A DNA stretch of 64,000 bases from Chitinophagaceae bacterium 26-R-25 (GTDB lineage Bacteria; Bacteroidota; Bacteroidia; Chitinophagales; Chitinophagaceae): contig JARWSJ010000003.1 in assembly GCA_029906195.1 (NCBI GenBank), forward strand, positions 682,001-746,000, read 5' to 3'. This document shows positions 1 to 64,000 of this stretch, one piece after another. The position numbers and the translations under genes are program-made. How positions within the stretch are numbered: position 1 is the first letter of the stretch; each line of letters begins with the position of its first letter. The notes beneath the pieces are model-generated. The model did not search any database, was not told the origin of the DNA, and saw only the letters and a list, made by a program, of their open reading frames with translations.

Positions 1-1389
1 ATCGAAGAAATGAAAAATCATGGCGTTGCTGCTACTGACGCTGATGCTGCTGCATTAAGCATGAACGCAGGAATGGACATGGATATGATCAGTGAATTTT
101 TCCTGAAGAATTTAAAGCAACTGGTACAATCGGGAAAAGTGAGTCAAAAGGAAATTGACCGTGCATCATACAATGTACTTGCAGCGAAGTATAAGCTTGG
201 GCTTTTTGAAAACCCTTATCGGTACTGCGATACAGAACGTGCTGCGAAAGATATTCTGTCAGAAGAACATTTGCAGCATGCATTGAGAATGGCGCAAGAA
301 TCGATCGTTTTACTGAAGAACAATAACCATCTTTTGCCATTGCAGGAAACGGGAACCATCGCATTGATCGGGCCGTTTGCGAAAACAGAAGATGTCCAAA
401 ACATCGGAGCAACAAATGCTTCCCGCTCACCGAATATTTACGAAGAACTTACAAGCCAATTAAAAGGCAAAGCAACAGTGCTGTATGCAAAGGGGGCTAA
501 TATTTCTGAGAATGACATGTTGATGGAAAGAACTTTTCAGAAGAAAGATGTGCGCAGCGCTGAAGCATTAAAAACAGAAGCTATTAACATTGCGAAGCAG
601 GCAACTGTAATCATTGCAGTAATGGGAGAACATGGAGGCATGACGGGCGAAGCGGCAAGCATGGCGGATATTCAATTGCAGGAGAACCAACGTGACTTAT
701 TGAAAGAACTGAAGAAGTTAAACAAGCCAATTGTGTTGGTAGTTAAAAACGGACGCCCCCTAATTATTGATTGGGAGAATGAAAACATGGATGCAATTAT
801 CGATTGCTGGTATTTAGGCACTAAAGAAGCTGAGGCAGTTGTGAACACATTGCTCGGAAAATTCAATCCGTCGGGAAAACTTACAATGACCTTTCCTAGA
901 AGTGTTGGACAAATTCCTGTTTACTATGCGCACAATAATTCGAGTCGCCCTGAGCAGGAAGGAAATAAATACACTTCCAAGTACCTTGATATTTCCAGTG
1001 AGCCGCTGTATCCATTCGGTTATGGTTTAAGTTATACTTCATTCGAATACTCTCCCGTAACATTATCTTCCGCAACTTTAGATGGCAAAGGAAAAATAAC
1101 AGCCAGTGTTACTGTTAAAAACAACGGTACATACGATGGCGATGAAATCGTTCAGTTGTACATTCAGGATGTTGTTGGAAGTATTAAAAGGCCTGTGAGA
1201 GAATTAAAAGGATTTAAGAAGATATCGCTTAAGGCCGGTGCGTCACAAACTATTACGTTTGCGATTACCGAAGAAATGCTTCGCTTTTATAATAACGAAT
1301 TACAGTTTAAATCGGAACCGGGAAAATTCAATGTATTCATCGGCGCCGATTCAAAAACTAAAAATGTCGCGGAATTCGAATTGAAATAA
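1..1389 (+). CDS. Glycoside hydrolase family 3 beta-glucosidase, C-terminal part (5' end outside window)
   Basis: The frame is open from base 1 (Ile-Glu-Glu before the first Met at 10), so this is the C-terminal 462 residues of a longer enzyme. It matches BglX-type GH3 enzymes, which remove terminal beta-linked sugars, usually in the periplasm. Visible parts are the AGMDMDM stretch that follows the catalytic (beta/alpha)8 domain, the second alpha/beta domain with IVLLKNNNHLLPL and IALIGPFA, the motif YPFGYGLSYTSFEY, and a fibronectin-III-like C-terminal domain (about residues 360-460). The nucleophile Asp and signal peptide would lie upstream and cannot be checked. The stop is followed within 10 bases by a palindromic repeat pair. 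Confidence 0.93.
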   Translation: MEEMKNHGVAATDADAAALSMNAGMDMDMISEFFLKNLKQLVQSGKVSQKEIDRASYNVLAAKYKLGLFENPYRYCDTERAAKDILSEEHLQHALRMAQESIVLLKNNNHLLPLQETGTIALIGPFAKTEDVQNIGATNASRSPNIYEELTSQLKGKATVLYAKGANISENDMLMERTFQKKDVRSAEALKTEAINIAKQATVIIAVMGEHGGMTGEAASMADIQLQENQRDLLKELKKLNKPIVLVVKNGRPLIIDWENENMDAIIDCWYLGTKEAEAVVNTLLGKFNPSGKLTMTFPRSVGQIPVYYAHNNSSRPEQEGNKYTSKYLDISSEPLYPFGYGLSYTSFEYSPVTLSSATLDGKGKITASVTVKNNGTYDGDEIVQLYIQDVVGSIKRPVRELKGFKKISLKAGASQTITFAITEEMLRFYNNELQFKSEPGKFNVFIGADSKTKNVAEFELK

Positions 1390-1397
1390 ATTTCCCC

Positions 1398-1475
1398 GTA
1401 GAGACAAGGCATTGCCTTGTCTCTGTTCCACCAAAATTCAAATACGCAAAAGACAAGGCAATGCCTTGTCTCTAC
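1398..1475. repeat. Paired GTAGAGACAAGGCA palindromes
   Basis: Two palindromes face each other across about 27 bases. One has arms GAGACAAGGCA/TGCCTTGTCTC (1401-1423); the other spans 1451-1475. Together they form a larger inverted repeat starting GTAG and ending CTAC. They lie between the convergent ends of the GH3 gene and uvrC, and the TAG stop of uvrC (1474-1472) is part of the element. The same design recurs at 26462-26533 and 35011-35092. Confidence 0.9.
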
Positions 1476-3274
1476 TTGTTAAAATGCTGCCACACAATCT
1501 CTGCCTTTGATTTTCCAACTTCAGCAATTAATTCTTCTTTCGTCAGCGTTTTGATTTTGTTGACAGAACGGAATGTCTTCAATAGCCTGTCAGCAGTAGA
1601 TTTGCCGATGCCTTCAATCGTTTCCAATTCATTTTTAAAAGTGCCTTTGCTTCGTTTGTTTCTGTGAAACGTAATACCAAAGCGGTGCACCTCATCACGA
1701 ATGCGACGGATCAGTTTCAGGCTCTCGCTGTTATAAGGTAGTTTAAGTGACTCGCTATCTCCCGGAAAAAATAGTTCTTCTTCATTTTTCGCAAGTCCCA
1801 CAAGCGTCATCCTTCCAATCAAGCCGAGCTCGTCAATGGCTTGCATAGCATAGCCCAGCTGCCCCTTACCACCATCAATGATCACGAGTTGAGGCAAATC
1901 TTGATTTTCATCCAGCAAGCGCTTATATCGCCTGTAAACAACTTCTTTCATCGTAGCGAAGTCGTTAATGCCCTCAACTGTTTTCACATTGAAGTGTCGA
2001 TAATCTTTTTTACTTGGAATACCGTCCTTGAAACAAACCATAGCAGATACAGGATAACTTCCCTGGAAGTTGGAGTTATCAAAACATTCAATATGCACCG
2101 GGGCCTCCGTAAGCGAAAGATCTTCCTGCAATTGATACAACACCTGCTTCTTTTCAAAATCTGATTTCCCTTCCAGCTGAAGAATTTTCTTTTTCTTCAA
2201 TTCTTCTTTAAAATAGTTCACGTTCTTCTCTGAAAGCTCCAGCAGTTTCTTTTTATCTCCGCCTTTAGGCACAATTATTTCAACAGTATCATCAGGATAT
2301 TCGATCTCAAACGGAACAATAATTTCATGCGCCATGCTATTGAACGTTGAGCGAAGCTGCGCAATGGCAAACTGTAAAACCTCCTGCTCTGGCTCTTCCA
2401 GGTGTGTTTCCAGCTGAATGGTATTGGTTTGAACAACAGTGCCATTTTGAATCATCAGGTAGTTTACATACGCAAGATCTCCGTCTTTCAAAATGCTGAA
2501 AACATCCATGGTTCCAAGGTGCCTGCTCACAATCACGGACTTCGCCTGGTAACTTTCGAGGTGCTCAATTTTTTTGCGCATCATTTCTGCCTTCTCGAAA
2601 GCCATACCTTCCGCATGTGCTTTCATTTGTTGCCTGAATTGCTGCAAAATAGGGCCGAGATTTCCTTTCAGTATATTTTCTATTTGTAACAATCCTGCAT
2701 TGTAATCTTCCAGTGATTGCAAGCCTTCGCACGGACCTTTGCAATTGCCCAAATGATATTCCAGGCACACTTTGAATTTGCCGCGTTTAATATTTGTTTC
2801 AGTAAGATTGAGTTTGCAAGTACGCAGTGGAATATTTTGCTTGATGAATTCAATCAACTCACGCACTCTGCCAACAGAAGTAAATGGCCCGAGGTATTTT
2901 GAACCATCATTTAATTTTCTTCTTGTGAGAAATATTCTTGAAAACGGCTCTCTCTTAATAACAATGAAAGGATAGCTTTTATCATCCTTCAGGTTGATAT
3001 TGTATTTCGGCTGGAACTGTTTGATCAGCGAGTTTTCAAGCAGGAATGCATCCTGCTCGGAATCAACAATGGTAAACTCAATTTTTGTAATGCGCTGAAC
3101 AAGCTCGTGTGTTTTATAGTTGACAAAGGTTTTGGAAAAATAGGAGCTAACACGTTTGCGCAGACTTTTGGCCTTGCCAACATAAATCAGTTCATCTTTA
3201 TTGTCGAAGTATTTGTAAATGCCCGGATTGGTGGGAATTGTATGTGCTATCTGCTGAAACTCACTCGCTGTCAT
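1472..3274 (-). CDS. uvrC: Excinuclease ABC subunit C (UvrC)
   Basis: UvrC makes both incisions around bulky DNA lesions in the UvrABC complex. The 600-residue length is normal. Domains in order: GIY-YIG nuclease at about 16-95 (GIYKYFDNKDELIYVGKAKS); a Cys-containing segment (CLEYHLGNCKGPC, about 170-182); the UVR domain that contacts UvrB at about 200-235; the RNase H-like 5' nuclease with ECFDNSNFQG and VIIDGGKGQLGYA (about 395-480); and a C-terminal helix-hairpin-helix (IEGIGKSTADRLL, about 550-590). The ATG at 3274 sits at the expected N-terminus. The last codons run straight into the palindromic repeat, which supplies the TAG stop. Confidence 0.97.
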   Translation of the reverse strand: MTASEFQQIAHTIPTNPGIYKYFDNKDELIYVGKAKSLRKRVSSYFSKTFVNYKTHELVQRITKIEFTIVDSEQDAFLLENSLIKQFQPKYNINLKDDKSYPFIVIKREPFSRIFLTRRKLNDGSKYLGPFTSVGRVRELIEFIKQNIPLRTCKLNLTETNIKRGKFKVCLEYHLGNCKGPCEGLQSLEDYNAGLLQIENILKGNLGPILQQFRQQMKAHAEGMAFEKAEMMRKKIEHLESYQAKSVIVSRHLGTMDVFSILKDGDLAYVNYLMIQNGTVVQTNTIQLETHLEEPEQEVLQFAIAQLRSTFNSMAHEIIVPFEIEYPDDTVEIIVPKGGDKKKLLELSEKNVNYFKEELKKKKILQLEGKSDFEKKQVLYQLQEDLSLTEAPVHIECFDNSNFQGSYPVSAMVCFKDGIPSKKDYRHFNVKTVEGINDFATMKEVVYRRYKRLLDENQDLPQLVIIDGGKGQLGYAMQAIDELGLIGRMTLVGLAKNEEELFFPGDSESLKLPYNSESLKLIRRIRDEVHRFGITFHRNKRSKGTFKNELETIEGIGKSTADRLLKTFRSVNKIKTLTKEELIAEVGKSKAEIVWQHFNK

Positions 3275-3305
3275 AATATATCAAATGCTTTGCAAATATC
3301 GTTTT

Positions 3306-3545
3306 TTTACCACTAAGGCACTCAGGGCACAAGATTCCACTAAGAGTTTTTTTAACCACGGAGTTAAAGAGTTTTTTTCACAGAGGAAACAGAGAAAGTA
3401 CCTGGAAGTGTTGGCCGCTTATGAATGCTCAGGGGAAAGGAGTATTTGCCACAAACCTCCTTCCCTCTGTGGAAAAACCTCCGTTGCCTCTGTGGTTAAA
3501 AAAACTCTTAGTGGAATCTTGTGCCCTGAGTGTCTTTGTGGTAAA
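3306..3545. repeat. Long inverted repeat of ACCACTAAGG/ACCACGGAG/CACAGAG words
   Basis: The left arm (3306-about 3365) and right arm (about 3481-3545) are inverted copies. A shared core of about 42 bases (CTCAGGGCACAAGATTCC and onward, including seven T) is identical, with only a few mismatches over 56 bases. Further in, the arms continue as weaker CACAGAGG words. The element fills the tandem gap between the uvrC start and the lipoprotein gene end. The same vocabulary occurs at 12610-12763 and as one arm near 42418. Confidence 0.9.
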
Positions 3546-3561
3546 CTCAGAAGCGAAGCTT

Positions 3562-4161
3562 CTACTCCCCGCTCCACGAAACCTTCACAATCTTCGTAAC
3601 CTCGGCTCCATTTTTAGGTTGAGCGGACGATATGATCTGGCAGTTTTTATCTGCTTTCCAGAATAGTTTTTGTGAAAAAGACGTGTCTCCTTTTTCAAAG
3701 AATTTTTCGATGTAGATGCTGCGAACTTTATCGCTTTGAACAGGATCTGGTTTTACCAAAACGTCAAGGCGTTGTATCTCCAGCGAAGGGTTCTTTGTAG
3801 TGTATGTAAACGTAATACTGGGAATGGACTGGTCTGCAAAGGCAGTTTCTTTATAGTCTTTTTTAATGCCGGCATCACTTATATCCGGTGTGTAAAACTC
3901 AGCCGCTATCTTGCTCAAGTCTTCTTGCTTGATAGATGTTGGGACCGAATCTTTTCCAACAATGGTTGTTTGCATAATCGGCAATTGCATTGAATCCACC
4001 ATGTGCACCTGGCTTTTGATATAATCAGCCACCGGAAAAAAGTCAACATTAGGATTTGCAGTATCAATCGCAGTTCCCTGGTTAGCCTCTGTTTTCGGAG
4101 TATTGTTGTTATTGCAAGCAGCCAGCAGGAGCAGGAAAATAGAATATTGTAAGTACTTCAT
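3562..4161 (-). CDS. Putative lipoprotein of unknown function
   Basis: A 199-residue protein I cannot assign to a named family. Residues 1-16 form a lipoprotein signal with lipobox LLAAC, followed by CNNNN, so it should be exported and lipid-anchored. The rest is soluble and mixed in character, with Lys-rich segments and one further Cys (KNCQIIS) near the C-terminus; no catalytic motif is obvious. The gene is flanked by two unrelated intergenic repeats (3306-3545 and 4185-4289), so it is probably its own unit. It is on the same strand as uvrC and the ECF genes. Confidence 0.75.
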   Translation of the reverse strand: MKYLQYSIFLLLLAACNNNNTPKTEANQGTAIDTANPNVDFFPVADYIKSQVHMVDSMQLPIMQTTIVGKDSVPTSIKQEDLSKIAAEFYTPDISDAGIKKDYKETAFADQSIPSITFTYTTKNPSLEIQRLDVLVKPDPVQSDKVRSIYIEKFFEKGDTSFSQKLFWKADKNCQIISSAQPKNGAEVTKIVKVSWSGE

Positions 4162-4184
4162 GGGAGTAAAAATAACTGAATAAT

Positions 4185-4289
4185 GCTAAACGCAGAACGC
4201 TAAACGCTAAACGCAAAACGCAAAACGCAAAACGCCGGGTGCTGCCCACTAAGCGTTAAGCGTTAGGCATCAAGCATTACGCTTAACGC
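4185..4289. repeat. Inverted repeat of AACGC words
   Basis: The left side repeats GCTAAACGC and GCAAAACGC; the right side repeats GCGTTAAGCGTTAGGC and its relatives, the reverse complement of the same words. The TAA stop of the neighbouring minus-strand gene (4285-4283) lies inside the right arm (CGTTAAGC). The same words occur at 13492-13550. Confidence 0.85.
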
Positions 4290-5734
4290 AACGTCTTTAT
4301 AATACCAAACTTAATACTGTACTCCATCAGGTACTCATGAATTGGATACCTGTCTGAATAAGTAGATTTTAACTGATAGCGGAATTGCGGGCCCAGCTGG
4401 AATTTCAGGCCATTGGCACCAGTGTAGGAAACATATGTTTCAAGATTGGCGGCGTAGTTGAAACGGCGCACAAGTGAATGTTCTTTTACGTAGTTATTGT
4501 AATCGTTGGAAAGTAAATAAGTGCTATGTGCCATTACATAGAATGGCTGGAACGTACCTGCAGCGTTCAATTGCAGGCGATGATCACCAATGATCTTCAC
4601 ATCAATTCCCACAGGCATTGACAGTTGGAAGTACCTGTTCTGCAAAATTTCCTGTGAATAACCGTTCATGTTTCTAATGGAAGTAAACGCCCGGATGGTG
4701 TCGTTAATATTTCCTGGTGTGGTTAAAGCAATGGTTGCTTTTTCACGTGAGTACGTGTATGCGCTCACGTTGTACCCGTTCATGTTCAACTGCAATCCAG
4801 CTTTAATTGAAATGTTTTTTGTAACAGGGAACAGCAATGCAGAACCCGCTTCCAAACCGATGGTAGGAGAGTGGTTCACAAATTTGTTTACGTCAAGATG
4901 GTTGGATGCCAGCGGCAAATCCTGGCTCGACGTAGACTTTGAGCTTGGATCTTCCAGTTTTCTGAAACTGATGGTTGGTGCAAAATAGTATTGTAGTTGC
5001 AAATGCTTTGGCTCCGAAATTTTAGGAATCTTCACGCTTGCATATGAAACAACAGGTGTTGTGATAGCGGGTGAAGATTTTTTAGGCTCAACAGCAATAA
5101 TAGGTTTCGCTGCAACTGCAGGCGCCACGGGCTTGTTGTTGGCTATCAGTTTAACCACGGAGGCGTTCATTGCCACGCGTGTTTCAGTGTTGTCATTTAT
5201 AAATACTTTGCCCACTTCGTTTTCAGGAATTGCTACATAGCTCGCTGCAATCGCATTTAACGGCGGCAGGTCACTAAACCTTGTGCTGAACGAAGAAGTG
5301 ATGCGTTGTGCGATCGGCAATTTATCCGCAATGACTTTCGGCAATGCTGAATTTGCTACATAATTGTAACCATTCAGCCATTTGTAAATATTAATGTTAT
5401 TGGAATAGATTGGCTGGTTAAAAATGTGAACAGTGTTTCTGTTCTGTGTTAGGTTCAGGCCAGCGCGTATTTGTTGTAAAAAATCGTTTGCAGCAATTTC
5501 GTCGTTTTTAATAATGGAGCCGGACAATTCATTCGTATCTGTTTGAACACGTAAGATCTGATCGCCCGTGAACAGGAACAATAGGAACAGTGCCGCCACG
5601 ATCAGTCCGCTTTTCGTAGGGTGAAGAGTTCTATTGATTTTCTTCCACACCATCTCCGACGGGTATAATCTGTGTTGGTCAGCCTTGCTTTTTAAAAACT
5701 GCTCAAATTCGTCTGTATAAAAGTCTCTGTCCAT
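4283..5734 (-). CDS. Membrane-anchored protein with barrel-like C-terminal domain, partner of the adjacent ECF sigma factor
   Basis: I chose the ATG at 5734 (MDRDFYTDEFEQFLK, 483 residues); the longer frame would need a TTG at 5758. Residues 1-40 look cytoplasmic, with the motif YPSEMVWKKIN. A transmembrane helix follows at about 45-65 (GLIVAALFLLFLFTG). A long Ser/Asn/Pro-rich linker runs to about 250. The C-terminal 230 residues alternate polar and hydrophobic and resemble PorT-type outer-membrane barrels (LQLQYYFAPTISFRKL and on). The gene starts 36 bases after the ECF sigma stop, where an anti-sigma factor would be expected. Anti-sigma function is inferred; no zinc anti-sigma motif is visible. 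Confidence 0.8.
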   Translation of the reverse strand: MDRDFYTDEFEQFLKSKADQHRLYPSEMVWKKINRTLHPTKSGLIVAALFLLFLFTGDQILRVQTDTNELSGSIIKNDEIAANDFLQQIRAGLNLTQNRNTVHIFNQPIYSNNINIYKWLNGYNYVANSALPKVIADKLPIAQRITSSFSTRFSDLPPLNAIAASYVAIPENEVGKVFINDNTETRVAMNASVVKLIANNKPVAPAVAAKPIIAVEPKKSSPAITTPVVSYASVKIPKISEPKHLQLQYYFAPTISFRKLEDPSSKSTSSQDLPLASNHLDVNKFVNHSPTIGLEAGSALLFPVTKNISIKAGLQLNMNGYNVSAYTYSREKATIALTTPGNINDTIRAFTSIRNMNGYSQEILQNRYFQLSMPVGIDVKIIGDHRLQLNAAGTFQPFYVMAHSTYLLSNDYNNYVKEHSLVRRFNYAANLETYVSYTGANGLKFQLGPQFRYQLKSTYSDRYPIHEYLMEYSIKFGIIKTLR

Positions 5735-5770
5735 TTCTACAAGCAATTTGGGGTACAAATCAAAACTGCT

Positions 5771-6349
5771 TTATTTGGCAAAAAGTGCCAGCAGTCTTGT
5801 TTTTTGTTTTGGTTTTTGTATAATGCTCTTTTTAACGAGAACGTCTTCCAGCATTTGCCGCGCGCGGGTGTACTGCGAGCGGCTCGTACTTTCTTCTATG
5901 TCCAGCATATCCGCAATTTCCTTATGGGTATAGCCCTCAACAGCGTACAGGTTAAGCACCGTTCGATAACCGATCGGCAGCAGCCTGATGCATTCAACCA
6001 CTTGCTTGGCCTGGATCACAGAAGGAATATTTTCTTCACGTATTTCAATACCACTAGCGTAGGTAATATCTACGCTATCGTTGAATTTTTTATTTTTCTT
6101 TAAATGATTAATGCAGGTGTGTACAACAATGCGCCTTATCCAACCTTCAAAAGCGCCCTGGTTCCTGAATGTGTGCATTTGGGAAAACACCTTTATAAAG
6201 CCTTCCTGAAGCATGTCTTCCGCATCTTCCCGGTTGTGGCCATACCGGTAACAAACCGCAAGCATCTTGGGGCTATACCTGTTGTATAGCTCCTTTTGCG
6301 CAGAAGCATTGTTTTGTAAACAGCCTTGAAAAATTGCGTCTTCAGTCAT
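5771..6349 (-). CDS. ECF-family RNA polymerase sigma factor
   Basis: From the ATG at 6349 (MTEDAIFQGCLQ) the protein has 192 residues, normal for ECF sigma factors; the upstream extension would need a TTG. Region 2 is seen at about 15-80 (LYNRYSPKMLAVCYRYG, EDAEDMLQEGFIKVF, FEGWIRRIVVHTCINHLKK). Region 4 is at about 120-175 (LPIGYRTVLNLYAVEGYTH, then KEIADMLDIEESTSRSQ), which would bind the -35 element. It is co-transcribed with the membrane/barrel protein downstream, so it probably answers an envelope signal. Its target promoters cannot be told from this window. Confidence 0.95.
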   Translation of the reverse strand: MTEDAIFQGCLQNNASAQKELYNRYSPKMLAVCYRYGHNREDAEDMLQEGFIKVFSQMHTFRNQGAFEGWIRRIVVHTCINHLKKNKKFNDSVDITYASGIEIREENIPSVIQAKQVVECIRLLPIGYRTVLNLYAVEGYTHKEIADMLDIEESTSRSQYTRARQMLEDVLVKKSIIQKPKQKTRLLALFAK

Positions 6350-6705
6350 GGTATATATTACTCTTCTAATATAGACATTTTTTCTCAAACATAATAGTGG
6401 GGAAACTAGGGTTTTTGGGAAATAGGGTTGTTAGTTGTTGGTTAATAGTTGTTAGGCATTATGTGCGTCAGCCCCTGCCAAAAACTAACAACTAACAACT
6501 GTCAACTAACAACTTAACTTCTCAAGTATCGAAACCATACAACAATCGTATCAAAACCGGACACCGCAAAAACTAAACAGCAATTAACTGGTTATTTATC
6601 AGTTAATTGTAATGGGGCATATTTTTGGGTAAATAAAAATGGATGTTTTTTCAACCGACTGTATTCCCAAAAAATATTACTGTAACCCAAATCAGAATAT
6701 CTTTT
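6350..6705. other. Divergent gap between ECF sigma gene and FtsX-type permease
   Basis: This 356-base gap must hold the promoters of both flanking genes. The only recognisable structure is the GTTGTTAG inverted repeat at 6426-6514. A short imperfect inverted repeat (AATTAACTGGTTA and TCAGTTAATT) lies near 6581-6611. I see no convincing -33/-7 pair. Confidence 0.5.
6426..6514. repeat. Inverted repeat of GTTGTTAG words
   Basis: The left arm (GTTGTTAGTTGTTGG, then TTAATAGTTGTTAG) and the right arm (CTAACAACTAACAACTG, then TCAACTAACAAC) pair with a few mismatches around a loop of about 28 bases. The same words form the inverted repeat at 18789-18862 and a single right arm at 15570-15599. Confidence 0.85.
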
Positions 6706-9093
6706 ATGCTTAAGAACTATTTTAAACTGGCATGGCGAAATCTGGTTAAAAGCAAAGTGTATTCGCTGATCAATGTGCTTGGCCTGGCCACAGGAATGGC
6801 AGTTGCCATGCTGATTGCACTATGGATATCGGATGAAGTAACGTTTGACCGGTACCATTCCAACCATAAGGAGCTGGCCCAGATAATGACCACTTTTGTC
6901 GATAACGACGGTAAAATGGCAACCGGGCCCGCAGTTTGCCTGCCAATAGGCAATGAATTACGAACCAAGTACGGAAGCGACTTCAAAAGTATTTCCATGG
7001 CATCCTGGAACTTCGACCACATTCTGGTGGTTGGAGATAAAAAGATCACTTCAAAGGGTATGTGGGTTGAAGGCAGTTTTCCCACCATGTTTTCATTGAG
7101 ATTATTGAAAGGAAATATTAATGCTTTGGACGACCCTTCCGCAATTCTGCTCAATGCATCTACCGCAACATCACTTTTTGGAGATGCCGATCCAATCAAC
7201 AAAATGCTGCGACTTGACAATAAGGATAATTACAAAGTGGCTGGTGTTTTTGAAGATCTTCCGCGCAATACAAGTTTAAATGATGTAAAGCTTTTTCTGC
7301 CATGGAAAAAATACATAACAACTGAAGATTGGATAAAACGTGCAAACACACAATGGAACAACCACTCATGGCAGGTGTATGTGCAGGTGGCGAATAAAAT
7401 AGACATGGACAAGGAGACTCAAAAGATCAGGAACATTGTGATGGACCATAAGGTGGCCGCTACCGACGGAAAGGAGCAGGCTGTACTATTTCCTATGGAT
7501 AAATGGAGGCTTTACAGCGAATTTAAAGATGGCAAGGCCGCCGGAGGTAAAATACAGTTTATCTGGTTGTTTGCGGTAATAGGTGTTTTTGTGTTGCTGC
7601 TGGCTTGCATCAATTTTATGAATCTTTCAACAGCTAGAAGCGAGAAAAGAGCAAAAGAAGTGGGCATTCGTAAAACGGTGGGTTCTGTGCGCGGACAGTT
7701 GATAGGTCAGTTTTTGGCGGAGTCAGTTTTGGTGGCCTTTGTGTCCCTGATATTTTCGCTTATTCTCGCTGCAGTGTTAATGCCGCTTTTCAACAGGCTT
7801 GCAGAGAAAAGTATTTTTTTGCCTTTGGGCAATCCCATCTTTTGGTTACTGATCATTGTGTTCACTTTAATTACAGGATTGGTTTCCGGAAGCTATCCTG
7901 CGTTCTATCTTTCCAAATTTGAGCCCATCAAAGTATTGAAAGGAACATTCCGCGTGGGAAGGTTTGCATCATTACCACGCAAGGTGCTGGTAGTTGTGCA
8001 GTTCACTTTTTCGATAGCATTGATCATAGGAACCATCATTATTTTCAAACAGATTCAATACGCGAAAAACAGACCCGTAAATTACAGGAGCGAAGGGCTT
8101 ATCACCATCAATATGTCCACCCCGGATCTGTATGGCCATTACGACGCCATACGAAGTGATCTGCTGGCTACCAATGTGGTGGACAACATGGCTGAATCAT
8201 CAAGCCCAACAACAGATGTATGGTCGAATCAAATAGGTTTCAGCTGGCAGGGGAAAGACCCCAACACATTGCCGGCTTTTGGCACCATAGCTGTAACCGA
8301 AGATTTTGGAAACACCATTGGCTGGAAAGTCAAAGAGGGCCGAGATTTTTCTAAGCAATTTGCCACTGATAGTTTGGCAATGGTATTAAATGAAGCCGCT
8401 GTAAAACTAGTTGATATGAAGCGTGAGATCGTTGGAGAAACGATAAAATTCAATGACAAAAATTATACGGTAATAGGCGTCGTAAAAGATATGATCATGG
8501 AATCACCCTACACTCCGGTGAAACCAACAGTATTCTTCTTTAACCGCGAATGGGCAAATGTTATCACAGTCGCCATAAAACAATCAGTGCCCGTTCGTGA
8601 TGCATTGAATAAAATTGAAACGGTGTTCAAAAAATACAATCCTTCTTCACCATTTGCTTATAAATTTAATGACGAGGAATACATGCGAAAATTTGCTGAC
8701 GAACAACGCATAGGAAAACTCGCAACATTTTTTACCATACTCGCCATCTTCATTTCATGCCTTGGTTTGTTTGGCCTTGCTTCATTTGTAGCAGAACAAC
8801 GTAAAAAGGAAATTGGCGTTCGCAAAGTGCTTGGTGCATCAGTCTTCAATTTGTGGCAGTTGTTGTCAAAAGAATTTGCACTACTCGTAGCGATTTCCTG
8901 CGTCATTGCTATTCCGTTGGCGTGGTATTATTTAAACAGCTGGTTGCAACGTTTTGACTACCGAACAAACATTCCGTTCTGGATTATAGTTGCCTCGGGA
9001 ACCGGCGCGTTGGTTATAACCCTTATCACCGTTAGCTTCCAGGCAATTAAAGCAGCGTTGGCAAATCCCGTGAAGAGTTTGAGAACTGAATAA
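6706..9093 (+). CDS. MacB/FtsX-type ABC transporter permease
   Basis: I chose the ATG at 6706 (MLKNYFKLAWRNLVKSK), the standard N-terminus of this Bacteroidota family; it gives 795 residues. The first transmembrane helix is at about 20-42. A periplasmic MacB-type domain follows, then an FtsX core at about 285-410 (INFMNLSTARSEKRAKEVGI), a second periplasmic domain, and a second FtsX core at about 670-790 (GLASFVAEQRKKEIGVRKVL). No ATP-binding domain is present, so it needs a separate ATPase. Such proteins couple ATP hydrolysis in the cytoplasm to movement in the periplasm; the substrate is unknown. It stands alone here. Its TAA stop runs directly into TTTGAAAA words. Confidence 0.93.
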   Translation: MLKNYFKLAWRNLVKSKVYSLINVLGLATGMAVAMLIALWISDEVTFDRYHSNHKELAQIMTTFVDNDGKMATGPAVCLPIGNELRTKYGSDFKSISMASWNFDHILVVGDKKITSKGMWVEGSFPTMFSLRLLKGNINALDDPSAILLNASTATSLFGDADPINKMLRLDNKDNYKVAGVFEDLPRNTSLNDVKLFLPWKKYITTEDWIKRANTQWNNHSWQVYVQVANKIDMDKETQKIRNIVMDHKVAATDGKEQAVLFPMDKWRLYSEFKDGKAAGGKIQFIWLFAVIGVFVLLLACINFMNLSTARSEKRAKEVGIRKTVGSVRGQLIGQFLAESVLVAFVSLIFSLILAAVLMPLFNRLAEKSIFLPLGNPIFWLLIIVFTLITGLVSGSYPAFYLSKFEPIKVLKGTFRVGRFASLPRKVLVVVQFTFSIALIIGTIIIFKQIQYAKNRPVNYRSEGLITINMSTPDLYGHYDAIRSDLLATNVVDNMAESSSPTTDVWSNQIGFSWQGKDPNTLPAFGTIAVTEDFGNTIGWKVKEGRDFSKQFATDSLAMVLNEAAVKLVDMKREIVGETIKFNDKNYTVIGVVKDMIMESPYTPVKPTVFFFNREWANVITVAIKQSVPVRDALNKIETVFKKYNPSSPFAYKFNDEEYMRKFADEQRIGKLATFFTILAIFISCLGLFGLASFVAEQRKKEIGVRKVLGASVFNLWQLLSKEFALLVAISCVIAIPLAWYYLNSWLQRFDYRTNIPFWIIVASGTGALVITLITVSFQAIKAALANPVKSLRTE

Positions 9094-9303
9094 ATTTGAA
9101 AATTTGAAGATTTGAAGATTTGAAAATGGGAGCTGCAGATTGGTGAATTAAGAATTAGTAATTAGGAATTAAGAATTGCCGGGTGTGCCAGCTAGCTGTA
9201 AAATAACTAAGCCGTATACTAATTATAAAAAAAGGTCTGACAGCTTTTTGTAAGCACTGTCAGACCTTTCAAATTCTTAATTCTTAATTCCTAATTCTTA
9301 ATT
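9094..9303. repeat. Composite inter-gene element: TTTGAAAA words, then AATTAGG inverted repeat enclosing a terminator
   Basis: From left to right: TTTGAAAA/TTTGAAGA words directly after the permease stop (9096-9126); an arm of AATTAAGAATTAG words (about 9146-9176); a GC-rich terminator hairpin (9231-9269); and the inverted arm of AATTCTTAATTCC words (about 9271-9303). That last arm runs into the TAA stop of gpmI at 9304-9302. The flanking genes converge. Confidence 0.88.
9231..9269. terminator. Bidirectional intrinsic terminator between permease and gpmI
   Basis: A perfect 13-bp stem, AAAGGTCTGACAG with CTGTCAGACCTTT, encloses a 13-base loop (CTTTTTGTAAGCA). It has A residues before and T residues after, and lies between convergent genes. 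It sits in the loop of the larger AATTAGG inverted repeat. Confidence 0.85.
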
Positions 9304-10825
9304 AAACCAAAATGTCTCCCGTCATTTCCTTCGGAATCTCCAATCCCATAAACTTCAACATCGTAGGCGCAATATCACCCAGTTTGCCTGGTTTAACAGT
9401 GCCCTTCCAGTCGTTGGAAATGATGAACAATGGAACGGGGTTAAGTGTGTGCGCTGTGTTTGGAGAACCATCAGCATTGATCAGGTAATCAGAGTTGCCG
9501 TGGTCAGCAGTAAGGAAAACTACATAATCACTTTTCAGTGCAGCGGTTACAACTTTCTCCACGCATTTATCAACTGTTTCTACCGCTTTGATCGCTGCTT
9601 CCCATACGCCTGTGTGGCCCACCATGTCGGCGTTTGCGTAGTTCAGTACGATGAAGTCAGCAGATTTTTCTTCTATTTCAGGAACCAATGCTTCGGTAAG
9701 ATCATTTGCGCTCATCTCCGGTTGAAGGTCGTAAGTAGCCACTTTAGGAGAGGGCTTCATGATACGTGTTTCACCGTCAAAAGGAACCTCGCGGCCACCG
9801 CTAAAGAAGAAAGTAACGTGCGGATATTTCTCCGTTTCAGCAATACGAATTTGTTTCAATCCGTTTTGTGCAATCACATCACCTATCGTATTGTTCAGGT
9901 TATCGTTTTCAAAAACAACATTTACGTTTTTGAAGGTCTTATCATACTCCGTCATTGTTGTGTAGTGCAGGCTCAAATGTTTCATACCCTGTTCCGGGAT
10001 ATCCATTTGCGTTAGCACCTCTGTTATTTCGCGGCAACGGTCCGTACGGAAGTTGAAACAAATTACTACGTCATCATTTTTAATGGTAGCCAAAGGCTGC
10101 TGCGCAGAATCAAGAACAACTGTTGGCTTAATAAACTCATCGGTAATATTATGAGCATATGCATTTTCAACAGCAGCGATCGCATCAGTCGCTTTTTCGC
10201 CAACGCCGTTCACCAGTGCATCATAAGCCAGTTTTACTCTTTCCCAGCGTTTGTCGCGGTCCATGGCGTAATAACGGCCACTAACACTCGCAATTTTACC
10301 GGTAGAAGTATTCAGGTGCTCCTGAAGCTCAGTGATGAAACCCAATCCGCTTTTTGGATCAGTATCACGGCCATCCGTAAACGCATGTATGAAAACATTT
10401 GTTAAACCTTCCGTTTGGCACATGGTGGTCAGCGCCTTCAGGTGGTTGATATGAGAATGCACACCACCATTGCTCACAAGGCCAATAAGGTGAAGCGGCT
10501 TGTTATTTTGCTTCGCAAATTTAATGGCGCTCAACAGCATCTCGTTTTTATAAAACTCTCCGCCGCGGATAGCCAGGTTAATGCGCTGAAGTTCCTGGTT
10601 TACAATACGTCCCGCGCCAAGGTTAAGGTGACCCACCTCGCTGTTACCCATTTGTCCTTCCGGCAAACCCACCAGCTCTCCGCAGGTAGTCAAGGTAGTG
10701 TTCGGGTATTTAGTATATAAAGAAGAGACAAAGGGCGTTTTTGCATGCTGAATTGCATCGCTGGAAGGAACCTGTCCCAGTCCCCAGCCGTCCATAATGA
10801 TCAGAATTGCTCGTTTTTTTTCCAT
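9302..10825 (-). CDS. gpmI: 2,3-bisphosphoglycerate-independent phosphoglycerate mutase
   Basis: It interconverts 3- and 2-phosphoglycerate in glycolysis and gluconeogenesis with two divalent metal ions (Mn2+ in most bacteria). The 507-residue length is normal. The N-terminus has MDGWGLG with the first metal-binding Asp. GNSEVGHLNLGAGR (about 60-75) carries the catalytic Ser. FTDGRDTDPKSG lies in the transferase insert. The second metal site is in NYANADMVGHTG (about 395-405) and FLTADHGNSD (about 440-450). The ATG at 10825 begins MEKKRAILIIMDGWG, as expected. It is monocistronic, divergent from the DUF4783-like gene. Confidence 0.97.
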   Translation of the reverse strand: MEKKRAILIIMDGWGLGQVPSSDAIQHAKTPFVSSLYTKYPNTTLTTCGELVGLPEGQMGNSEVGHLNLGAGRIVNQELQRINLAIRGGEFYKNEMLLSAIKFAKQNNKPLHLIGLVSNGGVHSHINHLKALTTMCQTEGLTNVFIHAFTDGRDTDPKSGLGFITELQEHLNTSTGKIASVSGRYYAMDRDKRWERVKLAYDALVNGVGEKATDAIAAVENAYAHNITDEFIKPTVVLDSAQQPLATIKNDDVVICFNFRTDRCREITEVLTQMDIPEQGMKHLSLHYTTMTEYDKTFKNVNVVFENDNLNNTIGDVIAQNGLKQIRIAETEKYPHVTFFFSGGREVPFDGETRIMKPSPKVATYDLQPEMSANDLTEALVPEIEEKSADFIVLNYANADMVGHTGVWEAAIKAVETVDKCVEKVVTAALKSDYVVFLTADHGNSDYLINADGSPNTAHTLNPVPLFIISNDWKGTVKPGKLGDIAPTMLKFMGLEIPKEMTGDILV

Positions 10826-11118
10826 AAATGTTGAAGCTGTTTTATAAATATTTTTTCAGAAACTCGTTTCCAATGGTTGACCATAAACAAGAAAACCGCG
10901 ACTATTCCGTGTGAAATAATGCAGGGTATTTAGTTACCGGCTATAAAATTTGCAAAACAATCGTGGCTTTCTTAAATGAAACTGCGTAAAAACGCGTTAT
11001 CAATCGAAAGGGCGGATAAAGTTATTGCATAAACATTAAATTGGCATGTTTTTGGAAGATTTAAAAAACCGCGAAAAACTAAACCTGCTGACTGTAAAAT
11101 TGAAACTCAATATTGTTT
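10826..11118. other. Divergent promoter region without intergenic repeat
   Basis: A 293-base gap between gpmI and the DUF4783-like gene. It is AT-rich and must drive both genes. TATAAAATTTG near 10942 resembles a plus-strand -7 element, but it is far from the next start. No word-type inverted repeat is present, unlike most gaps in the window. Confidence 0.45.
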
Positions 11119-11514
11119 ATGAAACTTTCTATTATTGGACTGTTGCTGACTGTTTTTTTGGTGGTAAATCGGGATCCCAAGCCAGAAGTGGCAGAAATGG
11201 ACTCCATTGTTACCGCCCTTAAATACGGCGACGCAGGTATGCTCTCCCGGTTTTTCGACTCCAGAATTGACCTTGAATTGCCAGATAAAAGTGATAATTT
11301 TAGTCGGGTACAGGCACAAATGATCCTCAAAGATTTTTTTAGCAATAACATCGTACAGGATTTTGAGATCAAACACAAAGGCGAAAAAAGTGGCTCTCAA
11401 TATTGCATCGGTATCTTAATGACCAAAAACGGCAAATACCGGACAACCTTATTCATGAAACAAAAAGGTGATAAACAATTTCTACAGGAAATTAGTTTCC
11501 AGTTTACAGAATAA
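11119..11514 (+). CDS. DUF4783-like small exported protein
   Basis: The ATG at 11119 gives 131 residues; the longer frame would need a TTG. Residues 1-16 (MKLSIIGLLLTVFLVV) form a signal peptide. The mature part is a compact alpha+beta protein of SnoaL/NTF2-like appearance: ALKYGDAGMLSRFFDSRIDL, then QAQMILKDFFSNN and FLQEISFQF at the end. This fits the DUF4783 family, common in Bacteroidota and often found next to nadC; nadC follows here on the same strand. No function is known to me. It is followed by a terminator at 11539-11570. Confidence 0.8.
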   Translation: MKLSIIGLLLTVFLVVNRDPKPEVAEMDSIVTALKYGDAGMLSRFFDSRIDLELPDKSDNFSRVQAQMILKDFFSNNIVQDFEIKHKGEKSGSQYCIGILMTKNGKYRTTLFMKQKGDKQFLQEISFQFTE

Positions 11515-11538
11515 ACAATTTATCCCTTGAAGCTGATG

Positions 11539-11570
11539 GGGTCATGAGATTTTAATCCATGGCCCTTTTT
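11539..11570 (+). terminator. Intrinsic terminator after the DUF4783-like gene
   Basis: GGGTCATG pairs with CATGGCCC (one T-G wobble) around an 11-base loop, followed by TTTTT. It lies 25 bases after the stop codon. Confidence 0.7.
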
Positions 11571-11576
11571 GGTTTT

Positions 11577-11733
11577 AATTAGGAATTAGAAATTAGGAAT
11601 TAGGAATTAGGAATTAGTTGGCGTGCTTGCTACCAGACATTGATCATACTTGGCTTGTCGGCGAGATAGTGTTTCGTCACCGGGTGTGACACAGAAAAAA
11701 ATTCCTAATTCCTAATTCCTAATTCCTAATTTC
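11577..11733. repeat. Inverted repeat of AATTAGG words
   Basis: The left arm repeats AATTAGGAATTAG (11577-11617) and the right arm repeats AATTCCTAATTCC (11699-11733). The loop is about 80 bases and holds no gene. The right arm abuts the -7 element of nadC. Confidence 0.9.
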
Positions 11734-11741
11734 TATTTTTG
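11734..11741 (+). promoter_or_regulatory. -7 element of nadC promoter
   Basis: TATTTTTG fits the Bacteroidota -7 consensus TAnnTTTG and ends 4 bases before the nadC ATG, so transcription would start at or next to the AUG. The -33 region falls inside the AATTCCTAATTCC arm and has no TTTG. Confidence 0.55.
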
Positions 11742-11745
11742 CCTC

Positions 11746-12606
11746 ATGTTAACAACTGAACAGCAATTACAACATCTCATAGACGAGGCTTTAAAAGAAG
11801 ATATTGGCGATGGCGATCACTCCACGCTTAGCTGCATTCCTGCCAACGTGCAGGGGCATGCGATTTTGAAGATTAAAGAAGATGGCATACTGGCCGGAAT
11901 GAAAGTGGCGGAAGCTGTTTTTAACCACATGCAGCCCGGCACTAAGTTCACAGCGTTTAAAAAGGATGGAGATAGAATGACGAACGGAGAAACTGCTTTT
12001 GAAGTAGAAGCTAATGTGCAAACCATTCTGCAATGCGAACGTGTGGTACTTAACTGCATGCAGCGAATGAGCGGCATTGCAACACTTACCCATCAATACG
12101 TGGAAAAACTCAAGGGTTATAAAACGAAGGTGCTCGATACCCGCAAAACAACGCCCAATTTCAGGGTGCTTGAAAAAGAAGCGGTGGCAATTGGCGGCGG
12201 CGTAAATCACAGAATGGGTCTGTATGACATGATCATGCTGAAGGATAATCACATCGATTATTGCGGCGGTTTGGAGAAAGCGATAGAAAAGGCTCACAAC
12301 TATGTGCAGGAGAAATTCCCCCAGCTGAAAATTGAAGTGGAAACTCGCACGCTCGACGACGTGAAAAGAGTTGTCACCTTTGCAAAAGGCAAAGTATTCA
12401 GAATAATGCTCGACAATTTTAGCCCCGCGCAAATTGTGGAAGCGATGAAAATAATCGACGGCCAATTCGAAACTGAAGCCAGCGGCGGTATTAATTTAGA
12501 TACTATTACAAGTTATGCGGAAACCGGCGTAGATTATGTAAGTGTAGGCGGATTGATACACCAGGCAAGAAGTTTGGATTTGAGTTTGAAGGCAAAGCTG
12601 GCGTAA
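11746..12606 (+). CDS. nadC: Nicotinate-nucleotide pyrophosphorylase (carboxylating)
   Basis: It makes nicotinate mononucleotide from quinolinate and PRPP, releasing CO2, in de novo NAD synthesis. The 286-residue length is normal. The N-terminal domain begins with LIDEALKEDIGDGDHST. The alpha/beta barrel shows CERVVLNCMQRMSGIAT, DTRKTTPNFRVLEKEAV (Arg/Lys residues that bind quinolinate and phosphate), GGGVNHRMGLYDMIMLKDNH (about 152-171), EVETRTLDD, MLDNF, and EASGGINLDTI near the end. kynA in this window belongs to a pathway that can feed quinolinate in Bacteroidota, but the two genes are not linked. The stop is followed by the 12610-12763 repeat. Confidence 0.97.
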   Translation: MLTTEQQLQHLIDEALKEDIGDGDHSTLSCIPANVQGHAILKIKEDGILAGMKVAEAVFNHMQPGTKFTAFKKDGDRMTNGETAFEVEANVQTILQCERVVLNCMQRMSGIATLTHQYVEKLKGYKTKVLDTRKTTPNFRVLEKEAVAIGGGVNHRMGLYDMIMLKDNHIDYCGGLEKAIEKAHNYVQEKFPQLKIEVETRTLDDVKRVVTFAKGKVFRIMLDNFSPAQIVEAMKIIDGQFETEASGGINLDTITSYAETGVDYVSVGGLIHQARSLDLSLKAKLA

Positions 12607-12609
12607 ATG

Positions 12610-12763
12610 TTTTTAACCACGGAGGAAAGGAGTTTTTTCACAGAGAGAACGGAGGCTGCTCCAAAAAAAGTGTAGCATCCGAGAGCATCGAGGGAAGAAG
12701 GAGTGTTTCACAAATCTCCTTACCTCTGTGAAAAAAATCTCCGTTGCCTCTGTGGTTAAAAAA
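12610..12763. repeat. Inverted repeat of ACCACGGAGG/CACAGAG words
   Basis: The left arm (12610-about 12655: TTAACCACGGAGGAAAGGAG, then CACAGAGAG) pairs with the right arm (about 12716-12763: CTCTGTGAAAAAAATCTCCG, then CCTCTGTGGTTAA) around a loop of about 60 bases. It follows nadC and precedes the SUI1 gene. Confidence 0.9.
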
Positions 12764-12801
12764 CAGCGTCTTGAGCCGGATTCACGTTTCGCGATTTTTT
12801 T

Positions 12802-12809
12802 TATTTTTG
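12802..12809 (+). promoter_or_regulatory. -7 element of the SUI1-factor promoter
   Basis: TATTTTTG fits TAnnTTTG and ends 7 bases before the ATG, so the predicted transcript has almost no leader. ACGTTTCG at 12784-12791 might hold a weak -33 site, but the spacing is poor. Confidence 0.5.
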
Positions 12810-12816
12810 ACCCATC

Positions 12817-13158
12817 ATGAGCAAGAAGAAACCCAACAATAAGGACGGCGTTGTTTACTCCACAGATCCCGGTTTTTCTTTTGAAGAGGAGAACGAGGTA
12901 GTAGAAACATTAGCGCCGGAAAAGCAATTATTGAAAATAAAACTGGATACAAAACAGCGTGCCGGTAAAGCGGTGACGCTTGTGGATGGCTTCGTTGGAA
13001 AAGACGAGGACCTTGAAACGCTGGGCAAACAACTAAAGAATTTCTGCGGAACAGGCGGCTCAGTAAAAGATGGCCTGGTCATCATACAGGGCGACCAGAG
13101 AGATAAAGTGCTGCAATGGTTGCAGAAAAACAAGTTTACGAAAGCCAAAAAAATATAA
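12817..13158 (+). CDS. SUI1/YciH-type translation initiation factor
   Basis: A 113-residue homologue of eIF1 (SUI1; YciH in E. coli). In bacteria it probably takes part in start-site fidelity, though its role is less clear than that of IF3. The N-terminal third is charged and flexible. The SUI1 fold covers about 35-113, with the typical motifs KQRAGKAVTLVDGFVGKDED, LKNFCGTGGSVKDGLVIIQG and DKVLQWLQKNKFTKAK. It appears monocistronic. Confidence 0.92.
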   Translation: MSKKKPNNKDGVVYSTDPGFSFEEENEVVETLAPEKQLLKIKLDTKQRAGKAVTLVDGFVGKDEDLETLGKQLKNFCGTGGSVKDGLVIIQGDQRDKVLQWLQKNKFTKAKKI

Positions 13159-13263
13159 AGCGCATCATTTTTGCTTGAATAAAATCCCGCTCTCCCCGTT
13201 CGAACGGATTCATCTGGGCGGGCTTTGGCGAAGGCGGGAGTTAGGTCTTAAACTAAAACGCAC
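13159..13263. other. GC-rich gap with short inverted repeats
   Basis: The palindrome CCGTTCGAACGG (13197-13208) and outer segments CCCGCTC and GGCGGGAG could fold into a multi-arm structure. The T tract needed for an ordinary terminator is absent. It lies between the SUI1 gene and a small membrane protein gene. Confidence 0.4.
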
Positions 13264-13476
13264 ATGTTCAACTTCTTTCTTGCCTTGATGAAATTTTTAA
13301 CTATTACAAGCGGGATCATTTCTGTAATAAGTTTTTTCCTTTTCTCACAGGCAAGAATGAAAGAGAACGAAGAGCAGGAGCAGCTCTATAAAAAGGTTCA
13401 TTTTACCGCACTCATACTTTTCTGCATTGCAGGCCTGATACTTCTTAATATGCTTGCGTCGACTGAAACTAATTAG
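13264..13476 (+). CDS. Small two-helix membrane protein, unknown function
   Basis: Seventy residues from the ATG at 13264, or 62 from the ATG at 13288 (MKFLTITSG). Two hydrophobic helices (about 9-28 and 46-63) flank a charged stretch rich in Glu, Gln and Lys (MKENEEQEQLYKKVHF). I do not recognise a family. It follows the SUI1 gene on the same strand, and an AACGC-type inverted repeat begins 16 bases after its stop. Confidence 0.6.
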   Translation: MFNFFLALMKFLTITSGIISVISFFLFSQARMKENEEQEQLYKKVHFTALILFCIAGLILLNMLASTETN

Positions 13477-13491
13477 CTTCTGCTTAATGCC

Positions 13492-13550
13492 TAAGGCTTA
13501 ACGCTTAACGCGGCGACCTTGCGTTTGGCGTTTAGCGTTTAGCATTTTGC
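13492..13550. repeat. Inverted repeat of AACGC words
   Basis: The left arm GCTTAACGCTTAACGC pairs with the right arm GCGTTTAGCGTTTAGC (plus GCGTTTG) around a short loop. It is the same vocabulary as 4185-4289. Confidence 0.8.
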
Positions 13551-13680
13551 ATTCGCCACTCATTCCCGGTTGAAATCCCTTCTCACACGGTAGTTTTCAA
13601 CAATAGCATTTTCAAAAGGCGAAAAATTTATAACTTGCGTCAAGTCATGTTTATTTCTGTTTTTTTTCGCTAAGGAAACT

Positions 13681-14100
13681 ATGTTAAGAGAGATAATCAA
13701 AAAAGGTATGTTATCACTGTTGCTGTTGTGCTTCGGCATGATGAGCTTCACGATGCCTGCCAATCACTTTCTTACCGGCTTTTGTACCAATGCAAGTTTC
13801 CCCGAAGGCAGCAGACCCAACATTTCATTTCAGACATTTATCTGCAATGAAATAGTTGACATGATCAATCCGGCGCACGCCGATGAGAATGATTTTCCGG
13901 TAAGGCAGTTAAATTTCAATTATCTCGCTGAACACTCGCAAAAGCAGACTGCCAGACCAATTTGTCAATACATTATTCCGTTTGTAAAAGTTGTTCCGCC
14001 TACAATTGTTAAGGAAACAAAAAAAGTTTACAAACCAGCTGATGGCAAGAAAATACTATCCGACTACTATAATTTTCTCCATCTCTTCGCCTTGTTTTAA
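13681..14100 (+). CDS. Small exported protein of unknown function
   Basis: 139 residues from the ATG at 13681; the ATG at 13708 (MLSLLLLCFGMM) is an alternative that leaves a compact signal peptide. After the signal (cleavage probably near residue 25) the protein has three Cys residues (GFCTN, FICNE, PICQY), some His and Pro, and a Lys/Tyr-rich C-terminus. No motif is known to me. It precedes the RND efflux genes on the same strand, separated by 227 bases in which I see no gene or clear signal, so a link to efflux is only suggested by position. Confidence 0.6.
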   Translation: MLREIIKKGMLSLLLLCFGMMSFTMPANHFLTGFCTNASFPEGSRPNISFQTFICNEIVDMINPAHADENDFPVRQLNFNYLAEHSQKQTARPICQYIIPFVKVVPPTIVKETKKVYKPADGKKILSDYYNFLHLFALF

Positions 14101-14327
14101 ACCATGCTATTCGTGTGGATCGTTCTGTTCACACATTTTACATTTTATAGTGACCATTCTTTTTTCCGCATTGTTGCCATAGAAAAATTCCATAGTTGCT
14201 GTCAGTGAGATTGCATGGGGATAATGGTATTGTATTGTCATACACCAGCATTACCAATTGCAAATTCTCCACGTGAACACTGATAGCGGCTGGAATTACA
14301 GGCGACAATGCGCGGGATTTCATTTTC

Positions 14328-15452
14328 ATGAATTCTAACCGAATAGCAATGTACAAGAGCCTTTTATCAATAATCGTGATCGTAGTAGCAATAACAGCGT
14401 GCCAAACCAAGGCATCTGAAATTAATGATAACAGCAAGGAAGTTTCCGCTTTTCCTTTAGTAGAGCTTACGCAAAAAGATACTGTTTTGCAAAGCAATTA
14501 TGTGGCCGCCATCAATGCCAGGCAAAATGTAGAAATACGCGCTAAAGTATCCGGCTACCTTGAAAAAATATTTGTAGATGAAGGAAAAGAAGTAAAACAG
14601 GGCGAGTTGCTGTTTCAGTTGAACGCGAAAGAGTTTCAAATAGGACTGGAAAAGGCAAGAGCCGCCGTGGCCAGTGCGAAAGCAGATGCCAAGGCAGTAG
14701 AGCTTGAAAAAGCGAGAGTTAAGTTACTGGTCGATAAGAAGATCATATCGGCAAGCGAATACGAATTGGCAGATGCAAAGCTGAAAGCTGCGGAAGCAAA
14801 AGTGCGTGAGGCACAATCCGTAGAAGAGGAAGTGCTCACCAAATTATCATACACTCAAATACGTGCGCCGTTCAGTGGAATCATCGACAGAATTCCTCTG
14901 AAACTGGGAAGCCTTGTGGGCGAAGGTGCGTTGCTGACGACGGTTTCAGACATCAGCGGCATGCACGTGTATTTTAATATTTCTGAAAACGAATACCTGC
15001 AACTCGTTCAATCAAAGGCTTTCAAAAAAGACAGCAGTGCGTTTAACGGCGATGTGAATTTGATTTTAGCAGATGGCTCTGTTTATCCGCACACCGGAAA
15101 GATCAAAGCGTCTGAAGGTGAGTTTGACCAGGGAACTGGTGCCATTGCCTTTCGTGCGAGTTTTCCTAATCCTGAAAAGATCCTCAAACATGGTGCTACC
15201 GGCAAGATACAGATCACTAAACATGTATCGGATGTGCTGCTTGTTCCACAAAAGTCAGTGTTCGAAATACAAGACAAAAACTATGTTTTCGTAGTCGATA
15301 AAAACCAGGTGGCACATATGAAAAACTTCGTGCCCTCTGCCAGATTGGGTGATTGTTATGTAGTACAATCCGGCCTCAACACAAGCGACAGAATTGTTTT
15401 TGAAGGAGCCCAGAATATCAGAGACGGAGAACGAATTGCTATTGCGAAATAA
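14328..15452 (+). CDS. RND efflux periplasmic adaptor (membrane fusion lipoprotein)
   Basis: A 374-residue AcrA/HlyD-type adaptor that links the inner-membrane pump to the outer-membrane channel. The signal and lipobox ITAC (Cys about residue 25) make it a lipoprotein; the ATG at 14349 is an alternative start. The order is: half-lipoyl segment (VEIRAKVSGYLEKIFVDEGK), alpha-helical hairpin rich in Ala, Lys and Glu (about 105-165), second half-lipoyl segment (IRAPFSGIIDRIPLKLGSLV), beta-barrel, and membrane-proximal domain ending QNIRDGERI. Pump and outer-membrane genes follow. The gap to the pump gene contains repeat arms. Confidence 0.95.
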   Translation: MNSNRIAMYKSLLSIIVIVVAITACQTKASEINDNSKEVSAFPLVELTQKDTVLQSNYVAAINARQNVEIRAKVSGYLEKIFVDEGKEVKQGELLFQLNAKEFQIGLEKARAAVASAKADAKAVELEKARVKLLVDKKIISASEYELADAKLKAAEAKVREAQSVEEEVLTKLSYTQIRAPFSGIIDRIPLKLGSLVGEGALLTTVSDISGMHVYFNISENEYLQLVQSKAFKKDSSAFNGDVNLILADGSVYPHTGKIKASEGEFDQGTGAIAFRASFPNPEKILKHGATGKIQITKHVSDVLLVPQKSVFEIQDKNYVFVVDKNQVAHMKNFVPSARLGDCYVVQSGLNTSDRIVFEGAQNIRDGERIAIAK

Positions 15453-15468
15453 TGCAGAGACTCTTGGA

Positions 15469-15599
15469 TGTACGAAGTACGATGTACGGTGTACGACATT
15501 CTTTTGAGTGTCACACTGTAACGCATTTTGTACACCGTACACCGTACACCGTACACTGCATTTTGGTTCTAACAACTATCAACTAACAACCAACAACTT
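15469..15599. repeat. GTACGATGTACGG inverted repeat followed by a CAACTAACAAC arm
   Basis: The left arm (15469-15497, GTACGATGTACGGTGTACG) is inverted at 15529-15556 (TGTACACCGTACACCGTACA). Then comes a lone right arm of the GTTGTTAG vocabulary (15570-15599), 3 bases before the pump start codon. It lies inside the efflux operon. Confidence 0.85.
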
Positions 15600-15602
15600 C
15601 TC

Positions 15603-18600
15603 ATGGTAGAGACTTTTATAAAACGACCGATCTTATCATTGGTCATATCCTTATTGATTGTATTGCTGGGTGTGCTGGCATTGTTTACGTTGCCGGTTAC
15701 CCAGTTTCCAGATATCGTTCCGCCCTCTGTAGTGGTAACAGCAAAGTATACAGGGGCAAATGCTGAAGTGTGTACCAACGCCGTTACAACACCCCTGGAA
15801 AGAGCGATCAATGGAGTACCGGGCATGACGTACATGTCTTCCGTGTCCAGCAACAATGGTATCACGTTGATCACTGTTTTTTTTAAAGTAGGAACAGATC
15901 CAGACCAGGCAGCAGTAAACGTGCAAAACCGTGTAACGACGGTGCTTGACGAGCTGCCGGAAGAAGTAATCAAAGCGGGTGTAACCACAGAAAAAGAAGT
16001 GAACAGTATGTTGCTGTACCTCAACATTATCAGCAAAGATTCAAGCGCCGATGAAGAGTTCATTTACAACTTCGCCGACATCAACGTATTGCAGGAACTG
16101 AAACGTATTGATGGCGTTGGTTTTGCGGAGATCATGGGCGCACGTGAATACTCCATGCGTGTATGGCTGAAACCCGACAGAATGCTTGCATACAGTGTGT
16201 CTGCAGATGAAATTGTGAATGCGCTAAGGGCACAGAACATAGAAGCAGCGCCAGGTAAGACGGGGGAGAGTTCTGGTAAACAAGCGCAGAACGTCCAATA
16301 TGTTTTACGCTATACAGGAAAATTTTTCGAACCAAAGCAATACGAAGAAGTTGCCATCAAAGCGAAAGACGATGGAACAATACTAAAGCTGAAAGACATT
16401 GCAGAGGTTGAGTTTGGAACGTTGAGCTATGGCATGGTGTCGAAGACAAACGGCAAGCCTTCTGCATCGATCATGATCAAGCAGCGTCCCGGTTCTAATG
16501 CGAGTGATGTAATTGCAAACATCAAATCCAAGATGGAGGAACTGAAACAAACCAGTTTTCCTCCGGGCATGGAATTCAACTATGCCTACGATGTATCGCG
16601 CTTTTTGGATGCAAGTATTCACGAAGTGTTGCGCACATTGGTAGAAGCATTCTTGTTGGTGTTTGTTGTAGTGTTCATCTTTTTACAGGATTTCAGGTCA
16701 ACGCTTATTCCTGCGCTGGCCGTGCCCGTAGCGCTTATCGGTACATTGGCATTCATGCAAATGCTTGGCTTCTCTATCAACCTGCTTACATTGTTTGCCC
16801 TTGTGTTGGCGATTGGTATTGTGGTGGATAACGCTATTGTCGTCGTCGAAGCGGTGCACGTAAAAATGACCGAAGAACATTTAACACCATTAGCGGCAAC
16901 GATCAAGGCAATGAAAGAAATTTCAGGCGCCATCCTTGCCATCACATTGGTGATGTCTGCAGTGTTTGTGCCGGTTGCGTTTTTGTCAGGGCCCGTTGGT
17001 GTATTTTACCGGCAGTTCTCTTTGACACTCGCCATCGCCATTGTGATATCAGGCATCAACGCGCTAACGCTCACACCGGCGCTCTGTGCATTGATGCTTA
17101 AGCACGACACGAAGCCAAAGAAAAATAATTTGCTGAATAAATTTTTCCATGGCTTCAACAAGAACTATTTAAAAACGGAAAGGAAATATAAATCTCTTGT
17201 TACAAGAATCGCGGGAAGACAAGTCATCACAATGGCTTTGTTGATTGGCTTCTGCGTGGCAACATGGGGCGTGAATGCAATTTTGCCATCAGGCTTTATT
17301 CCTACGGAAGACCAGGGAATGATTTACGTGAATATTACAACACCACCGGGCTCTACAGTTGAGAGGACAGAGAAAGTACTTGACGCCATCGAACAAATCA
17401 CGATGAAAGAAAGTGTGGTAGAAAACATCAGTAGTCTTTCTGGTTATAGCTTGGTGAATGAAGTAGCCGGTGCATCGTATGGCATGGCAATGATCAACCT
17501 CAAGCCTTGGGATAAAAGAAAAGAATCTGTGCAGGATTTGATTGAAAGATTGGAAAAGAAAACGAAGAACATCAAAGATGCGAACATAGAATTCTTCCCG
17601 CCGCCAACGGTTCCCGGTTTTGGTAATGCAAGTGGTTTTGAACTGCGTTTGCTTGATAAAAATCGCGGCGGAAGTTTAACCAACACTGCCAAAGTAACCA
17701 ACGATTTTATCGCTTCTCTGAAAAAGGAAAAAGCAATAGGATCAGCATTTACAAGCTTTGACGTAAACTTTCCGCAATACCTGATACATGTAGATTACGA
17801 CATGGCAGGCAAGAAGGGAGTGACAGTGGATAATGCCATGAGCTCGTTGCAAACATTGCTCGGCAGTTATTACGCTACCAACTTCATTCGCTTCGGACAA
17901 ATGTATAAGGTGATGGTGCAAACCGGTCCAGGCTATCGCACAAAGCCGGAAGATATTTTGAATCTCTATGTAAAAAATGATCGTGGCGAAATGGTGCCTT
18001 ACTCAACGTTCATAAGGCTCGAACGCGTGTATGGCCCGGAGCAACTGACGCGGTACAACATGTACACTTCTGCCATGGTCAACGGTGACGCTGCGAGAGG
18101 ATTTAGTAGTGGCGATGCGATCACCGCCATTGAAAAAACAGCAAAAGAAAAATTGCCAAAAGGCTACAGCATCGAATGGAGTGGTATGACGCGTGAGCAG
18201 ATACTTTCAGGCAACCAGGCGGTGGCAGTATTTATGCTGTGTTTGATATTTGTATACCTGTTGCTGGCAGCGCAATACGAAAGCTTCATGTTGCCAATGC
18301 CTGTAATTCTTTCTTTGCCGACAGGTATTTTCGGAGCATTCCTTTTCCTGAAATTGGCCGGGCTTGAAAACAACATCTACGCACAAGTAGCACTGGTCAT
18401 GTTGATCGGTTTGCTTGGTAAGAATGCCATCCTGATCGTTGAGTTTGCGATACAACGTCGCAAGCAGGGATTAACCATTATGGCCGCAGCACGTGAAGGC
18501 GCGGTCTCGCGTTTACGTCCTATCCTCATGACATCATTTGCGTTCATTGCCGGATTGATTCCATTGTGTTTAGCAAGTGGTGCAGGCGCAATGGGCAACA

Positions 18601-18785
18601 AGTCAATCGGTATGGCATCTGTTGGTGGAATGCTGATGGGGACTGTATTTGGCGTAATACTAATTCCGGGCCTGTACATCATTTTCGCAAAACTTTCTGA
18701 ATTGAGCAGTCGCAAGAAAATGGGCAAGCGTCAATTTGTTTCGCGCAGAAACTTGAGGGAGAGCAAAAAGCTTTTGGAGGCATAG
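15603..18785 (+). CDS. RND multidrug efflux pump, inner-membrane transporter (HAE1 family)
   Basis: A 1060-residue AcrB-type proton antiporter that exports drugs or other hydrophobic compounds from the periplasm. It has the usual two-fold repeat: TM1 (about 10-30), periplasmic porter loop, TM2-6, TM7, second loop, TM8-12. Motifs include LPVTQFPDIVPPSVVV, GVPGMTYMSS, FIPTEDQGMIYV, FFPPPTVPGFGNASGF and the C-terminal GLLGKNAILIVEFA. In TM4 the proton-relay motif reads VDNAIVVVE, so the second Asp of the AcrB pair is Asn, a variant that also occurs in other RND pumps. Substrate unknown. Confidence 0.97.
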   Translation: MVETFIKRPILSLVISLLIVLLGVLALFTLPVTQFPDIVPPSVVVTAKYTGANAEVCTNAVTTPLERAINGVPGMTYMSSVSSNNGITLITVFFKVGTDPDQAAVNVQNRVTTVLDELPEEVIKAGVTTEKEVNSMLLYLNIISKDSSADEEFIYNFADINVLQELKRIDGVGFAEIMGAREYSMRVWLKPDRMLAYSVSADEIVNALRAQNIEAAPGKTGESSGKQAQNVQYVLRYTGKFFEPKQYEEVAIKAKDDGTILKLKDIAEVEFGTLSYGMVSKTNGKPSASIMIKQRPGSNASDVIANIKSKMEELKQTSFPPGMEFNYAYDVSRFLDASIHEVLRTLVEAFLLVFVVVFIFLQDFRSTLIPALAVPVALIGTLAFMQMLGFSINLLTLFALVLAIGIVVDNAIVVVEAVHVKMTEEHLTPLAATIKAMKEISGAILAITLVMSAVFVPVAFLSGPVGVFYRQFSLTLAIAIVISGINALTLTPALCALMLKHDTKPKKNNLLNKFFHGFNKNYLKTERKYKSLVTRIAGRQVITMALLIGFCVATWGVNAILPSGFIPTEDQGMIYVNITTPPGSTVERTEKVLDAIEQITMKESVVENISSLSGYSLVNEVAGASYGMAMINLKPWDKRKESVQDLIERLEKKTKNIKDANIEFFPPPTVPGFGNASGFELRLLDKNRGGSLTNTAKVTNDFIASLKKEKAIGSAFTSFDVNFPQYLIHVDYDMAGKKGVTVDNAMSSLQTLLGSYYATNFIRFGQMYKVMVQTGPGYRTKPEDILNLYVKNDRGEMVPYSTFIRLERVYGPEQLTRYNMYTSAMVNGDAARGFSSGDAITAIEKTAKEKLPKGYSIEWSGMTREQILSGNQAVAVFMLCLIFVYLLLAAQYESFMLPMPVILSLPTGIFGAFLFLKLAGLENNIYAQVALVMLIGLLGKNAILIVEFAIQRRKQGLTIMAAAREGAVSRLRPILMTSFAFIAGLIPLCLASGAGAMGNKSIGMASVGGMLMGTVFGVILIPGLYIIFAKLSELSSRKKMGKRQFVSRRNLRESKKLLEA

Positions 18786-18788
18786 GGG

Positions 18789-18862
18789 AGTTAATAGTTG
18801 TTGGTTGTTAGTTGTTAGGCTTGAGAGTCGAACAATCTTTTCTAACAACTAACAACTAACAT
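18789..18862. repeat. Inverted repeat of GTTGTTAG words
   Basis: The left arm (18789-18819, TTGTTGGTTGTTAGTTGTTA) pairs with the right arm (18842-18862, CTAACAACTAACAACTAAC) around a loop of about 22 bases. It lies between the pump and the outer-membrane channel gene of one operon. Confidence 0.85.
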
Positions 18863-18922
18863 CCACACTGAATCACATAATTCATTGCCGATTGCTTCGG
18901 CAAACGGAAAAATAAAGAGGGA

Positions 18923-20368
18923 ATGAAAAAAAACAAAAACATACATTTTTATATAGCCGCACTGGGATTTATGATTTTCGTAGTGTCCTGCGCACCATCG
19001 CGCAACACAGGCGTGCCCGATAAAGTAGAGGTTGCCGATTCACTTTTTCACACAACAGATAGTACAAGCATTGCAACGATAAAATGGAAGGATTTTTTCA
19101 AAGATCAATACTTACAACGCATCATTGACAGCACTTTGAGAAACAACCAGGATATTTTGATTGCAGCGCAAAGAGTAGAAGTAGCAAGGGCAAATTTAAT
19201 GATGGCAAGAGCTGCCTTTCAACCCACGGTAAACGGTGTGGTAAGCGCTGCCGCAGATCGTTATGGCGACTACACAATGAATGGCGTGGGAAATTTTGAT
19301 ACGAACTTATCGCCCAACATTTCTAAAGATCAAAAAATTCCGACACCTGTAACACCCGATTACTTTATCGGATTCAGAAGCACCTGGGAAATTGACTTAT
19401 GGGGCAAACTGAAGAATAAAAAGAAAGCTGCATTGGCAAGATTTGCCGCATCTGAAAAAGGCAGACAAATGCTCAGCACTTTTCTCGTTGCAGAAATCAG
19501 TTCGTTATACTACGAGCTCCTGGCGCTGGATAATGAACTGAAGATTATTGAAAGGAATACCAAACTACAGGAATCTGCTTTGGATGTAGTAAGAATTCAA
19601 AAGGAAGGAGGACGTGCTACAGAGCTTGCTGTGAAACAGTTCCAGGCACAGGTATACAACACGAAAAGTTATGAGTATGCCATCAAGCAGGAAATTGGAG
19701 CAGTAGAAAACCAGATCAGTTATTTGATGGGCGGCTATCCCAAACATATCGAACGCGATACAATCATTACAGGGCAAGAGTTTCCTGATCAATTGCTAAC
19801 AGGCGTTCCGTCTGCCATGTTGTTGCGCCGACCAGACATCCGCGAAGCAGAATTGCAACTCATCGCCGCGAAAGCTGATGTAGATGCTGCAAGAGCCGCA
19901 TTCTTGCCGTCGCTTACCATCAATCCTTACCTTGGATTAAACAGCTTTGGTGCGGGTCTGCTCTTCAATGGGGGTTCTTTTGTGTATGGCATTTTGGGAG
20001 GTTTAACAACGCCGGTTTTTAATCAGCGTCAATTGAAGGCTAACCACATTATAAGTGTCGCAGCAAATAAAGAGGTGTATTACAGCTATCATAAGACAAT
20101 TACAAATGCAACGCGTGAAGTGCTCACAACATTGAACAACATCGATAACGGAAAAAAGATGCTGTCCCTAAAGCAACAGGAAGCGCAGGAGTTGACAGAC
20201 GCCGTGTCGTCTGCACAAGATCTATATGTGTCTGGTTATGCTACCTATCTTGAAATCATCACCGCACAAAAAAGCGTATTGGAAGCCGAGTTGCAAAAGA
20301 ACGAGCTCAGGAAGAATTTGTACATGTCGTCAATTGGCTTGTACAGAATGTTGGGCGGCGGTTGGTAG
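18923..20368 (+). CDS. TolC/NodT-type outer-membrane efflux lipoprotein
   Basis: A 481-residue outer-membrane channel subunit that completes the tripartite efflux system. The lipobox VVSC (Cys about residue 24) gives a lipid anchor. Two outer-membrane-efflux repeats follow: first ADSLFHTTDSTSIATIKWKD and the long helices to about 230, then LLRRPDIREAELQLIAAKAD (about 300) to the end (YMSSIGLYRMLGGGW). Its TAG stop is the first TAG of the following GTAGAGACGCG palindrome. Confidence 0.95.
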   Translation: MKKNKNIHFYIAALGFMIFVVSCAPSRNTGVPDKVEVADSLFHTTDSTSIATIKWKDFFKDQYLQRIIDSTLRNNQDILIAAQRVEVARANLMMARAAFQPTVNGVVSAAADRYGDYTMNGVGNFDTNLSPNISKDQKIPTPVTPDYFIGFRSTWEIDLWGKLKNKKKAALARFAASEKGRQMLSTFLVAEISSLYYELLALDNELKIIERNTKLQESALDVVRIQKEGGRATELAVKQFQAQVYNTKSYEYAIKQEIGAVENQISYLMGGYPKHIERDTIITGQEFPDQLLTGVPSAMLLRRPDIREAELQLIAAKADVDAARAAFLPSLTINPYLGLNSFGAGLLFNGGSFVYGILGGLTTPVFNQRQLKANHIISVAANKEVYYSYHKTITNATREVLTTLNNIDNGKKMLSLKQQEAQELTDAVSSAQDLYVSGYATYLEIITAQKSVLEAELQKNELRKNLYMSSIGLYRMLGGGW

Positions 20369-20560
20369 AGACGCGTTGAACGCGTCTCTCTGGCACCCAA
20401 AATATGCAAATATATATGGCGCATGTTCGCGCCGTTTTGGAAACATCATGCGGGGTGTTACGGAGACGCATTCAATGCGTCTCTACGTTCGCCTTGGTTC
20501 GTGTCTTCACGAACCGAAATGCGCGGCTTGATTGTTCGTTGGTTCGTGGGGACACGAACC
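20365..20560. repeat. GTAGAGACGCG palindrome pair plus two GGTTCGTG palindromes
   Basis: Four hairpins: GTAGAGACGCGTT with its inverse (20365-20389); GGAGACGCATT with its inverse (20462-20486); GGTTCGTG-TCTT-CACGAACC (20496-20515); and GGTTCGTG-GGGA-CACGAACC (20541-20560). The first two are variants of the GTAGAGAC family and face each other. The element occupies most of the 315-base gap between convergent genes, and I see no gene in the rest. Confidence 0.9.
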
Positions 20561-20683
20561 ACGGCGACAACAATTTGGATTTATGGGATTGGAGGATGGT
20601 TGGGTTTTGTGATACCCGTTTCGAAAGAATAAACAATAGTTGAAAGATGAGATCTGTCTTTGGCATTAAAATCCAGTCATCCA

Positions 20684-20914
20684 CTAATCTGATGAATCCA
20701 AATTCTTATCAATGCTCAACGCGCCGCTTGGGCATTTTTTCACCTGTTCAATAATGCGTTCCGTAGTGGCGCCATCCATATTGATCCAGGGTCTGTTCTT
20801 AGGATTGAAAACCTGTATCAATCCTTTCCAGCAAATGGTGGAATGTTGGCAGAGATGAGCCTGCCAAAGAATTGTTACATCACCATTGCTATATTTTCTT
20901 ATTTCGTCTGACAT
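20684..20914 (-). CDS. Small 4Fe-4S (mono-cluster) protein, YjdI-like
   Basis: 76 residues of the Fer4_19 type. Visible signatures are TILWQAHLCQHSTICWKGL near the N-terminus, PKNRPWINMDGA in the middle and VKKCPSGALS at the end, which together supply few Cys residues for one cluster. Partners and role are unknown; in other bacteria similar domains often occur next to CDGSH or acetyltransferase domains, which are absent here. It lies downstream of icd on the same strand, separated by a repeat. Confidence 0.85.
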   Translation of the reverse strand: MSDEIRKYSNGDVTILWQAHLCQHSTICWKGLIQVFNPKNRPWINMDGATTERIIEQVKKCPSGALSIDKNLDSSD

Positions 20915-20930
20915 GAGGAATAGTTAAAAA

Positions 20931-21043
20931 AAATGACTGAATAATTGAAATTAACCTCATTAAAGTTACTCAATTATTCAGTCATTATATTATCCGATCA
21001 ACCTTCAGTTAATCAGTTATTCAGTTAATCAGTTATTCGATTA
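20931..21043. repeat. CTGAATAA-word inverted repeat plus extra word arm
   Basis: AAATGACTGAATAATTGA (20931-20948) is inverted at 20970-20986. A further arm of CAGTTATTCAGTTAATCAG words (21007-21043) reaches into the TAA stop of icd (21043-21041). Gap between two minus-strand genes. Confidence 0.85.
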
Positions 21044-22492
21044 TTGCCCCTGCGCTAAACTATAGGCTTTCTTATCGCCCCACATATTTAACAACTCTAG
21101 TGAGCAGATCTTAAAGTTTCCGCTAAGGCTTACATACAAACCAATAACGTCTTGTTGATTTAACGCATTGCCATCAAGGCTTTCGAAACGTGCGTTGTAT
21201 TGGTTCACAAGATTGGTGAATTTAGAACCTGTAGGCCAAACCTGCGTACCACGGTTGCTGATACTTACCAGGCTGAATTTCACACCCGCATGGCGAAGGC
21301 ATTTTTGTGCGATCACTTCCGGTTGTTCTTCGCTTTCGATAAACATATCAACACCTACTATTTTTTCTGCAGCAGTCTCTTCGGTGATCAACATTGGATT
21401 TTTTTCCAGGTTGAAAACTGTTGGAGTAACCGGCTTGTTTGGAAGAATTTCTTTTGCAAGATGCTGAGGTTGTTTGCCAAAGTTTCCAATGATAGCATCC
21501 GCAAACTGCGTAGTGTTTGCAGAAGGTGTGCTTTTATCGCCAAAATCGCCCGTGTGAGTACCGCTTTCCAAAGTATACAACAACGCATTCTCAATGATTG
21601 CGGCATTTTCCATCAATCCGAGGTGGCGCAACATGGCGATACCGCTCAGCAACAGAGCCGTCGGGTTGGCAATGTTTTTACCGGCAATATCAGGAGCCGT
21701 TCCGTGAACTGCTTCGAAAATACAAATGTGGTCGCCGATATTTCCCGAAGGAGCAAAACCTAAACCACCCACCAGACCCGCGCAAAGGTCAGAAACGATA
21801 TCACCCTGAAGATTGGTCAGCACCACCACGTCAAAAAGATCAGGGCGGGTAACCAGCTTCATACAAAGGTCATCCACAATCACATCATCAGCTTTCAGGT
21901 GCGGGTATTCCTTTGCCACTTCGTAGAAGCACTCGAGGAACAAGCCGTCAGTGATCTTCATAATGTTTGACTTGTGGCCGCAGGTAATTCTTTTCGCGTT
22001 CTTCTTGTTGGCCATTTCGAAGGCATATTTGATCACCTGCAAGCTACCCGGACGGGTAATGAAACGACGGCTCAACGCAACATCCTGTGTAAGCATGTGC
22101 TCCACACCACCATAAGTATCTTCAATATTTTCGCGAACAATTGTTACATCGATGGGAATGCCTGCTTTACTGAAAACAGTATCCACGCCATGTAAAGTTT
22201 GAAACACACGTTTGTTAGCATAAGTGTTCCATGTTTTGCGTGCAGTAACGTTCACGCTTTTTACCCCTTTACCTTTCGGGGTTTCCATCGGACCCTTAAA
22301 AAGAATACCCAGTTTTTCGATGGTATCTTTGGCTTCAGGAGTCATACCGTTGCTGAATCCTTTGTCAAACACCCATTTTCCCATGTCAACAAATTCATAC
22401 TCAAGGGGAACCTTTCCGGCAACGAAAATTTTTAGTACGGCATCCATAATCTCTGGACCGATACCATCACCTTTTGCAACAGCAATATTCAT
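21041..22492 (-). CDS. icd: NADP-dependent isocitrate dehydrogenase, long form
   Basis: It oxidatively decarboxylates isocitrate to 2-oxoglutarate in the TCA cycle. The fold is that of the IDH/IMDH family: GDGIGPEIM at the N-terminus, VRENIEDTYGGVEH (about 110-125), metal-binding and catalytic segments DDLCMKLVTRPDLFDVVVL and NLQGDIVSDLCAGLVGGLG, and the cofactor region EAVHGTAPDIAGKNIANPTA. At 483 residues it has a C-terminal extension of about 140 residues beyond the core, like the long Thermus-type enzymes. The -7 element TATCTTTG lies upstream at 22574-22567. Confidence 0.95.
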   Translation of the reverse strand: MNIAVAKGDGIGPEIMDAVLKIFVAGKVPLEYEFVDMGKWVFDKGFSNGMTPEAKDTIEKLGILFKGPMETPKGKGVKSVNVTARKTWNTYANKRVFQTLHGVDTVFSKAGIPIDVTIVRENIEDTYGGVEHMLTQDVALSRRFITRPGSLQVIKYAFEMANKKNAKRITCGHKSNIMKITDGLFLECFYEVAKEYPHLKADDVIVDDLCMKLVTRPDLFDVVVLTNLQGDIVSDLCAGLVGGLGFAPSGNIGDHICIFEAVHGTAPDIAGKNIANPTALLLSGIAMLRHLGLMENAAIIENALLYTLESGTHTGDFGDKSTPSANTTQFADAIIGNFGKQPQHLAKEILPNKPVTPTVFNLEKNPMLITEETAAEKIVGVDMFIESEEQPEVIAQKCLRHAGVKFSLVSISNRGTQVWPTGSKFTNLVNQYNARFESLDGNALNQQDVIGLYVSLSGNFKICSLELLNMWGDKKAYSLAQGQ

Positions 22493-22566
22493 AATTGAAT
22501 TTTTAGTCTAATGTTTAAAAGAATCTTCTCAGGGCGAGCAACAGATGTCAATAAAAAATGGAGACG

Positions 22567-22574
22567 CAAAGATA
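22567..22574 (-). promoter_or_regulatory. -7 element of icd promoter
   Basis: On the minus strand this reads TATCTTTG, an exact TAnnTTTG match, about 75 bases before the icd ATG. A TTTC 17 bases further upstream is a weak -33 candidate. Confidence 0.55.
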
Positions 22575-22749
22575 ATTTTTAGTTTAAGAAAGAAATGCAG
22601 ATTATTATCTTTTTTAGGGTGGATAATGACATTTAAATAACATCATGATAAATCTTGATAATCTTGACGATCGGCGTTCTTTCTCTTAAAACGGTAACAA
22701 AAAATTAAAACCTTAGGTTATTTTCATTATTTTTATCAAAAACCTGGTA

Positions 22750-23136
22750 ATGGTAAGCAAGATATCAGAAGGTATAGAAATAAGTGTAGAGACCTTTTAT
22801 CAGCCGGACTACTCAAACCCAATGTCCGCTGAGTTTATGTTTGCTTATCGTATCAGCATTGAAAACCACAATAATTTCCCCGTTCAGTTACAGCGCCGCC
22901 ACTGGCATATTTTCGACAGCAATGGCCAATACCGTGAGGTAGAAGGCGAGGGCGTTGTTGGTGTACAACCTACACTTAATCCCGGCGAACGCTATCAATA
23001 TGTAAGTGGCTGCAATCTCCGCACCGAAATGGGCAAAATGTACGGCACCTACTCCATGCTAAATCTCAGCAATAAAAGAGCTTTTGATGTGAACATTCCA
23101 GCGTTTGAAATGATCGTTCCATTTAAACACAATTAA
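22750..23136 (+). CDS. apaG: ApaG-family protein
   Basis: 128 residues with the single DUF525/ApaG fibronectin-like domain. Characteristic segments are FMFAYRISIENHNNFPVQLQ, RHWHIFDSNGQYREVEGEGV, VGVQPTLNPGERYQYVSGC and MYGTYSMLN. In enterobacteria ApaG is linked to Co2+/Mg2+ efflux phenotypes; its biochemical role is not settled. It is monocistronic, divergent from icd, and ends at a bidirectional terminator. Confidence 0.95.
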   Translation: MVSKISEGIEISVETFYQPDYSNPMSAEFMFAYRISIENHNNFPVQLQRRHWHIFDSNGQYREVEGEGVVGVQPTLNPGERYQYVSGCNLRTEMGKMYGTYSMLNLSNKRAFDVNIPAFEMIVPFKHN

Positions 23137-23138
23137 GT

Positions 23139-23223
23139 ATTAGGAATTAGGAGTTAGGAATTAGGAATTAGAAGGGCTAGTCGTGGAGAAGACTTCAGTT
23201 ATTCAATTATTCAGTTATTCAGC
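23139..23223. repeat. Unpaired arms of two vocabularies (AATTAGG, then TTATTCAG)
   Basis: After apaG comes an arm of TTAGGAATTAGGAGTTAGG words (23139-23173), a spacer of about 23 bases, then an arm of CAGTTATTCAATTATTCAG words (23194-23223). Neither arm has its own inverse here, so this looks like a hybrid of two element types. The terminator at 23228 follows directly. Confidence 0.8.
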
Positions 23224-23227
23224 TTAT

Positions 23228-23266
23228 AAAAAAAGAGGCGATGTTATTAGCATCGCCTCTTTTTTA
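23228..23266. terminator. Bidirectional intrinsic terminator between apaG and POT transporter
   Basis: GAGGCGATG pairs perfectly with CATCGCCTC around a 7-base loop (TTATTAG). Seven A residues precede and six T residues follow. Flanking genes converge. Confidence 0.93.
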
Positions 23267-23283
23267 TATAATGTCTCGACAAT

Positions 23284-24984
23284 TTATCTCACACCGTGCA
23301 TCATCTTTTTCAACACTGGAGTAAGTGCAAATAACAATGCAGATGCTACACCGCAAAGCACTACGAATACCATGAAGAATTGGAATAGGTTGTGAATTTC
23401 AAAACCTGCGAAAACAGGATTGGTTACACTGATTTTTGCTGTTTCCAGGAACTTTAATTGTTCAGGAGTGGCAGTTACAGTTTTATCCAAAATGCCTTGC
23501 AGATTGATGCCTGCGTCGTTTGCTTTTTTAAACTGCTCACCGGTTGCAGGCAGGATAGAACCCAATGTTCCTGCCAAAGCATAACCAGATGCATTTGACA
23601 AGAAGAACACACCAAACAACAAAGAAGCAAAACGTTTCGGAGCCAGTTTGCCCACCAAAGAAAGACCAATTGGCGAAAGACAAAGCTCACCGAAAGTTTG
23701 GATCAGATACAACAGGATCAGCCATTTTACAGCCAACAACCCTGAGTTGCCAAGATCTTTTACATTGTGTGCTATAATAAAGTAGCTAAGTGCAATTAAG
23801 AACAAACCAATAGCTTGTTTGAAAGGAGAAATAGGTTCTTTGCCGCTTGCTCTCAGTTTATCCCAAAGGAGACTGAAAGGAACAGCAAACGCAACAACGA
23901 AAATACCATTGAAGATTTGAACCATTGATGGAGGCATTTGCCAGCCAAGGAAATTTCTGTCTGTTTGGTTATCCGCAATGAACGTAAGCGATGAACCCGC
24001 TTGTTCAAAAGCCGCCCAGAAGAAGATGATAAAGAAGGAAACGATGTAAATAACAAGGATCCTGTCTCTTTCAACTTTCGTCAATGATTTATCAGTCAGG
24101 ATCAATCCTGCCAGTGAAATACCGCTACCATAGATAATTGAATAGATTACGTTTTGTCCGGCAATTTTATTGAAAAGAAGCGCCAGAATCGCAAAGGCAA
24201 TTACTGCACCGCCCAAAGCTTTCCCAGTGAAATGCGCGTTCTGCGCCTCACCTTCCGCAAAATCCGCAGCAGTGTTATGTTTTGGCAAACCGCCGATAGG
24301 ACGTCCTTCCGGAGTTCTTACATATTTGTCTTTCAAGAAGAAGAAAGAAATGGTACCAGTCAGCATGGCAAGAGAAGCAGCCAGGAAACCCCATTTAAAC
24401 GCATGAATGTCGCGATGGCCGGCAGCGTCCACAACGTCTCCAACTACAGGGCAAATGAATTGACCAAGGAATGCACCTACGTTAATACCCATGTAGAAAA
24501 TGGTGAAAGCGGTGTCCAGCTTGTTTTTTTCCTGTGCAGGATACAAGCTTCCCACCATCGAAGAGATATTTGGTTTGAAAAAGCCGTTACCAAGGATGAT
24601 TACGCCCAAACCGATGTACAATAACGTTTTTGCGAATTCCAGGTTGCCACCGAAAACGCTGGCACTGGTAAACAGGAACATTTGTCCGATTGCCATTAAA
24701 GTACCACCAAGAATGATACAATATCTGTTACCAAGAAATCTGTCGGAAATAAATCCTCCAAGCATCGGAGTTAAATAACACAATCCCAGAAAGCCCCCGT
24801 AGATCAATGATGAGGTTTCTTTGCTCATCATCAGTGAGTTCACGATAAATAGGGTGAGGAGAGTACGCATTCCGTAAAAGTTGAATCGCTCCCACATTTC
24901 CGTCGAAAATAACACCCAGAGCCCTTTTGGATGTTTTTTGCTGGTTTTGCTAGCTGGGCTAGCGGTTGCTACTGCTGTATCCAT
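23284..24984 (-). CDS. POT/PTR2-family proton-coupled oligopeptide transporter
   Basis: A 566-residue inner-membrane MFS transporter that imports di- and tripeptides with protons. The N-terminal motif EMWERFNFYGMRTLLTLF matches the ExxERFxYY proton-coupling signature. Next come GGFISDRFLGNRYCIILGG and GNGFFKPNISSMVGSLY, both PTR2 signatures, and about 14 hydrophobic helices in all. Near the C-terminus LIQTFGELCLSPIGLSLVGK carries the conserved GELCxSP segment. Residues 1-20 are a polar, Lys-rich tail. It is divergent from purD with no repeat between them. Confidence 0.95.
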   Translation of the reverse strand: MDTAVATASPASKTSKKHPKGLWVLFSTEMWERFNFYGMRTLLTLFIVNSLMMSKETSSLIYGGFLGLCYLTPMLGGFISDRFLGNRYCIILGGTLMAIGQMFLFTSASVFGGNLEFAKTLLYIGLGVIILGNGFFKPNISSMVGSLYPAQEKNKLDTAFTIFYMGINVGAFLGQFICPVVGDVVDAAGHRDIHAFKWGFLAASLAMLTGTISFFFLKDKYVRTPEGRPIGGLPKHNTAADFAEGEAQNAHFTGKALGGAVIAFAILALLFNKIAGQNVIYSIIYGSGISLAGLILTDKSLTKVERDRILVIYIVSFFIIFFWAAFEQAGSSLTFIADNQTDRNFLGWQMPPSMVQIFNGIFVVAFAVPFSLLWDKLRASGKEPISPFKQAIGLFLIALSYFIIAHNVKDLGNSGLLAVKWLILLYLIQTFGELCLSPIGLSLVGKLAPKRFASLLFGVFFLSNASGYALAGTLGSILPATGEQFKKANDAGINLQGILDKTVTATPEQLKFLETAKISVTNPVFAGFEIHNLFQFFMVFVVLCGVASALLFALTPVLKKMMHGVR

Positions 24985-25099
24985 ACGGCGAAATTTCTGT
25001 TCTCAGTTTAATTTAGGTTGATAAAGTGCCCAAAATACTGATTAATTGTAACATGTAATCAACCGCGACCTTTATCAGGCAGCATTTTATCAAAATAAA

Positions 25100-25129
25100 G
25101 TTGCCTCGTTTATATATTTTCTACTTTTG
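25100..25129 (+). promoter_or_regulatory. purD promoter
   Basis: GTTG (25100-25103), 18 bases, then TACTTTTG (25122-25129), a good fit to the Bacteroidota consensus. It predicts a leader of about 40 bases before the purD ATG. Confidence 0.7.
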
Positions 25130-25177
25130 CTCCGTTTTTCAGCCTCATATTTACTTAAAATATAATAGCTCAACTCA

Positions 25178-26455
25178 ATGAACATTCTTCTTTTAGGCTC
25201 AGGCGGCAGGGAACATGCGCTGGCGTGGAAACTTTCTCAAAGCAGTAAATGCTCAAAACTGTTTATAGCTCCGGGAAATGCCGGTACGGCACAATGCGGT
25301 ACCAACGTGGCCATTTCCGCAACAGATTTTGATGCCATTAAAAAGTTTTGCGACGGTAATAATGTGGAAATGATAGTGGTAGGGCCGGAAGATCCGTTGG
25401 TAAAAGGCGTGTACGATTATTTTAAAACAAACAGCTCCTCTATATCCGTAATTGGCCCTTCTCATGAAGGCGCAAAGCTTGAAGGCAGTAAGGCTTACGC
25501 AAAAGCTTTCATGAAGAGACACAATATTCCAACCGCAGCCTATGCTGAATTTGACGCCCATAATTACCAGGCTGGCGTTACATATCTTAAGAATCATTCA
25601 TTGCCGATAGTGCTGAAGGCCGATGGCCTGGCCGCAGGAAAGGGCGTTCTTATTTGTCAGTCGCATGAAGAAGCACTGGCGGAATTTGAGCAAATGATCC
25701 AGCAAAGCAAGTTTGGTGATGCCAGCAAAAAGGTTGTGGTAGAAGCATTCCTGGACGGCATTGAATTGAGCATGTTTGCTCTGACCGATGGCAAAAACTA
25801 TGTGTTACTGCCTGAAGCGAAGGACTACAAAAGAATTGGCGAAGGCGACACCGGTTTGAACACAGGCGGTATGGGCGCGGTGAGCCCGGTTCCGTTTGCG
25901 GATGCTACTTTCATGAAAAAAGTAACTGACACCATCATAAAACCCACTATTGACGGGCTTTACAAAGACAATATCACTTACAAAGGATTCGTGTTTTTCG
26001 GTTTGATCAAAGTTGGAAACGAGCCTATGGTCATCGAATACAACTGCCGCATGGGCGATCCCGAAACGGAAGTGGTGATGCCGAGACTTAAAAATGACCT
26101 GGTAGATCTTTTCATTGCTACGCAAAATGGCATGCTGAACAGTATAAAAATCGAGCATGACAGCCGCGTTGCCTGCACAGTAGTGGCTGTAAGCGGCGGT
26201 TACCCCGGCGATTACAAAAAAGGTATTGAAATAAAAGGGTTGGGTGGCAAAACGGTTTCCGGCGACACCATGGTATTCCATGCCGGCACTGCTGCGCAAA
26301 AAGATAAGGTAGTGACCGCGGGCGGCCGCGTGCTATGCGCTACTTCTTACGGGGATTCTGTAAGCGACGCAATCAATAAATCAAAGCAAACCCTTGCCGA
26401 TATTGAGTTTGACGGAATGTATTTCAGGAAGGATATAGGTTACGAATTTATGTAA
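25178..26455 (+). CDS. purD: Phosphoribosylamine-glycine ligase (GAR synthetase)
   Basis: It catalyses the second step of purine synthesis, joining glycine to phosphoribosylamine with ATP. The 425-residue length is normal. The N-terminal domain starts MNILLLGSGGREHALAWKL. VVGPEDPLVKG and SKAYAKAFMKRHNIPTA follow. The ATP-grasp region shows PIVLKADGLAAGKGV (about 143-157), LPEAKDYKRIGEGDTGLNTG and EYNCRMGDPETEVVMPRL. The C-terminal domain contains VVAVSGGYPGDYKKG. It is monocistronic; a palindrome pair separates it from kynA. Confidence 0.97.
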   Translation: MNILLLGSGGREHALAWKLSQSSKCSKLFIAPGNAGTAQCGTNVAISATDFDAIKKFCDGNNVEMIVVGPEDPLVKGVYDYFKTNSSSISVIGPSHEGAKLEGSKAYAKAFMKRHNIPTAAYAEFDAHNYQAGVTYLKNHSLPIVLKADGLAAGKGVLICQSHEEALAEFEQMIQQSKFGDASKKVVVEAFLDGIELSMFALTDGKNYVLLPEAKDYKRIGEGDTGLNTGGMGAVSPVPFADATFMKKVTDTIIKPTIDGLYKDNITYKGFVFFGLIKVGNEPMVIEYNCRMGDPETEVVMPRLKNDLVDLFIATQNGMLNSIKIEHDSRVACTVVAVSGGYPGDYKKGIEIKGLGGKTVSGDTMVFHAGTAAQKDKVVTAGGRVLCATSYGDSVSDAINKSKQTLADIEFDGMYFRKDIGYEFM

Positions 26456-26461
26456 TCGTAC

Positions 26462-26533
26462 GTAGAGACAAGGCACCGCCTTGTCTTGGTAATTCCGAAA
26501 TTCGCAAGAGACAAGGCATTGCCTTGTCTCTAC
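26462..26533. repeat. Paired GTAGAGACAAGGCA palindromes
   Basis: The first palindrome (26462-26486) and second (26507-26533) face each other across about 20 bases, as at 1398-1475. It begins 7 bases after the purD stop and ends 15 bases before the kynA ATG. Confidence 0.9.
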
Positions 26534-26548
26534 AACAACAAATTAAAC

Positions 26549-27595
26549 ATGACTAACAAAGCCGTGCATTACAGCGATTACCTTGAGCTGGACAAAATCC
26601 TGAACGCACAAGAACTTGAAAGCGACAAACTGAGTTTGCACGCACATGATGAAATGCTCTTCATCATTATCCACCAGGCATATGAGCTATGGTTCAAACA
26701 AGTGCTTTTTGAAATTGATTCTGCCATAGCCATCATGCATCAACCCATGAACGACAATTCGCCCGAATTGCAAATCATCGTTCACCGTTTCAACCGCTGC
26801 GTAACTATTTTAAAGGTCCTGGTGCACCAGATCGACATCATGGAGACCATGACACCGATGGATTTTCTTGATTTCAGGGACATGCTGCGACCTGCATCCG
26901 GTTTCCAAAGCTGGCAATTCAAAACGATAGAAGCCAAGCTGGGTTTGAAGTTTGAGCATCGCCACGGCCAAGAATACTATACCGCACAATTAAGGCCACA
27001 GCAAGTTGAAATTATCAAAGCTGCAGAGCACGAGAAATCTTTGCTCGAGCTTGTCAACAGTTGGCTGGAAAGAATGCCTTTCTTCGATGAACCGGAAAAC
27101 TGGAAAAATTTTGACGGCGTTGGGGGAGACAACGGAACGCATACATATTGGACAACTTACAGGGAATGTTATCGCCGGAGTTTATCTGAGGCAGAATTTG
27201 GCAACCTTGCTTACTTCGACGATATTTTTCTTCAAAGCGATACACTAAAAACTGAGAACGGATCGTTATCGGCAAAAGCGAACAGGGCCGCACTTTTTAT
27301 TATGCTGTATCGCGGGTATCCTATTTTGCAGTTGCCTTTTCAACTATTGAACAGTTTGCTTGAAATAGATGAACAATTAAGCATTTGGCGATACAGGCAC
27401 ATGAGCATGGTGCAAAGAATCATTGGAACGAGGTTGGGAACTGGAGGCAGTTCCGGTAGAGATTACCTGAAAGCGGCGCTGGACAAGCATTATATTTTCA
27501 AGGAAATTGCGCGGCTCACCAGTTTTTTAATCGAGCGAAGAAAACTTCCGGAATTAAGTGCGGAGATGGAAGTGCGACTTGGATTTTTAAGGTAG
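26549..27595 (+). CDS. kynA: Tryptophan 2,3-dioxygenase
   Basis: A heme enzyme that opens the indole ring of L-tryptophan to give N-formylkynurenine. I chose the ATG at 26549 (MTNKAVHYSDYLELDKIL, 348 residues), because the longer frame begins inside the upstream repeat. Signatures are HDEMLFIIIHQAYELWFKQV (about 31-50, with the substrate-site His), MDFLDFRDMLRPASGFQS, and the C-terminal WRYRHMSMVQRIIGTRLGTG, which holds the probable heme-ligand His and the start of the GTGGSSG loop. No other kynurenine gene is adjacent. Confidence 0.96.
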   Translation: MTNKAVHYSDYLELDKILNAQELESDKLSLHAHDEMLFIIIHQAYELWFKQVLFEIDSAIAIMHQPMNDNSPELQIIVHRFNRCVTILKVLVHQIDIMETMTPMDFLDFRDMLRPASGFQSWQFKTIEAKLGLKFEHRHGQEYYTAQLRPQQVEIIKAAEHEKSLLELVNSWLERMPFFDEPENWKNFDGVGGDNGTHTYWTTYRECYRRSLSEAEFGNLAYFDDIFLQSDTLKTENGSLSAKANRAALFIMLYRGYPILQLPFQLLNSLLEIDEQLSIWRYRHMSMVQRIIGTRLGTGGSSGRDYLKAALDKHYIFKEIARLTSFLIERRKLPELSAEMEVRLGFLR

Positions 27596-27610
27596 ATTTC
27601 AAGATTGTGC

Positions 27611-27770
27611 GAATTTGAAAATTTGAAAATATCGGAATTTGAAAATTCTTTCTGAGTAACTTTTCATTTTCAAAAAAGGCTCTTCAATGTACGGGAGCAA
27701 AGAATAGGTTCAAAAGTAGGCGCCTAAAGCGTTTTCAAATTTTCAAGTCCTCAAATTTTCAAATTGAAAA
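27611..27770. repeat. Inverted repeat of TTTGAAAA words
   Basis: The left arm (27611-27647, GAATTTGAAAATTTGAAAAT and relatives) pairs with the right arm (27732-27770, TTTTCAAATTTTCAAG, then CCTCAAATTTTCAAATTG) around a loop of about 84 bases. Confidence 0.88.
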
Positions 27771-27828
27771 TGTTCTGCAGCCTTATATATTCATTTTTCT
27801 TATCTTGCTAAAGAATCATGGTAAAATC

Positions 27829-27880
27829 GCAAACCGCTTTGCTTTTAAAATAAAAATGATTAGAAGCAAAGCGGTTTTGC
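27829..27880 (+). promoter_or_regulatory. Hairpin upstream of mreB
   Basis: GCAAACCGCTTTGCTT (27829-27844) pairs with AAGCAAAGCGGTTTTGC (27864-27880), with one extra T, around 19 bases. T residues follow only weakly. It could end upstream transcription or act in the mreB promoter region. Confidence 0.6.
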
Positions 27881-27911
27881 TTTGTCAATCGAATTATTTG
27901 CATCAAATTTG
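27881..27911 (+). promoter_or_regulatory. Possible mreB promoter
   Basis: TTTG (27881-27884), 19 bases, then CAAATTTG (27904-27911), which keeps A and TTTG of the TAnnTTTG consensus. It lies 37 bases upstream of the mreB ATG. Confidence 0.45.
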
Positions 27912-27948
27912 CATGCGTTATTCTTTTCAAAATTCTGACTCTTAAAAC

Positions 27949-28974
27949 ATGGGCCTTTTTAATTTTTTTACACAAGAAATTGCAATAGATCTGGGTACTG
28001 CAAATACCCTTATCATTCACAACGATGAAGTGGTAGTAAACGAACCTTCAATTGTTGCGCTGGACAGGAATAACCCTAAGAACGTTCTCGCGGTAGGCAA
28101 AAGGGCCCTGATGATGCACGAAAAAACGCATGAAAGCATCCGCACCATTCGTCCGCTGAAAGATGGCGTAATCGCCGACTTCAACGCGGCAGAATTAATG
28201 CTTCGTGAAATGATCAAGATGGTTTATCCAAAGAAACCAATCTTTTCACCAAGCTGGAGAATGATGATTTGCATTCCTTCAAGCATTACAGAGGTTGAGA
28301 AACGTGCAGTGCGCGACAGCGCGGAACAAGCGGGCGCAAAAGAAGTTTACTTGCTGCATGAGCCAATGGCTGCTGCACTCGGTATTGGTATCGATGTGGA
28401 AGAACCCGTTGGTAACATGATCATTGATATTGGCGGTGGTACAACAGGTATTACCGTAATCGCTTTGGCCGGTATCGTTTGTGACCAAAGTATCCGTATC
28501 GCCGGTGATGAATTCACAGCCGACATCATGGAAGCGCTTCGCCGCTACCATAGCTTGCTGATTGGTGAGCGTACTGCGGAGCAGATCAAAATTCAGATCG
28601 GTGCCGCGATGAAAGATCTTGAAAATCCACCGGATGATTTGCCTGTAAACGGTCGTGACCTTGTAACAGGTATCCCAAAACAAATTATGGTAAGCTACCA
28701 GGAAATTGCGGAAGCGCTTGATAAATCCATTTTCAAAATTGAAGAAGCGATTCTGAAAGCACTTGAAACTACGCCTCCTGAGCTGGCTTCGGATATTTAT
28801 CGCCGTGGTCTGTACCTAACAGGCGGTGGTGCCTTGCTACGCGGTCTTGATAAAAGGCTTGCCCAAAAAATTAAATTGCCTGTGCACATTGCAGACGATC
28901 CATTAAAGAGTGTGGTTCGCGGTACAGGTATTGCTTTAAAACATTATGATCGTTACCCATTTGTAATGAGATAA
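27949..28974 (+). CDS. mreB: Rod shape-determining actin homologue MreB
   Basis: MreB forms membrane-bound filaments that direct lateral wall synthesis. The 341-residue length is normal. Actin-fold motifs are IAIDLGTANTLI (phosphate 1), PSSITEVEKRAVRDSAEQAG, LHEPMAAALGIG, MIIDIGGGTTGITVIAL (phosphate 2), GDEFTADIMEALRRYHSLLIG and LTGGGALLRGLDKRL (adenosine site). The N-terminal MGLFNFFTQ can act as the membrane-binding helix. It is the first gene of the mre-mrd cluster, although hairpins sit between some of its genes. Confidence 0.98.
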   Translation: MGLFNFFTQEIAIDLGTANTLIIHNDEVVVNEPSIVALDRNNPKNVLAVGKRALMMHEKTHESIRTIRPLKDGVIADFNAAELMLREMIKMVYPKKPIFSPSWRMMICIPSSITEVEKRAVRDSAEQAGAKEVYLLHEPMAAALGIGIDVEEPVGNMIIDIGGGTTGITVIALAGIVCDQSIRIAGDEFTADIMEALRRYHSLLIGERTAEQIKIQIGAAMKDLENPPDDLPVNGRDLVTGIPKQIMVSYQEIAEALDKSIFKIEEAILKALETTPPELASDIYRRGLYLTGGGALLRGLDKRLAQKIKLPVHIADDPLKSVVRGTGIALKHYDRYPFVMR

Positions 28975-28981
28975 ACTACAG

Positions 28982-29068
28982 AAATTAGGAGTTAGGAGTT
29001 AGGAATTAGAAATATGTAAGCTAGCTCCTCGCTCCTAATTTCTAATTCCTAGTTCCTAATTTCTAATA
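28982..29068. repeat. Inverted repeat of AATTAGG words inside the mre cluster
   Basis: The left arm (28982-29012, AATTAGGAGTTAGGAGTTAG) pairs with the right arm (29032-29068, CTCCTAATTTCTAATTCCTA) around a loop of about 20 bases. It fills almost the whole mreB-mreC gap. Confidence 0.88.
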
Positions 29069-29081
29069 TTCTTCCTCTCAT

Positions 29082-29933
29082 ATGCGTAATATTTTTCTGT
29101 TCATTAGGAGGTACTCCAACTTTTTACTGTTCCTGGTGCTACAGATAATTGCATTGTCCTTTCTTTTTCGTTTCAACAAGTACCATGAAGCCGTTTTCAA
29201 CGGTTTTTCCAGCGAAGTGACCGGCAGGGTTAGCCAGAAATACAACAACGTAGAATACTATTTCCAGCTGAAGAAAACCAATGATGCGCTCGTTCATGAA
29301 AATCTTGAATTGCGCAGGATGCTCAAGGAAAATTATGAAAGCTTCGATACCACGAAGAAAGTAGTCCTAGATTCCATAAGAGTAGACAGCCTGCTTAAAT
29401 TCCAGAAGTATCAATATTACGAAGCCAAAGTAGTGGGTAGTTTTATCACCACGCAAACCAATTATTTCATGCTGCACAGAGGTGCTAAACAAGGCGTTCA
29501 TGCAGATATGGGTGTGATAGGACCAGAGGGGATAGTGGGCCGGGTGGTAAACGTGAGTGACAACTTCTCCACAGTAATGAGCGTACTGAACCGTCAGTTT
29601 AAAGTAGATGCCAAGTTGAAAAAGAGCGGCGACCGCGGTCGCGTAGAGTGGGACGGCGGCAACCCGCAATATATATTCCTGAAGAACATTCCTAAAAGTG
29701 CCCCCATAGCGAAAGGCGACTCAGTGTTGACGAGTGATTTGTCATCCATTTTTCCTCCGAACATTATGATTGGAACTGTGGCGGAAATTGTAAATGACCC
29801 AAGCAGCAACTTTTATACATTAAAATTAAAAACAGCTACCAACTTTTCCAGCGTCCAATACGTCAATGTAGTGGAGAATTTACAGCTGGATGAACGTAAA
29901 GCTTTGGAAGAGGCAGCACAAAAAAATCAATGA
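29082..29933 (+). CDS. mreC: Rod shape-determining protein MreC
   Basis: A 283-residue bitopic protein that links MreB to the periplasmic wall machinery. It has one N-terminal transmembrane helix (about 12-32), a coiled coil (about 55-90), and the two-lobed MreC beta domain with VVGSFITTQTNYFMLHRGAK and QGVHADMGVIGPEGIVGRVV, ending before a polar tail. Its stop codon overlaps the mreD start by 4 bases (ATGA), so the two are translationally coupled. Confidence 0.95.
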   Translation: MRNIFLFIRRYSNFLLFLVLQIIALSFLFRFNKYHEAVFNGFSSEVTGRVSQKYNNVEYYFQLKKTNDALVHENLELRRMLKENYESFDTTKKVVLDSIRVDSLLKFQKYQYYEAKVVGSFITTQTNYFMLHRGAKQGVHADMGVIGPEGIVGRVVNVSDNFSTVMSVLNRQFKVDAKLKKSGDRGRVEWDGGNPQYIFLKNIPKSAPIAKGDSVLTSDLSSIFPPNIMIGTVAEIVNDPSSNFYTLKLKTATNFSSVQYVNVVENLQLDERKALEEAAQKNQ

Positions 29934-30463
29934 GTACAACGGTTAAAAATATCATCAGGTTCGTCCTGTTTATACTGGTTCAGGTATTTGTACTGCACAA
30001 GGTGCCACCATTACATGAATACATAGTGCCGTACGTGTACTTTCTTTATGTTTTGTGGTTGCCTTTCAAAACGTCGAGAGCCGCATTGATGTTTGTAGCA
30101 TTTTTGTTTGGCTTAACACTTGATTACTTCCTGAAATGTCCCGGTCTTCACGCAGCAGCCTGTGTTTTGATCGCTTACATAAGACCGTTCCTTATTAATA
30201 TTTTGATTTCCCAGGAAGGTGCAGACACCAACTATTCGTCCCCTTCCATCGTAAGTATGGGTTGGGCTCCTTATGCAACTTATGTGGTTATTTTAACGCT
30301 TATCCACAATATCTACCTGGTATTGCTGGAATGGTTGCAGTTTGGAAACTTCCTTTATTTCCTGGGAAAAATTCTGGCCACCACCGCAATGAGCCTGTTG
30401 TTAATCATTATAGCAGAATTGCTTTTTAACCGAAAGGAAAAGTTCAGGACGAATACGGCGTAA
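29930..30463 (+). CDS. mreD: Rod shape-determining protein MreD
   Basis: A 177-residue polytopic membrane protein with about five hydrophobic helices, including IRFVLFILVQVFVLHKVPP, the FLFGLTLDYFLKCPGLHAAA segment typical of MreD, and a C-terminal helix LLLIIIAELLFNRKEKF. Its assignment rests on topology, this motif and its place after mreC. The TAA stop is followed directly by GTCAAAAG-type words. Confidence 0.9.
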   Translation: MSTTVKNIIRFVLFILVQVFVLHKVPPLHEYIVPYVYFLYVLWLPFKTSRAALMFVAFLFGLTLDYFLKCPGLHAAACVLIAYIRPFLINILISQEGADTNYSSPSIVSMGWAPYATYVVILTLIHNIYLVLLEWLQFGNFLYFLGKILATTAMSLLLIIIAELLFNRKEKFRTNTA

Positions 30464-30552
30464 AAACTGAAAAACTGAAGTCAAAAGTTAAAAGTAAAAA
30501 GTCAAAATTGGGGCTCACGATTTTTGACTTTTGCCTTTTGAATTTTGATTTG
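30461..30552. repeat. Inverted repeat of GTCAAAAG words
   Basis: The left arm begins at the mreD stop and repeats AAGTCAAAAGTTAAAAG (to 30507). The right arm (about 30520-30552) repeats TTTTTGACTTTTGCC and relatives. The loop is about 12 bases. The same vocabulary occurs at 53922, 57855 and 59537. Confidence 0.85.
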
Positions 30553-30607
30553 CTCTGGGGTTAAAAATAATAACTGCACTAAGTTCATAACAGACCTAAC
30601 CTTCATT

Positions 30608-30615
30608 TACCTTTG
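30608..30615 (+). promoter_or_regulatory. -7 element of mrdA promoter
   Basis: TACCTTTG fits TAnnTTTG exactly and ends 4 bases before the chosen ATG at 30620, which predicts a nearly leaderless mrdA mRNA. GTTC at 30583-30586 is a weak -33 candidate, 21 bases away. Confidence 0.55.
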
Positions 30616-30619
30616 TTAT

Positions 30620-32749
30620 ATGTCCGTGTTTAACCAGTCCAGAAGTACAATAATCCGCTTAATTTTCTTAGGTATATTTATCATCATCATTGCTCAGTTG
30701 ATGAACTTGCAACTGTTTTCAGGCAAGTACAAACAACTCGCATTTAACAATGCCGTCTTCGCAAAAGTGGTATATCCAAGCCGTGGAATTATTTACGATC
30801 GAAAAGGAAAAGCCATCCTCAACAATACAATCATGTTTGACCTGGTGGTTACGCCCAACCAGGTAAAGAACGTAGATACGTCGCTGCTTTGCGCACTGTT
30901 GCAAATAGATACCACAGAGTTTAACCGGCGAATGGCAGAAGCCAAGTTTAAAAATGGTCGCTATCGACCATCTGTATTCAGGGATCTTTTGCCGGCGGAT
31001 ATGTATGCGAAACTTGATGAGAACATGTGGAAGTTTCCGGGTTTCGATTTGGTGGAACGGCCCGTGAGGGTTTATCCCTTCAATACGGGAGCCCAGGTGC
31101 TCGGCTACATTGGTGAAGCGGATTCTTCTATCATCAAACGCTCCAATGGGTTTTACAGGCTTGGTGACTACGTGGGCAGAAGTGGTCTCGAACAGTATTA
31201 TGAAGGGACTCTTATGGGAAGACGCGGGGTACAATACATGATCAAAGACAACAAGAACAGGCTGGTGGGCAGGTATGAAAATGGTATTTATGATACAGCA
31301 GCAATTGCTGGAAAAAATTTGCGCACGTATATAGATGTAGAAGTGCAACAGCTTGCAGAAAAGCTGATGAAAAATAAGATCGGTGCTATTGTTGCAATTG
31401 AACCCAAAACCGGCGGCATCATCTCAATGGTGTCTGGCCCTGACTTTGATCCAAACTTATTGACCGGTCCTGAAAAAAGGGCCAACTACGGTAAGCTGTC
31501 TCTGGATGCGAGTAATCCTTTGTTCAACAGAGCGATCAAGGGTCAATATCCTCCCGGCTCCACCTACAAACCACTTGAAGCGCTTATAGGTCTCGACGAA
31601 GGTGTGATCACTCCAAGAAGTGGCATCGCTTGCTCCGGTGCCTACTATGGTTGCAACAGACCAGTAAAATGTACCGAAAAATGGCCAGGGCACGCTGCTA
31701 ATTTAAGATTGGCGATTGCGCACTCCTGCAACTCATTTTTCTCAAATGCTTTCAGATTGATCGTGGACAATCCTGAATACAGAAGCTCTCGCGTCGGATT
31801 GACCAAATGGAAGTCTTATGCAAATGCGTTTGGTTATGGCCACAGAACTGGCGTGGATTTGCCGAGCGAAGACGGAGGCAATATTCCAGACACAACACAA
31901 TATGATAAAGAATACAGAGGTTCGTGGAACTCATGTACAATGGTAACTATCGGCATCGGCCAGGATAAAATGCTTACGACACCGCTACAGATCGCGAATG
32001 CAATTTGTATCGTTGCGAATAAAGGATATTACTACACACCACATTTTGTGAAGACCTATGATGGCGAGTCGCAGGAAGATACGGTGCTGAATATATATCG
32101 CAAGCAGCACGAAGTGTTGACTCACATCTCTGATAGCGCATACAACACCGTAATCGGAGGAATGAACGATGTAACCATTGTTGGTACCGCCGCACGCATT
32201 CCTAAAATACCCGGCATTGACATTTGCGCAAAAACGGGTACAGCAGAAAACTATAAAGTACTGGACGGGAAGAGAACAAAACTGAAAGACCACTCTGTAT
32301 TTGTTTGTTTTGCACCGAGAGACAATCCAAAAATTGCAGTGGCTGTAATTGTAGAGAACGGCGGATTTGGGGCCACATGGGCAGGTCCGATGGCTTATCT
32401 GGTGGTTGAAAAATACCTTACCGATAGTTTGCGAGCGGACAGATTAGCGGAGGTGGATCGCATTTCCAACACCAACCTTTTGCCATCCTGGTTGCCAAGA
32501 GAGCAGTATAAATTGGATTCTGCCCGAGCATATTATCGCTTCTCCCTGACGAAAGACAGCAATGTTATTCGCAAATATTTAAAAGGAGGCTACAGGCCGC
32601 CGGTTCAGGAACCCGAGATTAAAAAAGCACCGGCTAAACCACAACCTAAAAAAGACAACGCTTTACCGGTAACACAAGTAAATCCAATGATAGATCCAGA
32701 GAAAACAAATCATCCAAAATCCTTAAACCGCCGCAATGAACCAGCATAA
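30620..32749 (+). CDS. mrdA: Penicillin-binding protein 2 (peptidoglycan transpeptidase)
   Basis: It crosslinks peptidoglycan during elongation, together with RodA. I chose the ATG at 30620 (MSVFNQSRSTIIRLIFL), giving 709 residues; the upstream frame has no typical N-terminus. There is one transmembrane helix at about 12-33, a dimerisation/pedestal region (PSRGIIYDRKGKAIL), then the transpeptidase domain. Active-site motifs are PPGSTYK (Ser nucleophile), AHSCNSFF (SxN) and CAKTGTAEN (KTG). The C-terminus is a long Pro/Lys/Gln-rich tail (about 645-709). It overlaps rodA by 14 bases. Confidence 0.96.
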   Translation: MSVFNQSRSTIIRLIFLGIFIIIIAQLMNLQLFSGKYKQLAFNNAVFAKVVYPSRGIIYDRKGKAILNNTIMFDLVVTPNQVKNVDTSLLCALLQIDTTEFNRRMAEAKFKNGRYRPSVFRDLLPADMYAKLDENMWKFPGFDLVERPVRVYPFNTGAQVLGYIGEADSSIIKRSNGFYRLGDYVGRSGLEQYYEGTLMGRRGVQYMIKDNKNRLVGRYENGIYDTAAIAGKNLRTYIDVEVQQLAEKLMKNKIGAIVAIEPKTGGIISMVSGPDFDPNLLTGPEKRANYGKLSLDASNPLFNRAIKGQYPPGSTYKPLEALIGLDEGVITPRSGIACSGAYYGCNRPVKCTEKWPGHAANLRLAIAHSCNSFFSNAFRLIVDNPEYRSSRVGLTKWKSYANAFGYGHRTGVDLPSEDGGNIPDTTQYDKEYRGSWNSCTMVTIGIGQDKMLTTPLQIANAICIVANKGYYYTPHFVKTYDGESQEDTVLNIYRKQHEVLTHISDSAYNTVIGGMNDVTIVGTAARIPKIPGIDICAKTGTAENYKVLDGKRTKLKDHSVFVCFAPRDNPKIAVAVIVENGGFGATWAGPMAYLVVEKYLTDSLRADRLAEVDRISNTNLLPSWLPREQYKLDSARAYYRFSLTKDSNVIRKYLKGGYRPPVQEPEIKKAPAKPQPKKDNALPVTQVNPMIDPEKTNHPKSLNRRNEPA

Positions 32750-34079
32750 TCCTGAAATATCAAAAGGTGTAGATTGGTTGCTGGTATGGTTATATATCAT
32801 ACTTGCCGGCATTGGCATCATGAGTATTTTCGCGGCCACCTTTCGTGAAGGAGACAATGTGTTGCAGGGATTCCTTTCTCTTAAAACAGATTACAGCAGG
32901 CAAACATTATATTTTGGTATCGCAAGTATTCTTGCGGTATTTATCCTGCTTACAGATAGTAAATTTTTTACCGCTACCGCAAATCTATGGTATGCTGCGG
33001 GTATGTTCTTGCTATTGCTCGTTTTTCCATTTCACACAAATATTAAGGGAACAGAATCTATTATAAAAATTGGTGGTGCATTTCAGTTGCAACCAGCAGA
33101 TGTGTGTAAAGTATTTGTGTGCCTCGCCTTGGCAAAATATCTGTCGCGTGTAGAAACAGATTTTTCGAAAACGCAGTCACAATTAATTGCGGCAGCCATT
33201 GCACTTGTGCCGGGACTTATTTCCATCGCACAGCATGAAACCGGTTTGGCGCTTGTATACTTTTCGTTCTTCCTTGTTATGTTCCGTGAGGGTTTGCCAG
33301 CGGGCATTTTGATCATTGGGTTCTCGGCTGCGGTACTGGTAGTGGCAACGCTACTCATGGAGCCGAATACACTCGCGATCATTTTAACGGCCATTGCATT
33401 GCTATGCATTTATATAATGAGAAGGCAGATCAAACGCAAAAGACGACTGCTGTTTCTTATCATTGGTATTTGGGTGGTGTGCGTAGGTGTACAGCGTTTT
33501 GCTGTGCCATTCATGTTTGATCATGTGTTTAAACCTTACCAGGTAAAACGTATTTACGATACGATCGGTAAAGAGTACGTACCGAAAAATGCAGCAGATA
33601 TTGCAGATCTGGAGGCAAACGGTGCAAAGAAAAAAGACGACGGAGATTACAACGTTAGGCAAAGTAAAATCGCGATTGGTAGTGGTGGATTAATTGGTAA
33701 AGGGTTGTTGAAAGGAACACAAACGAGATATGATTTCGTTCCGGAGCAGCGAACGGATTTTATTTTCTGTACCATTGGTGAAGGCTTTGGATTCCTGGGA
33801 AGCTTTATATTACTCGGGTTGTATTTTTTGTTGCTGATGCGGATCGTAACCATTGCCGAACGACAACGAAGTGTTTTCAGCCGCGCCTATGCTTATGGTG
33901 TGGCCTCCGTTATATTCTTCCACATTGCCATCAACATATGCATGACCATTGGTCTTGCACCTGTAATTGGTATTCCATTGCCATTCATTAGCTATGGCGG
34001 AACATCATTGCTTACCTTTACCGTTTTATTGTTCATTCTTATACGGCTTGACGCTGACAGGCAGATGGTTTTGAGATAA
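32736..34079 (+). CDS. rodA: Peptidoglycan glycosyltransferase RodA
   Basis: A SEDS-family polymerase that builds glycan strands from lipid II. It is 447 residues with about ten transmembrane helices. Motifs are GAFQLQPADVCKVFVCLALA, QHETGLALVYFSFFLVMFRE, SKIAIGSGGLIGKGLLKGTQ, FVPEQRTDFIFCTIGEGFGF (with the conserved DFIF segment) and PVIGIPLPFISYGGTSL. A loop of about 60 polar residues before SKIAIGSGG is longer than in E. coli RodA. The TAA stop begins the following repeat. Confidence 0.96.
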   Translation: MNQHNPEISKGVDWLLVWLYIILAGIGIMSIFAATFREGDNVLQGFLSLKTDYSRQTLYFGIASILAVFILLTDSKFFTATANLWYAAGMFLLLLVFPFHTNIKGTESIIKIGGAFQLQPADVCKVFVCLALAKYLSRVETDFSKTQSQLIAAAIALVPGLISIAQHETGLALVYFSFFLVMFREGLPAGILIIGFSAAVLVVATLLMEPNTLAIILTAIALLCIYIMRRQIKRKRRLLFLIIGIWVVCVGVQRFAVPFMFDHVFKPYQVKRIYDTIGKEYVPKNAADIADLEANGAKKKDDGDYNVRQSKIAIGSGGLIGKGLLKGTQTRYDFVPEQRTDFIFCTIGEGFGFLGSFILLGLYFLLLMRIVTIAERQRSVFSRAYAYGVASVIFFHIAINICMTIGLAPVIGIPLPFISYGGTSLLTFTVLLFILIRLDADRQMVLR

Positions 34080-34260
34080 TTGAAAATTGAAAGTTGAAAA
34101 TTGAAAATGGTAGGGGCGAATCGCATTCGCCCAAGTGAAAATGGGTCGTAGGGGCGAATTGCATTCGCCCTTGAAAAAACGCGAAACGCGAAAATCGAAA
34201 AACGAATTAGAGATTACGAATTGCATCCAATTCCTAATTCCTAATTCCTAATTCCTAATT
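34077..34260. repeat. Composite of TTGAAAA words, two GGGGCGAAT palindromes and an AATTCC arm
   Basis: From the rodA stop: TAATTGAAAATTGAAAG words; GTAGGGGCGAATCGCATTCG with CCC (34111-34133); GTAGGGGCGAATTGCATTCG with CCC (about 34148-34170); CGCGAAA words; then an arm of AATTCCTAATTCC words (34229-34260) that ends at the ATG of the next gene. The two palindromes resemble the GTAGAGAC family in form. Confidence 0.85.
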
Positions 34261-34261
34261 A

Positions 34262-35005
34262 ATGAAAGTAATACCACTATCAGAGGGGAGTTTTTCCATA
34301 GATAAAACAAAGCTTTTTGTGCCGTTTGATACGGAAAGTGATGATCTGCAAAAGCGTGCAGTAGGGAGTTTACTTGTTGAAGTACAACCGTTCGTTGTCA
34401 TTACTTCAGAAGATGTGTTGTTGCTCGATGCAGGCTTGGGTTTTGAAAAAGACGGTAGGCTGCAATTGCATCAAAACCTTGCAAATGCAGGCATCAATCC
34501 GTCCGATGTTACCAAAGTATTAATGTCGCATTTACACAAAGATCATGCGGGCGGCATCAGCCGTGAGATTGACAATGGAAACGCAAGAGAATTAAGTTTC
34601 CCCAACGCCACTTACTATATTCAAAAGAAGGAATTCGAATATGCATTTGAAAAAGGCGCACCTTCTTATTTAACCGAAGACTTCGACTGTTTAAAACAGG
34701 CATCCAATGTTAAGTGGCTCGATGGCGATGGTGTGATCGATAGCTATATCAAATACCAGGTAACCGGGGCGCATTGTCCGTATCACCAGGTATTCTGGAT
34801 TGTTGACGGAGGCGAAACCGTGTTCTTTGGGGCAGATGTGGCTCCGCAACTCCAGCAAATGAAAAGCAAGTTCATCGCCAAATACGATTACAATGGGAAA
34901 CTCTGCATGGAACTTCGACAAAAATGGTGGCAACAAGGCAACGACGAAGGCTGGACATTTTTGTTTTACCATGATGTGAAAATACCGGTATACAGCAATA
35001 GATGA
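34262..35005 (+). CDS. Metallo-beta-lactamase-fold hydrolase
   Basis: A 247-residue MBL-fold protein. The metal motif SHLHKDHAGG (HxHxDH, about 92-101) and later His/Asp positions (GAHCPYHQ, FFGADVAP, FLFYHD) would hold two metal ions. No signal peptide is present, so it is cytoplasmic. The family covers lactonases, thioesterases and many unassigned hydrolases; nothing here fixes the substrate. Its start codon follows the AATTCC arm by 1 base and it converges with the phosphatase gene. Confidence 0.88.
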   Translation: MKVIPLSEGSFSIDKTKLFVPFDTESDDLQKRAVGSLLVEVQPFVVITSEDVLLLDAGLGFEKDGRLQLHQNLANAGINPSDVTKVLMSHLHKDHAGGISREIDNGNARELSFPNATYYIQKKEFEYAFEKGAPSYLTEDFDCLKQASNVKWLDGDGVIDSYIKYQVTGAHCPYHQVFWIVDGGETVFFGADVAPQLQQMKSKFIAKYDYNGKLCMELRQKWWQQGNDEGWTFLFYHDVKIPVYSNR

Positions 35006-35010
35006 TCCCC

Positions 35011-35092
35011 GTAGAGCCAAGGCACTGCCTTGGCTTTTGAAATATTGAAATTCATTATGTTCGAGAGACAAGGCAGTGCCTTGTCTCTACTA
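35011..35092. repeat. Paired GTAGAGMCAAGGCA palindromes
   Basis: The first copy is a variant (GTAGAGCCAAGGCACTG and inverse, 35011-35035); the second is AGAGACAAGGCAGTG and inverse ending CTAC (about 35064-35090). Read on the minus strand, the phosphatase ends TTT-TAG-TAG, where the second TAG belongs to the element and the first abuts it. Confidence 0.9.
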
Positions 35093-35887
35093 AAATCCTT
35101 TCACATTCGCCCTCACTACAGAATCTTTTTGCGCGGCAGATAATTTGTAATTGTAGTTGTACAGTGCAGCTTCCCAATCGCCGTAGGATGGGTTAGGCAG
35201 GACAATGAATCGTTTCCCAAATTCCCCCGCGCTTACTGCAGTATTCGTGCTGCGCTCTTCCTGGTTTTTCTTGTCAAATAAATCACTGAAATCGCCAAGA
35301 TTATCACCCAGCAAAAGAATAATATCGTGCGTTTGCAGAAGCGTTTGCCTCCTCGACTCCTTGCTGGAAGAACTGCCGGGCTGGCGCATTACCAGGTGCG
35401 CATTATCCGCAAAGGGGAAACCAAATTTCTGAAGGTTTTTCAAAGTGCCTGCTCTTTCCTTTTCCTCACGATTGGTGATGTAAAACACTTCCACATTTTG
35501 CGAAGCGGCATATTTAAAAAATCCCAACGCGCCGGCAAGCGTATCTGCTTGTCCTAGCGATGTCCACTCACTCCATGTTGTAGCCTCATAATCCTTGCCG
35601 CGTAAAGATTGCCTGGCGGCATAAGGACTGTTATCCAAAAACGTTTCGTCAATATCCGTAACTACTGCTTTCGGTTTTCCTGCAGCTTGTAAAGACTGGT
35701 CCAGTCTCAGTTGAGCAATATTGTAAGCCTGAAAACAAAGCGCCTTGTATTCCGCTGCTTTTTGTTGGTAAACCGAGGCCCATAATTTACCGTCGATGAC
35801 TATTGAAGCAGAAGTTGTAGACGGTGTATGTTTCGATGGAGAACAAGCTGCACCAAATGCAGCCAGTATAAACAAGTATTTTCGCAT
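35090..35887 (-). CDS. Lipoprotein e(P4)-type acid phosphatase / 5'-nucleotidase
   Basis: An HAD-superfamily phosphatase that, in related bacteria, acts at the cell surface on nucleotides such as NMN. I chose the ATG at 35887 (MRKYLFILAAFGAACSPSK, 265 residues), which puts the lipobox (GAAC, Cys about residue 15) in the right place; a longer frame exists. The catalytic motif is VVTDIDETFLDNSPY (DxDxT, about 75-89). FYITNREEKERAGTLKNL and ILLLGDNLGDFSD supply HAD motifs II and IV. It fits NAD precursor or nucleotide scavenging. Confidence 0.92.
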   Translation of the reverse strand: MRKYLFILAAFGAACSPSKHTPSTTSASIVIDGKLWASVYQQKAAEYKALCFQAYNIAQLRLDQSLQAAGKPKAVVTDIDETFLDNSPYAARQSLRGKDYEATTWSEWTSLGQADTLAGALGFFKYAASQNVEVFYITNREEKERAGTLKNLQKFGFPFADNAHLVMRQPGSSSSKESRRQTLLQTHDIILLLGDNLGDFSDLFDKKNQEERSTNTAVSAGEFGKRFIVLPNPSYGDWEAALYNYNYKLSAAQKDSVVRANVKGF

Positions 35888-36013
35888 ATCCCTACAATTT
35901 GGGAACAAAGGTATTTTTAATTTAAACAACAATGTTCCGGGCTGCGTCACCAACCTGGTAGAAGAAATGCCCTTTTTTAACATTATTGTTCGAATAGCTG
36001 GTATAATTTCATT

Positions 36014-36021
36014 TACGTTTG
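36014..36021 (+). promoter_or_regulatory. -7 element upstream of lipocalin-like lipoprotein gene
   Basis: TACGTTTG is an exact TAnnTTTG match, 19 bases before the ATG at 36041. TTCG at 35989-35992 is a weak -33 candidate. Confidence 0.55.
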
Positions 36022-36040
36022 AATGATAAAACTGTTATTT

Positions 36041-36442
36041 ATGAAAAAAGTTATTTGCGTCATCGGAGCGGCAATTGCACTGTATTCTTGTGGAGAAAAT
36101 AAGGCTCCGGGCCAGCAGACAGAAACCGCAACCGTTGGTAAGGACTCGGTAGTGCCGGATAAGCCGCAAATCATTGGGCGTTGGACACAGCCCATCCCGG
36201 GCATGGAAAAGGAAATGCAGGGTTTTGAACTCTTGCCCGACGGTTCGGCAAAATCAATCAACAGCGCTACTCTTTTGTACACTAAATGGTGGCTAAAAAC
36301 CGATACACTGACGCTGGTAACCAAAAGCATTGGTAACCACACCGAGGGCATAGATACAACTAGTTATCACATTGTTGCACACACGCAGGATAGCTTGATT
36401 CTTAAAGACAATGAACTCATTCTACGATACAAAAGGAATTAA
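36041..36442 (+). CDS. Lipocalin-like lipoprotein
   Basis: The ATG at 36041 gives 133 residues with signal peptide and lipobox ALYSC (Cys about residue 15). The mature part resembles the small lipocalin-like domain of Bacteroidota lipoproteins: IIGRWTQPIPGM near the start, FELLPDGSAKSINSATLLYT, KWWLKTDTLTLVTKSIG, and DSLILKDNELILRYKRN at the end, a typical series of short beta strands. Ligand and role are unknown. It is divergent from the phosphatase gene with no repeat between. Confidence 0.8.
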   Translation: MKKVICVIGAAIALYSCGENKAPGQQTETATVGKDSVVPDKPQIIGRWTQPIPGMEKEMQGFELLPDGSAKSINSATLLYTKWWLKTDTLTLVTKSIGNHTEGIDTTSYHIVAHTQDSLILKDNELILRYKRN

Positions 36443-36549
36443 TCTGCCGGCAAAACCTATCAATACGTCAGAACAGCTGGACTAAAGCAGGCGGTTCTGA
36501 TTTACTTCAGCCGTTAAAATCCACTGAAAAGTTTCTTTTCTACCACCCT

Positions 36550-36586
36550 CATTTTCAAATTTCCACATCCTCAAATTTTCAAATTA
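36550..36586. repeat. Lone right arm of TTTGAAAA vocabulary
   Basis: CATTTTCAAATTTCCACATC is followed by CTCAAATTTTCAAATT, without a left arm. It lies about 60 bases upstream of the ECF operon. Confidence 0.7.
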
Positions 36587-36648
36587 TTTTGTATTTCACG
36601 CACAAGTTTTATCTTGTTACAGCGTCTAATAATTAAATCGGCCATTGA

Positions 36649-37230
36649 TTGGAGGAAATTCTACTTATACAGGGCTTGCAGCAAAAAGAAGAAAGATCAT
36701 TCGAAGAACTCGTAAATAATTATAAAAACAAGCTTTATAATACGGTTTTGGGCCTTGTACAGAATGAAATGGATGCTGAGGATATCACTCAGGAAGTATT
36801 CATACAGGCGTACGAAAGCATCCAAAGCTTTAAGGGTGATTCTAAACTAAGCACGTGGCTTTACCGGATCGCTATATCTAAAGCGCTGGATTTCATCAGG
36901 AAAAAGAACAGAAAGAAAAGATCGGCCGTAATTTTCAGATTCCTTGACCCGGAAAAGAAGGAGGCGGAAGAGCCTGCAACCTTTCATCATCCGGGAGTAG
37001 TCTTAGAACAACGGGAAAATGCCGCAATGCTCTTCAAAGCTATTAACGAACTACCGGAAAAACAGCGGATCGCGTTCACGTTGCATAAACTGGAAGCGCT
37101 GAGTTACCAGCAGATTGCAGCCGTTCTGGATACGTCGCTTTCGTCTGTGGAGTCGCTGATGCACAGGGCAAAGACAAATCTGAGAGACAGTTTATCAGAA
37201 TATTATACAAATATGATTAGTGAAAAATAG
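36649..37230 (+). CDS. ECF-family RNA polymerase sigma factor (RpoE-like)
   Basis: 193 residues starting at TTG 36649; the codon before it is TGA, so no upstream start is possible, and the next in-frame starts would cut into region 2. Region 2: SFEELVNNYKNKLYNTVLGL, EMDAEDITQEVFIQAYESI, STWLYRIAISKALDFIRKK. Region 4: LPEKQRIAFTLHKLEALSYQ followed by QIAAVLDTSLSSVESLMHRA. Four genes run from here to a terminator at 38569: sigma, short membrane protein and two Spy/CpxP-like proteins, consistent with an envelope-stress regulon. Confidence 0.93.
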   Translation: MEEILLIQGLQQKEERSFEELVNNYKNKLYNTVLGLVQNEMDAEDITQEVFIQAYESIQSFKGDSKLSTWLYRIAISKALDFIRKKNRKKRSAVIFRFLDPEKKEAEEPATFHHPGVVLEQRENAAMLFKAINELPEKQRIAFTLHKLEALSYQQIAAVLDTSLSSVESLMHRAKTNLRDSLSEYYTNMISEK

Positions 37231-37254
37231 CTTTTTAACATTAAATTGCTACAG

Positions 37255-37563
37255 ATGAAAAAGGAAGATATTCAACATAAGGTAGAGGAAGTAATGCAAA
37301 GCCTGGATGGCGTCCAAAGCGCAGAGGCTAATCCATTTCTGTACTCTAAAGTGATGAACAGGTTGCAAAACAAAAGTCTGTCGACAAGGAAGTTTTTGAG
37401 ACTTTCATGGGAGCTCGCTTTCGCAATGATTTTGTTTACAGGATTGAACATTGCTGCATTCTTTTATTTCAAGCAGGATGACACCCAAAATGACGACAAT
37501 GGATCCATCACATCATTGGCGAATGAATACACAATAAACTCCAATAACTATAACTACAACTAA
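37255..37563 (+). CDS. Short membrane protein, probable anti-sigma factor
   Basis: The ATG at 37255 gives 102 residues. About 55 N-terminal residues are cytoplasmic (VEEVMQSLDGVQSAEANPFL, then YSKVMNRLQ), followed by one transmembrane helix at about 60-80 (LAFAMILFTGLNIAAFFYF) and a short Asn/Asp-rich periplasmic tail. This layout and its place 24 bases after the sigma gene suggest an anti-sigma factor. No ZAS motif is present, so the role is inferred. Confidence 0.75.
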   Translation: MKKEDIQHKVEEVMQSLDGVQSAEANPFLYSKVMNRLQNKSLSTRKFLRLSWELAFAMILFTGLNIAAFFYFKQDDTQNDDNGSITSLANEYTINSNNYNYN

Positions 37564-37576
37564 AGGTCCCACAACG

Positions 37577-38035
37577 ATGAGTACACTATCAAAACCTGTT
37601 TTCTTGAAATGGTTGGTTATTGTTTTATTGCTTATCAACGCTGCCACCCTGGCCTATCTTTACATAGGAGATAAAAAGAAGCCCGGGCCTCCTAAAAAAG
37701 GAAGGGATTTTTTTGAGAAGGAACTTGGATTAAATCCACAACAAAAAATACAACACGATTCGTTACACAAAATATATTCAGATAAACAACAAGCGATATT
37801 TTCACGAATAAAAGTGTTGAAAGATTCTTTGTATTTCAACTCTAATGCGAACAATGATTCTGCTTTAGTAAACTATTACACACAAAAGATTGGTGCCGAG
37901 TTAGGCACGCTTGAGACAGAAAGTTTTTATCATTTCAAAAGAGTGCGCACTATTTGTACGCCTGAGCAGCAGCTTAAATTAGACACTATTATCAGCCGCA
38001 TTAACAACATGCAGCGAGGTCCAAGAAAACAATAA
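37577..38035 (+). CDS. Periplasmic heavy-metal-sensor/Spy-CpxP-like membrane-anchored protein
   Basis: 152 residues. One N-terminal helix (about 12-29) anchors a periplasmic helical domain. It has the CpxP/CnrX-like features FFEKELGLNPQQKIQHDSLH (about 46-65) and a second related segment VRTICTPEQQLKLDTIISRI, where LTxxQ-type motifs sit in Spy and CpxP. It starts 13 bases after the previous gene. A role as sensor or chaperone for the sigma/anti-sigma pair is inferred. Confidence 0.8.
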   Translation: MSTLSKPVFLKWLVIVLLLINAATLAYLYIGDKKKPGPPKKGRDFFEKELGLNPQQKIQHDSLHKIYSDKQQAIFSRIKVLKDSLYFNSNANNDSALVNYYTQKIGAELGTLETESFYHFKRVRTICTPEQQLKLDTIISRINNMQRGPRKQ

Positions 38036-38140
38036 TCAATAAATGTTTTTCATAAAGAACCATCTTTAAGATGGCCGTATAATGCCCTTTACAAAAATCC
38101 TTTACACGTTTTTTCATTTTTAAAACTTAACAAGAAAACT

Positions 38141-38545
38141 ATGAAATGTAAAATCCTTTCACTGGCATTGGTGTTTACAGTATTAATAGCTGGTGCCGCA
38201 GTTGCACAAAATGGTGGAGGACAACGCACGCCTCCTACAACAGAACAAAGACTGAAACGCTGGAACGACAACGTGTTCAGCAAGTTGGATTTAAAAAACG
38301 ATCAGCAGAGCCAGGTGGACAAAATCTTTACAGAGTATTTTGCAAAGCAAGACTCTTTGCGTAACGCAGGAGGAGAAAGACCTTCAAGAGAAGTGTTTCA
38401 AAAAATGGGCGCAGAAAGAGATGACAAGGTGAAAACGGTTTTGTCTGCAGACCAGTTTAAGAAATACCAGGATCTGGTGCAGGAACAAATGCAGCAGATG
38501 CGCCAGCGTGGCGGTGGCCAGGGCGGCGGCAATCCCCAACAGTAA
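38141..38545 (+). CDS. Secreted Spy-like helical protein with Gly/Gln-rich ends
   Basis: 134 residues. The signal peptide (about 1-23, ending AAVAQ) is cleaved to leave a mature N-terminus NGGGQRTPP. The core (about 35-120) is helical: QRLKRWNDNVFSKLDLKNDQ, DKIFTEYFAKQDSLR, KVKTVLSADQFKKYQDL. The last resembles the LTxEQ-type motif of Spy. The tail is Gly/Gln-rich (RQRGGGQGGGNPQQ). It is the last gene before the terminator, so likely the output or feedback gene of the ECF operon. Confidence 0.8.
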   Translation: MKCKILSLALVFTVLIAGAAVAQNGGGQRTPPTTEQRLKRWNDNVFSKLDLKNDQQSQVDKIFTEYFAKQDSLRNAGGERPSREVFQKMGAERDDKVKTVLSADQFKKYQDLVQEQMQQMRQRGGGQGGGNPQQ

Positions 38546-38568
38546 AAACTTGGACGGGTTCTTTATAG

Positions 38569-38600
38569 GAGGTGTCAATAAAATTGGCACCTCTTTTTTT
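38569..38600 (+). terminator. Intrinsic terminator of the second ECF operon
   Basis: GAGGTGTCAA pairs with TTGGCACCTC (one T-G wobble) around a 5-base loop, followed by seven T residues, 24 bases after the last stop codon. Confidence 0.92.
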
Positions 38601-38655
38601 ATGCACGGCACGAAAGTTTTAGTGAATAATATCGTCTAAACTGTGAGACAAGTAA

Positions 38656-38750
38656 TTGAATAACTGAGTAACTGAATAACTGAGTGGTTGAATTATAAAT
38701 GCCTTTTCCAATATAAGCCATTCAGTTATTCAGTTACTCAGTTATTCAGT
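38656..38750. repeat. Inverted repeat of CTGAATAA words
   Basis: The arms at 38656-38687 and 38718-38749 match over 32 bases with two mismatches (words TGAATAACTGAGTAACTGA). The loop is 30 bases. It stands between the ECF operon terminator and the barrel protein gene. Confidence 0.9.
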
Positions 38751-38767
38751 TCTTAAGACAAGAAATT

Positions 38768-41686
38768 ATGAAACGACTTTTATTATTGGTTTTCGCTGTA
38801 TTCGCTGCAATTATCACAAATGCCCAAAGCTTTGCTGTGAAAGGGAAAATTGTAGAGGATACTGCTAAGAAAGCTGTCCCCAACGCTAACGTAGAACTCA
38901 CTCAGGGCACTGCAGTAAAACGCGGCGCTGTTACCGACAACAAAGGAGCATTTTTAATTCAAAATGTAGAGCCAGGAAAATACATTCTGAAAATATCCCG
39001 CATCAACTACAAGAACTTTCAAAAAAATATTGAAGTAACAAATGCTGATATCGACTTTGGCGATATCACTGTATTGCGTGAAGCTAAAGCATTATCAGAA
39101 GTTGTTGTAACCGCGAAGACCCCGCCATCACAGCAAAAGAATGATACAACAGAATTTAACTCGAAAGCGTTCAAGGTAAATCCGGATGCGACTGCGGAAG
39201 ACCTTATTCAAAAAATGCCAACCATCACCGTGCAAAACGGGCAAGTGCAGGCACAGGGAGAAAACGTGCAAAAAGTATTGGTGGATGGTAAGCCTTTCTT
39301 TGGTGATGATGCGACTTCTGCATTGAGAAATCTTCCGGCAGAGATCATTGACAAAATACAAGTGTATGATCAAAAGAGCGACCAGGCCCAGTTTACGGGC
39401 TTCGATGATGGGAACCAGTACAAGACATTGAACATTGTTACAAAATCAAATCGCCGTGCTGGGCAGTTTGGTAAAGTGTTTGGTGGTTATGGAACTGACA
39501 ATCACTACACGGCAGGTGGTAACATAAATATTTTTAACGGCGACAGTCGTATCTCTATCATTGGTCAATCAAATAATATCAATCAACAGAACTTCAGTAC
39601 AGAGGATCTGTTGGGTGTAACGGGTGGTAGTGGCCGTGGTGGTGGCGGGTTTGGCGGTGGCCGTGGTGGCGGCAGAGGCGCAGGAGGAAGCAATAACAAT
39701 ATAGGCAACTTCCAGGTGGGACAGCAAAGTGGTATATCAAAAACAAATGCATTTGGTATCAACTACACAGATAACTGGGGAAAAAAAATAAACGTTAGTG
39801 GAAGTTATTTCTTCAATAGAAGCGATAATGAGCTTGTTCAAAATACAGACAGGACAAACCTTTTGAAAGACAGCGGCAGAACGCACTACCTAGAAGACCT
39901 GGCAAGCAAAACCATGAACGTGAATCACCGCTTCAACTTTTTGTTTGAATACAAGATAGACTCGTTTAACTCATTGCAAATTCGTCCGCGCCTGAGCTAC
40001 CAGATAAACGATGGAAGTTCTATTACTAATGGAAATACAAGCACCGTTCCTGACGGATTGCCAATAAACAGATCCACCAATATTGCAAACTCTGATTTGA
40101 ACGGTTATAATTTTAGCAACAACATTCTGTTTCGTCACAGCTTTAGAAAAAAAGGAAGAACATTTTCTTTAAACATCAACAACGGATTTACGAAGAATGA
40201 CGGCAATGGAAAATTATTGGCAGAAACAGATTATTACGATTCTTTCGGCGCTCCAACTGATACGACATTAACCAACCAGATATCGAAATCCAATGCAAAC
40301 GGCTGGACGATGGCGGTGAATGGAACTTACACTGAGCCACTTAGCAAGAATAGCCAGTTAATGGCAAGTTATCAGTGGACAGACCAGCAAAGTAAATCGG
40401 ATAAAGAAACGTTTCTGTATAATGCCAATCAGAAAGAATATTCTCAATTGGATACTACGCAAACAAACAAATTCAAAAGCGATTACATCACGCAGCAGGC
40501 AGGGCTAGGGTATAATTATCAAAAACAGAAAATCAACCTGATGGTCCGCGGTGCCTTCCAATGGGCAGACCTGAACAACGATCAGTTTTTTCCAAAGCCA
40601 TTCACTTTGCAAAAAGGCTTCAACAGCATTTTGCCAATGGCATTGTTTCAATACAGGATATCACAACACGAGAATTTTAGGATCAACTACCGCACCAACA
40701 CAAACAATCCTTCTATTGCTCAATTGCAGGATGTGCTGGATAAAACGAATCCTTTGCAATTATCAACAGGTAATCCAAATCTGAAACAGACTTATCAGCA
40801 AACGTTGAACATTCGCTATAACAAATCGAACACACAAAAAGGAACATCGATGTTCGCTTTCATCAACGGATCGTTCAGTGATAATTACATTACGAACAAT
40901 ACCATCACTGCTGTTAAAGATTCTGTTTTGCTTACAGGCGATACACTGCATAAGGGTTCTCAATTCATATATCCTGTAAACATCAATGGATACTGGAATT
41001 CAAGGGCGTTCGTCACGTTTGGTTTTCCTGTTGGCTTCCTGAAATCAAATCTTAACCTGAATGCAACTGCAGGTTATACAAATGCTCCGGGGTTGGTAAA
41101 CTCACAGGAGAATACCGCGAAAACACAGAACTATTCTGTTGGTATAGTATTGGCTAGTAATATTAGTGAAAAGGTGGACTTTACAATTTCATCGAATTCA
41201 AGTTATAACATAACTAAAAACACTGCCCAATCCTATGCAAACAACAACTACTTTAGTCAGGCCACAAGCCTACGTTTCAACTGGATCTTTGGTAAAAATT
41301 TCGTTTACAATACAGACGTCACTCACACCTACTACAACGGCATATCTGGTAACCCCAACTATTTCCTATGGAACATGGCAGTGGGTAAAAAATTCCTGAA
41401 AGACAATCGCGGTGATTTGCGACTGAGTGTGTATGACATCTTGAAGCAAAATCAAAGCATCACGCGAACAGTTGATCCTTCCTATTACCAGGACGTGAAA
41501 ACAAATGTGTTGCAACGTTACTTCATGCTAACGTTCACTTACACATTGCGCAACTTTAAAACAAAAGGAACGACTATTCCTGAAAATCAATACAACGAAC
41601 AAAGACCACCTATGATGCGTATGGGACCTCCTCCGGGAGCTGCCGGACCGCCGCCAGGTGACGGAGGGGGGCCTCCAATGTTTTAA
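38768..41686 (+). CDS. Large outer-membrane beta-barrel protein, TonB-receptor-like
   Basis: 972 residues. Signal peptide (about 1-19). Then a CarboxypepD_reg-like beta domain (about 23-105: VKGKIVEDTAKKAVPNANVE), then a plug-like region (LSEVVVTAKTPPSQQKNDTT, IQKMPTITVQNGQVQAQGEN, VLVDGKPFFGDDATSALRNL) and a long barrel in the outer-membrane-beta-barrel family 3 style. A Gly/Arg-rich stretch lies in an early loop (about 288-312), and the C-terminus is a Pro/Gly/Met-rich tail (MRMGPPPGAAGPPPGDGGG) that replaces the usual aromatic final strand. Substrate unknown. Confidence 0.92.
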   Translation: MKRLLLLVFAVFAAIITNAQSFAVKGKIVEDTAKKAVPNANVELTQGTAVKRGAVTDNKGAFLIQNVEPGKYILKISRINYKNFQKNIEVTNADIDFGDITVLREAKALSEVVVTAKTPPSQQKNDTTEFNSKAFKVNPDATAEDLIQKMPTITVQNGQVQAQGENVQKVLVDGKPFFGDDATSALRNLPAEIIDKIQVYDQKSDQAQFTGFDDGNQYKTLNIVTKSNRRAGQFGKVFGGYGTDNHYTAGGNINIFNGDSRISIIGQSNNINQQNFSTEDLLGVTGGSGRGGGGFGGGRGGGRGAGGSNNNIGNFQVGQQSGISKTNAFGINYTDNWGKKINVSGSYFFNRSDNELVQNTDRTNLLKDSGRTHYLEDLASKTMNVNHRFNFLFEYKIDSFNSLQIRPRLSYQINDGSSITNGNTSTVPDGLPINRSTNIANSDLNGYNFSNNILFRHSFRKKGRTFSLNINNGFTKNDGNGKLLAETDYYDSFGAPTDTTLTNQISKSNANGWTMAVNGTYTEPLSKNSQLMASYQWTDQQSKSDKETFLYNANQKEYSQLDTTQTNKFKSDYITQQAGLGYNYQKQKINLMVRGAFQWADLNNDQFFPKPFTLQKGFNSILPMALFQYRISQHENFRINYRTNTNNPSIAQLQDVLDKTNPLQLSTGNPNLKQTYQQTLNIRYNKSNTQKGTSMFAFINGSFSDNYITNNTITAVKDSVLLTGDTLHKGSQFIYPVNINGYWNSRAFVTFGFPVGFLKSNLNLNATAGYTNAPGLVNSQENTAKTQNYSVGIVLASNISEKVDFTISSNSSYNITKNTAQSYANNNYFSQATSLRFNWIFGKNFVYNTDVTHTYYNGISGNPNYFLWNMAVGKKFLKDNRGDLRLSVYDILKQNQSITRTVDPSYYQDVKTNVLQRYFMLTFTYTLRNFKTKGTTIPENQYNEQRPPMMRMGPPPGAAGPPPGDGGGPPMF

Positions 41687-41692
41687 TCGCGA

Positions 41693-41721
41693 AGCCGGAC
41701 TTAAAGGGTCCGGCTTTTTTT
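41693..41721 (+). terminator. Intrinsic terminator after the barrel protein gene
   Basis: AGCCGGAC pairs perfectly with GTCCGGCT around TTAAAGG, followed by six T residues, 6 bases after the stop. Confidence 0.95.
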
Positions 41722-41879
41722 ATGTCGCTCTCCGAAGCTTATAGCTTCGGAGTTATATTCTATCGCCTCCGGCGATGTTATTGTTGCCGGAGGAACAAAA
41801 TATACCTTCAAGGCTGCAAGCCTTGAAGAGCATCGCTACAAGCCTTGTGGAGGTCGTTGCTTCGTGTTAATTTTAGAGT

Positions 41880-42353
41880 ATGACTTCTTTGTTCCTTCGC
41901 AATTTATTCTTCACCATTCTGCAGCCTGGAGTTGTTGCTGGGCTTGTTCCATACTTTGTTGTTCGTGACAAAATAAGCGTGATACTTTCATTGCCGTTTG
42001 CATGGTTTCATTTTTTAGGCATACTCATTTTTGCAGTTGGATTATTTATAACGCTTCATTGCATCACCCTTTTCGCAATTGACGGTAAAGGCACTTTATC
42101 TCCCGCAGATCCCACGAAAAAGTTAGTGATAAGGGGTTTGTACAAATACACGAGAAACCCGATGTATGTGGGAGTAATGCTGATATTGATTGGCGAGGCG
42201 ATCTTCTTCGCATCGTTTCGTTTGTTGATGTATTCCGGGGTTGTTTTTTCTGCTTTTACACTCTTTGTTATTTACTTCGAGGAGCCGCGATTAAAAAGAG
42301 ATTTCGGAGAGGAGTATGTGGAGTATAAGAGGAGAGTAAGAAGGTGGGGATAG
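41880..42353 (+). CDS. ICMT/PEMT-like integral membrane methyltransferase
   Basis: 157 residues with about four transmembrane helices. The C-terminal block VIRGLYKYTRNPMYVGVML (about 82-100) and FEEPRLKRDFGEEYVEYKRR (about 132-151) is the signature of isoprenylcysteine methyltransferase-like and phospholipid methyltransferase proteins, which bind SAM at the membrane. The acceptor is unknown. Its TAG stop is followed directly by TAGGAATTAGG words. Confidence 0.88.
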   Translation: MTSLFLRNLFFTILQPGVVAGLVPYFVVRDKISVILSLPFAWFHFLGILIFAVGLFITLHCITLFAIDGKGTLSPADPTKKLVIRGLYKYTRNPMYVGVMLILIGEAIFFASFRLLMYSGVVFSAFTLFVIYFEEPRLKRDFGEEYVEYKRRVRRWG

Positions 42354-42616
42354 TAGGAATTAGGAGTTAGGAATTAGGAGTTAGGAATTAGAGATTGTTT
42401 GAGCCGCAAATATTTACCACTAAGGCACTAAGCGCACTAAGTTTCACTAAGAGAGAATGCAGAACCTTAGAAACAAAAAGTACGATGTCCGAAATACATC
42501 AGAGTATAACCTCCTAATGACTTTCGTACATCGTACCTCGTACACCGTACATATTTTCTCAGGTTCTCAGCACAAAAAGAATTCTTAATTCTTAATTGCT
42601 AATTCCTAATTGATTA
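42351..42616. repeat. Nested composite element: AATTAGG arms around ACCACTAAGG words and a GTACGATG inverted repeat
   Basis: The outer left arm (42354-42390, TAGGAATTAGGAGTTAGG) is inverted at 42584-42612 (AATTCTTAATTCTTAATTGC, then TAATTCC). Inside are one arm of ACCACTAAGGCACTAAG words (about 42418-42453) and an inverted repeat AAGTACGATGTCCG (about 42478) with ACATCGTACCTCGTACACC (about 42526-42552). Both flanking convergent stop codons touch the outer arms. Confidence 0.88.
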
Positions 42617-43738
42617 ATAATTGATCACTTGTTCTTCCATCACCTGCGGTGTCTGTCTGAACTCATATTGCTGGTTGCGCAATTGTGGTTCGAAGCCAGC
42701 TTCGCGAATGGCAGCCTGAATGCTCTTGCTCGTGAAGCGATGAGGAGCACCAGCAGCACTCACAACATTTTCTTCAATCATAATACTTCCCCAGTCATTA
42801 GCGCCAGCCTGTAAACAAATTTGCGCTACTTCTTTACCTACTGTCAGCCAGCTTGCCTGAATGTTTTTAACGTTAGGCAACATGATACGGCTAAGTGCGA
42901 TCATGCGGATATACTCTTCAGGAGTAGTAAGATTGTGCACGCCACGAATGCGGGTCAACAGCGTGTCCACATCCTGGAATGTCCAAGGAATGAAAGCGAT
43001 GAAACCTTTTGCATCTGCGGGTTTGCGGGCCTGTACTTCGCGGATCTTCGCCAGGTGTTCAAAACGTTCAGTCAGTGTTTCCACGTGGCCAAACATCATT
43101 GTTGCAGTAGTTGTCAATCCTATTTTATGCGCTTCGTGCATAATGTCGAGCCATTCCTGTGCACCACATTTTCCTTTGGAAATTAGACGTCGAACGCGGT
43201 CAACAAGTATCTCTGCGCCCGGCCCTGGCATTGAATCCATACCGGCCTCTTTCAAAGCGATCAGCGCTTCACGGTGGCTAACTTTAGAAACTTTACAAAT
43301 GTGCGCCACTTCCGGTGGTCCGAGTGTGTGCAGTTTAAGATTTGGATACAGTTGTTTCAATTGTTTGAAGAGAGCAACATAATATTCCAAACCTAGTTCC
43401 GGGTGGTGACCACCTTGCAAAAGCAATTGCTCACCGCCGTATTTAAAAGTTTCGTCTATTTTACGCTTGTATGTTTCAATGTCTGTGATGTAAGCATCCG
43501 CATGACCCGGTATGCGGTAGAAGTTACAGAATTTACAGTTCGCCACACACACATTTGTTGTGTTCATGTTGCGATCAATGATCCAGGTAACTTTGCCATG
43601 AGGCACTTGCTTTTCCCTCAAAGTATTCGCAATGTGCATTAAGTCTGTCAACGGTGCGTTTTCAAACAGAAATACGCCTTCTTCCACGCTTAAAAACTCA
43701 AAATTCAGCGCTTTCGCATATAGTTCGGATAACTGCAT
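42614..43738 (-). CDS. mqnC: Cyclic dehypoxanthinyl futalosine synthase
   Basis: A radical-SAM enzyme of the futalosine route to menaquinone; it cyclises dehypoxanthinyl futalosine. The 374-residue length is normal. The iron-sulfur motif CVANCKFCNFYR (CxxxCxxC, about 63-74) is intact; LLLQGGHHPELGLEYY (about 108-123), DSMPGPGAEILVDRVRR and FIAFIPWTFQDVDTLL are family signatures, and SIMIEENVVSAAGAPHR is near the C-terminus. Other mqn genes are not in the window. The -7 element TAACTTTG lies 20 bases upstream. Confidence 0.95.
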   Translation of the reverse strand: MQLSELYAKALNFEFLSVEEGVFLFENAPLTDLMHIANTLREKQVPHGKVTWIIDRNMNTTNVCVANCKFCNFYRIPGHADAYITDIETYKRKIDETFKYGGEQLLLQGGHHPELGLEYYVALFKQLKQLYPNLKLHTLGPPEVAHICKVSKVSHREALIALKEAGMDSMPGPGAEILVDRVRRLISKGKCGAQEWLDIMHEAHKIGLTTTATMMFGHVETLTERFEHLAKIREVQARKPADAKGFIAFIPWTFQDVDTLLTRIRGVHNLTTPEEYIRMIALSRIMLPNVKNIQASWLTVGKEVAQICLQAGANDWGSIMIEENVVSAAGAPHRFTSKSIQAAIREAGFEPQLRNQQYEFRQTPQVMEEQVINY

Positions 43739-43757
43739 TGTTTGGTGAATTGAAGAC

Positions 43758-43765
43758 CAAAGTTA
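43758..43765 (-). promoter_or_regulatory. -7 element of mqnC promoter
   Basis: On the minus strand TAACTTTG matches TAnnTTTG, 19 bases before the mqnC ATG. The -33 region falls in the adjacent TTTGAAAA repeat arm and is not clear. Confidence 0.55.
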
Positions 43766-43772
43766 AAGACAT

Positions 43773-43924
43773 CAATTTGAAAATGTGGTAATTTGAAAAT
43801 TTGAAAATTAGGTTTTTGAGGTAAAGTCCTGAAAACTGCACGAACAGCTTGTGAGATAACCATTTTTTACGCAGTCCGACAGAATGAATTTTCAAATTTT
43901 CAAATCGTCAAATTTTCAAATTGT
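43773..43924. repeat. Inverted repeat of TTTGAAAA words
   Basis: The left arm (43773-43811, CAATTTGAAAATGTGG and TAATTTGAAAATTTGAAAAT) pairs with the right arm (43886-43924, AATTTTCAAATTTTCAAATC and GTCAAATTTTCAAATTG). The loop is about 74 bases. Confidence 0.88.
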
Positions 43925-44105
43925 TGAAATTAACATTAACAGTTCGTTTTAAAACTAATTTTCGTTAATTACAATTAATGCGAGATATTCACGTTGTAGT
44001 TAACAATAAGATCACATTGTGAGCGCATTAGCTTACTGATTGCCTGTAAAAGTTTAACATATGATTTTTATTAACAATGTTATGTGTTAATCAAGCCATT
44101 TGGAT

Positions 44106-44137
44106 ATTGACTCTTAAACAAATAGATCGGAAATTTG
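44106..44137 (+). promoter_or_regulatory. Promoter of the 33-codon ORF
   Basis: ATTG (44106-44109), 20 bases, GAAATTTG (44130-44137). Spacing equals that of the helicase promoter downstream. It predicts a leader of about 20 bases. Confidence 0.55.
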
Positions 44138-44164
44138 CATCGTAAATACAATAAATCAGACATC

Positions 44165-44266
44165 ATGAAGCAATTACAATCGAAACTTTCACTGATACTA
44201 AATTGGCTTTTGAAGAGAAGACCCGTATTAGTTCCGGTTCCAGTGCAAAATCGCAAACTTAGATAA
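44165..44266 (+). CDS. Short basic peptide, 33 codons, with own promoter and terminator
   Basis: It codes for 33 residues. Residues 4-17 form an amphipathic helix (LQSKLSLILNWLLK), followed by KRRP and a valine/proline run (VLVPVPV), and a basic C-terminus (QNRKLR). Net charge is strongly positive. A promoter lies 27 bases upstream and a strong terminator 55 bases downstream, which argues for expression. I do not recognise the family. It could be a membrane-active peptide, a regulatory peptide, or a chance ORF on a small RNA; conservation would decide. Confidence 0.5.
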   Translation: MKQLQSKLSLILNWLLKRRPVLVPVPVQNRKLR

Positions 44267-44321
44267 GCAGATCTTTACACACGATACAGCATACTTTTAA
44301 TCAATTACATTTAGTAATGAG

Positions 44322-44354
44322 CAGTCAGGATTCAGCAGTCCTGACTGTTTTTTT
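44322..44354 (+). terminator. Intrinsic terminator after the 33-codon ORF
   Basis: CAGTCAGGA pairs perfectly with TCCTGACTG around an 8-base loop, followed by seven T residues. Confidence 0.93.
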
Positions 44355-44400
44355 ATATGCTGGTCATAATAAATTAATTTTCAAAACGTCCCTGAAACAT

Positions 44401-44432
44401 ATTGAAATCTGCAATACTTTGCTTTACTTTTG
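44401..44432 (+). promoter_or_regulatory. Promoter of the SNF2 helicase gene
   Basis: ATTG (44401-44404), 20 bases, TACTTTTG (44425-44432). It predicts a leader of about 77 bases, of which 44447-44499 can fold. Confidence 0.7.
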
Positions 44433-44446
44433 CAGATTAACCTTTT

Positions 44447-44499
44447 CGGTACTGAGAGTGTGCAGAAACTAAATTTCCGGCTATGAACACTCCTTGCCG
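44447..44499 (+). promoter_or_regulatory. Structured 5' leader of the SNF2 helicase gene
   Basis: CGGTA (44447-44451) can pair with TGCCG (44495-44499), GAGTGT (44456-44461) with ACACTC (44487-44492), and GAAA (44465-44468) with TTTC (44474-44477). The outer stem ends 15 bases before the ATG. It does not fit a riboswitch class I know. Confidence 0.35.
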
Positions 44500-44514
44500 A
44501 TTTTAATAGTTACT

Positions 44515-47500
44515 ATGGCGCTACCGCATCTTATTAAATACGTTTATACCAATGGTACTGATGAAGTGATCAGGAGGGGTAAGAAGATTCATGCTATCGG
44601 ATATGTGGAGCTGATAGAGTATGATGAGTTGCTGGGTTCTGTAGTTTTTAGGGTTAAGGATGACAGCTACAGCACTTATTACAAAGTGCATATCCAGAAA
44701 TTCAAGGACCCCAAAACACTTTCTCTTCGCTGTACCTGTCCTTACAATCTTGGTGATATTTGCCGCCACGAAGCTGCTGCTTTAATTCAGTTGCAGGAAC
44801 TGCTGGACAGGAACATGCTGAAAATGGAAGAGGTGGTGTATGACCAGCGACACACGGTGGTGAAAATGAAAACGATCGATCTTAAAACGATCCGTTTGCT
44901 TTGTTCACCGCAAACGCTTACAGATGCTGAACAATATTTGCGTACCAATAAAGCTTCCATTGAACAGGCAAAAGATGAACTGGTAAAAGCAAAAGTTGAC
45001 CTTGATGGCAAGGTGTACAATGTTGTGATCCGCAAAAACGAAGAACGCAACTTCGATACCAGCAGTGACTATGTAGATGAAGCGCATCCTTTATCTCTGC
45101 CCAAAGTGATTGTTTTCCTGCAATTACTCAATGCTCACGGCCCGTACTATTTTGATACCATTCGCAATTGGGACAAGGAAAAAAACAAATTACTCGAAGC
45201 CTACGGTTATTCACTCAGTGATGATCTTAAAGGCAAATTTGAGTTTAGCTATAAAGAAGGAAAACCCTTCCTTCGTGTGCTGGATATAAGCATTAAGCGC
45301 ATTAATCCATTAACAACTACGGTTAAGCCGAAACCCGTTGAAGTAGTCGCAGAGCAGGAGACAGAGGAAGAAGTAACTGTATTGACTGCTTCTCAAAGGA
45401 TTGGTGTTGTATTTAATTTCAACCACGATTCATATCCCGGCTTTTTAGTAGAAGCCGTGCAGGGCGAAGCAAATGAAGAGCGCCAGGCATTTTTGGGGAA
45501 AATAGAAAAGCTTGATCTCTCTAAGTTTATCAACGTAGATGTCCTAAGCGACGATGATAAACTACTCGTTCCTGCGCTTCGCAAAATGCAGGAATCCGAG
45601 ATCACAAAATACCTCAACAGAAACTCTCCTTTTAGTGGTATTTGGGAAAACATTGTTCATCACGAAACTGACGAACTACCTGAAGAAACAAAGAGCCTGA
45701 TGGTGGAATATCTTCACCCAAAACTCAGGAAACTTTTCGGAGAAATTTCCGGTAATCCGTTTACATTTTATCTCAATAGTCATAAAGCTTTCCGTACAGA
45801 CAATCTTAAAACAATCGGCATCGTTGCAGAGCCAATTGTTCCTTACTTCAAGGTTGCGACAAATAAAAAGAACCAGTATGAAGTAAGTTGTTGGGTAAAC
45901 CTTAGCGGACAAGAGATGAGTCTTGCGGACAATCAGCTTTCGGGAAATATTCTTTTCTTCTACCAGGAAAATTTATACCTGTGGAGAGACGTGGAAGACA
46001 TCAGCAGGATCGAACCTTTCTTCAAAAAAGGAAGCATTACCATTCCTAAAAGTGAATGGCCGGAAAAGCTGCGCACGATGATTATTCCGCTGACGAAGAA
46101 TTATCACGTAGAGTTTGAAAATACTTTAGTTACAGCTATAAAAGACGGTGAACCTGAGAAAAGAGTAATGCTGGTGGAAAAAGGCGATTACCTTGTTTTC
46201 CAACCTGTATTTTCCTACAAAGGTTTTGAAGTAAAAGCTGGCGATAAAGACGAATTAATTGTTCCGGATGGTGAACGTGTATTGATCGTTCATCGTGATA
46301 AGCCAACAGAGCAACAGTTCATCAGTAAAATTGAAGCACTTCATTCCAACTTTATAAAACCAGAAGGCACGCACAACCTTGTATTAAAAGGTGCAGATGT
46401 ATTGCGCAACAACTGGTTCTTCCTTTTTGTGGATGCCATGCGTGATATGAAAGTGCCGGTGTATGGATTTGATGCGTTGAAAAACTTCCGCTTTAATACA
46501 GCGAAACCGCAAACGAAAATTTACATCAGCAGCAATACCGATTGGTTCGATGCGAAGGTGGACATCGTTTTCGGCGATCAGAAAGTAACCATTTCTGAAG
46601 TGAAGAAAGCGTTGGCAAACAAACAACAATTTGTTCAGCTGAACGATGGAACGCTGGGTATTTTGCCGGAAGAATGGATCAAAAAATATTCATTGCTTTT
46701 CCGTGTGGGTGAGGGAAAACAAAACGAATTAAAGCTCTCAAAATATCACGCCGGTGTTATCGACGAGTTGTATGCAGAAAGAAACGAGGAAGAATTATTC
46801 GTACAACTTGAAGAGAAATATGAACGCTTGCGTGGCTTCAAGAGCATAAACGAAGTAGAGCCTCCTGCGCATCTGCAGAAGATATTACGACCGTACCAGG
46901 CATTCGGTTTCCAATGGTTGAACTACTTAACAGAGGTGAATTGGGGCGGTATTTTGGCAGATGACATGGGTCTTGGTAAAACCATCCAGGCATTGTCTTA
47001 CCTGCAGCATTTTAACGACGAGCATGGGCCGCTGATTGCCCTTGTTGTTTGCCCTACAACGCTGATGTTCAACTGGGAAAACGAGATCAGGAAATTTACG
47101 CCATCGCTCACCAGTTATATCCATCACGGCGGCGACAGAACACGTGATAAAGAAACGTTGAAGAAAAGCAATGTGATCATTACGACATATGGCACATTGA
47201 GAAGCGATATCAAAATGCTCGCTGAAATCAACTTCGACTACGTTGTGCTGGATGAATCGCAGGCAATTAAAAACCCTGCTAGTAAAGTAACAAAAGCAGC
47301 TTGCATATTGAAGGCTAAGCACCGCTTGTGCATGAGTGGTACGCCTTTGCAGAACAATACATTTGACATATTTGCACAAATGAACTTCCTGAATCCGGGT
47401 ATGCTCGGAAGTATGGAATTTTTCCGCCAGGAATTCGCCATTCCGATTGATAAGTTTGGCGAAGCCGATAGAAAAGATCACTTGCGCAAATTGCTTTTCC

Positions 47501-48273
47501 CATTCATCTTAAGAAGAACGAAAGAGCAGGTAGCGAAAGACCTTCCGGAAAAAGTGGAAACGATTTTGTTCTGCGAAATGGAAGAAGAGCAACGCAGTAT
47601 TTACGATGCTTACAGAAATGACTTCCGTGATAAGATTTTGGGAACCATCGAGTCGCAGGGTATTCAGAAATCGCAACTTACCATCTTGCAGGGTTTGATG
47701 AAGTTGCGCCAGATTTGTGATTCACCGGCAATTTTGAATGAAGAAGAAAAATTCCCGAATGTCTCCATCAAGCTTGATGAGCTGACAAGAGAGATCACAG
47801 AAAACATCAGCGATCACAAAGCATTGGTGTTCTCGCAATTCCTTGGCATGCTTGGTTTGATACGTGAGAAATTAAAAGAACAAGGTGTTAAGTTTGAATA
47901 CTTCGATGGTAGTACATCTGCCATAGAAAGAGAAAGAGCCATTCAGAATTTCCAAAAGAATGATGAGTGTCGCGTGTTCCTGATTTCACTGAAAGCCGGT
48001 GGTGTCGGTTTGAACTTAACAGCTGCCGACTACGTGTACATTGTTGATCCATGGTGGAACCCCGCCGTTGAACAACAGGCGATTGACCGTACACACCGTA
48101 TCGGGCAAACGAAAAGCATTTTCGCTTATCGCATGATTTGTAAGGATACCATTGAAGATAAAATTTTACAACTGCAGGACCGCAAGCGTTCGCTCGCGAA
48201 GGACCTCATCTCCGATGATGAAGGCTTTGTGAAGAATTTGACGAAAGCAGATGTGGAATACTTATTCTCTTAA
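44515..48273 (+). CDS. SNF2-family DEAD/DEAH-box helicase with SWIM zinc finger
   Basis: From the ATG at 44515 (MALPHLIKYVYTNGTDEVI) the protein has 1252 residues. A SWIM finger lies near the N-terminus (LRCTCPYNLGDICRHEAAAL, CxCx8CxH, about 70-90), a long regulatory region follows, and the SNF2 ATPase core fills about 785-1250: GGILADDMGLGKTIQALSYL (Walker A), VVLDESQAIKNP (Walker B), SGTPLQNNTFDIFAQMNFL, SQFLGMLGLIREKL, LISLKAGGVGLNLTAADYVY, and EQQAIDRTHRIGQTK. It probably remodels nucleic acid-protein complexes. No methyltransferase or nuclease partner that would mark a defence system is nearby. Confidence 0.95.
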   Translation: MALPHLIKYVYTNGTDEVIRRGKKIHAIGYVELIEYDELLGSVVFRVKDDSYSTYYKVHIQKFKDPKTLSLRCTCPYNLGDICRHEAAALIQLQELLDRNMLKMEEVVYDQRHTVVKMKTIDLKTIRLLCSPQTLTDAEQYLRTNKASIEQAKDELVKAKVDLDGKVYNVVIRKNEERNFDTSSDYVDEAHPLSLPKVIVFLQLLNAHGPYYFDTIRNWDKEKNKLLEAYGYSLSDDLKGKFEFSYKEGKPFLRVLDISIKRINPLTTTVKPKPVEVVAEQETEEEVTVLTASQRIGVVFNFNHDSYPGFLVEAVQGEANEERQAFLGKIEKLDLSKFINVDVLSDDDKLLVPALRKMQESEITKYLNRNSPFSGIWENIVHHETDELPEETKSLMVEYLHPKLRKLFGEISGNPFTFYLNSHKAFRTDNLKTIGIVAEPIVPYFKVATNKKNQYEVSCWVNLSGQEMSLADNQLSGNILFFYQENLYLWRDVEDISRIEPFFKKGSITIPKSEWPEKLRTMIIPLTKNYHVEFENTLVTAIKDGEPEKRVMLVEKGDYLVFQPVFSYKGFEVKAGDKDELIVPDGERVLIVHRDKPTEQQFISKIEALHSNFIKPEGTHNLVLKGADVLRNNWFFLFVDAMRDMKVPVYGFDALKNFRFNTAKPQTKIYISSNTDWFDAKVDIVFGDQKVTISEVKKALANKQQFVQLNDGTLGILPEEWIKKYSLLFRVGEGKQNELKLSKYHAGVIDELYAERNEEELFVQLEEKYERLRGFKSINEVEPPAHLQKILRPYQAFGFQWLNYLTEVNWGGILADDMGLGKTIQALSYLQHFNDEHGPLIALVVCPTTLMFNWENEIRKFTPSLTSYIHHGGDRTRDKETLKKSNVIITTYGTLRSDIKMLAEINFDYVVLDESQAIKNPASKVTKAACILKAKHRLCMSGTPLQNNTFDIFAQMNFLNPGMLGSMEFFRQEFAIPIDKFGEADRKDHLRKLLFPFILRRTKEQVAKDLPEKVETILFCEMEEEQRSIYDAYRNDFRDKILGTIESQGIQKSQLTILQGLMKLRQICDSPAILNEEEKFPNVSIKLDELTREITENISDHKALVFSQFLGMLGLIREKLKEQGVKFEYFDGSTSAIERERAIQNFQKNDECRVFLISLKAGGVGLNLTAADYVYIVDPWWNPAVEQQAIDRTHRIGQTKSIFAYRMICKDTIEDKILQLQDRKRSLAKDLISDDEGFVKNLTKADVEYLFS

Positions 48274-48277
48274 TAAT

Positions 48278-48374
48278 AACTGAATAACTGAATGACTGAA
48301 TAACTGAGTGTTAGATTCGATTTCGCACTATAATTATCGGCCACTCAGTTATTCAGTCATTCAGTTATTCAGTT
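48278..48374. repeat. Perfect 33-bp inverted repeat of CTGAATAA words
   Basis: The left arm 48278-48310 (begins AACTGAATAACTGAATGACT) is an exact reverse complement of the right arm 48342-48374, with a 31-base loop. It starts 4 bases after the helicase stop and ends 1 base before the mnmD ATG, so it is the whole intergenic region. Confidence 0.95.
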
Positions 48375-48375
48375 T

Positions 48376-49056
48376 ATGCTCTCTCCTCAAAGAACCATCC
48401 AACTCACTACTGACGGCTCGCACACCGTCGCCATTCCTGCACTTGATATTACTTATCATTCAAGGCATGGCGCGATCAATGAATCTTTGCATGTGTTTAT
48501 TGAGGCTGGATTGAACTATTGGTTGCAGCAGCAAGGTGCAAACCATCTTCGTATTTTTGAAATGGGATTTGGTACGGGTTTGAATGCGTTGCTGACTTAC
48601 AGCGAAGCCGCAAAAAACAATCTCAACATTCACTATTCATCAATTGAGCAGTTCCCCCTGGAAAAAGAAATTGTTGATTCATTGAATTATTGCGAGACAT
48701 TGCAACGCCCTGATCTTGCCGCGGCTTTTACAACCATGCATACTGCGGCATGGAATGAAGATGTACAGCTTTCGCCTTTTTTTTCTTTACATAAAATACA
48801 AACGTCGTTATTAGAGTTACAGCCGAAAGAAAAGTATGACCTCGTTTACTACGATGCATTTGCTCCCAATGCACAGCCCGAATTATGGACGGTAGATGTC
48901 TTCAAGAAATTATTTGACGCCATGAACGAAAATGGTGTGCTAGTAACGTACTGCTCCAAGGGCGATGTGCGAAGAGCATTGATAGCAGCGGGTTTTACCG
49001 TTTCCAAAATTCCCGGCCCTCCATACAAGAGAGAAATGCTGCGAGCTGTGAAATGA
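48376..49056 (+). CDS. mnmD: tRNA 5-methylaminomethyl-2-thiouridine methyltransferase MnmD
   Basis: A SAM-dependent enzyme that carries out the last methylation of mnm5s2U34 in tRNA wobble positions. At 226 residues it corresponds to the methyltransferase domain only; in enterobacteria it is fused to an MnmC(o) oxidase, which is absent here. Signatures: LRIFEMGFGTGLNALLTYSE (SAM motif I, about 55-74), QFPLEKEIVDSLNY, YDLVYYDAFAPNAQPELWT (about 152-170), YCSKGDVRRALIAAGF and PGPPYKREMLRA at the end. Confidence 0.94.
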   Translation: MLSPQRTIQLTTDGSHTVAIPALDITYHSRHGAINESLHVFIEAGLNYWLQQQGANHLRIFEMGFGTGLNALLTYSEAAKNNLNIHYSSIEQFPLEKEIVDSLNYCETLQRPDLAAAFTTMHTAAWNEDVQLSPFFSLHKIQTSLLELQPKEKYDLVYYDAFAPNAQPELWTVDVFKKLFDAMNENGVLVTYCSKGDVRRALIAAGFTVSKIPGPPYKREMLRAVK

Positions 49057-49059
49057 TGG

Positions 49060-49258
49060 CACACAGATGACGCAGATTTGACTGATTTGCACTGAAATTT
49101 TCTGAACTTACTTGACAGTTGATTAACAGTTAAAATAAAGAGAGAAGGTTGAACAAATCGTTCAACCTTCTCTCTTTATGCGGTTTGAAATTAATATGAG
49201 TCTATGTACTTTAAAAAAAATCTGTGTAAATCAGTCCAATCCGTGTCATCCGTGTGCT
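49060..49258. repeat. Inverted repeat of CACAGATGACGCAGATT words around a terminator
   Basis: The left arm (49063-49104, GGCACACAGATGACGCAGAT, then TGACTGATTTGCACTG) pairs with the right arm (49213-49258, CAGTCCAATCCGTGTCATCC, then GTGTGC). The loop holds a perfect 20-bp hairpin (49135-49179). Convergent genes lie on either side. The same vocabulary occurs at 61281-61420. Confidence 0.9.
49135..49179. terminator. Bidirectional intrinsic terminator between mnmD and feoB
   Basis: A perfect 20-bp stem: 49135-49154 (ATAAAGAGAGAAGGTTGAAC) is inverted at 49160-49179, with a 5-base loop AAATC. It lies in the middle of the larger word-type inverted repeat. Confidence 0.85.
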
Positions 49259-49266
49259 AATGCATT

Positions 49267-51384
49267 TTACTTCAGCAGTTCGTACGCCAACCAGCTAACC
49301 ACGTATGCCAACCCAGTCATATAAACCAGTTGTATGACCGGCCACTTCCAGCTACGCGTTTCGCGCCTTACGACGGCGAGCGTACTCATACATTGCATGG
49401 CCAGTAAATAGAAGATCATGAGCGATACACCGGCTGCAACAGTGTATACCGGCGAGCCATCCGCTTTTCGCGCAGCGGCCATTTTTTGGCGAAGCAATAA
49501 TCCATCATCTTCATCGCCTACACTGTACAAGGTTGCCATCGTACCCACAAAAACTTCGCGTGCGGCAAACGATGTAATCAAAGCGATACCTATTTTCCAA
49601 TCATATCCCAGCGGAGTAATAACGGGTTCTAATTTTTTACCTAAGATGCCCGCATAGGAATTTTCAAGTAAGGCAGTCTTCCTTTGCTTCTCAAGAATTG
49701 GCGCGTCAGAAGGATTTGCCTGCTTCATTTCTGTATACTTCTGCTCCACATTGTGCATACGCTGAGATGGTCCGTAAGAACTCAGCGCCCAGAGTATAAG
49801 GCTGATCACCATGATCACTTTACCGGCATCTGTCACAAATATTTTAGCTTTGTTTACCATTGTAACGATCACGTTTTTCCAACGTGGCGCACGGTAAACA
49901 GGTAACTCAAGTATGAAGAAACTTTTCTCCTGGATTTTGATGAACCATTTGGCAACATAACTCACAATGAGTGCCATTACAACACCCAGTAAGTAAAGTC
50001 CCATCATTACCAAGCCCTGCACACTGATAATGCCCCAGATCTTTTTCGCAGGAATAACCAGCGCGATCAGGATAGTAAATACGGGAAGTCTTGCACTACA
50101 GCTCATCAGTGGCGTGATAAGAATCGTAAGCAAGCGCTCTTTTTTATTTTCAATGTTCCTTGCGCTCATGATGGCGGGAACGGCACATGCAAACCCACTG
50201 ATCATAGGCATCACACTTTTTCCGTTCAATCCCACTTTTCGCATGAGCTTATCTGTTAGGAAGCTGATGCGAGCCATATAGCCGGTATCTTCTAAAATTG
50301 TAATCAAACCAAATAGGATCATGATCTGCGGAACGAAAACTAAAATCCCACTTAGTCCCGCCACAATTCCGTTGATGAAAAGATCGCTCCACCATGCCGC
50401 GGGAAGTATTTTGCTGAACCAGCCTCCCAGTTCGCCAAAGCTCCACTCTATCGCGTCCATCGGGAACTGTGCCAGCCAAAAAACGCTTTGGAACAGCAGG
50501 AATAATACACTCAGTAAGATCAAATAACCCCATCGCCTGTGCAGTAAAATTTTGTCCAGCTTTTCGGTGAACAAGGTTTTTTGCAAAGGATCAGGCTCAG
50601 AGACATTTACCGTCATTATTTGTTTAATGCGGTGGTAGCGCTGCATAATTTCATCCGCCTGTGTTTTAGTGGGATTGAATTTATGTTTCGCCTCGATGCT
50701 TTCTACCAGTTCCTGTTTGTCATTGTCCAGCGCAAAGTTTTCGTGATTGATCAGGTAGTGAATAGATTGATAATCACTTAGCGAAGGAAAGTGGACCTGT
50801 ATATTTTCAATTGCATCTGCGGCCAGTTCTCTATTGGGAATAAAGTCCCTTGCAGGTGCTTTGTATAATTGTTGTGCGGTTTGAAACAGCACTTTTTTGA
50901 GCTGGGGAATTCCTTTGTTTTTCCGAGGGTTCACAGGAATAATCGGAACACCCAACTCTCTCTCAAGCCCCTCTACATCCACACTAATGCCTTTTTTCTG
51001 TGCAAGGTCGAGCATGCTCAACGCTACAACCACAGGGAACTTAAGATCAATGATTTGTGAAACAAAAAGGAGATTTCTTTTAAGATTGCTCGCATCTGCC
51101 AGGAGAATGAGCATGTCAGGTTTAACTTCTTCATCTTGCTCAAGTAAGACTTTATAGGTAACCCATTCGTCTGCCCGTTTGGGGTAAAGGCTATAGGTGC
51201 CAGGCAGGTCAATGATGTTGGCCACCGTACCCGGGGCAATTTCACAGCTCCCGGATTTCTTGTCAACCGTAACACCAGGAAAGTTTCCAACCTTTTGATT
51301 CAGCCCTGTCAATGTATTAAAGAGTGAGGTTTTCCCACTATTCGGATTACCAACCAGGGCTATATTAACGTTTCTCTTTTGCAA
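49267..51384 (-). CDS. feoB: Ferrous iron transporter FeoB
   Basis: A 705-residue inner-membrane Fe2+ importer with a GTPase domain. The first codon is TTG (51384); no in-frame ATG lies nearby. GTPase motifs are GNPNSGKTS (G1), then the DLPGTYSL segment (G3) and SMLD. The membrane part holds the FeoB gate motifs GLSGILVFVPQIMILFGLI, ISGFACAVPAIMSARNIENK and LMSCSARLPVFTILIALVIP. FeoA is neither fused nor adjacent, although it usually accompanies FeoB. A -7 element TAAATTTG lies upstream at 51411-51404. Confidence 0.96.
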   Translation of the reverse strand: MQKRNVNIALVGNPNSGKTSLFNTLTGLNQKVGNFPGVTVDKKSGSCEIAPGTVANIIDLPGTYSLYPKRADEWVTYKVLLEQDEEVKPDMLILLADASNLKRNLLFVSQIIDLKFPVVVALSMLDLAQKKGISVDVEGLERELGVPIIPVNPRKNKGIPQLKKVLFQTAQQLYKAPARDFIPNRELAADAIENIQVHFPSLSDYQSIHYLINHENFALDNDKQELVESIEAKHKFNPTKTQADEIMQRYHRIKQIMTVNVSEPDPLQKTLFTEKLDKILLHRRWGYLILLSVLFLLFQSVFWLAQFPMDAIEWSFGELGGWFSKILPAAWWSDLFINGIVAGLSGILVFVPQIMILFGLITILEDTGYMARISFLTDKLMRKVGLNGKSVMPMISGFACAVPAIMSARNIENKKERLLTILITPLMSCSARLPVFTILIALVIPAKKIWGIISVQGLVMMGLYLLGVVMALIVSYVAKWFIKIQEKSFFILELPVYRAPRWKNVIVTMVNKAKIFVTDAGKVIMVISLILWALSSYGPSQRMHNVEQKYTEMKQANPSDAPILEKQRKTALLENSYAGILGKKLEPVITPLGYDWKIGIALITSFAAREVFVGTMATLYSVGDEDDGLLLRQKMAAARKADGSPVYTVAAGVSLMIFYLLAMQCMSTLAVVRRETRSWKWPVIQLVYMTGLAYVVSWLAYELLK

Positions 51385-51403
51385 TGCTATACCTATAAGC
51401 CTG

Positions 51404-51411
51404 CAAATTTA
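51404..51411 (-). promoter_or_regulatory. -7 element of feoB promoter
   Basis: On the minus strand TAAATTTG matches TAnnTTTG, 19 bases before the TTG start codon. No clear -33 TTTG is visible, and no obvious Fur-like palindrome could be recognised by eye. Confidence 0.5.
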
Positions 51412-51451
51412 CAGGTGAAAAAGTTACTGATTGTTACGAAATCGGGAAGAG

Positions 51452-51690
51452 AGGACGCAGATTTTCATGATTGTCATGATTTTGATGATTTTTTATGGGA
51501 AATGCCGGGCTGGAGGACGGGTTTGTTGTAATCGTTTTATTTGTTGCACAGTCATGACGTCGATCTACAGGTTGCGGCTTACAAGACCTGACAGGATTTC
51601 GAAACCTGTCAGGCCCCGGTGCAGCACCTAAAGCCTTGCCCGTAAAAAAAATCACAACAAATCATGACAATCATGAAAATCTGCGTTCTT
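51452..51690. repeat. GACGCAGATTTTCATG inverted repeat with nested CCTGACAGG palindrome
   Basis: The left arm (51452-51500, AGGACGCAGATTTTCATGAT and onward) pairs closely with the right arm (51638-51690, ending ATCATGAAAATCTGCGTTCT). In the loop, CCTGACAGG (51587-51595), ATTTCGAAA, CCTGTCAGG (51605-51613) form a near-perfect 27-base palindrome. Confidence 0.9.
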
Positions 51691-51733
51691 TTTTATGCGT
51701 CCGGTCGTTAATTTTATATACAAATCCAATTAC

Positions 51734-52540
51734 ATGCATTGGACAGACTATTTTACTCATTTATACCATGTTGGTTTTCGCTATTTCCAGGTGGCGGGGA
51801 TCGGTTTCATAATTTTTTATTTGCTTTTCAGAAGGAGGATGAGTTACAAAAAGATTCAGTTGAAGTTTCCTAAAAACAACGACTACTGGAGAGAAATCTT
51901 ATTTTCTGTTATCACCATCTGCATCTTTGGCGGCGTTAGTGTGTTGTTGTTAAAAAGCCCGCTTACACCTTACACCACACTTTACAGAAACATCGACGAT
52001 CATGGCTGGTTCTATTTCTTCGCCATTTTCCCGGTGATGTTTATTATGCACGATACCTACTTTTATTGGATGCACAGGGCCATGCATCACAAAAAAGTGT
52101 TCAAGTTATTTCACCTCGTACATCATCGGTCCGCCAATCCCTCACCTTGGGCCGCATATGCGTTCCATCCGCTGGAAGCTGTTGTGGAAGCAGGCATTTT
52201 CCCGATATTTTTGTTTACGCTCCCCATGCACAGGTTGCATTTTTTTCTGTTCTTTTTCATGTCCATCATTTACAATGTGTATGGGCATTTGGGGTTTGAA
52301 TTGTATCCAAAAAGTTTCAGCAAGAGCCGCGCTGGCAAATGGATCAATACTTCGGTGAGCCATAATCAGCATCACCAATATTTTAAAGGTAATTATGGCT
52401 TGTACTTTCTTTTCTGGGACAGAATAATGGGCACGTTGCGCAAGGATTATGACGAACTATTTGCAGAAGTAAAAGGCCGAAAAACGGTACAAACAATGAT
52501 TTCTCAGGTTCCCGCGGAATCGATCGAGATAACTGCCTGA
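51734..52540 (+). CDS. Sterol desaturase / fatty acid hydroxylase family protein
   Basis: I chose the ATG at 51734 (MHWTDYFTHLYHVGFRYFQ, 268 residues); a longer frame starts at 51695, next to the repeat arm. It is a membrane di-iron enzyme with several helices and the His clusters of the family: HDTYFYWMHRAMHH (about 100-113), HLVHHRSANPSPW (about 120-132) and SHNQHHQYFKGNYGLYFLFW (about 210-229). It would hydroxylate or desaturate a lipid. It lies upstream of the polyene-like gene set, but a promoter intervenes, so membership is uncertain. Confidence 0.9.
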   Translation: MHWTDYFTHLYHVGFRYFQVAGIGFIIFYLLFRRRMSYKKIQLKFPKNNDYWREILFSVITICIFGGVSVLLLKSPLTPYTTLYRNIDDHGWFYFFAIFPVMFIMHDTYFYWMHRAMHHKKVFKLFHLVHHRSANPSPWAAYAFHPLEAVVEAGIFPIFLFTLPMHRLHFFLFFFMSIIYNVYGHLGFELYPKSFSKSRAGKWINTSVSHNQHHQYFKGNYGLYFLFWDRIMGTLRKDYDELFAEVKGRKTVQTMISQVPAESIEITA

Positions 52541-52614
52541 AAAACATTGCCTGAAGTGTATAAATTCGTTCATGAACTGCGCTGTTGAAATGACGGACTA
52601 TCAACCCTTTCGCT

Positions 52615-52622
52615 TACATTTG
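52615..52622 (+). promoter_or_regulatory. -7 element upstream of the polyene-like operon
   Basis: TACATTTG matches TAnnTTTG exactly and ends 25 bases before the GTG start of the glycosyltransferase gene. A correctly spaced -33 site is not obvious. Confidence 0.55.
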
Positions 52623-52647
52623 CGGTTACGCAAACATTAAAATTGTT

Positions 52648-53907
52648 GTGAAGCAAAACGAGATAGAAAGCCAGTTACAACCGAATGACCCTAACCCGAT
52701 TACAATCAAAGCATTGTTTAAAAAGCAGGCAGATATTCTCGGCGCATGTGTTCTGATTCCTACATACAATAATGCCCAAACTTTGGGGCAGGTTATTTCC
52801 AATGTACTCGAATACACTGACCACGTCATCGTGGTTGATGATGGCTCTACGGACGATACCAAAAGTATACTTCAATCATTTCCGCAAATAAAAGTGATCA
52901 GCTATTTCCCGAATAAAGGCAAGGGCTGGGCGCTGAGACAAGGTTTGAAATATGCAACAGAGAACGGCTACAGGTATGCTGTGACAATTGATTCCGACGG
53001 GCAGCATTTTGCAAAAGATCTTCCTGTTTTCCTGGAAAGAATAGAAACCGAACCAGATGCGCTTTTGATTGGTGCACGCAATATGGACCAGGAAAGTGTG
53101 CCGGGCAAAAGCAGCTTTGGCAACCGGTTCTCGAGCTTTTGGTTTAGGGTGGAAACGGGCATCAAGGCGCCGGACACGCAATCGGGTTACCGCTTGTACC
53201 CATTGAAACCTTTGGGTAAAATGCTTTTCTTCACACGGAAGTATGAGTTTGAAATTGAGGTATTGGTTCGTGCGGCATGGAAAGGCGTAAAGATAGACTG
53301 GGTGCCGGTTTCCGTGTATTATGCGCCTAAGGAAGAACGCGTTTCTCACTTCAGGCCGTTTAAGGATTTCTTTCGTATAAGTGTTTTGAATACCATTCTA
53401 GTACTGATTACTTTTCTCTACATCAAGCCACGCGATTTTGTAAAAGGGATATTTGATTCGCAAAAAAGAAAGCAGGTTTGGAACGATTACTTTTTAGTGC
53501 CCGGAGAAAGTGATGAAGTGAAAGCAATGTCAATAGCCTTTGGTGTATTCATGGGCATTGTTCCTATTTGGGGTTTTCAACTGGCAGTTGCCATTTTTCT
53601 TGCGATACTTTTTAAGTTGAATAAACCACTGGTAATTGTTGCTGCGAACATCAGTATTCCGCCAATGATTCCGCTGATCATTTTTACAAGTATAAAAACA
53701 GGCGCACTGTGGATGGGAAAAAATGCAGTCGAGATTTCATTTACAAAAAGCATTTCATTGCTTACAATACAGCAAAGCCTGAAGCAATATATTGTTGGAA
53801 GTATAACGCTGGCAGTAGTTGCCGGAGTGTTTTTTGGAGTGCTGTCTTATGCCTTGTTTAAAATTAAAAATTTAAAAATAAAAATTCAAAAAAAGGAAGT
53901 TCGCTAA
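52648..53907 (+). CDS. Family 2 glycosyltransferase with C-terminal DUF2062 membrane domain
   Basis: 419 residues from a GTG start (52648), the only start before the domain. The GT2 domain is at about 33-260: CVLIPTYNNAQTLGQVISNV, VIVVDDGSTDDTKSIL (nucleotide-sugar and metal site), VTIDSDGQHFAKDLPVF, and GYRLYPLKPLGKMLFFTRKY. The DUF2062 domain (about 285-405) has hydrophobic helices and begins after DSQKRKQVWNDYFLVPGESD. This fusion recurs in aryl-polyene and flexirubin-type clusters, where it probably adds a sugar or acts on a lipid carrier. It is the first gene of the plus-strand set. Confidence 0.93.
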   Translation: MKQNEIESQLQPNDPNPITIKALFKKQADILGACVLIPTYNNAQTLGQVISNVLEYTDHVIVVDDGSTDDTKSILQSFPQIKVISYFPNKGKGWALRQGLKYATENGYRYAVTIDSDGQHFAKDLPVFLERIETEPDALLIGARNMDQESVPGKSSFGNRFSSFWFRVETGIKAPDTQSGYRLYPLKPLGKMLFFTRKYEFEIEVLVRAAWKGVKIDWVPVSVYYAPKEERVSHFRPFKDFFRISVLNTILVLITFLYIKPRDFVKGIFDSQKRKQVWNDYFLVPGESDEVKAMSIAFGVFMGIVPIWGFQLAVAIFLAILFKLNKPLVIVAANISIPPMIPLIIFTSIKTGALWMGKNAVEISFTKSISLLTIQQSLKQYIVGSITLAVVAGVFFGVLSYALFKIKNLKIKIQKKEVR

Positions 53908-53921
53908 CTAAATACGGCATG

Positions 53922-53986
53922 TTGAAAATTAAAAGCATGCTGCATGTAAGCAGCCTTTTTGACTTTTAACTTTTTCCTTTTGACTT
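53922..53986. repeat. GTCAAAAG-vocabulary right arm with weak left partner
   Basis: TTTTTGACTTTTAACTTTTT followed by CCTTTTGACTTAA (53954-53986) is a right arm of the GTCAAAAG vocabulary. The left side (GAAAATTAAAAGCATGC) pairs only weakly. It lies between operon genes and ends 7 bases before the next ATG. Confidence 0.7.
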
Positions 53987-53993
53987 AATATCT

Positions 53994-56900
53994 ATGGAAA
54001 CTTTTTTCTTAGCCATATATAAATTTTTTGAAAAACGCAGAGCGGTCCTGTTTGCATTGCTGATCGCCTGCTTTGCTTTTATGGCATGGTTTGCATTTAA
54101 AGTAAAATTTGAAGAAGACATCACCGCGATTTTACCTAAAGACGAGAAAACCCAAAAACTCAACGAGGTTTTTCAAAACTCGCGCTTCATGGACAGGCTG
54201 GTGATAACTGTTTCGCTGGCAGATACTACCAAAGAAGCACAGCCAGATAGTCTCGTCGCTTATACAGAACAATTCATAGAAAGGGTAAATGCTGACCTGC
54301 AACCTTACGTAAAAAAGATAGACGACAAAGTAAATGATGAACTGGTAATGCAGATGTTTGACAACATTCTGAATCACCTGCCGGTTTATCTTACTGACAA
54401 GGACTACGAATCCCTTGATACACTGGTCACGAAGGATGCTGTAAAAAAGAATCTTGAACAGAATATAAAGTTACTCTCGTCTCCCGCAGGATTTGCTTTG
54501 AAGAAAGTGATTGCCGCTGACCCTTCAGGCATTTCTTTTTTGGGATTAAAGAAATTGCAACAGCTGCAGTACGACGATACTTTTGAGCTGTACGATAGTT
54601 ACATCATGACGAAAGATAAAAAGCATTTGTTGTTTTTTATCACGCCATCAAACCCGCCAAGCAACACAGGCAAGAATGCTTTATTGTTGAAGGGGTTGGA
54701 TAAAATAACCGATTCGCTTTCTGCAGAATTTAAAACAGTTGGTTCTTCCTATTTCGGTGCAACGGCTGTATCCGTGGGCAATGCACAGCAAATACGTAAA
54801 GACAATTTATTTACACAAGGTATCACCGTTGTTTTCCTGGTGGTGTTTATTGCATGGTATTTCAGGAAGAAACGTGCACCGTTCTTAATGATGTTGCCCG
54901 TTGCGTTTGGAGCATTGTTTGCACTGATGTGTTTTTATTTTTTGAGAGGAAGAATTTCAGTAATCGCTTTAGGTACAGGTTCTGTGGTGTTGGGAGTTGC
55001 GATCAATTATTCCATGCATGTTTTCAATCATTATCGACATGCAGATAATATCCGGGAAGTGATCAAGGATCTGGCATTGCCGATGACGGTTGGTAGCGTG
55101 ACTACTATTGGCGACTTCTTCATCCTGCAATTTGTAAAATCAGAATTGCTAAAAGATCTTGGATTGTTTGCTGCCTTCAGTTTGATCGGCGCGGCGCTTT
55201 GCTCGCTTATATTTTTGCCTCATTTAATTGCAAGCAGAAAAGAAGACAAGGCGCATCACCATGAAGCGCCAACATGGCTCGATAAGATTGCTTCTTACAA
55301 TTTCAAATTTGGCAGGAAGTTTATTCTGCTGATCGTTATTCTTACCGCAGGATTCTTATACACCAGCCGCTATGTGAAGTTTGAAACGGACATGAGCCAC
55401 ATGAATTACATGCAGGAAAAATTGCAGAAGGCTGAAGCGCAATTAAATGCGATCAATGCACATGCCCTGCAATCTGTGTATGTCGTGTCCACTGGAAAAA
55501 ATCTGGATGAAGCATTATCAAAAAATGAAGAGGCGGTTAAGGAGCTGGACAATTTGAAACATGAAGGTGTCATCAGCAGGTACGCTGGCGTTTCTTCGGT
55601 AATCATTTCTGATGCCTTGCAAAAGCAACGAATAGCAAAATGGAACGCTTACTGGACGGCTGGCAGAAAGCAGCAGTTGTTGGCAACACTGCAACAAGAA
55701 GGTGCTTCGTTGGGATACAAATCCACTGCGTTTGATAATTTTAATAACAACGTGTTGAATAGAACTTTTGTTCCGGCGGATGAAAAAGAATTGAATGAAG
55801 TACGCAAGAATTTTCTTTCAGACTATGTGATTGAATTGCCTGAAAAAACAATGGTGGTGAATCTTGTGAAAACAGATAATGAGCACAAGAAAGCCATCTA
55901 CAAAGCATTCGACAACAAAAAGGACATAATTGCCATTGACAAGCAATACCTCACCAGCAAGCTTGTTGAAAACGTACGACTTGATTTCAACAGCATCGCC
56001 TGGATGTCGTCTATACTGGTTTTCACCATGTTGCTCATTACTTACGGTCGCATAGAATTAGCGCTGATCACGTTCATTCCTATGGTGATAACATGGGTTT
56101 GGATACTCGGTATAATGGGGCTTTTCGGCATTCACTTCAACATTATCAACATTATTATTTCCACGCTCATCTTTGGTTTGGGCGATGATTACAGCATCTT
56201 TATAATGGATGGTTTGCTGCAGGAATACAAGACCGGCAAAAAAGTGCTGGCCTCTTATAAGTCATCCATATTCCTGTCTGCCATTACGACCATTGTTGGT
56301 TTAGGTGTGTTGATCTTTGCAAAACATCCGGCTTTAAGATCAATCGCGTTAATCGCTATCATAGGTATTTTATGTGTGGTGGTTATTTCGCAGATATTGA
56401 TACCTTATCTGTTTAATCTGCTCATCAAGAGGAGAACATCTCAAGGGTTGTTCCCATGGACAGCGTCTGGTATTTTCAAAACAGGTTTTGCGTTTGTGTA
56501 TTTTATTTTCGGTTGCCTGCTTCTCACTACTATTGGATTTGTTTTAATGAAGCTGAATATCTTTGGGAAGAAGCGTTCGAAGGTTATGTACCATCATGTG
56601 ATCCGTCGCTTTTCGTGGTCGATTATGTATATTATGGGCAACGTGAGAAAGAAGATCATCAATCCGCGTAAAGAAGATTTTAACAAACCTTGCGTTGTTA
56701 TCACCAACCACCAGTCATCACTGGATATACTGCCCATGATGATGTTGAATCCCCGCATTATCCTGGCAACCAACAAGAGGGTTTATCATTCAAAATTCTT
56801 TGGTGCTGCCATTCGAATGGCCGGTTATCATCCGATTTCTGAAGGCGCGGAAGTGAGTGTTGAGCAGTTGGAGGAAACAATCAAAAATGGTTACTCCATC

Positions 56901-57857
56901 GTGATATTCCCTGAAGGAACCCGTTCCGTTGACGGCAATTTAAAACGCTTTCACAAGGGTGCGTTCTTCCTTGCGGAGAAATTGCAGCTCGATGTTTTGC
57001 CAATCCTTATGCATGGAACAGGCTATACGCTGAGCCGTAATGATATCTTTTTGAAAGATGGAACAGTGACGCTGAAATATTTGCCCCGCATTGCTCCCGA
57101 TGATAGAAGCTGGGGGGATAATTATACGACCCGTACAAAGAAAATAAGCAGCTATTTCAAAAAGGAATATGAGGACTTGCGTCAGCAAACAGAAACCCCG
57201 GCATATTTCAGAAAACAGCTTATTAACAACTATATTTACAAAGGGCCGGTGCTGGAATGGTACATGCGTATCAAGACGAAAATGGAGAACAATTACGTGT
57301 TGTTCAACAACCTGGTGCCGAAGTCAGGAAAAGTGCTGGATGCCGGTTGCGGCTATGGCTTTATGTCGTATATGCTGCATTTCGTAAGCAAGGATCGTGT
57401 GATAACCGGAATTGATTATGATGAGGAGAAAATAGAAACAGCCAATCATTGTTTCAGCAAAAATGAAAACATCAATTTTGTATTCACAGATGTTTTGAAA
57501 TTTGAGTTTGAAAACTATGATGCGATCATTTTAAGCGATATGTTGCACTACCTGCAACCAGATGAACAGAGGACAATTATCGAAAGATGCATTCATCATT
57601 TGAATGAAAATGGCATCATCATAATAAGAGACGGAAATAAAGATTTGAAAGAAAGACACAAGGGAACGAAGTTGACTGAATTGTTTTCTACAAAATTGAT
57701 TGGCTTTAATAAAACATCCGGCAACGGGCTCTCATTTTTATCGGGCAAAACAATTCACGCAATTGCAGCAGCAAATGGCATGAGTTGCGAAGAACTTGAT
57801 AATACAAAGCTGACATCGAATGTGGTGTTTGTTTTGCGTAATGCAGATACAAACTAA
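53994..57857 (+). CDS. Three-part fusion: MMPL/RND exporter, acyltransferase (LPLAT), SAM methyltransferase
   Basis: 1287 residues. About 1-860 form an MMPL-type exporter: TM1 (about 17-35), periplasmic loop, and two helix bundles (about 270-420 and 670-840), including VVLGVAINYSMHVFNHYRHA and LIFGLGDDYSIFIMDGLLQE. About 870-1085 is a PlsC-like acyltransferase with NHQSSLD (HX4D, about 904-910) and FPEGTRS (about 972). The rest (about 1090-1287) is a methyltransferase with VLDAGCGYGFMSY (about 1114) and LSDMLHYLQPDEQ. In aryl-polyene clusters these jobs are often on separate genes. It probably acylates, methylates and moves a polyene lipid; this is inference. Confidence 0.93.
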   Translation: METFFLAIYKFFEKRRAVLFALLIACFAFMAWFAFKVKFEEDITAILPKDEKTQKLNEVFQNSRFMDRLVITVSLADTTKEAQPDSLVAYTEQFIERVNADLQPYVKKIDDKVNDELVMQMFDNILNHLPVYLTDKDYESLDTLVTKDAVKKNLEQNIKLLSSPAGFALKKVIAADPSGISFLGLKKLQQLQYDDTFELYDSYIMTKDKKHLLFFITPSNPPSNTGKNALLLKGLDKITDSLSAEFKTVGSSYFGATAVSVGNAQQIRKDNLFTQGITVVFLVVFIAWYFRKKRAPFLMMLPVAFGALFALMCFYFLRGRISVIALGTGSVVLGVAINYSMHVFNHYRHADNIREVIKDLALPMTVGSVTTIGDFFILQFVKSELLKDLGLFAAFSLIGAALCSLIFLPHLIASRKEDKAHHHEAPTWLDKIASYNFKFGRKFILLIVILTAGFLYTSRYVKFETDMSHMNYMQEKLQKAEAQLNAINAHALQSVYVVSTGKNLDEALSKNEEAVKELDNLKHEGVISRYAGVSSVIISDALQKQRIAKWNAYWTAGRKQQLLATLQQEGASLGYKSTAFDNFNNNVLNRTFVPADEKELNEVRKNFLSDYVIELPEKTMVVNLVKTDNEHKKAIYKAFDNKKDIIAIDKQYLTSKLVENVRLDFNSIAWMSSILVFTMLLITYGRIELALITFIPMVITWVWILGIMGLFGIHFNIINIIISTLIFGLGDDYSIFIMDGLLQEYKTGKKVLASYKSSIFLSAITTIVGLGVLIFAKHPALRSIALIAIIGILCVVVISQILIPYLFNLLIKRRTSQGLFPWTASGIFKTGFAFVYFIFGCLLLTTIGFVLMKLNIFGKKRSKVMYHHVIRRFSWSIMYIMGNVRKKIINPRKEDFNKPCVVITNHQSSLDILPMMMLNPRIILATNKRVYHSKFFGAAIRMAGYHPISEGAEVSVEQLEETIKNGYSIVIFPEGTRSVDGNLKRFHKGAFFLAEKLQLDVLPILMHGTGYTLSRNDIFLKDGTVTLKYLPRIAPDDRSWGDNYTTRTKKISSYFKKEYEDLRQQTETPAYFRKQLINNYIYKGPVLEWYMRIKTKMENNYVLFNNLVPKSGKVLDAGCGYGFMSYMLHFVSKDRVITGIDYDEEKIETANHCFSKNENINFVFTDVLKFEFENYDAIILSDMLHYLQPDEQRTIIERCIHHLNENGIIIIRDGNKDLKERHKGTKLTELFSTKLIGFNKTSGNGLSFLSGKTIHAIAAANGMSCEELDNTKLTSNVVFVLRNADTN

Positions 57858-57992
57858 TGCGAAGTCAAAAGGAAAAAGTCAAAAGACTTTGGTGTGTCTA
57901 TCTGTAATTTTTTAAAAACCAAGCGACAAAAAAGCTATTTGACCCCGGCACTGGCAGCGAGTTTTGAATTTTGAATTTTCACTTTTGACTTA
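57855..57992. repeat. Inverted repeat of GTCAAAAG words
   Basis: The left arm begins at the TAA stop of the fusion gene (TAATGCGAAGTCAAAAGG, then AAAAAGTCAAAAG). The right arm (57961-57992) reads GTTTTGAATTTTGAATTTTC, then ACTTTTGACTTAA. Confidence 0.85.
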
Positions 57993-58024
57993 ATTCGTGT
58001 CTTGCTGTCAAAATTAAAATAAGA

Positions 58025-59527
58025 ATGTACGACGTTATCATCATAGGAAGTGGAATGGGTGGACTTACTTGCGGCGCGTTGCTGAGCAAGGAGGGTTTTA
58101 ATGTGTGCGTACTTGAGAAGAATAAACAGTTTGGCGGTTGTTTGCAAACATTTGTCCGCGACCGTGTAATTTTCGATTCCGGCGTGCATTATGTGGGCGG
58201 CTTGGGTAAGGGTCAAAACCTTTACCAGATATTTAAGTACCTCGGGATAATGGACAAGCTGAAGTTGGAAAAACTTGATGAGGATGCATTTGATTACATC
58301 GTTTTTGAAAACGACGATAACAGGTATCCTATGGCGCAGGGCTATGAGAATTTTGTACAGCAACTGCTGAAATTTTTTCCGGAGGAAGAAGTGGCGATTC
58401 GTAAGTATTGTGATAAGATGCAAGAGGTGTGCAGGAAATTTCCTTTGTACAATCTGAGTTTTGATGAGAATTTTGAGAAAGGCGAGGTGATGCAGATTGG
58501 AACCAAGGAGTTTATTGAGTCGATAACGGACAACACGCGATTGCAGGAAGTGCTTGCGGGCAATAACGTTTTGTACGCGGGACTTCCGGATAAATCACCT
58601 TTCTATGTTCATGCGCTCGTGCTGAACAGCTATATCGAAGGCTCATGGAAGTTTGTTGATGGTGGCTCGCAGATTGGCAAATATCTTGTACAGGTCATCC
58701 GCGAAAATGGCGGCGACATAAAAAGGAATTGCAACGTAACGGAGATAGTTGAAAAAGATGGCGTTGCAGATCATGTAGTGTTGGACAACGGTGAAAAACT
58801 TTTCGCAAAGAATTTCATATCAAACATTCATCCTTACAATACTTTGAGGATGTTGAAAACCGACTTGATAAGACATGCATACAGAAGCAGAATTGGTTCG
58901 TTAGAAAATACTATTTCCTGCTTCATTGTAAATATTGTTTGTAAGAAGAACTCCTTCAAATCTTTTAAGCACAATATCTACTTTAATAAAGAGGGTGCGG
59001 TATGGGATAGCTGGCAATACACAGAAGATGAGTGGCCTAAAAACTATGGTATCTTTGCGTCAGCCTCATCAAAAAATCGCGACTATGTTGAGGGGCTCAC
59101 ACTATTCACTTACATGAAGTATGATGACGTAAAAAAATGGGAAGGCACATTCAATACTGTTTCCAGGGAAGATGATCGCGGTGCGGAATACGAGGCATTC
59201 AAGAAAGAAAAAGCAGAAAAACTAATAGATGAAGCGGATAAAAAGATTCCGGGCCTAAGAGATTGCATTCAAACGTATTACACGTCAACACCGCTTACAT
59301 ACAGGGATTATATTGGTGGGGACGATGGCGCTCTGTATGGCATTGTGAGGGATTACAAAGAGCCGCTAAAAACATTTATTTCACCCAAAACAAAATTGCC
59401 CAACTTGTTTTTTACTGGTCAAAATATTTCCATGCATGGAATACTAGGCGTTACAATTAGTGCGCTGGCATCTTGTTCGTCGCTGGTAAACATGCATGAG
59501 GTGTTGGAAAGGATCAGAAAAAGTTGA
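58025..59527 (+). CDS. CrtI/retinol-saturase-like FAD-dependent oxidoreductase
   Basis: 500 residues. The N-terminal FAD fold is clear (YDVIIIGSGMGGLTCGALLS, about 2-21; CVLEKNKQFGGCLQTF). FDSGVHYVGGLGKGQ is typical of the phytoene desaturase/carotenoid isomerase/retinol saturase group, and the C-terminal block NLFFTGQNISMHGILGVTIS closes the FAD site. Such enzymes desaturate or isomerise polyenes, and homologues accompany flexirubin clusters. Its substrate here is inferred from context. Confidence 0.92.
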   Translation: MYDVIIIGSGMGGLTCGALLSKEGFNVCVLEKNKQFGGCLQTFVRDRVIFDSGVHYVGGLGKGQNLYQIFKYLGIMDKLKLEKLDEDAFDYIVFENDDNRYPMAQGYENFVQQLLKFFPEEEVAIRKYCDKMQEVCRKFPLYNLSFDENFEKGEVMQIGTKEFIESITDNTRLQEVLAGNNVLYAGLPDKSPFYVHALVLNSYIEGSWKFVDGGSQIGKYLVQVIRENGGDIKRNCNVTEIVEKDGVADHVVLDNGEKLFAKNFISNIHPYNTLRMLKTDLIRHAYRSRIGSLENTISCFIVNIVCKKNSFKSFKHNIYFNKEGAVWDSWQYTEDEWPKNYGIFASASSKNRDYVEGLTLFTYMKYDDVKKWEGTFNTVSREDDRGAEYEAFKKEKAEKLIDEADKKIPGLRDCIQTYYTSTPLTYRDYIGGDDGALYGIVRDYKEPLKTFISPKTKLPNLFFTGQNISMHGILGVTISALASCSSLVNMHEVLERIRKS

Positions 59528-59536
59528 TGCAAATAA

Positions 59537-59620
59537 ATAAAAAATCAAAATTCAAAAGTCAAAAATTTTGATGCAACATGGTCCTGAGATTTTGACTTTT
59601 GAATTTTTACTTTTGATTTC
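59537..59620. repeat. Inverted repeat of GTCAAAAG/TTCAAAAG words
   Basis: The left arm (AAAAATCAAAATTCAAAAGT, then CAAAAATTTTG) pairs with the right arm (59588-59620, GATTTTGACTTTTGAATTTT, then TACTTTTGATTTC) around about 16 bases. It ends 2 bases before the next ATG. Confidence 0.85.
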
Positions 59621-59622
59621 AG

Positions 59623-61293
59623 ATGAAGATAATAAAGAAGATATTCAAGATACTCGCTTACACCCTACTGGTGTTAGTTATTATGTTACTCGCAGGATTT
59701 ACCTATCTCGTGATTGTAGCCAAAGAACCGAACCCTAAAATAAGTGATGCAAATGTTGAGGCACTACAGAGGACGGAGAAAGATGGTTTGTATTACATCG
59801 GCAACAGCTGGTTTCGTAGGAGCAAAAGTGGTTTGTATGAAATGTATGTGGAAGGAGAACCCTTTGAGCGCGGAGTGGTCAATGGTAAGCTGTCAAAGGA
59901 ATTAATACAAAGACAAGAAGATGTTTTTGTGGGCCAGATAAGGAAAATGATTCCGTCTACTTTTTATTTGCATTTTCTCAAATACTTCATAGGTTGGTTT
60001 AACCGTGATCTCGCAAAGAATGTAACGGAAGAATACAAAGAAGAAATTTATGGTGAGTCGCTGGCGGCATCAACGGAGTATGATTATATAGGCACGAACT
60101 ATCAGCGCATTTTGAATTATCACGCGGCGCATGATATAGGGCACGCGTTGCAAAGCATGGCTCTTGTGGGTTGTACATCGTTTGGCACGTGGGGTGATGC
60201 GTCTGCTGATAGCACCATGATCATTGGAAGAAACTTTGATTTTTACATGGGCGATCAATTTGCAGAAGACAAGATCGTTTCATTTACAAATCCATCTCAG
60301 GGCCATAAGTTCATGACGGTGACCTGGGGCGGCTTTATTGGTGCGGTTTCCGGCATGAATGACCAGGGGCTTACCGTAACCATCAATGCAGACAAAACAG
60401 CGATACCCTCAGGCTCTGCAACACCCGTTTCCCTGGTGGCAAGAGAAATTTTGCAGTATGCAAAAAACATCGAGGAAGCTTATGCCATTGCATCGAAGAG
60501 AAAAATGTTTGTATCGGAAGCCTTCCTTGTTGGCTCTGCTGTCGATAATAAAGCAGTGATCATTGAAAAGACTCCCGAGCAATTGGCAATGTATGATCCA
60601 AAGAAAAATTACATTCTTTGTGCCAATCATTTTCAAAGTGATTTGTTGGGGCAAACGAAAGAAAACAAGGAGCAGATGGAAAAAAGCGCATCTGTTTACC
60701 GCTATGAAAGATTGACAGAGCTGATGCAAAATAACGGCCCGAACACAGTTCAAAAGACCATCAATATTCTGCGTGATCAGAAAGGTTTGCACGGCGCGAA
60801 TATTGGAATGGGAAATGAGAAGGCGATCAATCAGCTGATAGCGCATCACTCCATTGTTTTCGAACCGCAGAAAAGATTGGTATGGGTTTCTACTTCGCCA
60901 TGGCAGTTGGGTCAGTTTGTGTGTTATGATTTGAACAAAGTATTTGCCATGCATGGCATGAAAGAAAACCATGAAATAGTTGATAGCGCATTAACCGTGC
61001 CTGCAGACAGTTTTATATCGACAAGTGCGTTCAAAGATTTTGTGTTGTACAGAAGTTATAAGCAACGCGTTGCAGATAAAGAAAGTATTAACATTGACAG
61101 CCTTATTACAAGCAATCCCGAATATTATCACACTTATGTAATTGCCGGAGATTACTTGTTCAAACAAAAAAACTTTGCAAAAGCAAAAGAAGAATACACA
61201 GTCGCATTAACCAAAGTGATTGCAACAAAACAGGAAGAAGAACATATACGCAGGCAGATTGCGAAGTGCGACGAGGAATTGGCACGCAGATGA
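59623..61293 (+). CDS. C45-family autoproteolytic acyltransferase/hydrolase
   Basis: 556 residues. An N-terminal signal anchor (about 8-30) places the enzyme in the periplasm. The Ntn-hydrolase core has the expected nucleophile Cys in MALVGCTSFGTWGD (Cys about 184), followed by MIIGRNFDFYMGDQFAEDK and MNDQGLTVTINADK. Related enzymes (acyl-CoA:6-APA acyltransferase, peptidase C45) self-cleave before the Cys and transfer or remove acyl groups. A TPR-like helical tail (about 490-556) is extra. C45 proteins recur in flexirubin clusters. The last three codons and the stop (GCA CGC AGA TGA) lie inside the following repeat. Confidence 0.9.
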   Translation: MKIIKKIFKILAYTLLVLVIMLLAGFTYLVIVAKEPNPKISDANVEALQRTEKDGLYYIGNSWFRRSKSGLYEMYVEGEPFERGVVNGKLSKELIQRQEDVFVGQIRKMIPSTFYLHFLKYFIGWFNRDLAKNVTEEYKEEIYGESLAASTEYDYIGTNYQRILNYHAAHDIGHALQSMALVGCTSFGTWGDASADSTMIIGRNFDFYMGDQFAEDKIVSFTNPSQGHKFMTVTWGGFIGAVSGMNDQGLTVTINADKTAIPSGSATPVSLVAREILQYAKNIEEAYAIASKRKMFVSEAFLVGSAVDNKAVIIEKTPEQLAMYDPKKNYILCANHFQSDLLGQTKENKEQMEKSASVYRYERLTELMQNNGPNTVQKTINILRDQKGLHGANIGMGNEKAINQLIAHHSIVFEPQKRLVWVSTSPWQLGQFVCYDLNKVFAMHGMKENHEIVDSALTVPADSFISTSAFKDFVLYRSYKQRVADKESINIDSLITSNPEYYHTYVIAGDYLFKQKNFAKAKEEYTVALTKVIATKQEEEHIRRQIAKCDEELARR

Positions 61294-61420
61294 CGCAGAT
61301 TGGACTGATTTTCACTGATTTTTTTGTATGTTGAAAATCATCGCAATCTTGCTACTGTGTGCTTGATAAGAAGATTGTTTTTTTGAAAAAATCAGTTTAA
61401 TCAGTGTCATCTGTGTGCGC
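61281..61420. repeat. Inverted repeat of GCACGCAGATGACGCAGATT words, overlapping the C45 gene end
   Basis: The left arm (61281-61324) includes the C45 stop codon and the three codons before it. The right arm (61385-61420) reads AAAAAATCAGTTTAATCAG, then TGTCATCTGTGTGCGC. The loop is about 60 bases. The gap separates the C45 gene from acpS. Confidence 0.92.
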
Positions 61421-61440
61421 AAAGCATAAAAAGCAAAACC

Positions 61441-61812
61441 ATGATCCACGGCGTAGGTATCGACATAATAGAAGTAGACCGTGTTACTGAAAAGATCAGT
61501 AAGGAGAGCGGTTTTCGGGAACTGGTGTTCTCGCAGGGAGAGATTGTGTATTGTGAAAGTAAGGCGCATAAGTTTGAACATTACGCGGCTAGATTTGCTG
61601 CAAAAGAAGCTTTTCTAAAAGCTATTGGCACTGGCTGGTTTGGCAATGTTGCTTTCAATGAAATAGAAGTGGTAAATGATGAACTGGGTAAGCCAACCAT
61701 TCAATTGCTCGGTAACACAAAAACTTTTTTAGAGAACAAAAACTTTAACCGCATATCGGTATCCATGTCGCATTTGAAAAGTGTGGCATCTGCGGTAGTA
61801 ATTATTGAATAA
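61441..61812 (+). CDS. acpS: Holo-[acyl-carrier-protein] synthase (AcpS-type phosphopantetheinyl transferase)
   Basis: 123 residues. It moves 4'-phosphopantetheine from CoA to a Ser of acyl carrier protein. MIHGVGIDIIEVDRV carries the conserved metal-binding Asp (about residue 8), and FAAKEAFLKAIGTGWFG (about 57-73) the second Glu/Lys motif; SMSHLKSVASAVVI ends the fold. It could serve fatty acid synthesis, the polyene pathway or both. The stop is only 2 bases before the next start, so the two genes are coupled. Confidence 0.95.
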   Translation: MIHGVGIDIIEVDRVTEKISKESGFRELVFSQGEIVYCESKAHKFEHYAARFAAKEAFLKAIGTGWFGNVAFNEIEVVNDELGKPTIQLLGNTKTFLENKNFNRISVSMSHLKSVASAVVIIE

Positions 61813-61814
61813 TT

Positions 61815-63104
61815 ATGTACTCAACAGAAACAGCTTTCGCATCAAACGAGTCCATCGATAAAATGCAGTTGGAAAAATTGCAGGAAATATTGGCTTATGT
61901 CAACCAACATTCGGTTTTTTACAAGGAATTATTTGCCAGGCACAATATAGATGTAGAAAGGATAGATGCACTTGAAAAATTGCAGCTGCTTCCTGTAACG
62001 GAAAAGGAAGATGTGCAACAACGCAATTGGGATTTTCTTTGTGTTGACAAATCAAAAATCGTTGAGTATACCGCAACTTCGGGAACACTTGGAAAGCCTG
62101 TAACGATCGCACTTACAGACAATGATTTGGAGAGATTGGCTTACAATGAATATGCTTCTTTTTTGTGCGCCGATGGTTCAGAAAGCGATGTTTACCAATT
62201 AATGCTTACACTCGACAGGCAGTTCATGGCGGGCATGGCTTACTACAGCGGCATTCGCAAAATGAATGCAGGCATGATACGTGTCGGTCCCGGTGTGCCT
62301 GCAATGCAGTGGGACATCATTCAGCGCTTACAGCCAACTGCATTAGTTGCCGTTCCTTCGTTCATTGTAAGGTTGATTGAGTTTGCAAATGAAAATGGCA
62401 TCGATGTAAACAAGTCGTCGGTAAAAAAAGCGATTTGCATTGGCGAGAATTTACGCAATGGTGATTTCTCGTTAAATACGTTAGGCAGAAAGATTACAGA
62501 CAACTGGAACATTCAACTATACTCTACTTATGCCAGCACAGAGATGCAAACAGCATTCACGGAATGCAAAGCAGGCAAGGGTGGCCACCACAATCCTGAA
62601 CTGGTAATCATAGAATTGCTGGATGAAAACAATCAGCCAGTTGCAGATGGAGAGTCGGGAGAGGTGACCGTTACCACTCTAGGTGTAGAAGCGATGCCGT
62701 TGATCCGCTACAAAACAGGAGATATTTGTCGCTATGAAAAAGCACGTTGTTCCTGCGGAAGGAACACCTTACGTTTATCGCCGGTTATTGGTCGTAAAAA
62801 ACAAATGATCAAGTTTAAGGGAACCACTTTGTATCCGCCGGTATTGTTCGATATTCTTGCCTCTATCGATGAAATAAAAGATTACGTAACAGAAGTTTCT
62901 ACCAACGCCATTGGTATGGATGAACTGCTGATCCACATTTTACCAACCAATTATTCAGAAGAAAACGATAGAAAGATACGGTCACTCTTGCAAGCCAAAC
63001 TCCGCGTTATTCCATCCATCAAATATGCCTCTGCACAGGAGATTCAGCGCATGCAGTTTGTGGAAGGCGGGAGGAAGATGGTGCGGTTCATCGACCGACG
63101 GTAG
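61815..63104 (+). CDS. Phenylacetate-CoA ligase-like adenylate-forming enzyme
   Basis: 429 residues of the PaaK-like branch of the ANL family, which activates aryl or fatty acids as acyl-AMP. Visible are YTATSGTLGKPVTIAL (phosphate loop, about 92-107), YASTEMQTAFTECKAGKGGH (about 238-257), VTTLGVEAMPLIRYKTGDIC (about 293-312), and a C-terminal AMP-binding domain with GRKKQMIKFKGTTLYPPVLF. In aryl-polyene biosynthesis such enzymes load the aryl starter. It is the last plus-strand gene of the set, and its TAG stop is followed by TTTGAAAA words. Confidence 0.92.
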   Translation: MYSTETAFASNESIDKMQLEKLQEILAYVNQHSVFYKELFARHNIDVERIDALEKLQLLPVTEKEDVQQRNWDFLCVDKSKIVEYTATSGTLGKPVTIALTDNDLERLAYNEYASFLCADGSESDVYQLMLTLDRQFMAGMAYYSGIRKMNAGMIRVGPGVPAMQWDIIQRLQPTALVAVPSFIVRLIEFANENGIDVNKSSVKKAICIGENLRNGDFSLNTLGRKITDNWNIQLYSTYASTEMQTAFTECKAGKGGHHNPELVIIELLDENNQPVADGESGEVTVTTLGVEAMPLIRYKTGDICRYEKARCSCGRNTLRLSPVIGRKKQMIKFKGTTLYPPVLFDILASIDEIKDYVTEVSTNAIGMDELLIHILPTNYSEENDRKIRSLLQAKLRVIPSIKYASAQEIQRMQFVEGGRKMVRFIDRR

Positions 63105-63107
63105 TCG

Positions 63108-63287
63108 GAATTTGAAAATTTGAAAATTTGAAAATTTGAGAATTCATTCTGTGTGGCTTTGCTCATTAGCCATTGGCCTTCCAATTGTTTCAATTGAATT
63201 GATTAGAGTTGTGAAGCCAAATTTCTTTTTTGTAACACTGCACCGTCAGAATTTTCAAATTCCCATATTTTCAAATTTTCAAATTGC
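63108..63287. repeat. Inverted repeat of TTTGAAAA words
   Basis: The left arm (63108-63146) repeats AATTTGAAAATTTG; the right arm (63249-63287) repeats ATTTTCAAATTCCCAT and ATTTTCAAATTTTCAAATTG. The loop is about 100 bases. The TGA stop of lutB (63281-63279) lies inside the right arm. Confidence 0.9.
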
Positions 63288-64000
63288 CTTATTTTGCTTC
63301 CAAAGCTCGTTAAAAGTTTTTGAGGAAAAGTCCAAATCTGCGCGCTCTGTCGTCCAGCCTTTGAAGACTTTATTCACCATCCAGTTTTTCATTTTTTTAT
63401 TGCCCATGTTCATCATGCTGCGGTGAAGGCTGGCTTGCTTCCACATTTTCCAGGCTACTCTTTCGCCCCATGAAGCATCACCTTCTTCAACGGACTCATA
63501 CCTGTTTTCAAGCAGCAATTCGTGGAGATTGATTTTAACGGCACAGACTTCCGTACAGTTACCGCAAAGAGAAGATGCATAGCTCAAATGTTTCCACTCG
63601 TTCATTTCTTTTAAATGCGGAGTAATCACAGAACCGATCGGCCCGCTGTAAGTGGTTTCGTAGCTGTGGCCGCCAATATTTTTATAAACAGGACACGCGT
63701 TGAGGCAGGCGCCGCAACGAATGCAGTAAAGGCTTTCGCGTGTTTTAGGATTGGCCAGCAAATTGGTGCGGCCATTGTCAAGCAAGATCACATACATTTC
63801 TTCAGGGCCATCCGTTTCGCCTTCCTGGCGCGGACCTGAAACGATGGTATTGTAAGAAGTAACTTTTTGGCCCGTCCCAAAAGTGGCCAGTAGCGGCCAG
63901 AAAAGACCAAGGTCTGCCATCGAAGGAATAACTTTTTCTATCCCCACAATTACAATATGTGTTTTCGGCCATCCACAGCTTAATCTTCCGTTTCCTTCAT
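63279..64000 (-). CDS. lutB: Lactate utilization protein B (LutB-like), C-terminal part
   Basis: The frame stays open to the window edge, so the first part is missing; 239 residues are visible (…EGNGRLSCGWPKTHIVIVGI). LutB is an iron-sulfur subunit of the LutABC L-lactate dehydrogenase. Two 4Fe-4S-type motifs are present: CIRCGACLNACPVY and CGNCTEVCAVKINLHELL. LVNEGNGR-type and GIEKVIPSMADL segments belong to the LUD domain. The last codon before TGA (ATT) and the stop itself are part of the TTTGAAAA repeat arm. Confidence 0.93.
   Translation of the reverse strand, partial: EGNGRLSCGWPKTHIVIVGIEKVIPSMADLGLFWPLLATFGTGQKVTSYNTIVSGPRQEGETDGPEEMYVILLDNGRTNLLANPKTRESLYCIRCGACLNACPVYKNIGGHSYETTYSGPIGSVITPHLKEMNEWKHLSYASSLCGNCTEVCAVKINLHELLLENRYESVEEGDASWGERVAWKMWKQASLHRSMMNMGNKKMKNWMVNKVFKGWTTERADLDFSSKTFNELWKQNKAI

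What the first reader, a model, noticed from the sequence alone, without database searches (positions are those of the whole stretch)
1398..63289. About thirty intergenic inverted repeats built from about ten recurring word vocabularies
Nearly every tandem or convergent gap holds a hairpin whose arms consist of 7-14 base words repeated with small changes. The arms of one element match each other, while different loci use different vocabularies. Each vocabulary recurs at unlinked loci: GAATTAGG (9146, 11577, 28982, 42354), CTGAATAA (20931, 38656, 48278), TTTGAAAA (27611, 43773, 63108), GTCAAAAG (30461, 57855, 59537), GTTGTTAG (6426, 18789), AACGC (4185, 13492), ACCACGGAG (3306, 12610), GATGACGCAGATT (49060, 61281), GTACGATG (15469, 42478). 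The 5' arm always uses the same strand of the word, never its complement. No protein that could move them is in the window. Candidates are a family of non-autonomous elements, a DNA-uptake or packing signal, or a terminator/insulator system produced by slippage plus arm correction.
Basis: partly seen in the sequence, partly recalled or inferred. Interest (0 to 1): 0.88.

Follow-up and report, generated by a model that had tools for sequence, protein, structure and literature searches.

The report
Swappable, flipping hairpin repeats between genes
The gaps between this soil bacterium's genes hold many families of short mirror-image repeats whose arms are stuttered seven-to-nine-letter words, and related species often carry a different family, or the same one with its middle turned around, at the very same spot.

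Summary
The repeats are real: a 264-kb block holding the window has 76 intergenic inverted repeats, against 0 in shuffled gaps and 0 in 181 kb of coding DNA. The genome shares its genus with two Pinibacter species (Chitinophagaceae). At least a dozen families exist; most have head-to-head arms built of a family-specific 7-9-nt word (F-R 273, R-F 3). They crowd stop codons and convergent gaps. Against the two sister species: occupied gaps stay occupied (46 of 61 versus 18 of 87); 13 of 56 gaps hold different families, six unambiguously; loops lie inverted at 8 of 55 same-family loci; word dialects expand by species (TTGAGAG 164/661/30). Arm changes are compensated more often than chance, and 23 of 62 elements have relatives elsewhere that include the loop. 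I read them as many families of non-autonomous miniature elements that spread as units and whose arms pair as DNA hairpins. They work like REPINs and resemble the paired heptamer arrays of Xanthomonas. The mobiliser is unproven: one RAYT lineage lies between TTTGAAAA elements in both sisters, but 18 of 515 ordinary genes do too. New variant of a known kind.

The parts
1398..1475 (.). GTAG-type palindrome doublet (GTAGAGACAAGGC); GTAG also in G001, a CGCAAAGG element in G002
3301..3550 (.). Nested element: CACTAAGG outer arms round an ACCACGGAG element; inner part inverted relative to G001
4185..4282 (.). AACGC element; same gap holds a CTGAATAA element in both sisters, and its first 11 nt (TAACTGAATAA) remain here
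6426..6514 (.). GTTGTTAG element
9092..9127 (+). Unpaired TTTGAAAA array (absent in both sisters)
9146..9303 (.). AATTAGG element; AATTAAT words in both sisters, loop homologous to that of G001: word change in place
11577..11738 (.). AATTAGG element; AATTAAT words in G001, only a remnant in G002
12610..12763 (.). ACCACGGAG element; a GTGAATGG-type element in G001
13480..13555 (.). AACGC element
15469..15555 (.). GTACGATG element; family members at other loci share the loop
18789..18862 (.). GTTGTTAG element
20365..20486 (.). GTAG-type palindrome doublet (GTAGAGACGCG)
20931..20987 (.). Short CTGAATAA element, with an unpaired array at 21004-21038
23131..23227 (.). Hybrid: AATTAGG 5' array, CTGAATAA 3' array
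26462..26533 (.). GTAG-type doublet; GTACGATG words in G002
27612..27765 (.). TTTGAAAA element
28980..29067 (.). AATTAGG element
30478..30551 (.). GTCAAAAG element; TTGAAAG-like words in both sisters
34078..34260 (.). Hybrid: TTGAAA 5' array, AATTCCT 3' array
35011..35090 (.). GTAG-type palindrome doublet
38654..38751 (.). CTGAATAA element
42354..42609 (.). AATTAGG arms round a CACTAAGG half-element and a GTACGATG element
43759..43937 (.). TTTGAAAA element
48278..48374 (.). CTGAATAA element with perfect 33-bp arms; G002 has an extra base at matching places in both arms
49059..49257 (.). GATGACGCAGATT element; about 1 kb with two short reading frames lies between the arms in G001
51447..51694 (.). 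CATGATT element
57864..57997 (.). GTCAAAAG element; AATTAAT element in both sisters, loops unrelated
59535..59619 (.). GTCAAAAG element
61282..61418 (.). GATGACGCAGATT element
63109..63285 (.). TTTGAAAA element; loop inverted relative to G002 (weakest of the eight, z 4.7)

Best explanation
These are at least a dozen families of non-autonomous miniature inverted-repeat elements (about 60-250 bp) that have multiplied in one genus of Chitinophagaceae. Each unit has two head-to-head arms, in most families three to five copies of a family-specific 7-9-nt word, around a loop of family-typical length. SHOWN: they are intergenic, far above chance, dispersed, crowd stop codons and avoid start codons; arms are better conserved than loops; changes in one arm are matched in the other more often than expected; loops lie inverted between species at some loci; a site can keep an element but change its family. 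INFERRED: whole units copy to new gaps; the arms fold as DNA hairpins or cruciforms, and template switching in that structure both corrects the arms and flips the loop; insertion next to or inside a resident element followed by loss of its arms makes the same-site swaps. UNKNOWN: the mobilising enzyme. A host RAYT (HUH single-strand transposase) acting on the folded strand, or replication alone, are the two options I rank first.
For: Dispersal: 1,010 AATTAGG matches; 23 of 62 elements with loops >=40 nt have a non-self match over >=70% of the loop (in several the match is a second element nested in the loop); same-family loops at different loci match in 30 of 300 sampled pairs, different-family loops in 4 of 300. 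Species-specific expansion: TTGAGAG 164/661/30, AATTAAT 203/584/321, AATTAGG 1010/596/341 in G000/G001/G002. Same-site exchange: 13 of 56 gaps with repeats in at least two species hold different families by automatic assignment; six are unambiguous (-183804, -118403, -108483, -76971, -48164, 1390), and the -183804 swap is exact at the left edge. Flanks of swapped sites are no more diverged than others (0.914 versus 0.914 in G001, 0.878 versus 0.879 in G002). DNA pairing: 8 of 55 same-family loci have an inverted loop in at least one comparison; compensated double changes 12 against about 1 expected (G001) and 4 against 0.8 (G002); arm identity 0.925 and 0.912, loop 0.800 and 0.758. Placement: 3.37 repeats per kb of convergent gap, 1.47-1.82 tandem, 0.91 divergent; arms start within 10 nt of or inside the end of a gene at 167 of 330 stop edges (uniform placement 108), and within 10 nt at 19 of 242 start edges (38).
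Against: Only one clean empty site for a word-arm element was found (-107739), and no target-site duplication is evident there. The whole-genome search with one swapped-in element found 70 other places, nearly all ending at the arm; only one reached most of the loop, at 75%. So recent copies with near-identical loops were not seen in the window's genome. Nested pairs by strict word match are few (5 nested, 4 side by side, 0 interleaved among 281 elements). An element re-inserted the other way round would also look like a flip; same-family loops at unrelated loci match inverted in 16 of 300 pairs. Many arms are not strictly periodic (45 of 76).
Confidence: 0.62

Rival explanations
1. The word-arm elements are REPINs in the strict sense: a RAYT of the host cuts and moves them as single-stranded hairpins.
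For: RAYT genes exist: open frames of 179-187 aa with HxH and the NP-x-R/K-x-G motif in G000 (L149), G001 (L158, L160) and G002 (L148). In G001 the L158 gene lies between two TTTGAAAA elements that are 134 of 141 identical, loop included, and its G002 counterpart L148 also has TTTGAAAA words on both sides. A CATGATT element or array lies at the stop-codon side of the other RAYT in all three species.
Against: 18 of 515 genes of similar size are bracketed just as closely by arrays of one family. The own genome has no L158-type gene yet has 342 TTTGAAAA matches, against 517 and 326 in the sisters. Word arms lack the GTAG or CGTC tag and are not palindromic within an arm. A dozen families would have to share two RAYT lineages. 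The L149, L153 and L160 genes also have GCAAGGCT palindromes beside them, which fit the REP definition better.
Confidence: 0.27
2. They are selected 3'-end hairpins: transcription terminators, insulators or mRNA stabilisers, and sequence turns over while the hairpin is kept.
For: Stop-codon crowding and convergent enrichment; arms more conserved than loops, compensatory changes; a gap keeps an element although its family changes.
Against: 14 of 286 have >=6 T in the 8 nt after the 3' arm (no null made). They also occur in 34 of 97 divergent gaps, and 15 of 61 occupied gaps are empty in G001. Shared words at unlinked loci need copying whatever the function.
Confidence: 0.25
3. No mobility: each hairpin arose on the spot by slippage of a short word and fold-back copying.
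For: Periodic arms (31 of 76 versus 1 shuffled); in-place word changes with a retained loop (9094, -36161).
Against: The same words at hundreds of loci, and loop similarity between loci.
Confidence: 0.08
4. The arms are written by a reverse transcriptase from an RNA template.
For: Word arrays resemble templated repeats (resemblance only).
Against: RVT_1 (PF00078) has four matches in the own genome and none in G001 or G002, which carry the same families. Other reverse-transcriptase models were not searched.
Confidence: 0.02

Closest known systems
Paired GGGAATC heptamer arrays of Xanthomonas and GGGGA(C/T)T of Nostoc (PMC4692102; sections 10 and 16 read)
   Same: [quoted passage not shown] 70 and 75 cases of convergent array pairs forming inverted repeats; between the same genes in two species with varied sequence.
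   Different: One G-rich word per genome there, at least a dozen mostly AT-rich words here; family exchange at a site, loop inversion and compensated arm changes are not in the sections read.
REPINs / REP-BIME with RAYT (PMC3116915, PMC2817692, PMC8266576, PMC3733652; abstracts, outlines or passages seen)
   Same: Intergenic inverted doublets with conserved arms, less conserved spacers of set length, compensatory changes, hairpin in single-stranded DNA.
   Different: Arms here are word arrays, not tagged palindromes; no family-specific RAYT shown. True GTAG doublets coexist in the window (1398, 20365, 26462, 35011).
TAACTGA direct repeats of Beggiatoaceae, Cyanobacteria and some Bacteroidetes (PMC4679880; abstract and one section read)
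   Same: A closely similar word (TAACTGA versus TAACTGAA), intergenic, up to several units.
   Different: There mostly direct arrays upstream of start codons; here head-to-head pairs beside stop codons.
MITEs, e.g. BrickBuilt of Porphyromonas with an internal minisatellite (PMC4596501; abstract seen)
   Same: Short, intergenic, non-autonomous, inverted ends, in Bacteroidota, combined with tandem units.
   Different: BrickBuilt has a 23-nt tandem core with small inverted ends and 19 copies in one strain; here the arms themselves are the arrays and copies are far more numerous.
Small inversions in hairpin loops of chloroplast DNA (recalled; only listings seen)
   Same: A loop between short inverted repeats found in either orientation in related genomes.
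   Different: Plastid, isolated cases; here dispersed bacterial families.

Membership tests
REPIN / REP doublet (word-arm families) | Two inverted copies of a REP around a spacer, hairpin-forming, intergenic, high copy | tested here: met
   (inverted doublets, family-typical spacing), for word arms in place of REPs
REPIN / REP doublet (word-arm families) | Each arm is a palindrome tagged GTAG or CGTC | tested here: not met
   by reading the arms: word families lack the tag and are tandem arrays; only the GTAGAGAC families have it
REPIN / REP doublet (word-arm families) | Cognate RAYT flanked by the same repeats | tested here: inconclusive
   TTTGAAAA on both sides of L158 and L148 RAYTs; base rate 18 of 515; family just as common without that gene
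MITE | Non-coding, short, terminal inverted repeats, high copy | tested here: met
MITE | Target-site duplication | tested here: inconclusive
   one clean empty site, none evident
MITE | Related autonomous transposon with the same ends | not tested
   45 window ORFs show no mobility protein in Pfam; genome-wide only Y1_Tnp and RVT_1 were searched
Xanthomonas-type paired heptamer arrays | Tandem 7-nt arrays paired convergently within a gap near the gene end | tested here: met
   (units of 7, 8 or longer)
Xanthomonas-type paired heptamer arrays | G-quadruplex-capable G-rich word | tested here: not met
   words such as AATTAGG, CTGAATAA, TTTGAAAA have no G-tract of three
Intrinsic terminator | Stem followed by a T-run | tested here: not met
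   14 of 286 (no null made)

The most novel reading that the evidence does not exclude
A multi-family population of 'word hairpins' that needs no dedicated transposase: folded arms act as template and primer during replication, so words spread to and through other gaps, arms of one unit are kept alike, loops flip, and gene ends serve as durable docking sites that are re-occupied by competing families.
Probability: 0.18. Interest if true: 0.87.

Novelty: new variant of a known kind. Interest (0 to 1): 0.6.

Why it matters
Few genomes let one watch a dozen competing repeat families occupy, nest in, replace and flip at the same gaps across three syntenic species. It offers a test bed for how tandem arrays become inverted pairs, whether RAYTs move anything other than REPs, and whether hairpins fold in bacterial DNA often enough to invert their loops. 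It also warns that gap comparisons between species can be comparisons of different elements. Extrapolating 286 repeats in 1.044 Mb, about 1,800 may exist in the 6.5-Mb genome (my arithmetic).

Tried and rejected
Common core motif inside loops of different families, which I thought I saw by eye: the k-mer enrichment showed only family-specific words. Rejected.

'Arms shared, loops private': my reading. Corrected.

Loops of swapped sites as retained old loops: not supported, 32 of 36 comparisons unrelated in either direction; one direct and one inverted G0-G1 match, one direct each in G0-G2 and G1-G2.

Long-range pairing of arms round cargo: beyond 250 nt F-R does not exceed R-F (12 versus 54).

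All-frame translation stops as a function of the 5' arm: mean 1.96 frames with a stop against 1.65 shuffled (G0). Marginal, dropped.

Import of swapped gaps by recombination with a divergent lineage: no raised flank divergence; short or equidistant tracts are not excluded.

Spread to viruses or plasmids: exact CTGAATAA hairpin pattern 0 in viral contigs; 48270-48379 no match in plasmids. Only this family was tried.

Recheck showed this was wrong; some searches were then made and the RAYT rival was raised to 0.27.

Controls that do not help: the backwards control is uninformative for AATTAAT and TTGAGAG (mirror-like words) and for part of the word lists (e.g. AATTAGG list 79 arrays, reversed control 48).

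Rows dropped: 52 of 179 gaps not mapped in all three species; gaps whose sister gap was unmapped or over 1,500 nt; loops under 18-20 nt. Gene models are from my own simple codon-score script, not an established gene finder.
Full report
What the window is. The window is G000:C3:682001-746000 of a 6.51-Mb genome in six contigs. G001 and G002 are given as the same genus.

Is it there. Yes. An inverted-repeat scan (exact 8-mer seed, ungapped, score >=16, arms within 320 nt) of the gaps of a 264-kb block found 76, 75 and 57 repeats in the three species. Three dinucleotide shuffles of every gap gave 0, 1 and 0 in total, and 181-189 kb of coding sequence gave none. In 1.044 Mb of the own genome there are 286, in 238 of 605 gaps of >=40 bp. 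Stretches of 20 other Bacteroidota (295 kb in all, seven of them short) gave 14, about one per 20 kb against 5.8 here. Two of those genomes show word-like arms of their own (G055, G081), so the kind is not unique to Pinibacter.

Anatomy. Words are family-specific: AATTAGG, AATTAAT, CTGAATAA, TTTGAAAA, TTGAAAG, TTGAGAG, GTCAAAAG, GTTGTTAG, AACGC, CCACGGAG, CACTAAGG, GATGACGCAGATT, CATGATT, GTACGATG, GTGAATGG and others. Arrays of one family less than 250 nt apart are head to head 273 times and tail to tail 3 times. Loop length is family-typical: median 38 for CTGAATAA, 99 for AATTAGG, 111 for TTTGAAAA. The 5' arm is purine-rich in 79% of repeats (G0). About 40% of arms are strictly periodic (31 of 76, shuffled 1). 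Palindromic families of another build (GTAGAGAC, GCAAGGCT, CATCCCGAGG, GGCTTCGACAAGC) occur beside them.

Placement. Repeats per kb of gap: 3.37 convergent, 1.82 and 1.47 tandem, 0.91 divergent. Of 330 stop-codon edges, 167 have the arm within 10 nt or running into the gene end (108 if elements were placed at random in their gaps); of 242 start-codon edges, 19 (38 expected). Words contain stop codons, and some genes appear to end inside an arm (by eye).

Comparison of species. Against G001, 46 of 61 occupied gaps are occupied, but only 18 of 87 gaps without a repeat (Fisher p 4e-11; with gaps of 80-300 bp only, 31 of 43 versus 10 of 39). Against G002 it is 30 of 58 versus 11 of 82. Of 127 gaps mapped in all three species, 54 have none, 17 have a repeat in one species, 38 share a family, 5 differ by a related word, and 13 hold different families. 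Of these 13 I regard six as unambiguous; the rest involve nesting (-107154, -96673, -16163), non-word palindromes (-88366, -78940, -34502) or a doubtful assignment (-105284). Two more swaps below the score threshold were read by eye (4162, 57858). The extended block adds further ones (e.g. -278775, -255371, -228320). At -183804 the own genome has a CATGATT element where both sisters have a GATGACG element, beginning at the same base after GAATGG. Flanks of swapped gaps are as similar as those of others.

Flips. Comparing loops of same-family elements at the same gap: direct 31, inverted 6, neither 3 (G0-G1); 9, 5, 10 (G0-G2); 20, 1, 11 (G1-G2). Eight of 55 loci are inverted in at least one comparison, two of them in the window (3275-3561 and, weakly, 63105-63278). 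As a control, loops of different families at different loci match in 4 of 300 sampled pairs, and same-family loops at different loci in 14 direct and 16 inverted of 300. The flips at -165987 and -213723 are 24 of 27 and about 22 of 26 identical (my count), the level expected of true orthologues. Since same-family loops elsewhere match inverted in about 5% of pairs, a replacement by another copy cannot be excluded for the weakest case.

Arms. Between G0 and G1 (39 elements), 12 paired positions changed on both sides and still pair, 3 changed on both sides without pairing, and about 1 compensated change is expected; G0-G2 (19 elements) has 4, with 0.8 expected. Arm identity is 0.925 and 0.912, loop identity 0.800 and 0.758, gene flank 0.914 and 0.878. 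Word changes in place with a retained loop are seen at 9094 and -36161.

Spread. Whole-genome match counts differ by species: AATTAGG 1010/596/341, AATTAAT 203/584/321, TTGAGAG 164/661/30, TTTGAAAA 342/517/326, CATGATT 288/180/169, GTAGAGACAAGGC 109/129/84. Outside the genus, 17 of 56 relatives had AATTAGG matches, at most 45, and 6 of the other genomes in a 296-genome phylum sample had CTGAATAA matches, at most 8. Whole-element relatives: 23 of 62. The swapped-in element at -183804 aligns over its whole length, loop included, with one at -43156 that G001 also has. A whole-genome search with that element's 5' arm and loop found 70 other places, nearly all stopping at the arm.

What could move them. 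None of 45 window ORFs has a mobility domain in Pfam, and Rfam finds nothing in the window. Y1_Tnp proteins: the own genome has one broken IS200-like gene and one RAYT (L149); G001 has two RAYTs (L158, L160) and G002 one with the motif (L148) plus a likely one without it (L153). L158 lies between two TTTGAAAA elements 134 of 141 identical, and L148 has the words on both sides; a CATGATT element or array lies beside L149, L153 and L160. But 18 of 515 comparable genes are bracketed by one family just as closely, and the own genome, without an L158-type gene, has as many TTTGAAAA matches as G002. RVT_1 is absent from both sisters.

Judgement. The best account is a crowd of non-autonomous miniature inverted-repeat families, REPIN-like in behaviour, whose arms pair as DNA. 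The architecture of paired heptamer arrays is in print for Xanthomonas (PMC4692102). I did not find a description of multiple word families, same-site exchange or loop flips in the papers seen; the paper searches were made, in an open-access library only.

Noticed in passing
L158 (G001:C10 near 57,149) and L148 (G002:C11 near 608,157): A RAYT gene lying between TTTGAAAA elements in both sister species; the two G001 copies are 134 of 141 identical, loop included.
   Followed up: partly
window 49059-49257; G001 counterpart: In G001 about 1 kb with two short reading frames sits between the arms of this GATGACG element; absent in the window and G002.
   Followed up: no
L180:969-1050: A Candidatus Taylorbacteria MAG contig has one CTGAATAA-type hairpin between two tandem reading frames.
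   Followed up: partly
L255 (G081), L254 (G055): Other Bacteroidota show inverted repeats with word-like arms of their own (CACGAATGTACACGAATT, CACAAAGTGCACAAAGG).
   Followed up: no
G000:C1:1715410-1715755 (L144): An IS200-type Y1 transposase gene of the own genome is broken by stops and frame changes; open ones exist in the sisters.
   Followed up: no
window 23219-23271: A plain terminator-like hairpin (AAAAAAAGAGGCGATG...CATCGCCTCTTTTTT) next to a hybrid word element, suggesting that termination and word hairpins are separate features.
   Followed up: no
G000 versus G001, G002: The own genome has four RVT_1 matches; the two sisters have none.
   Followed up: no
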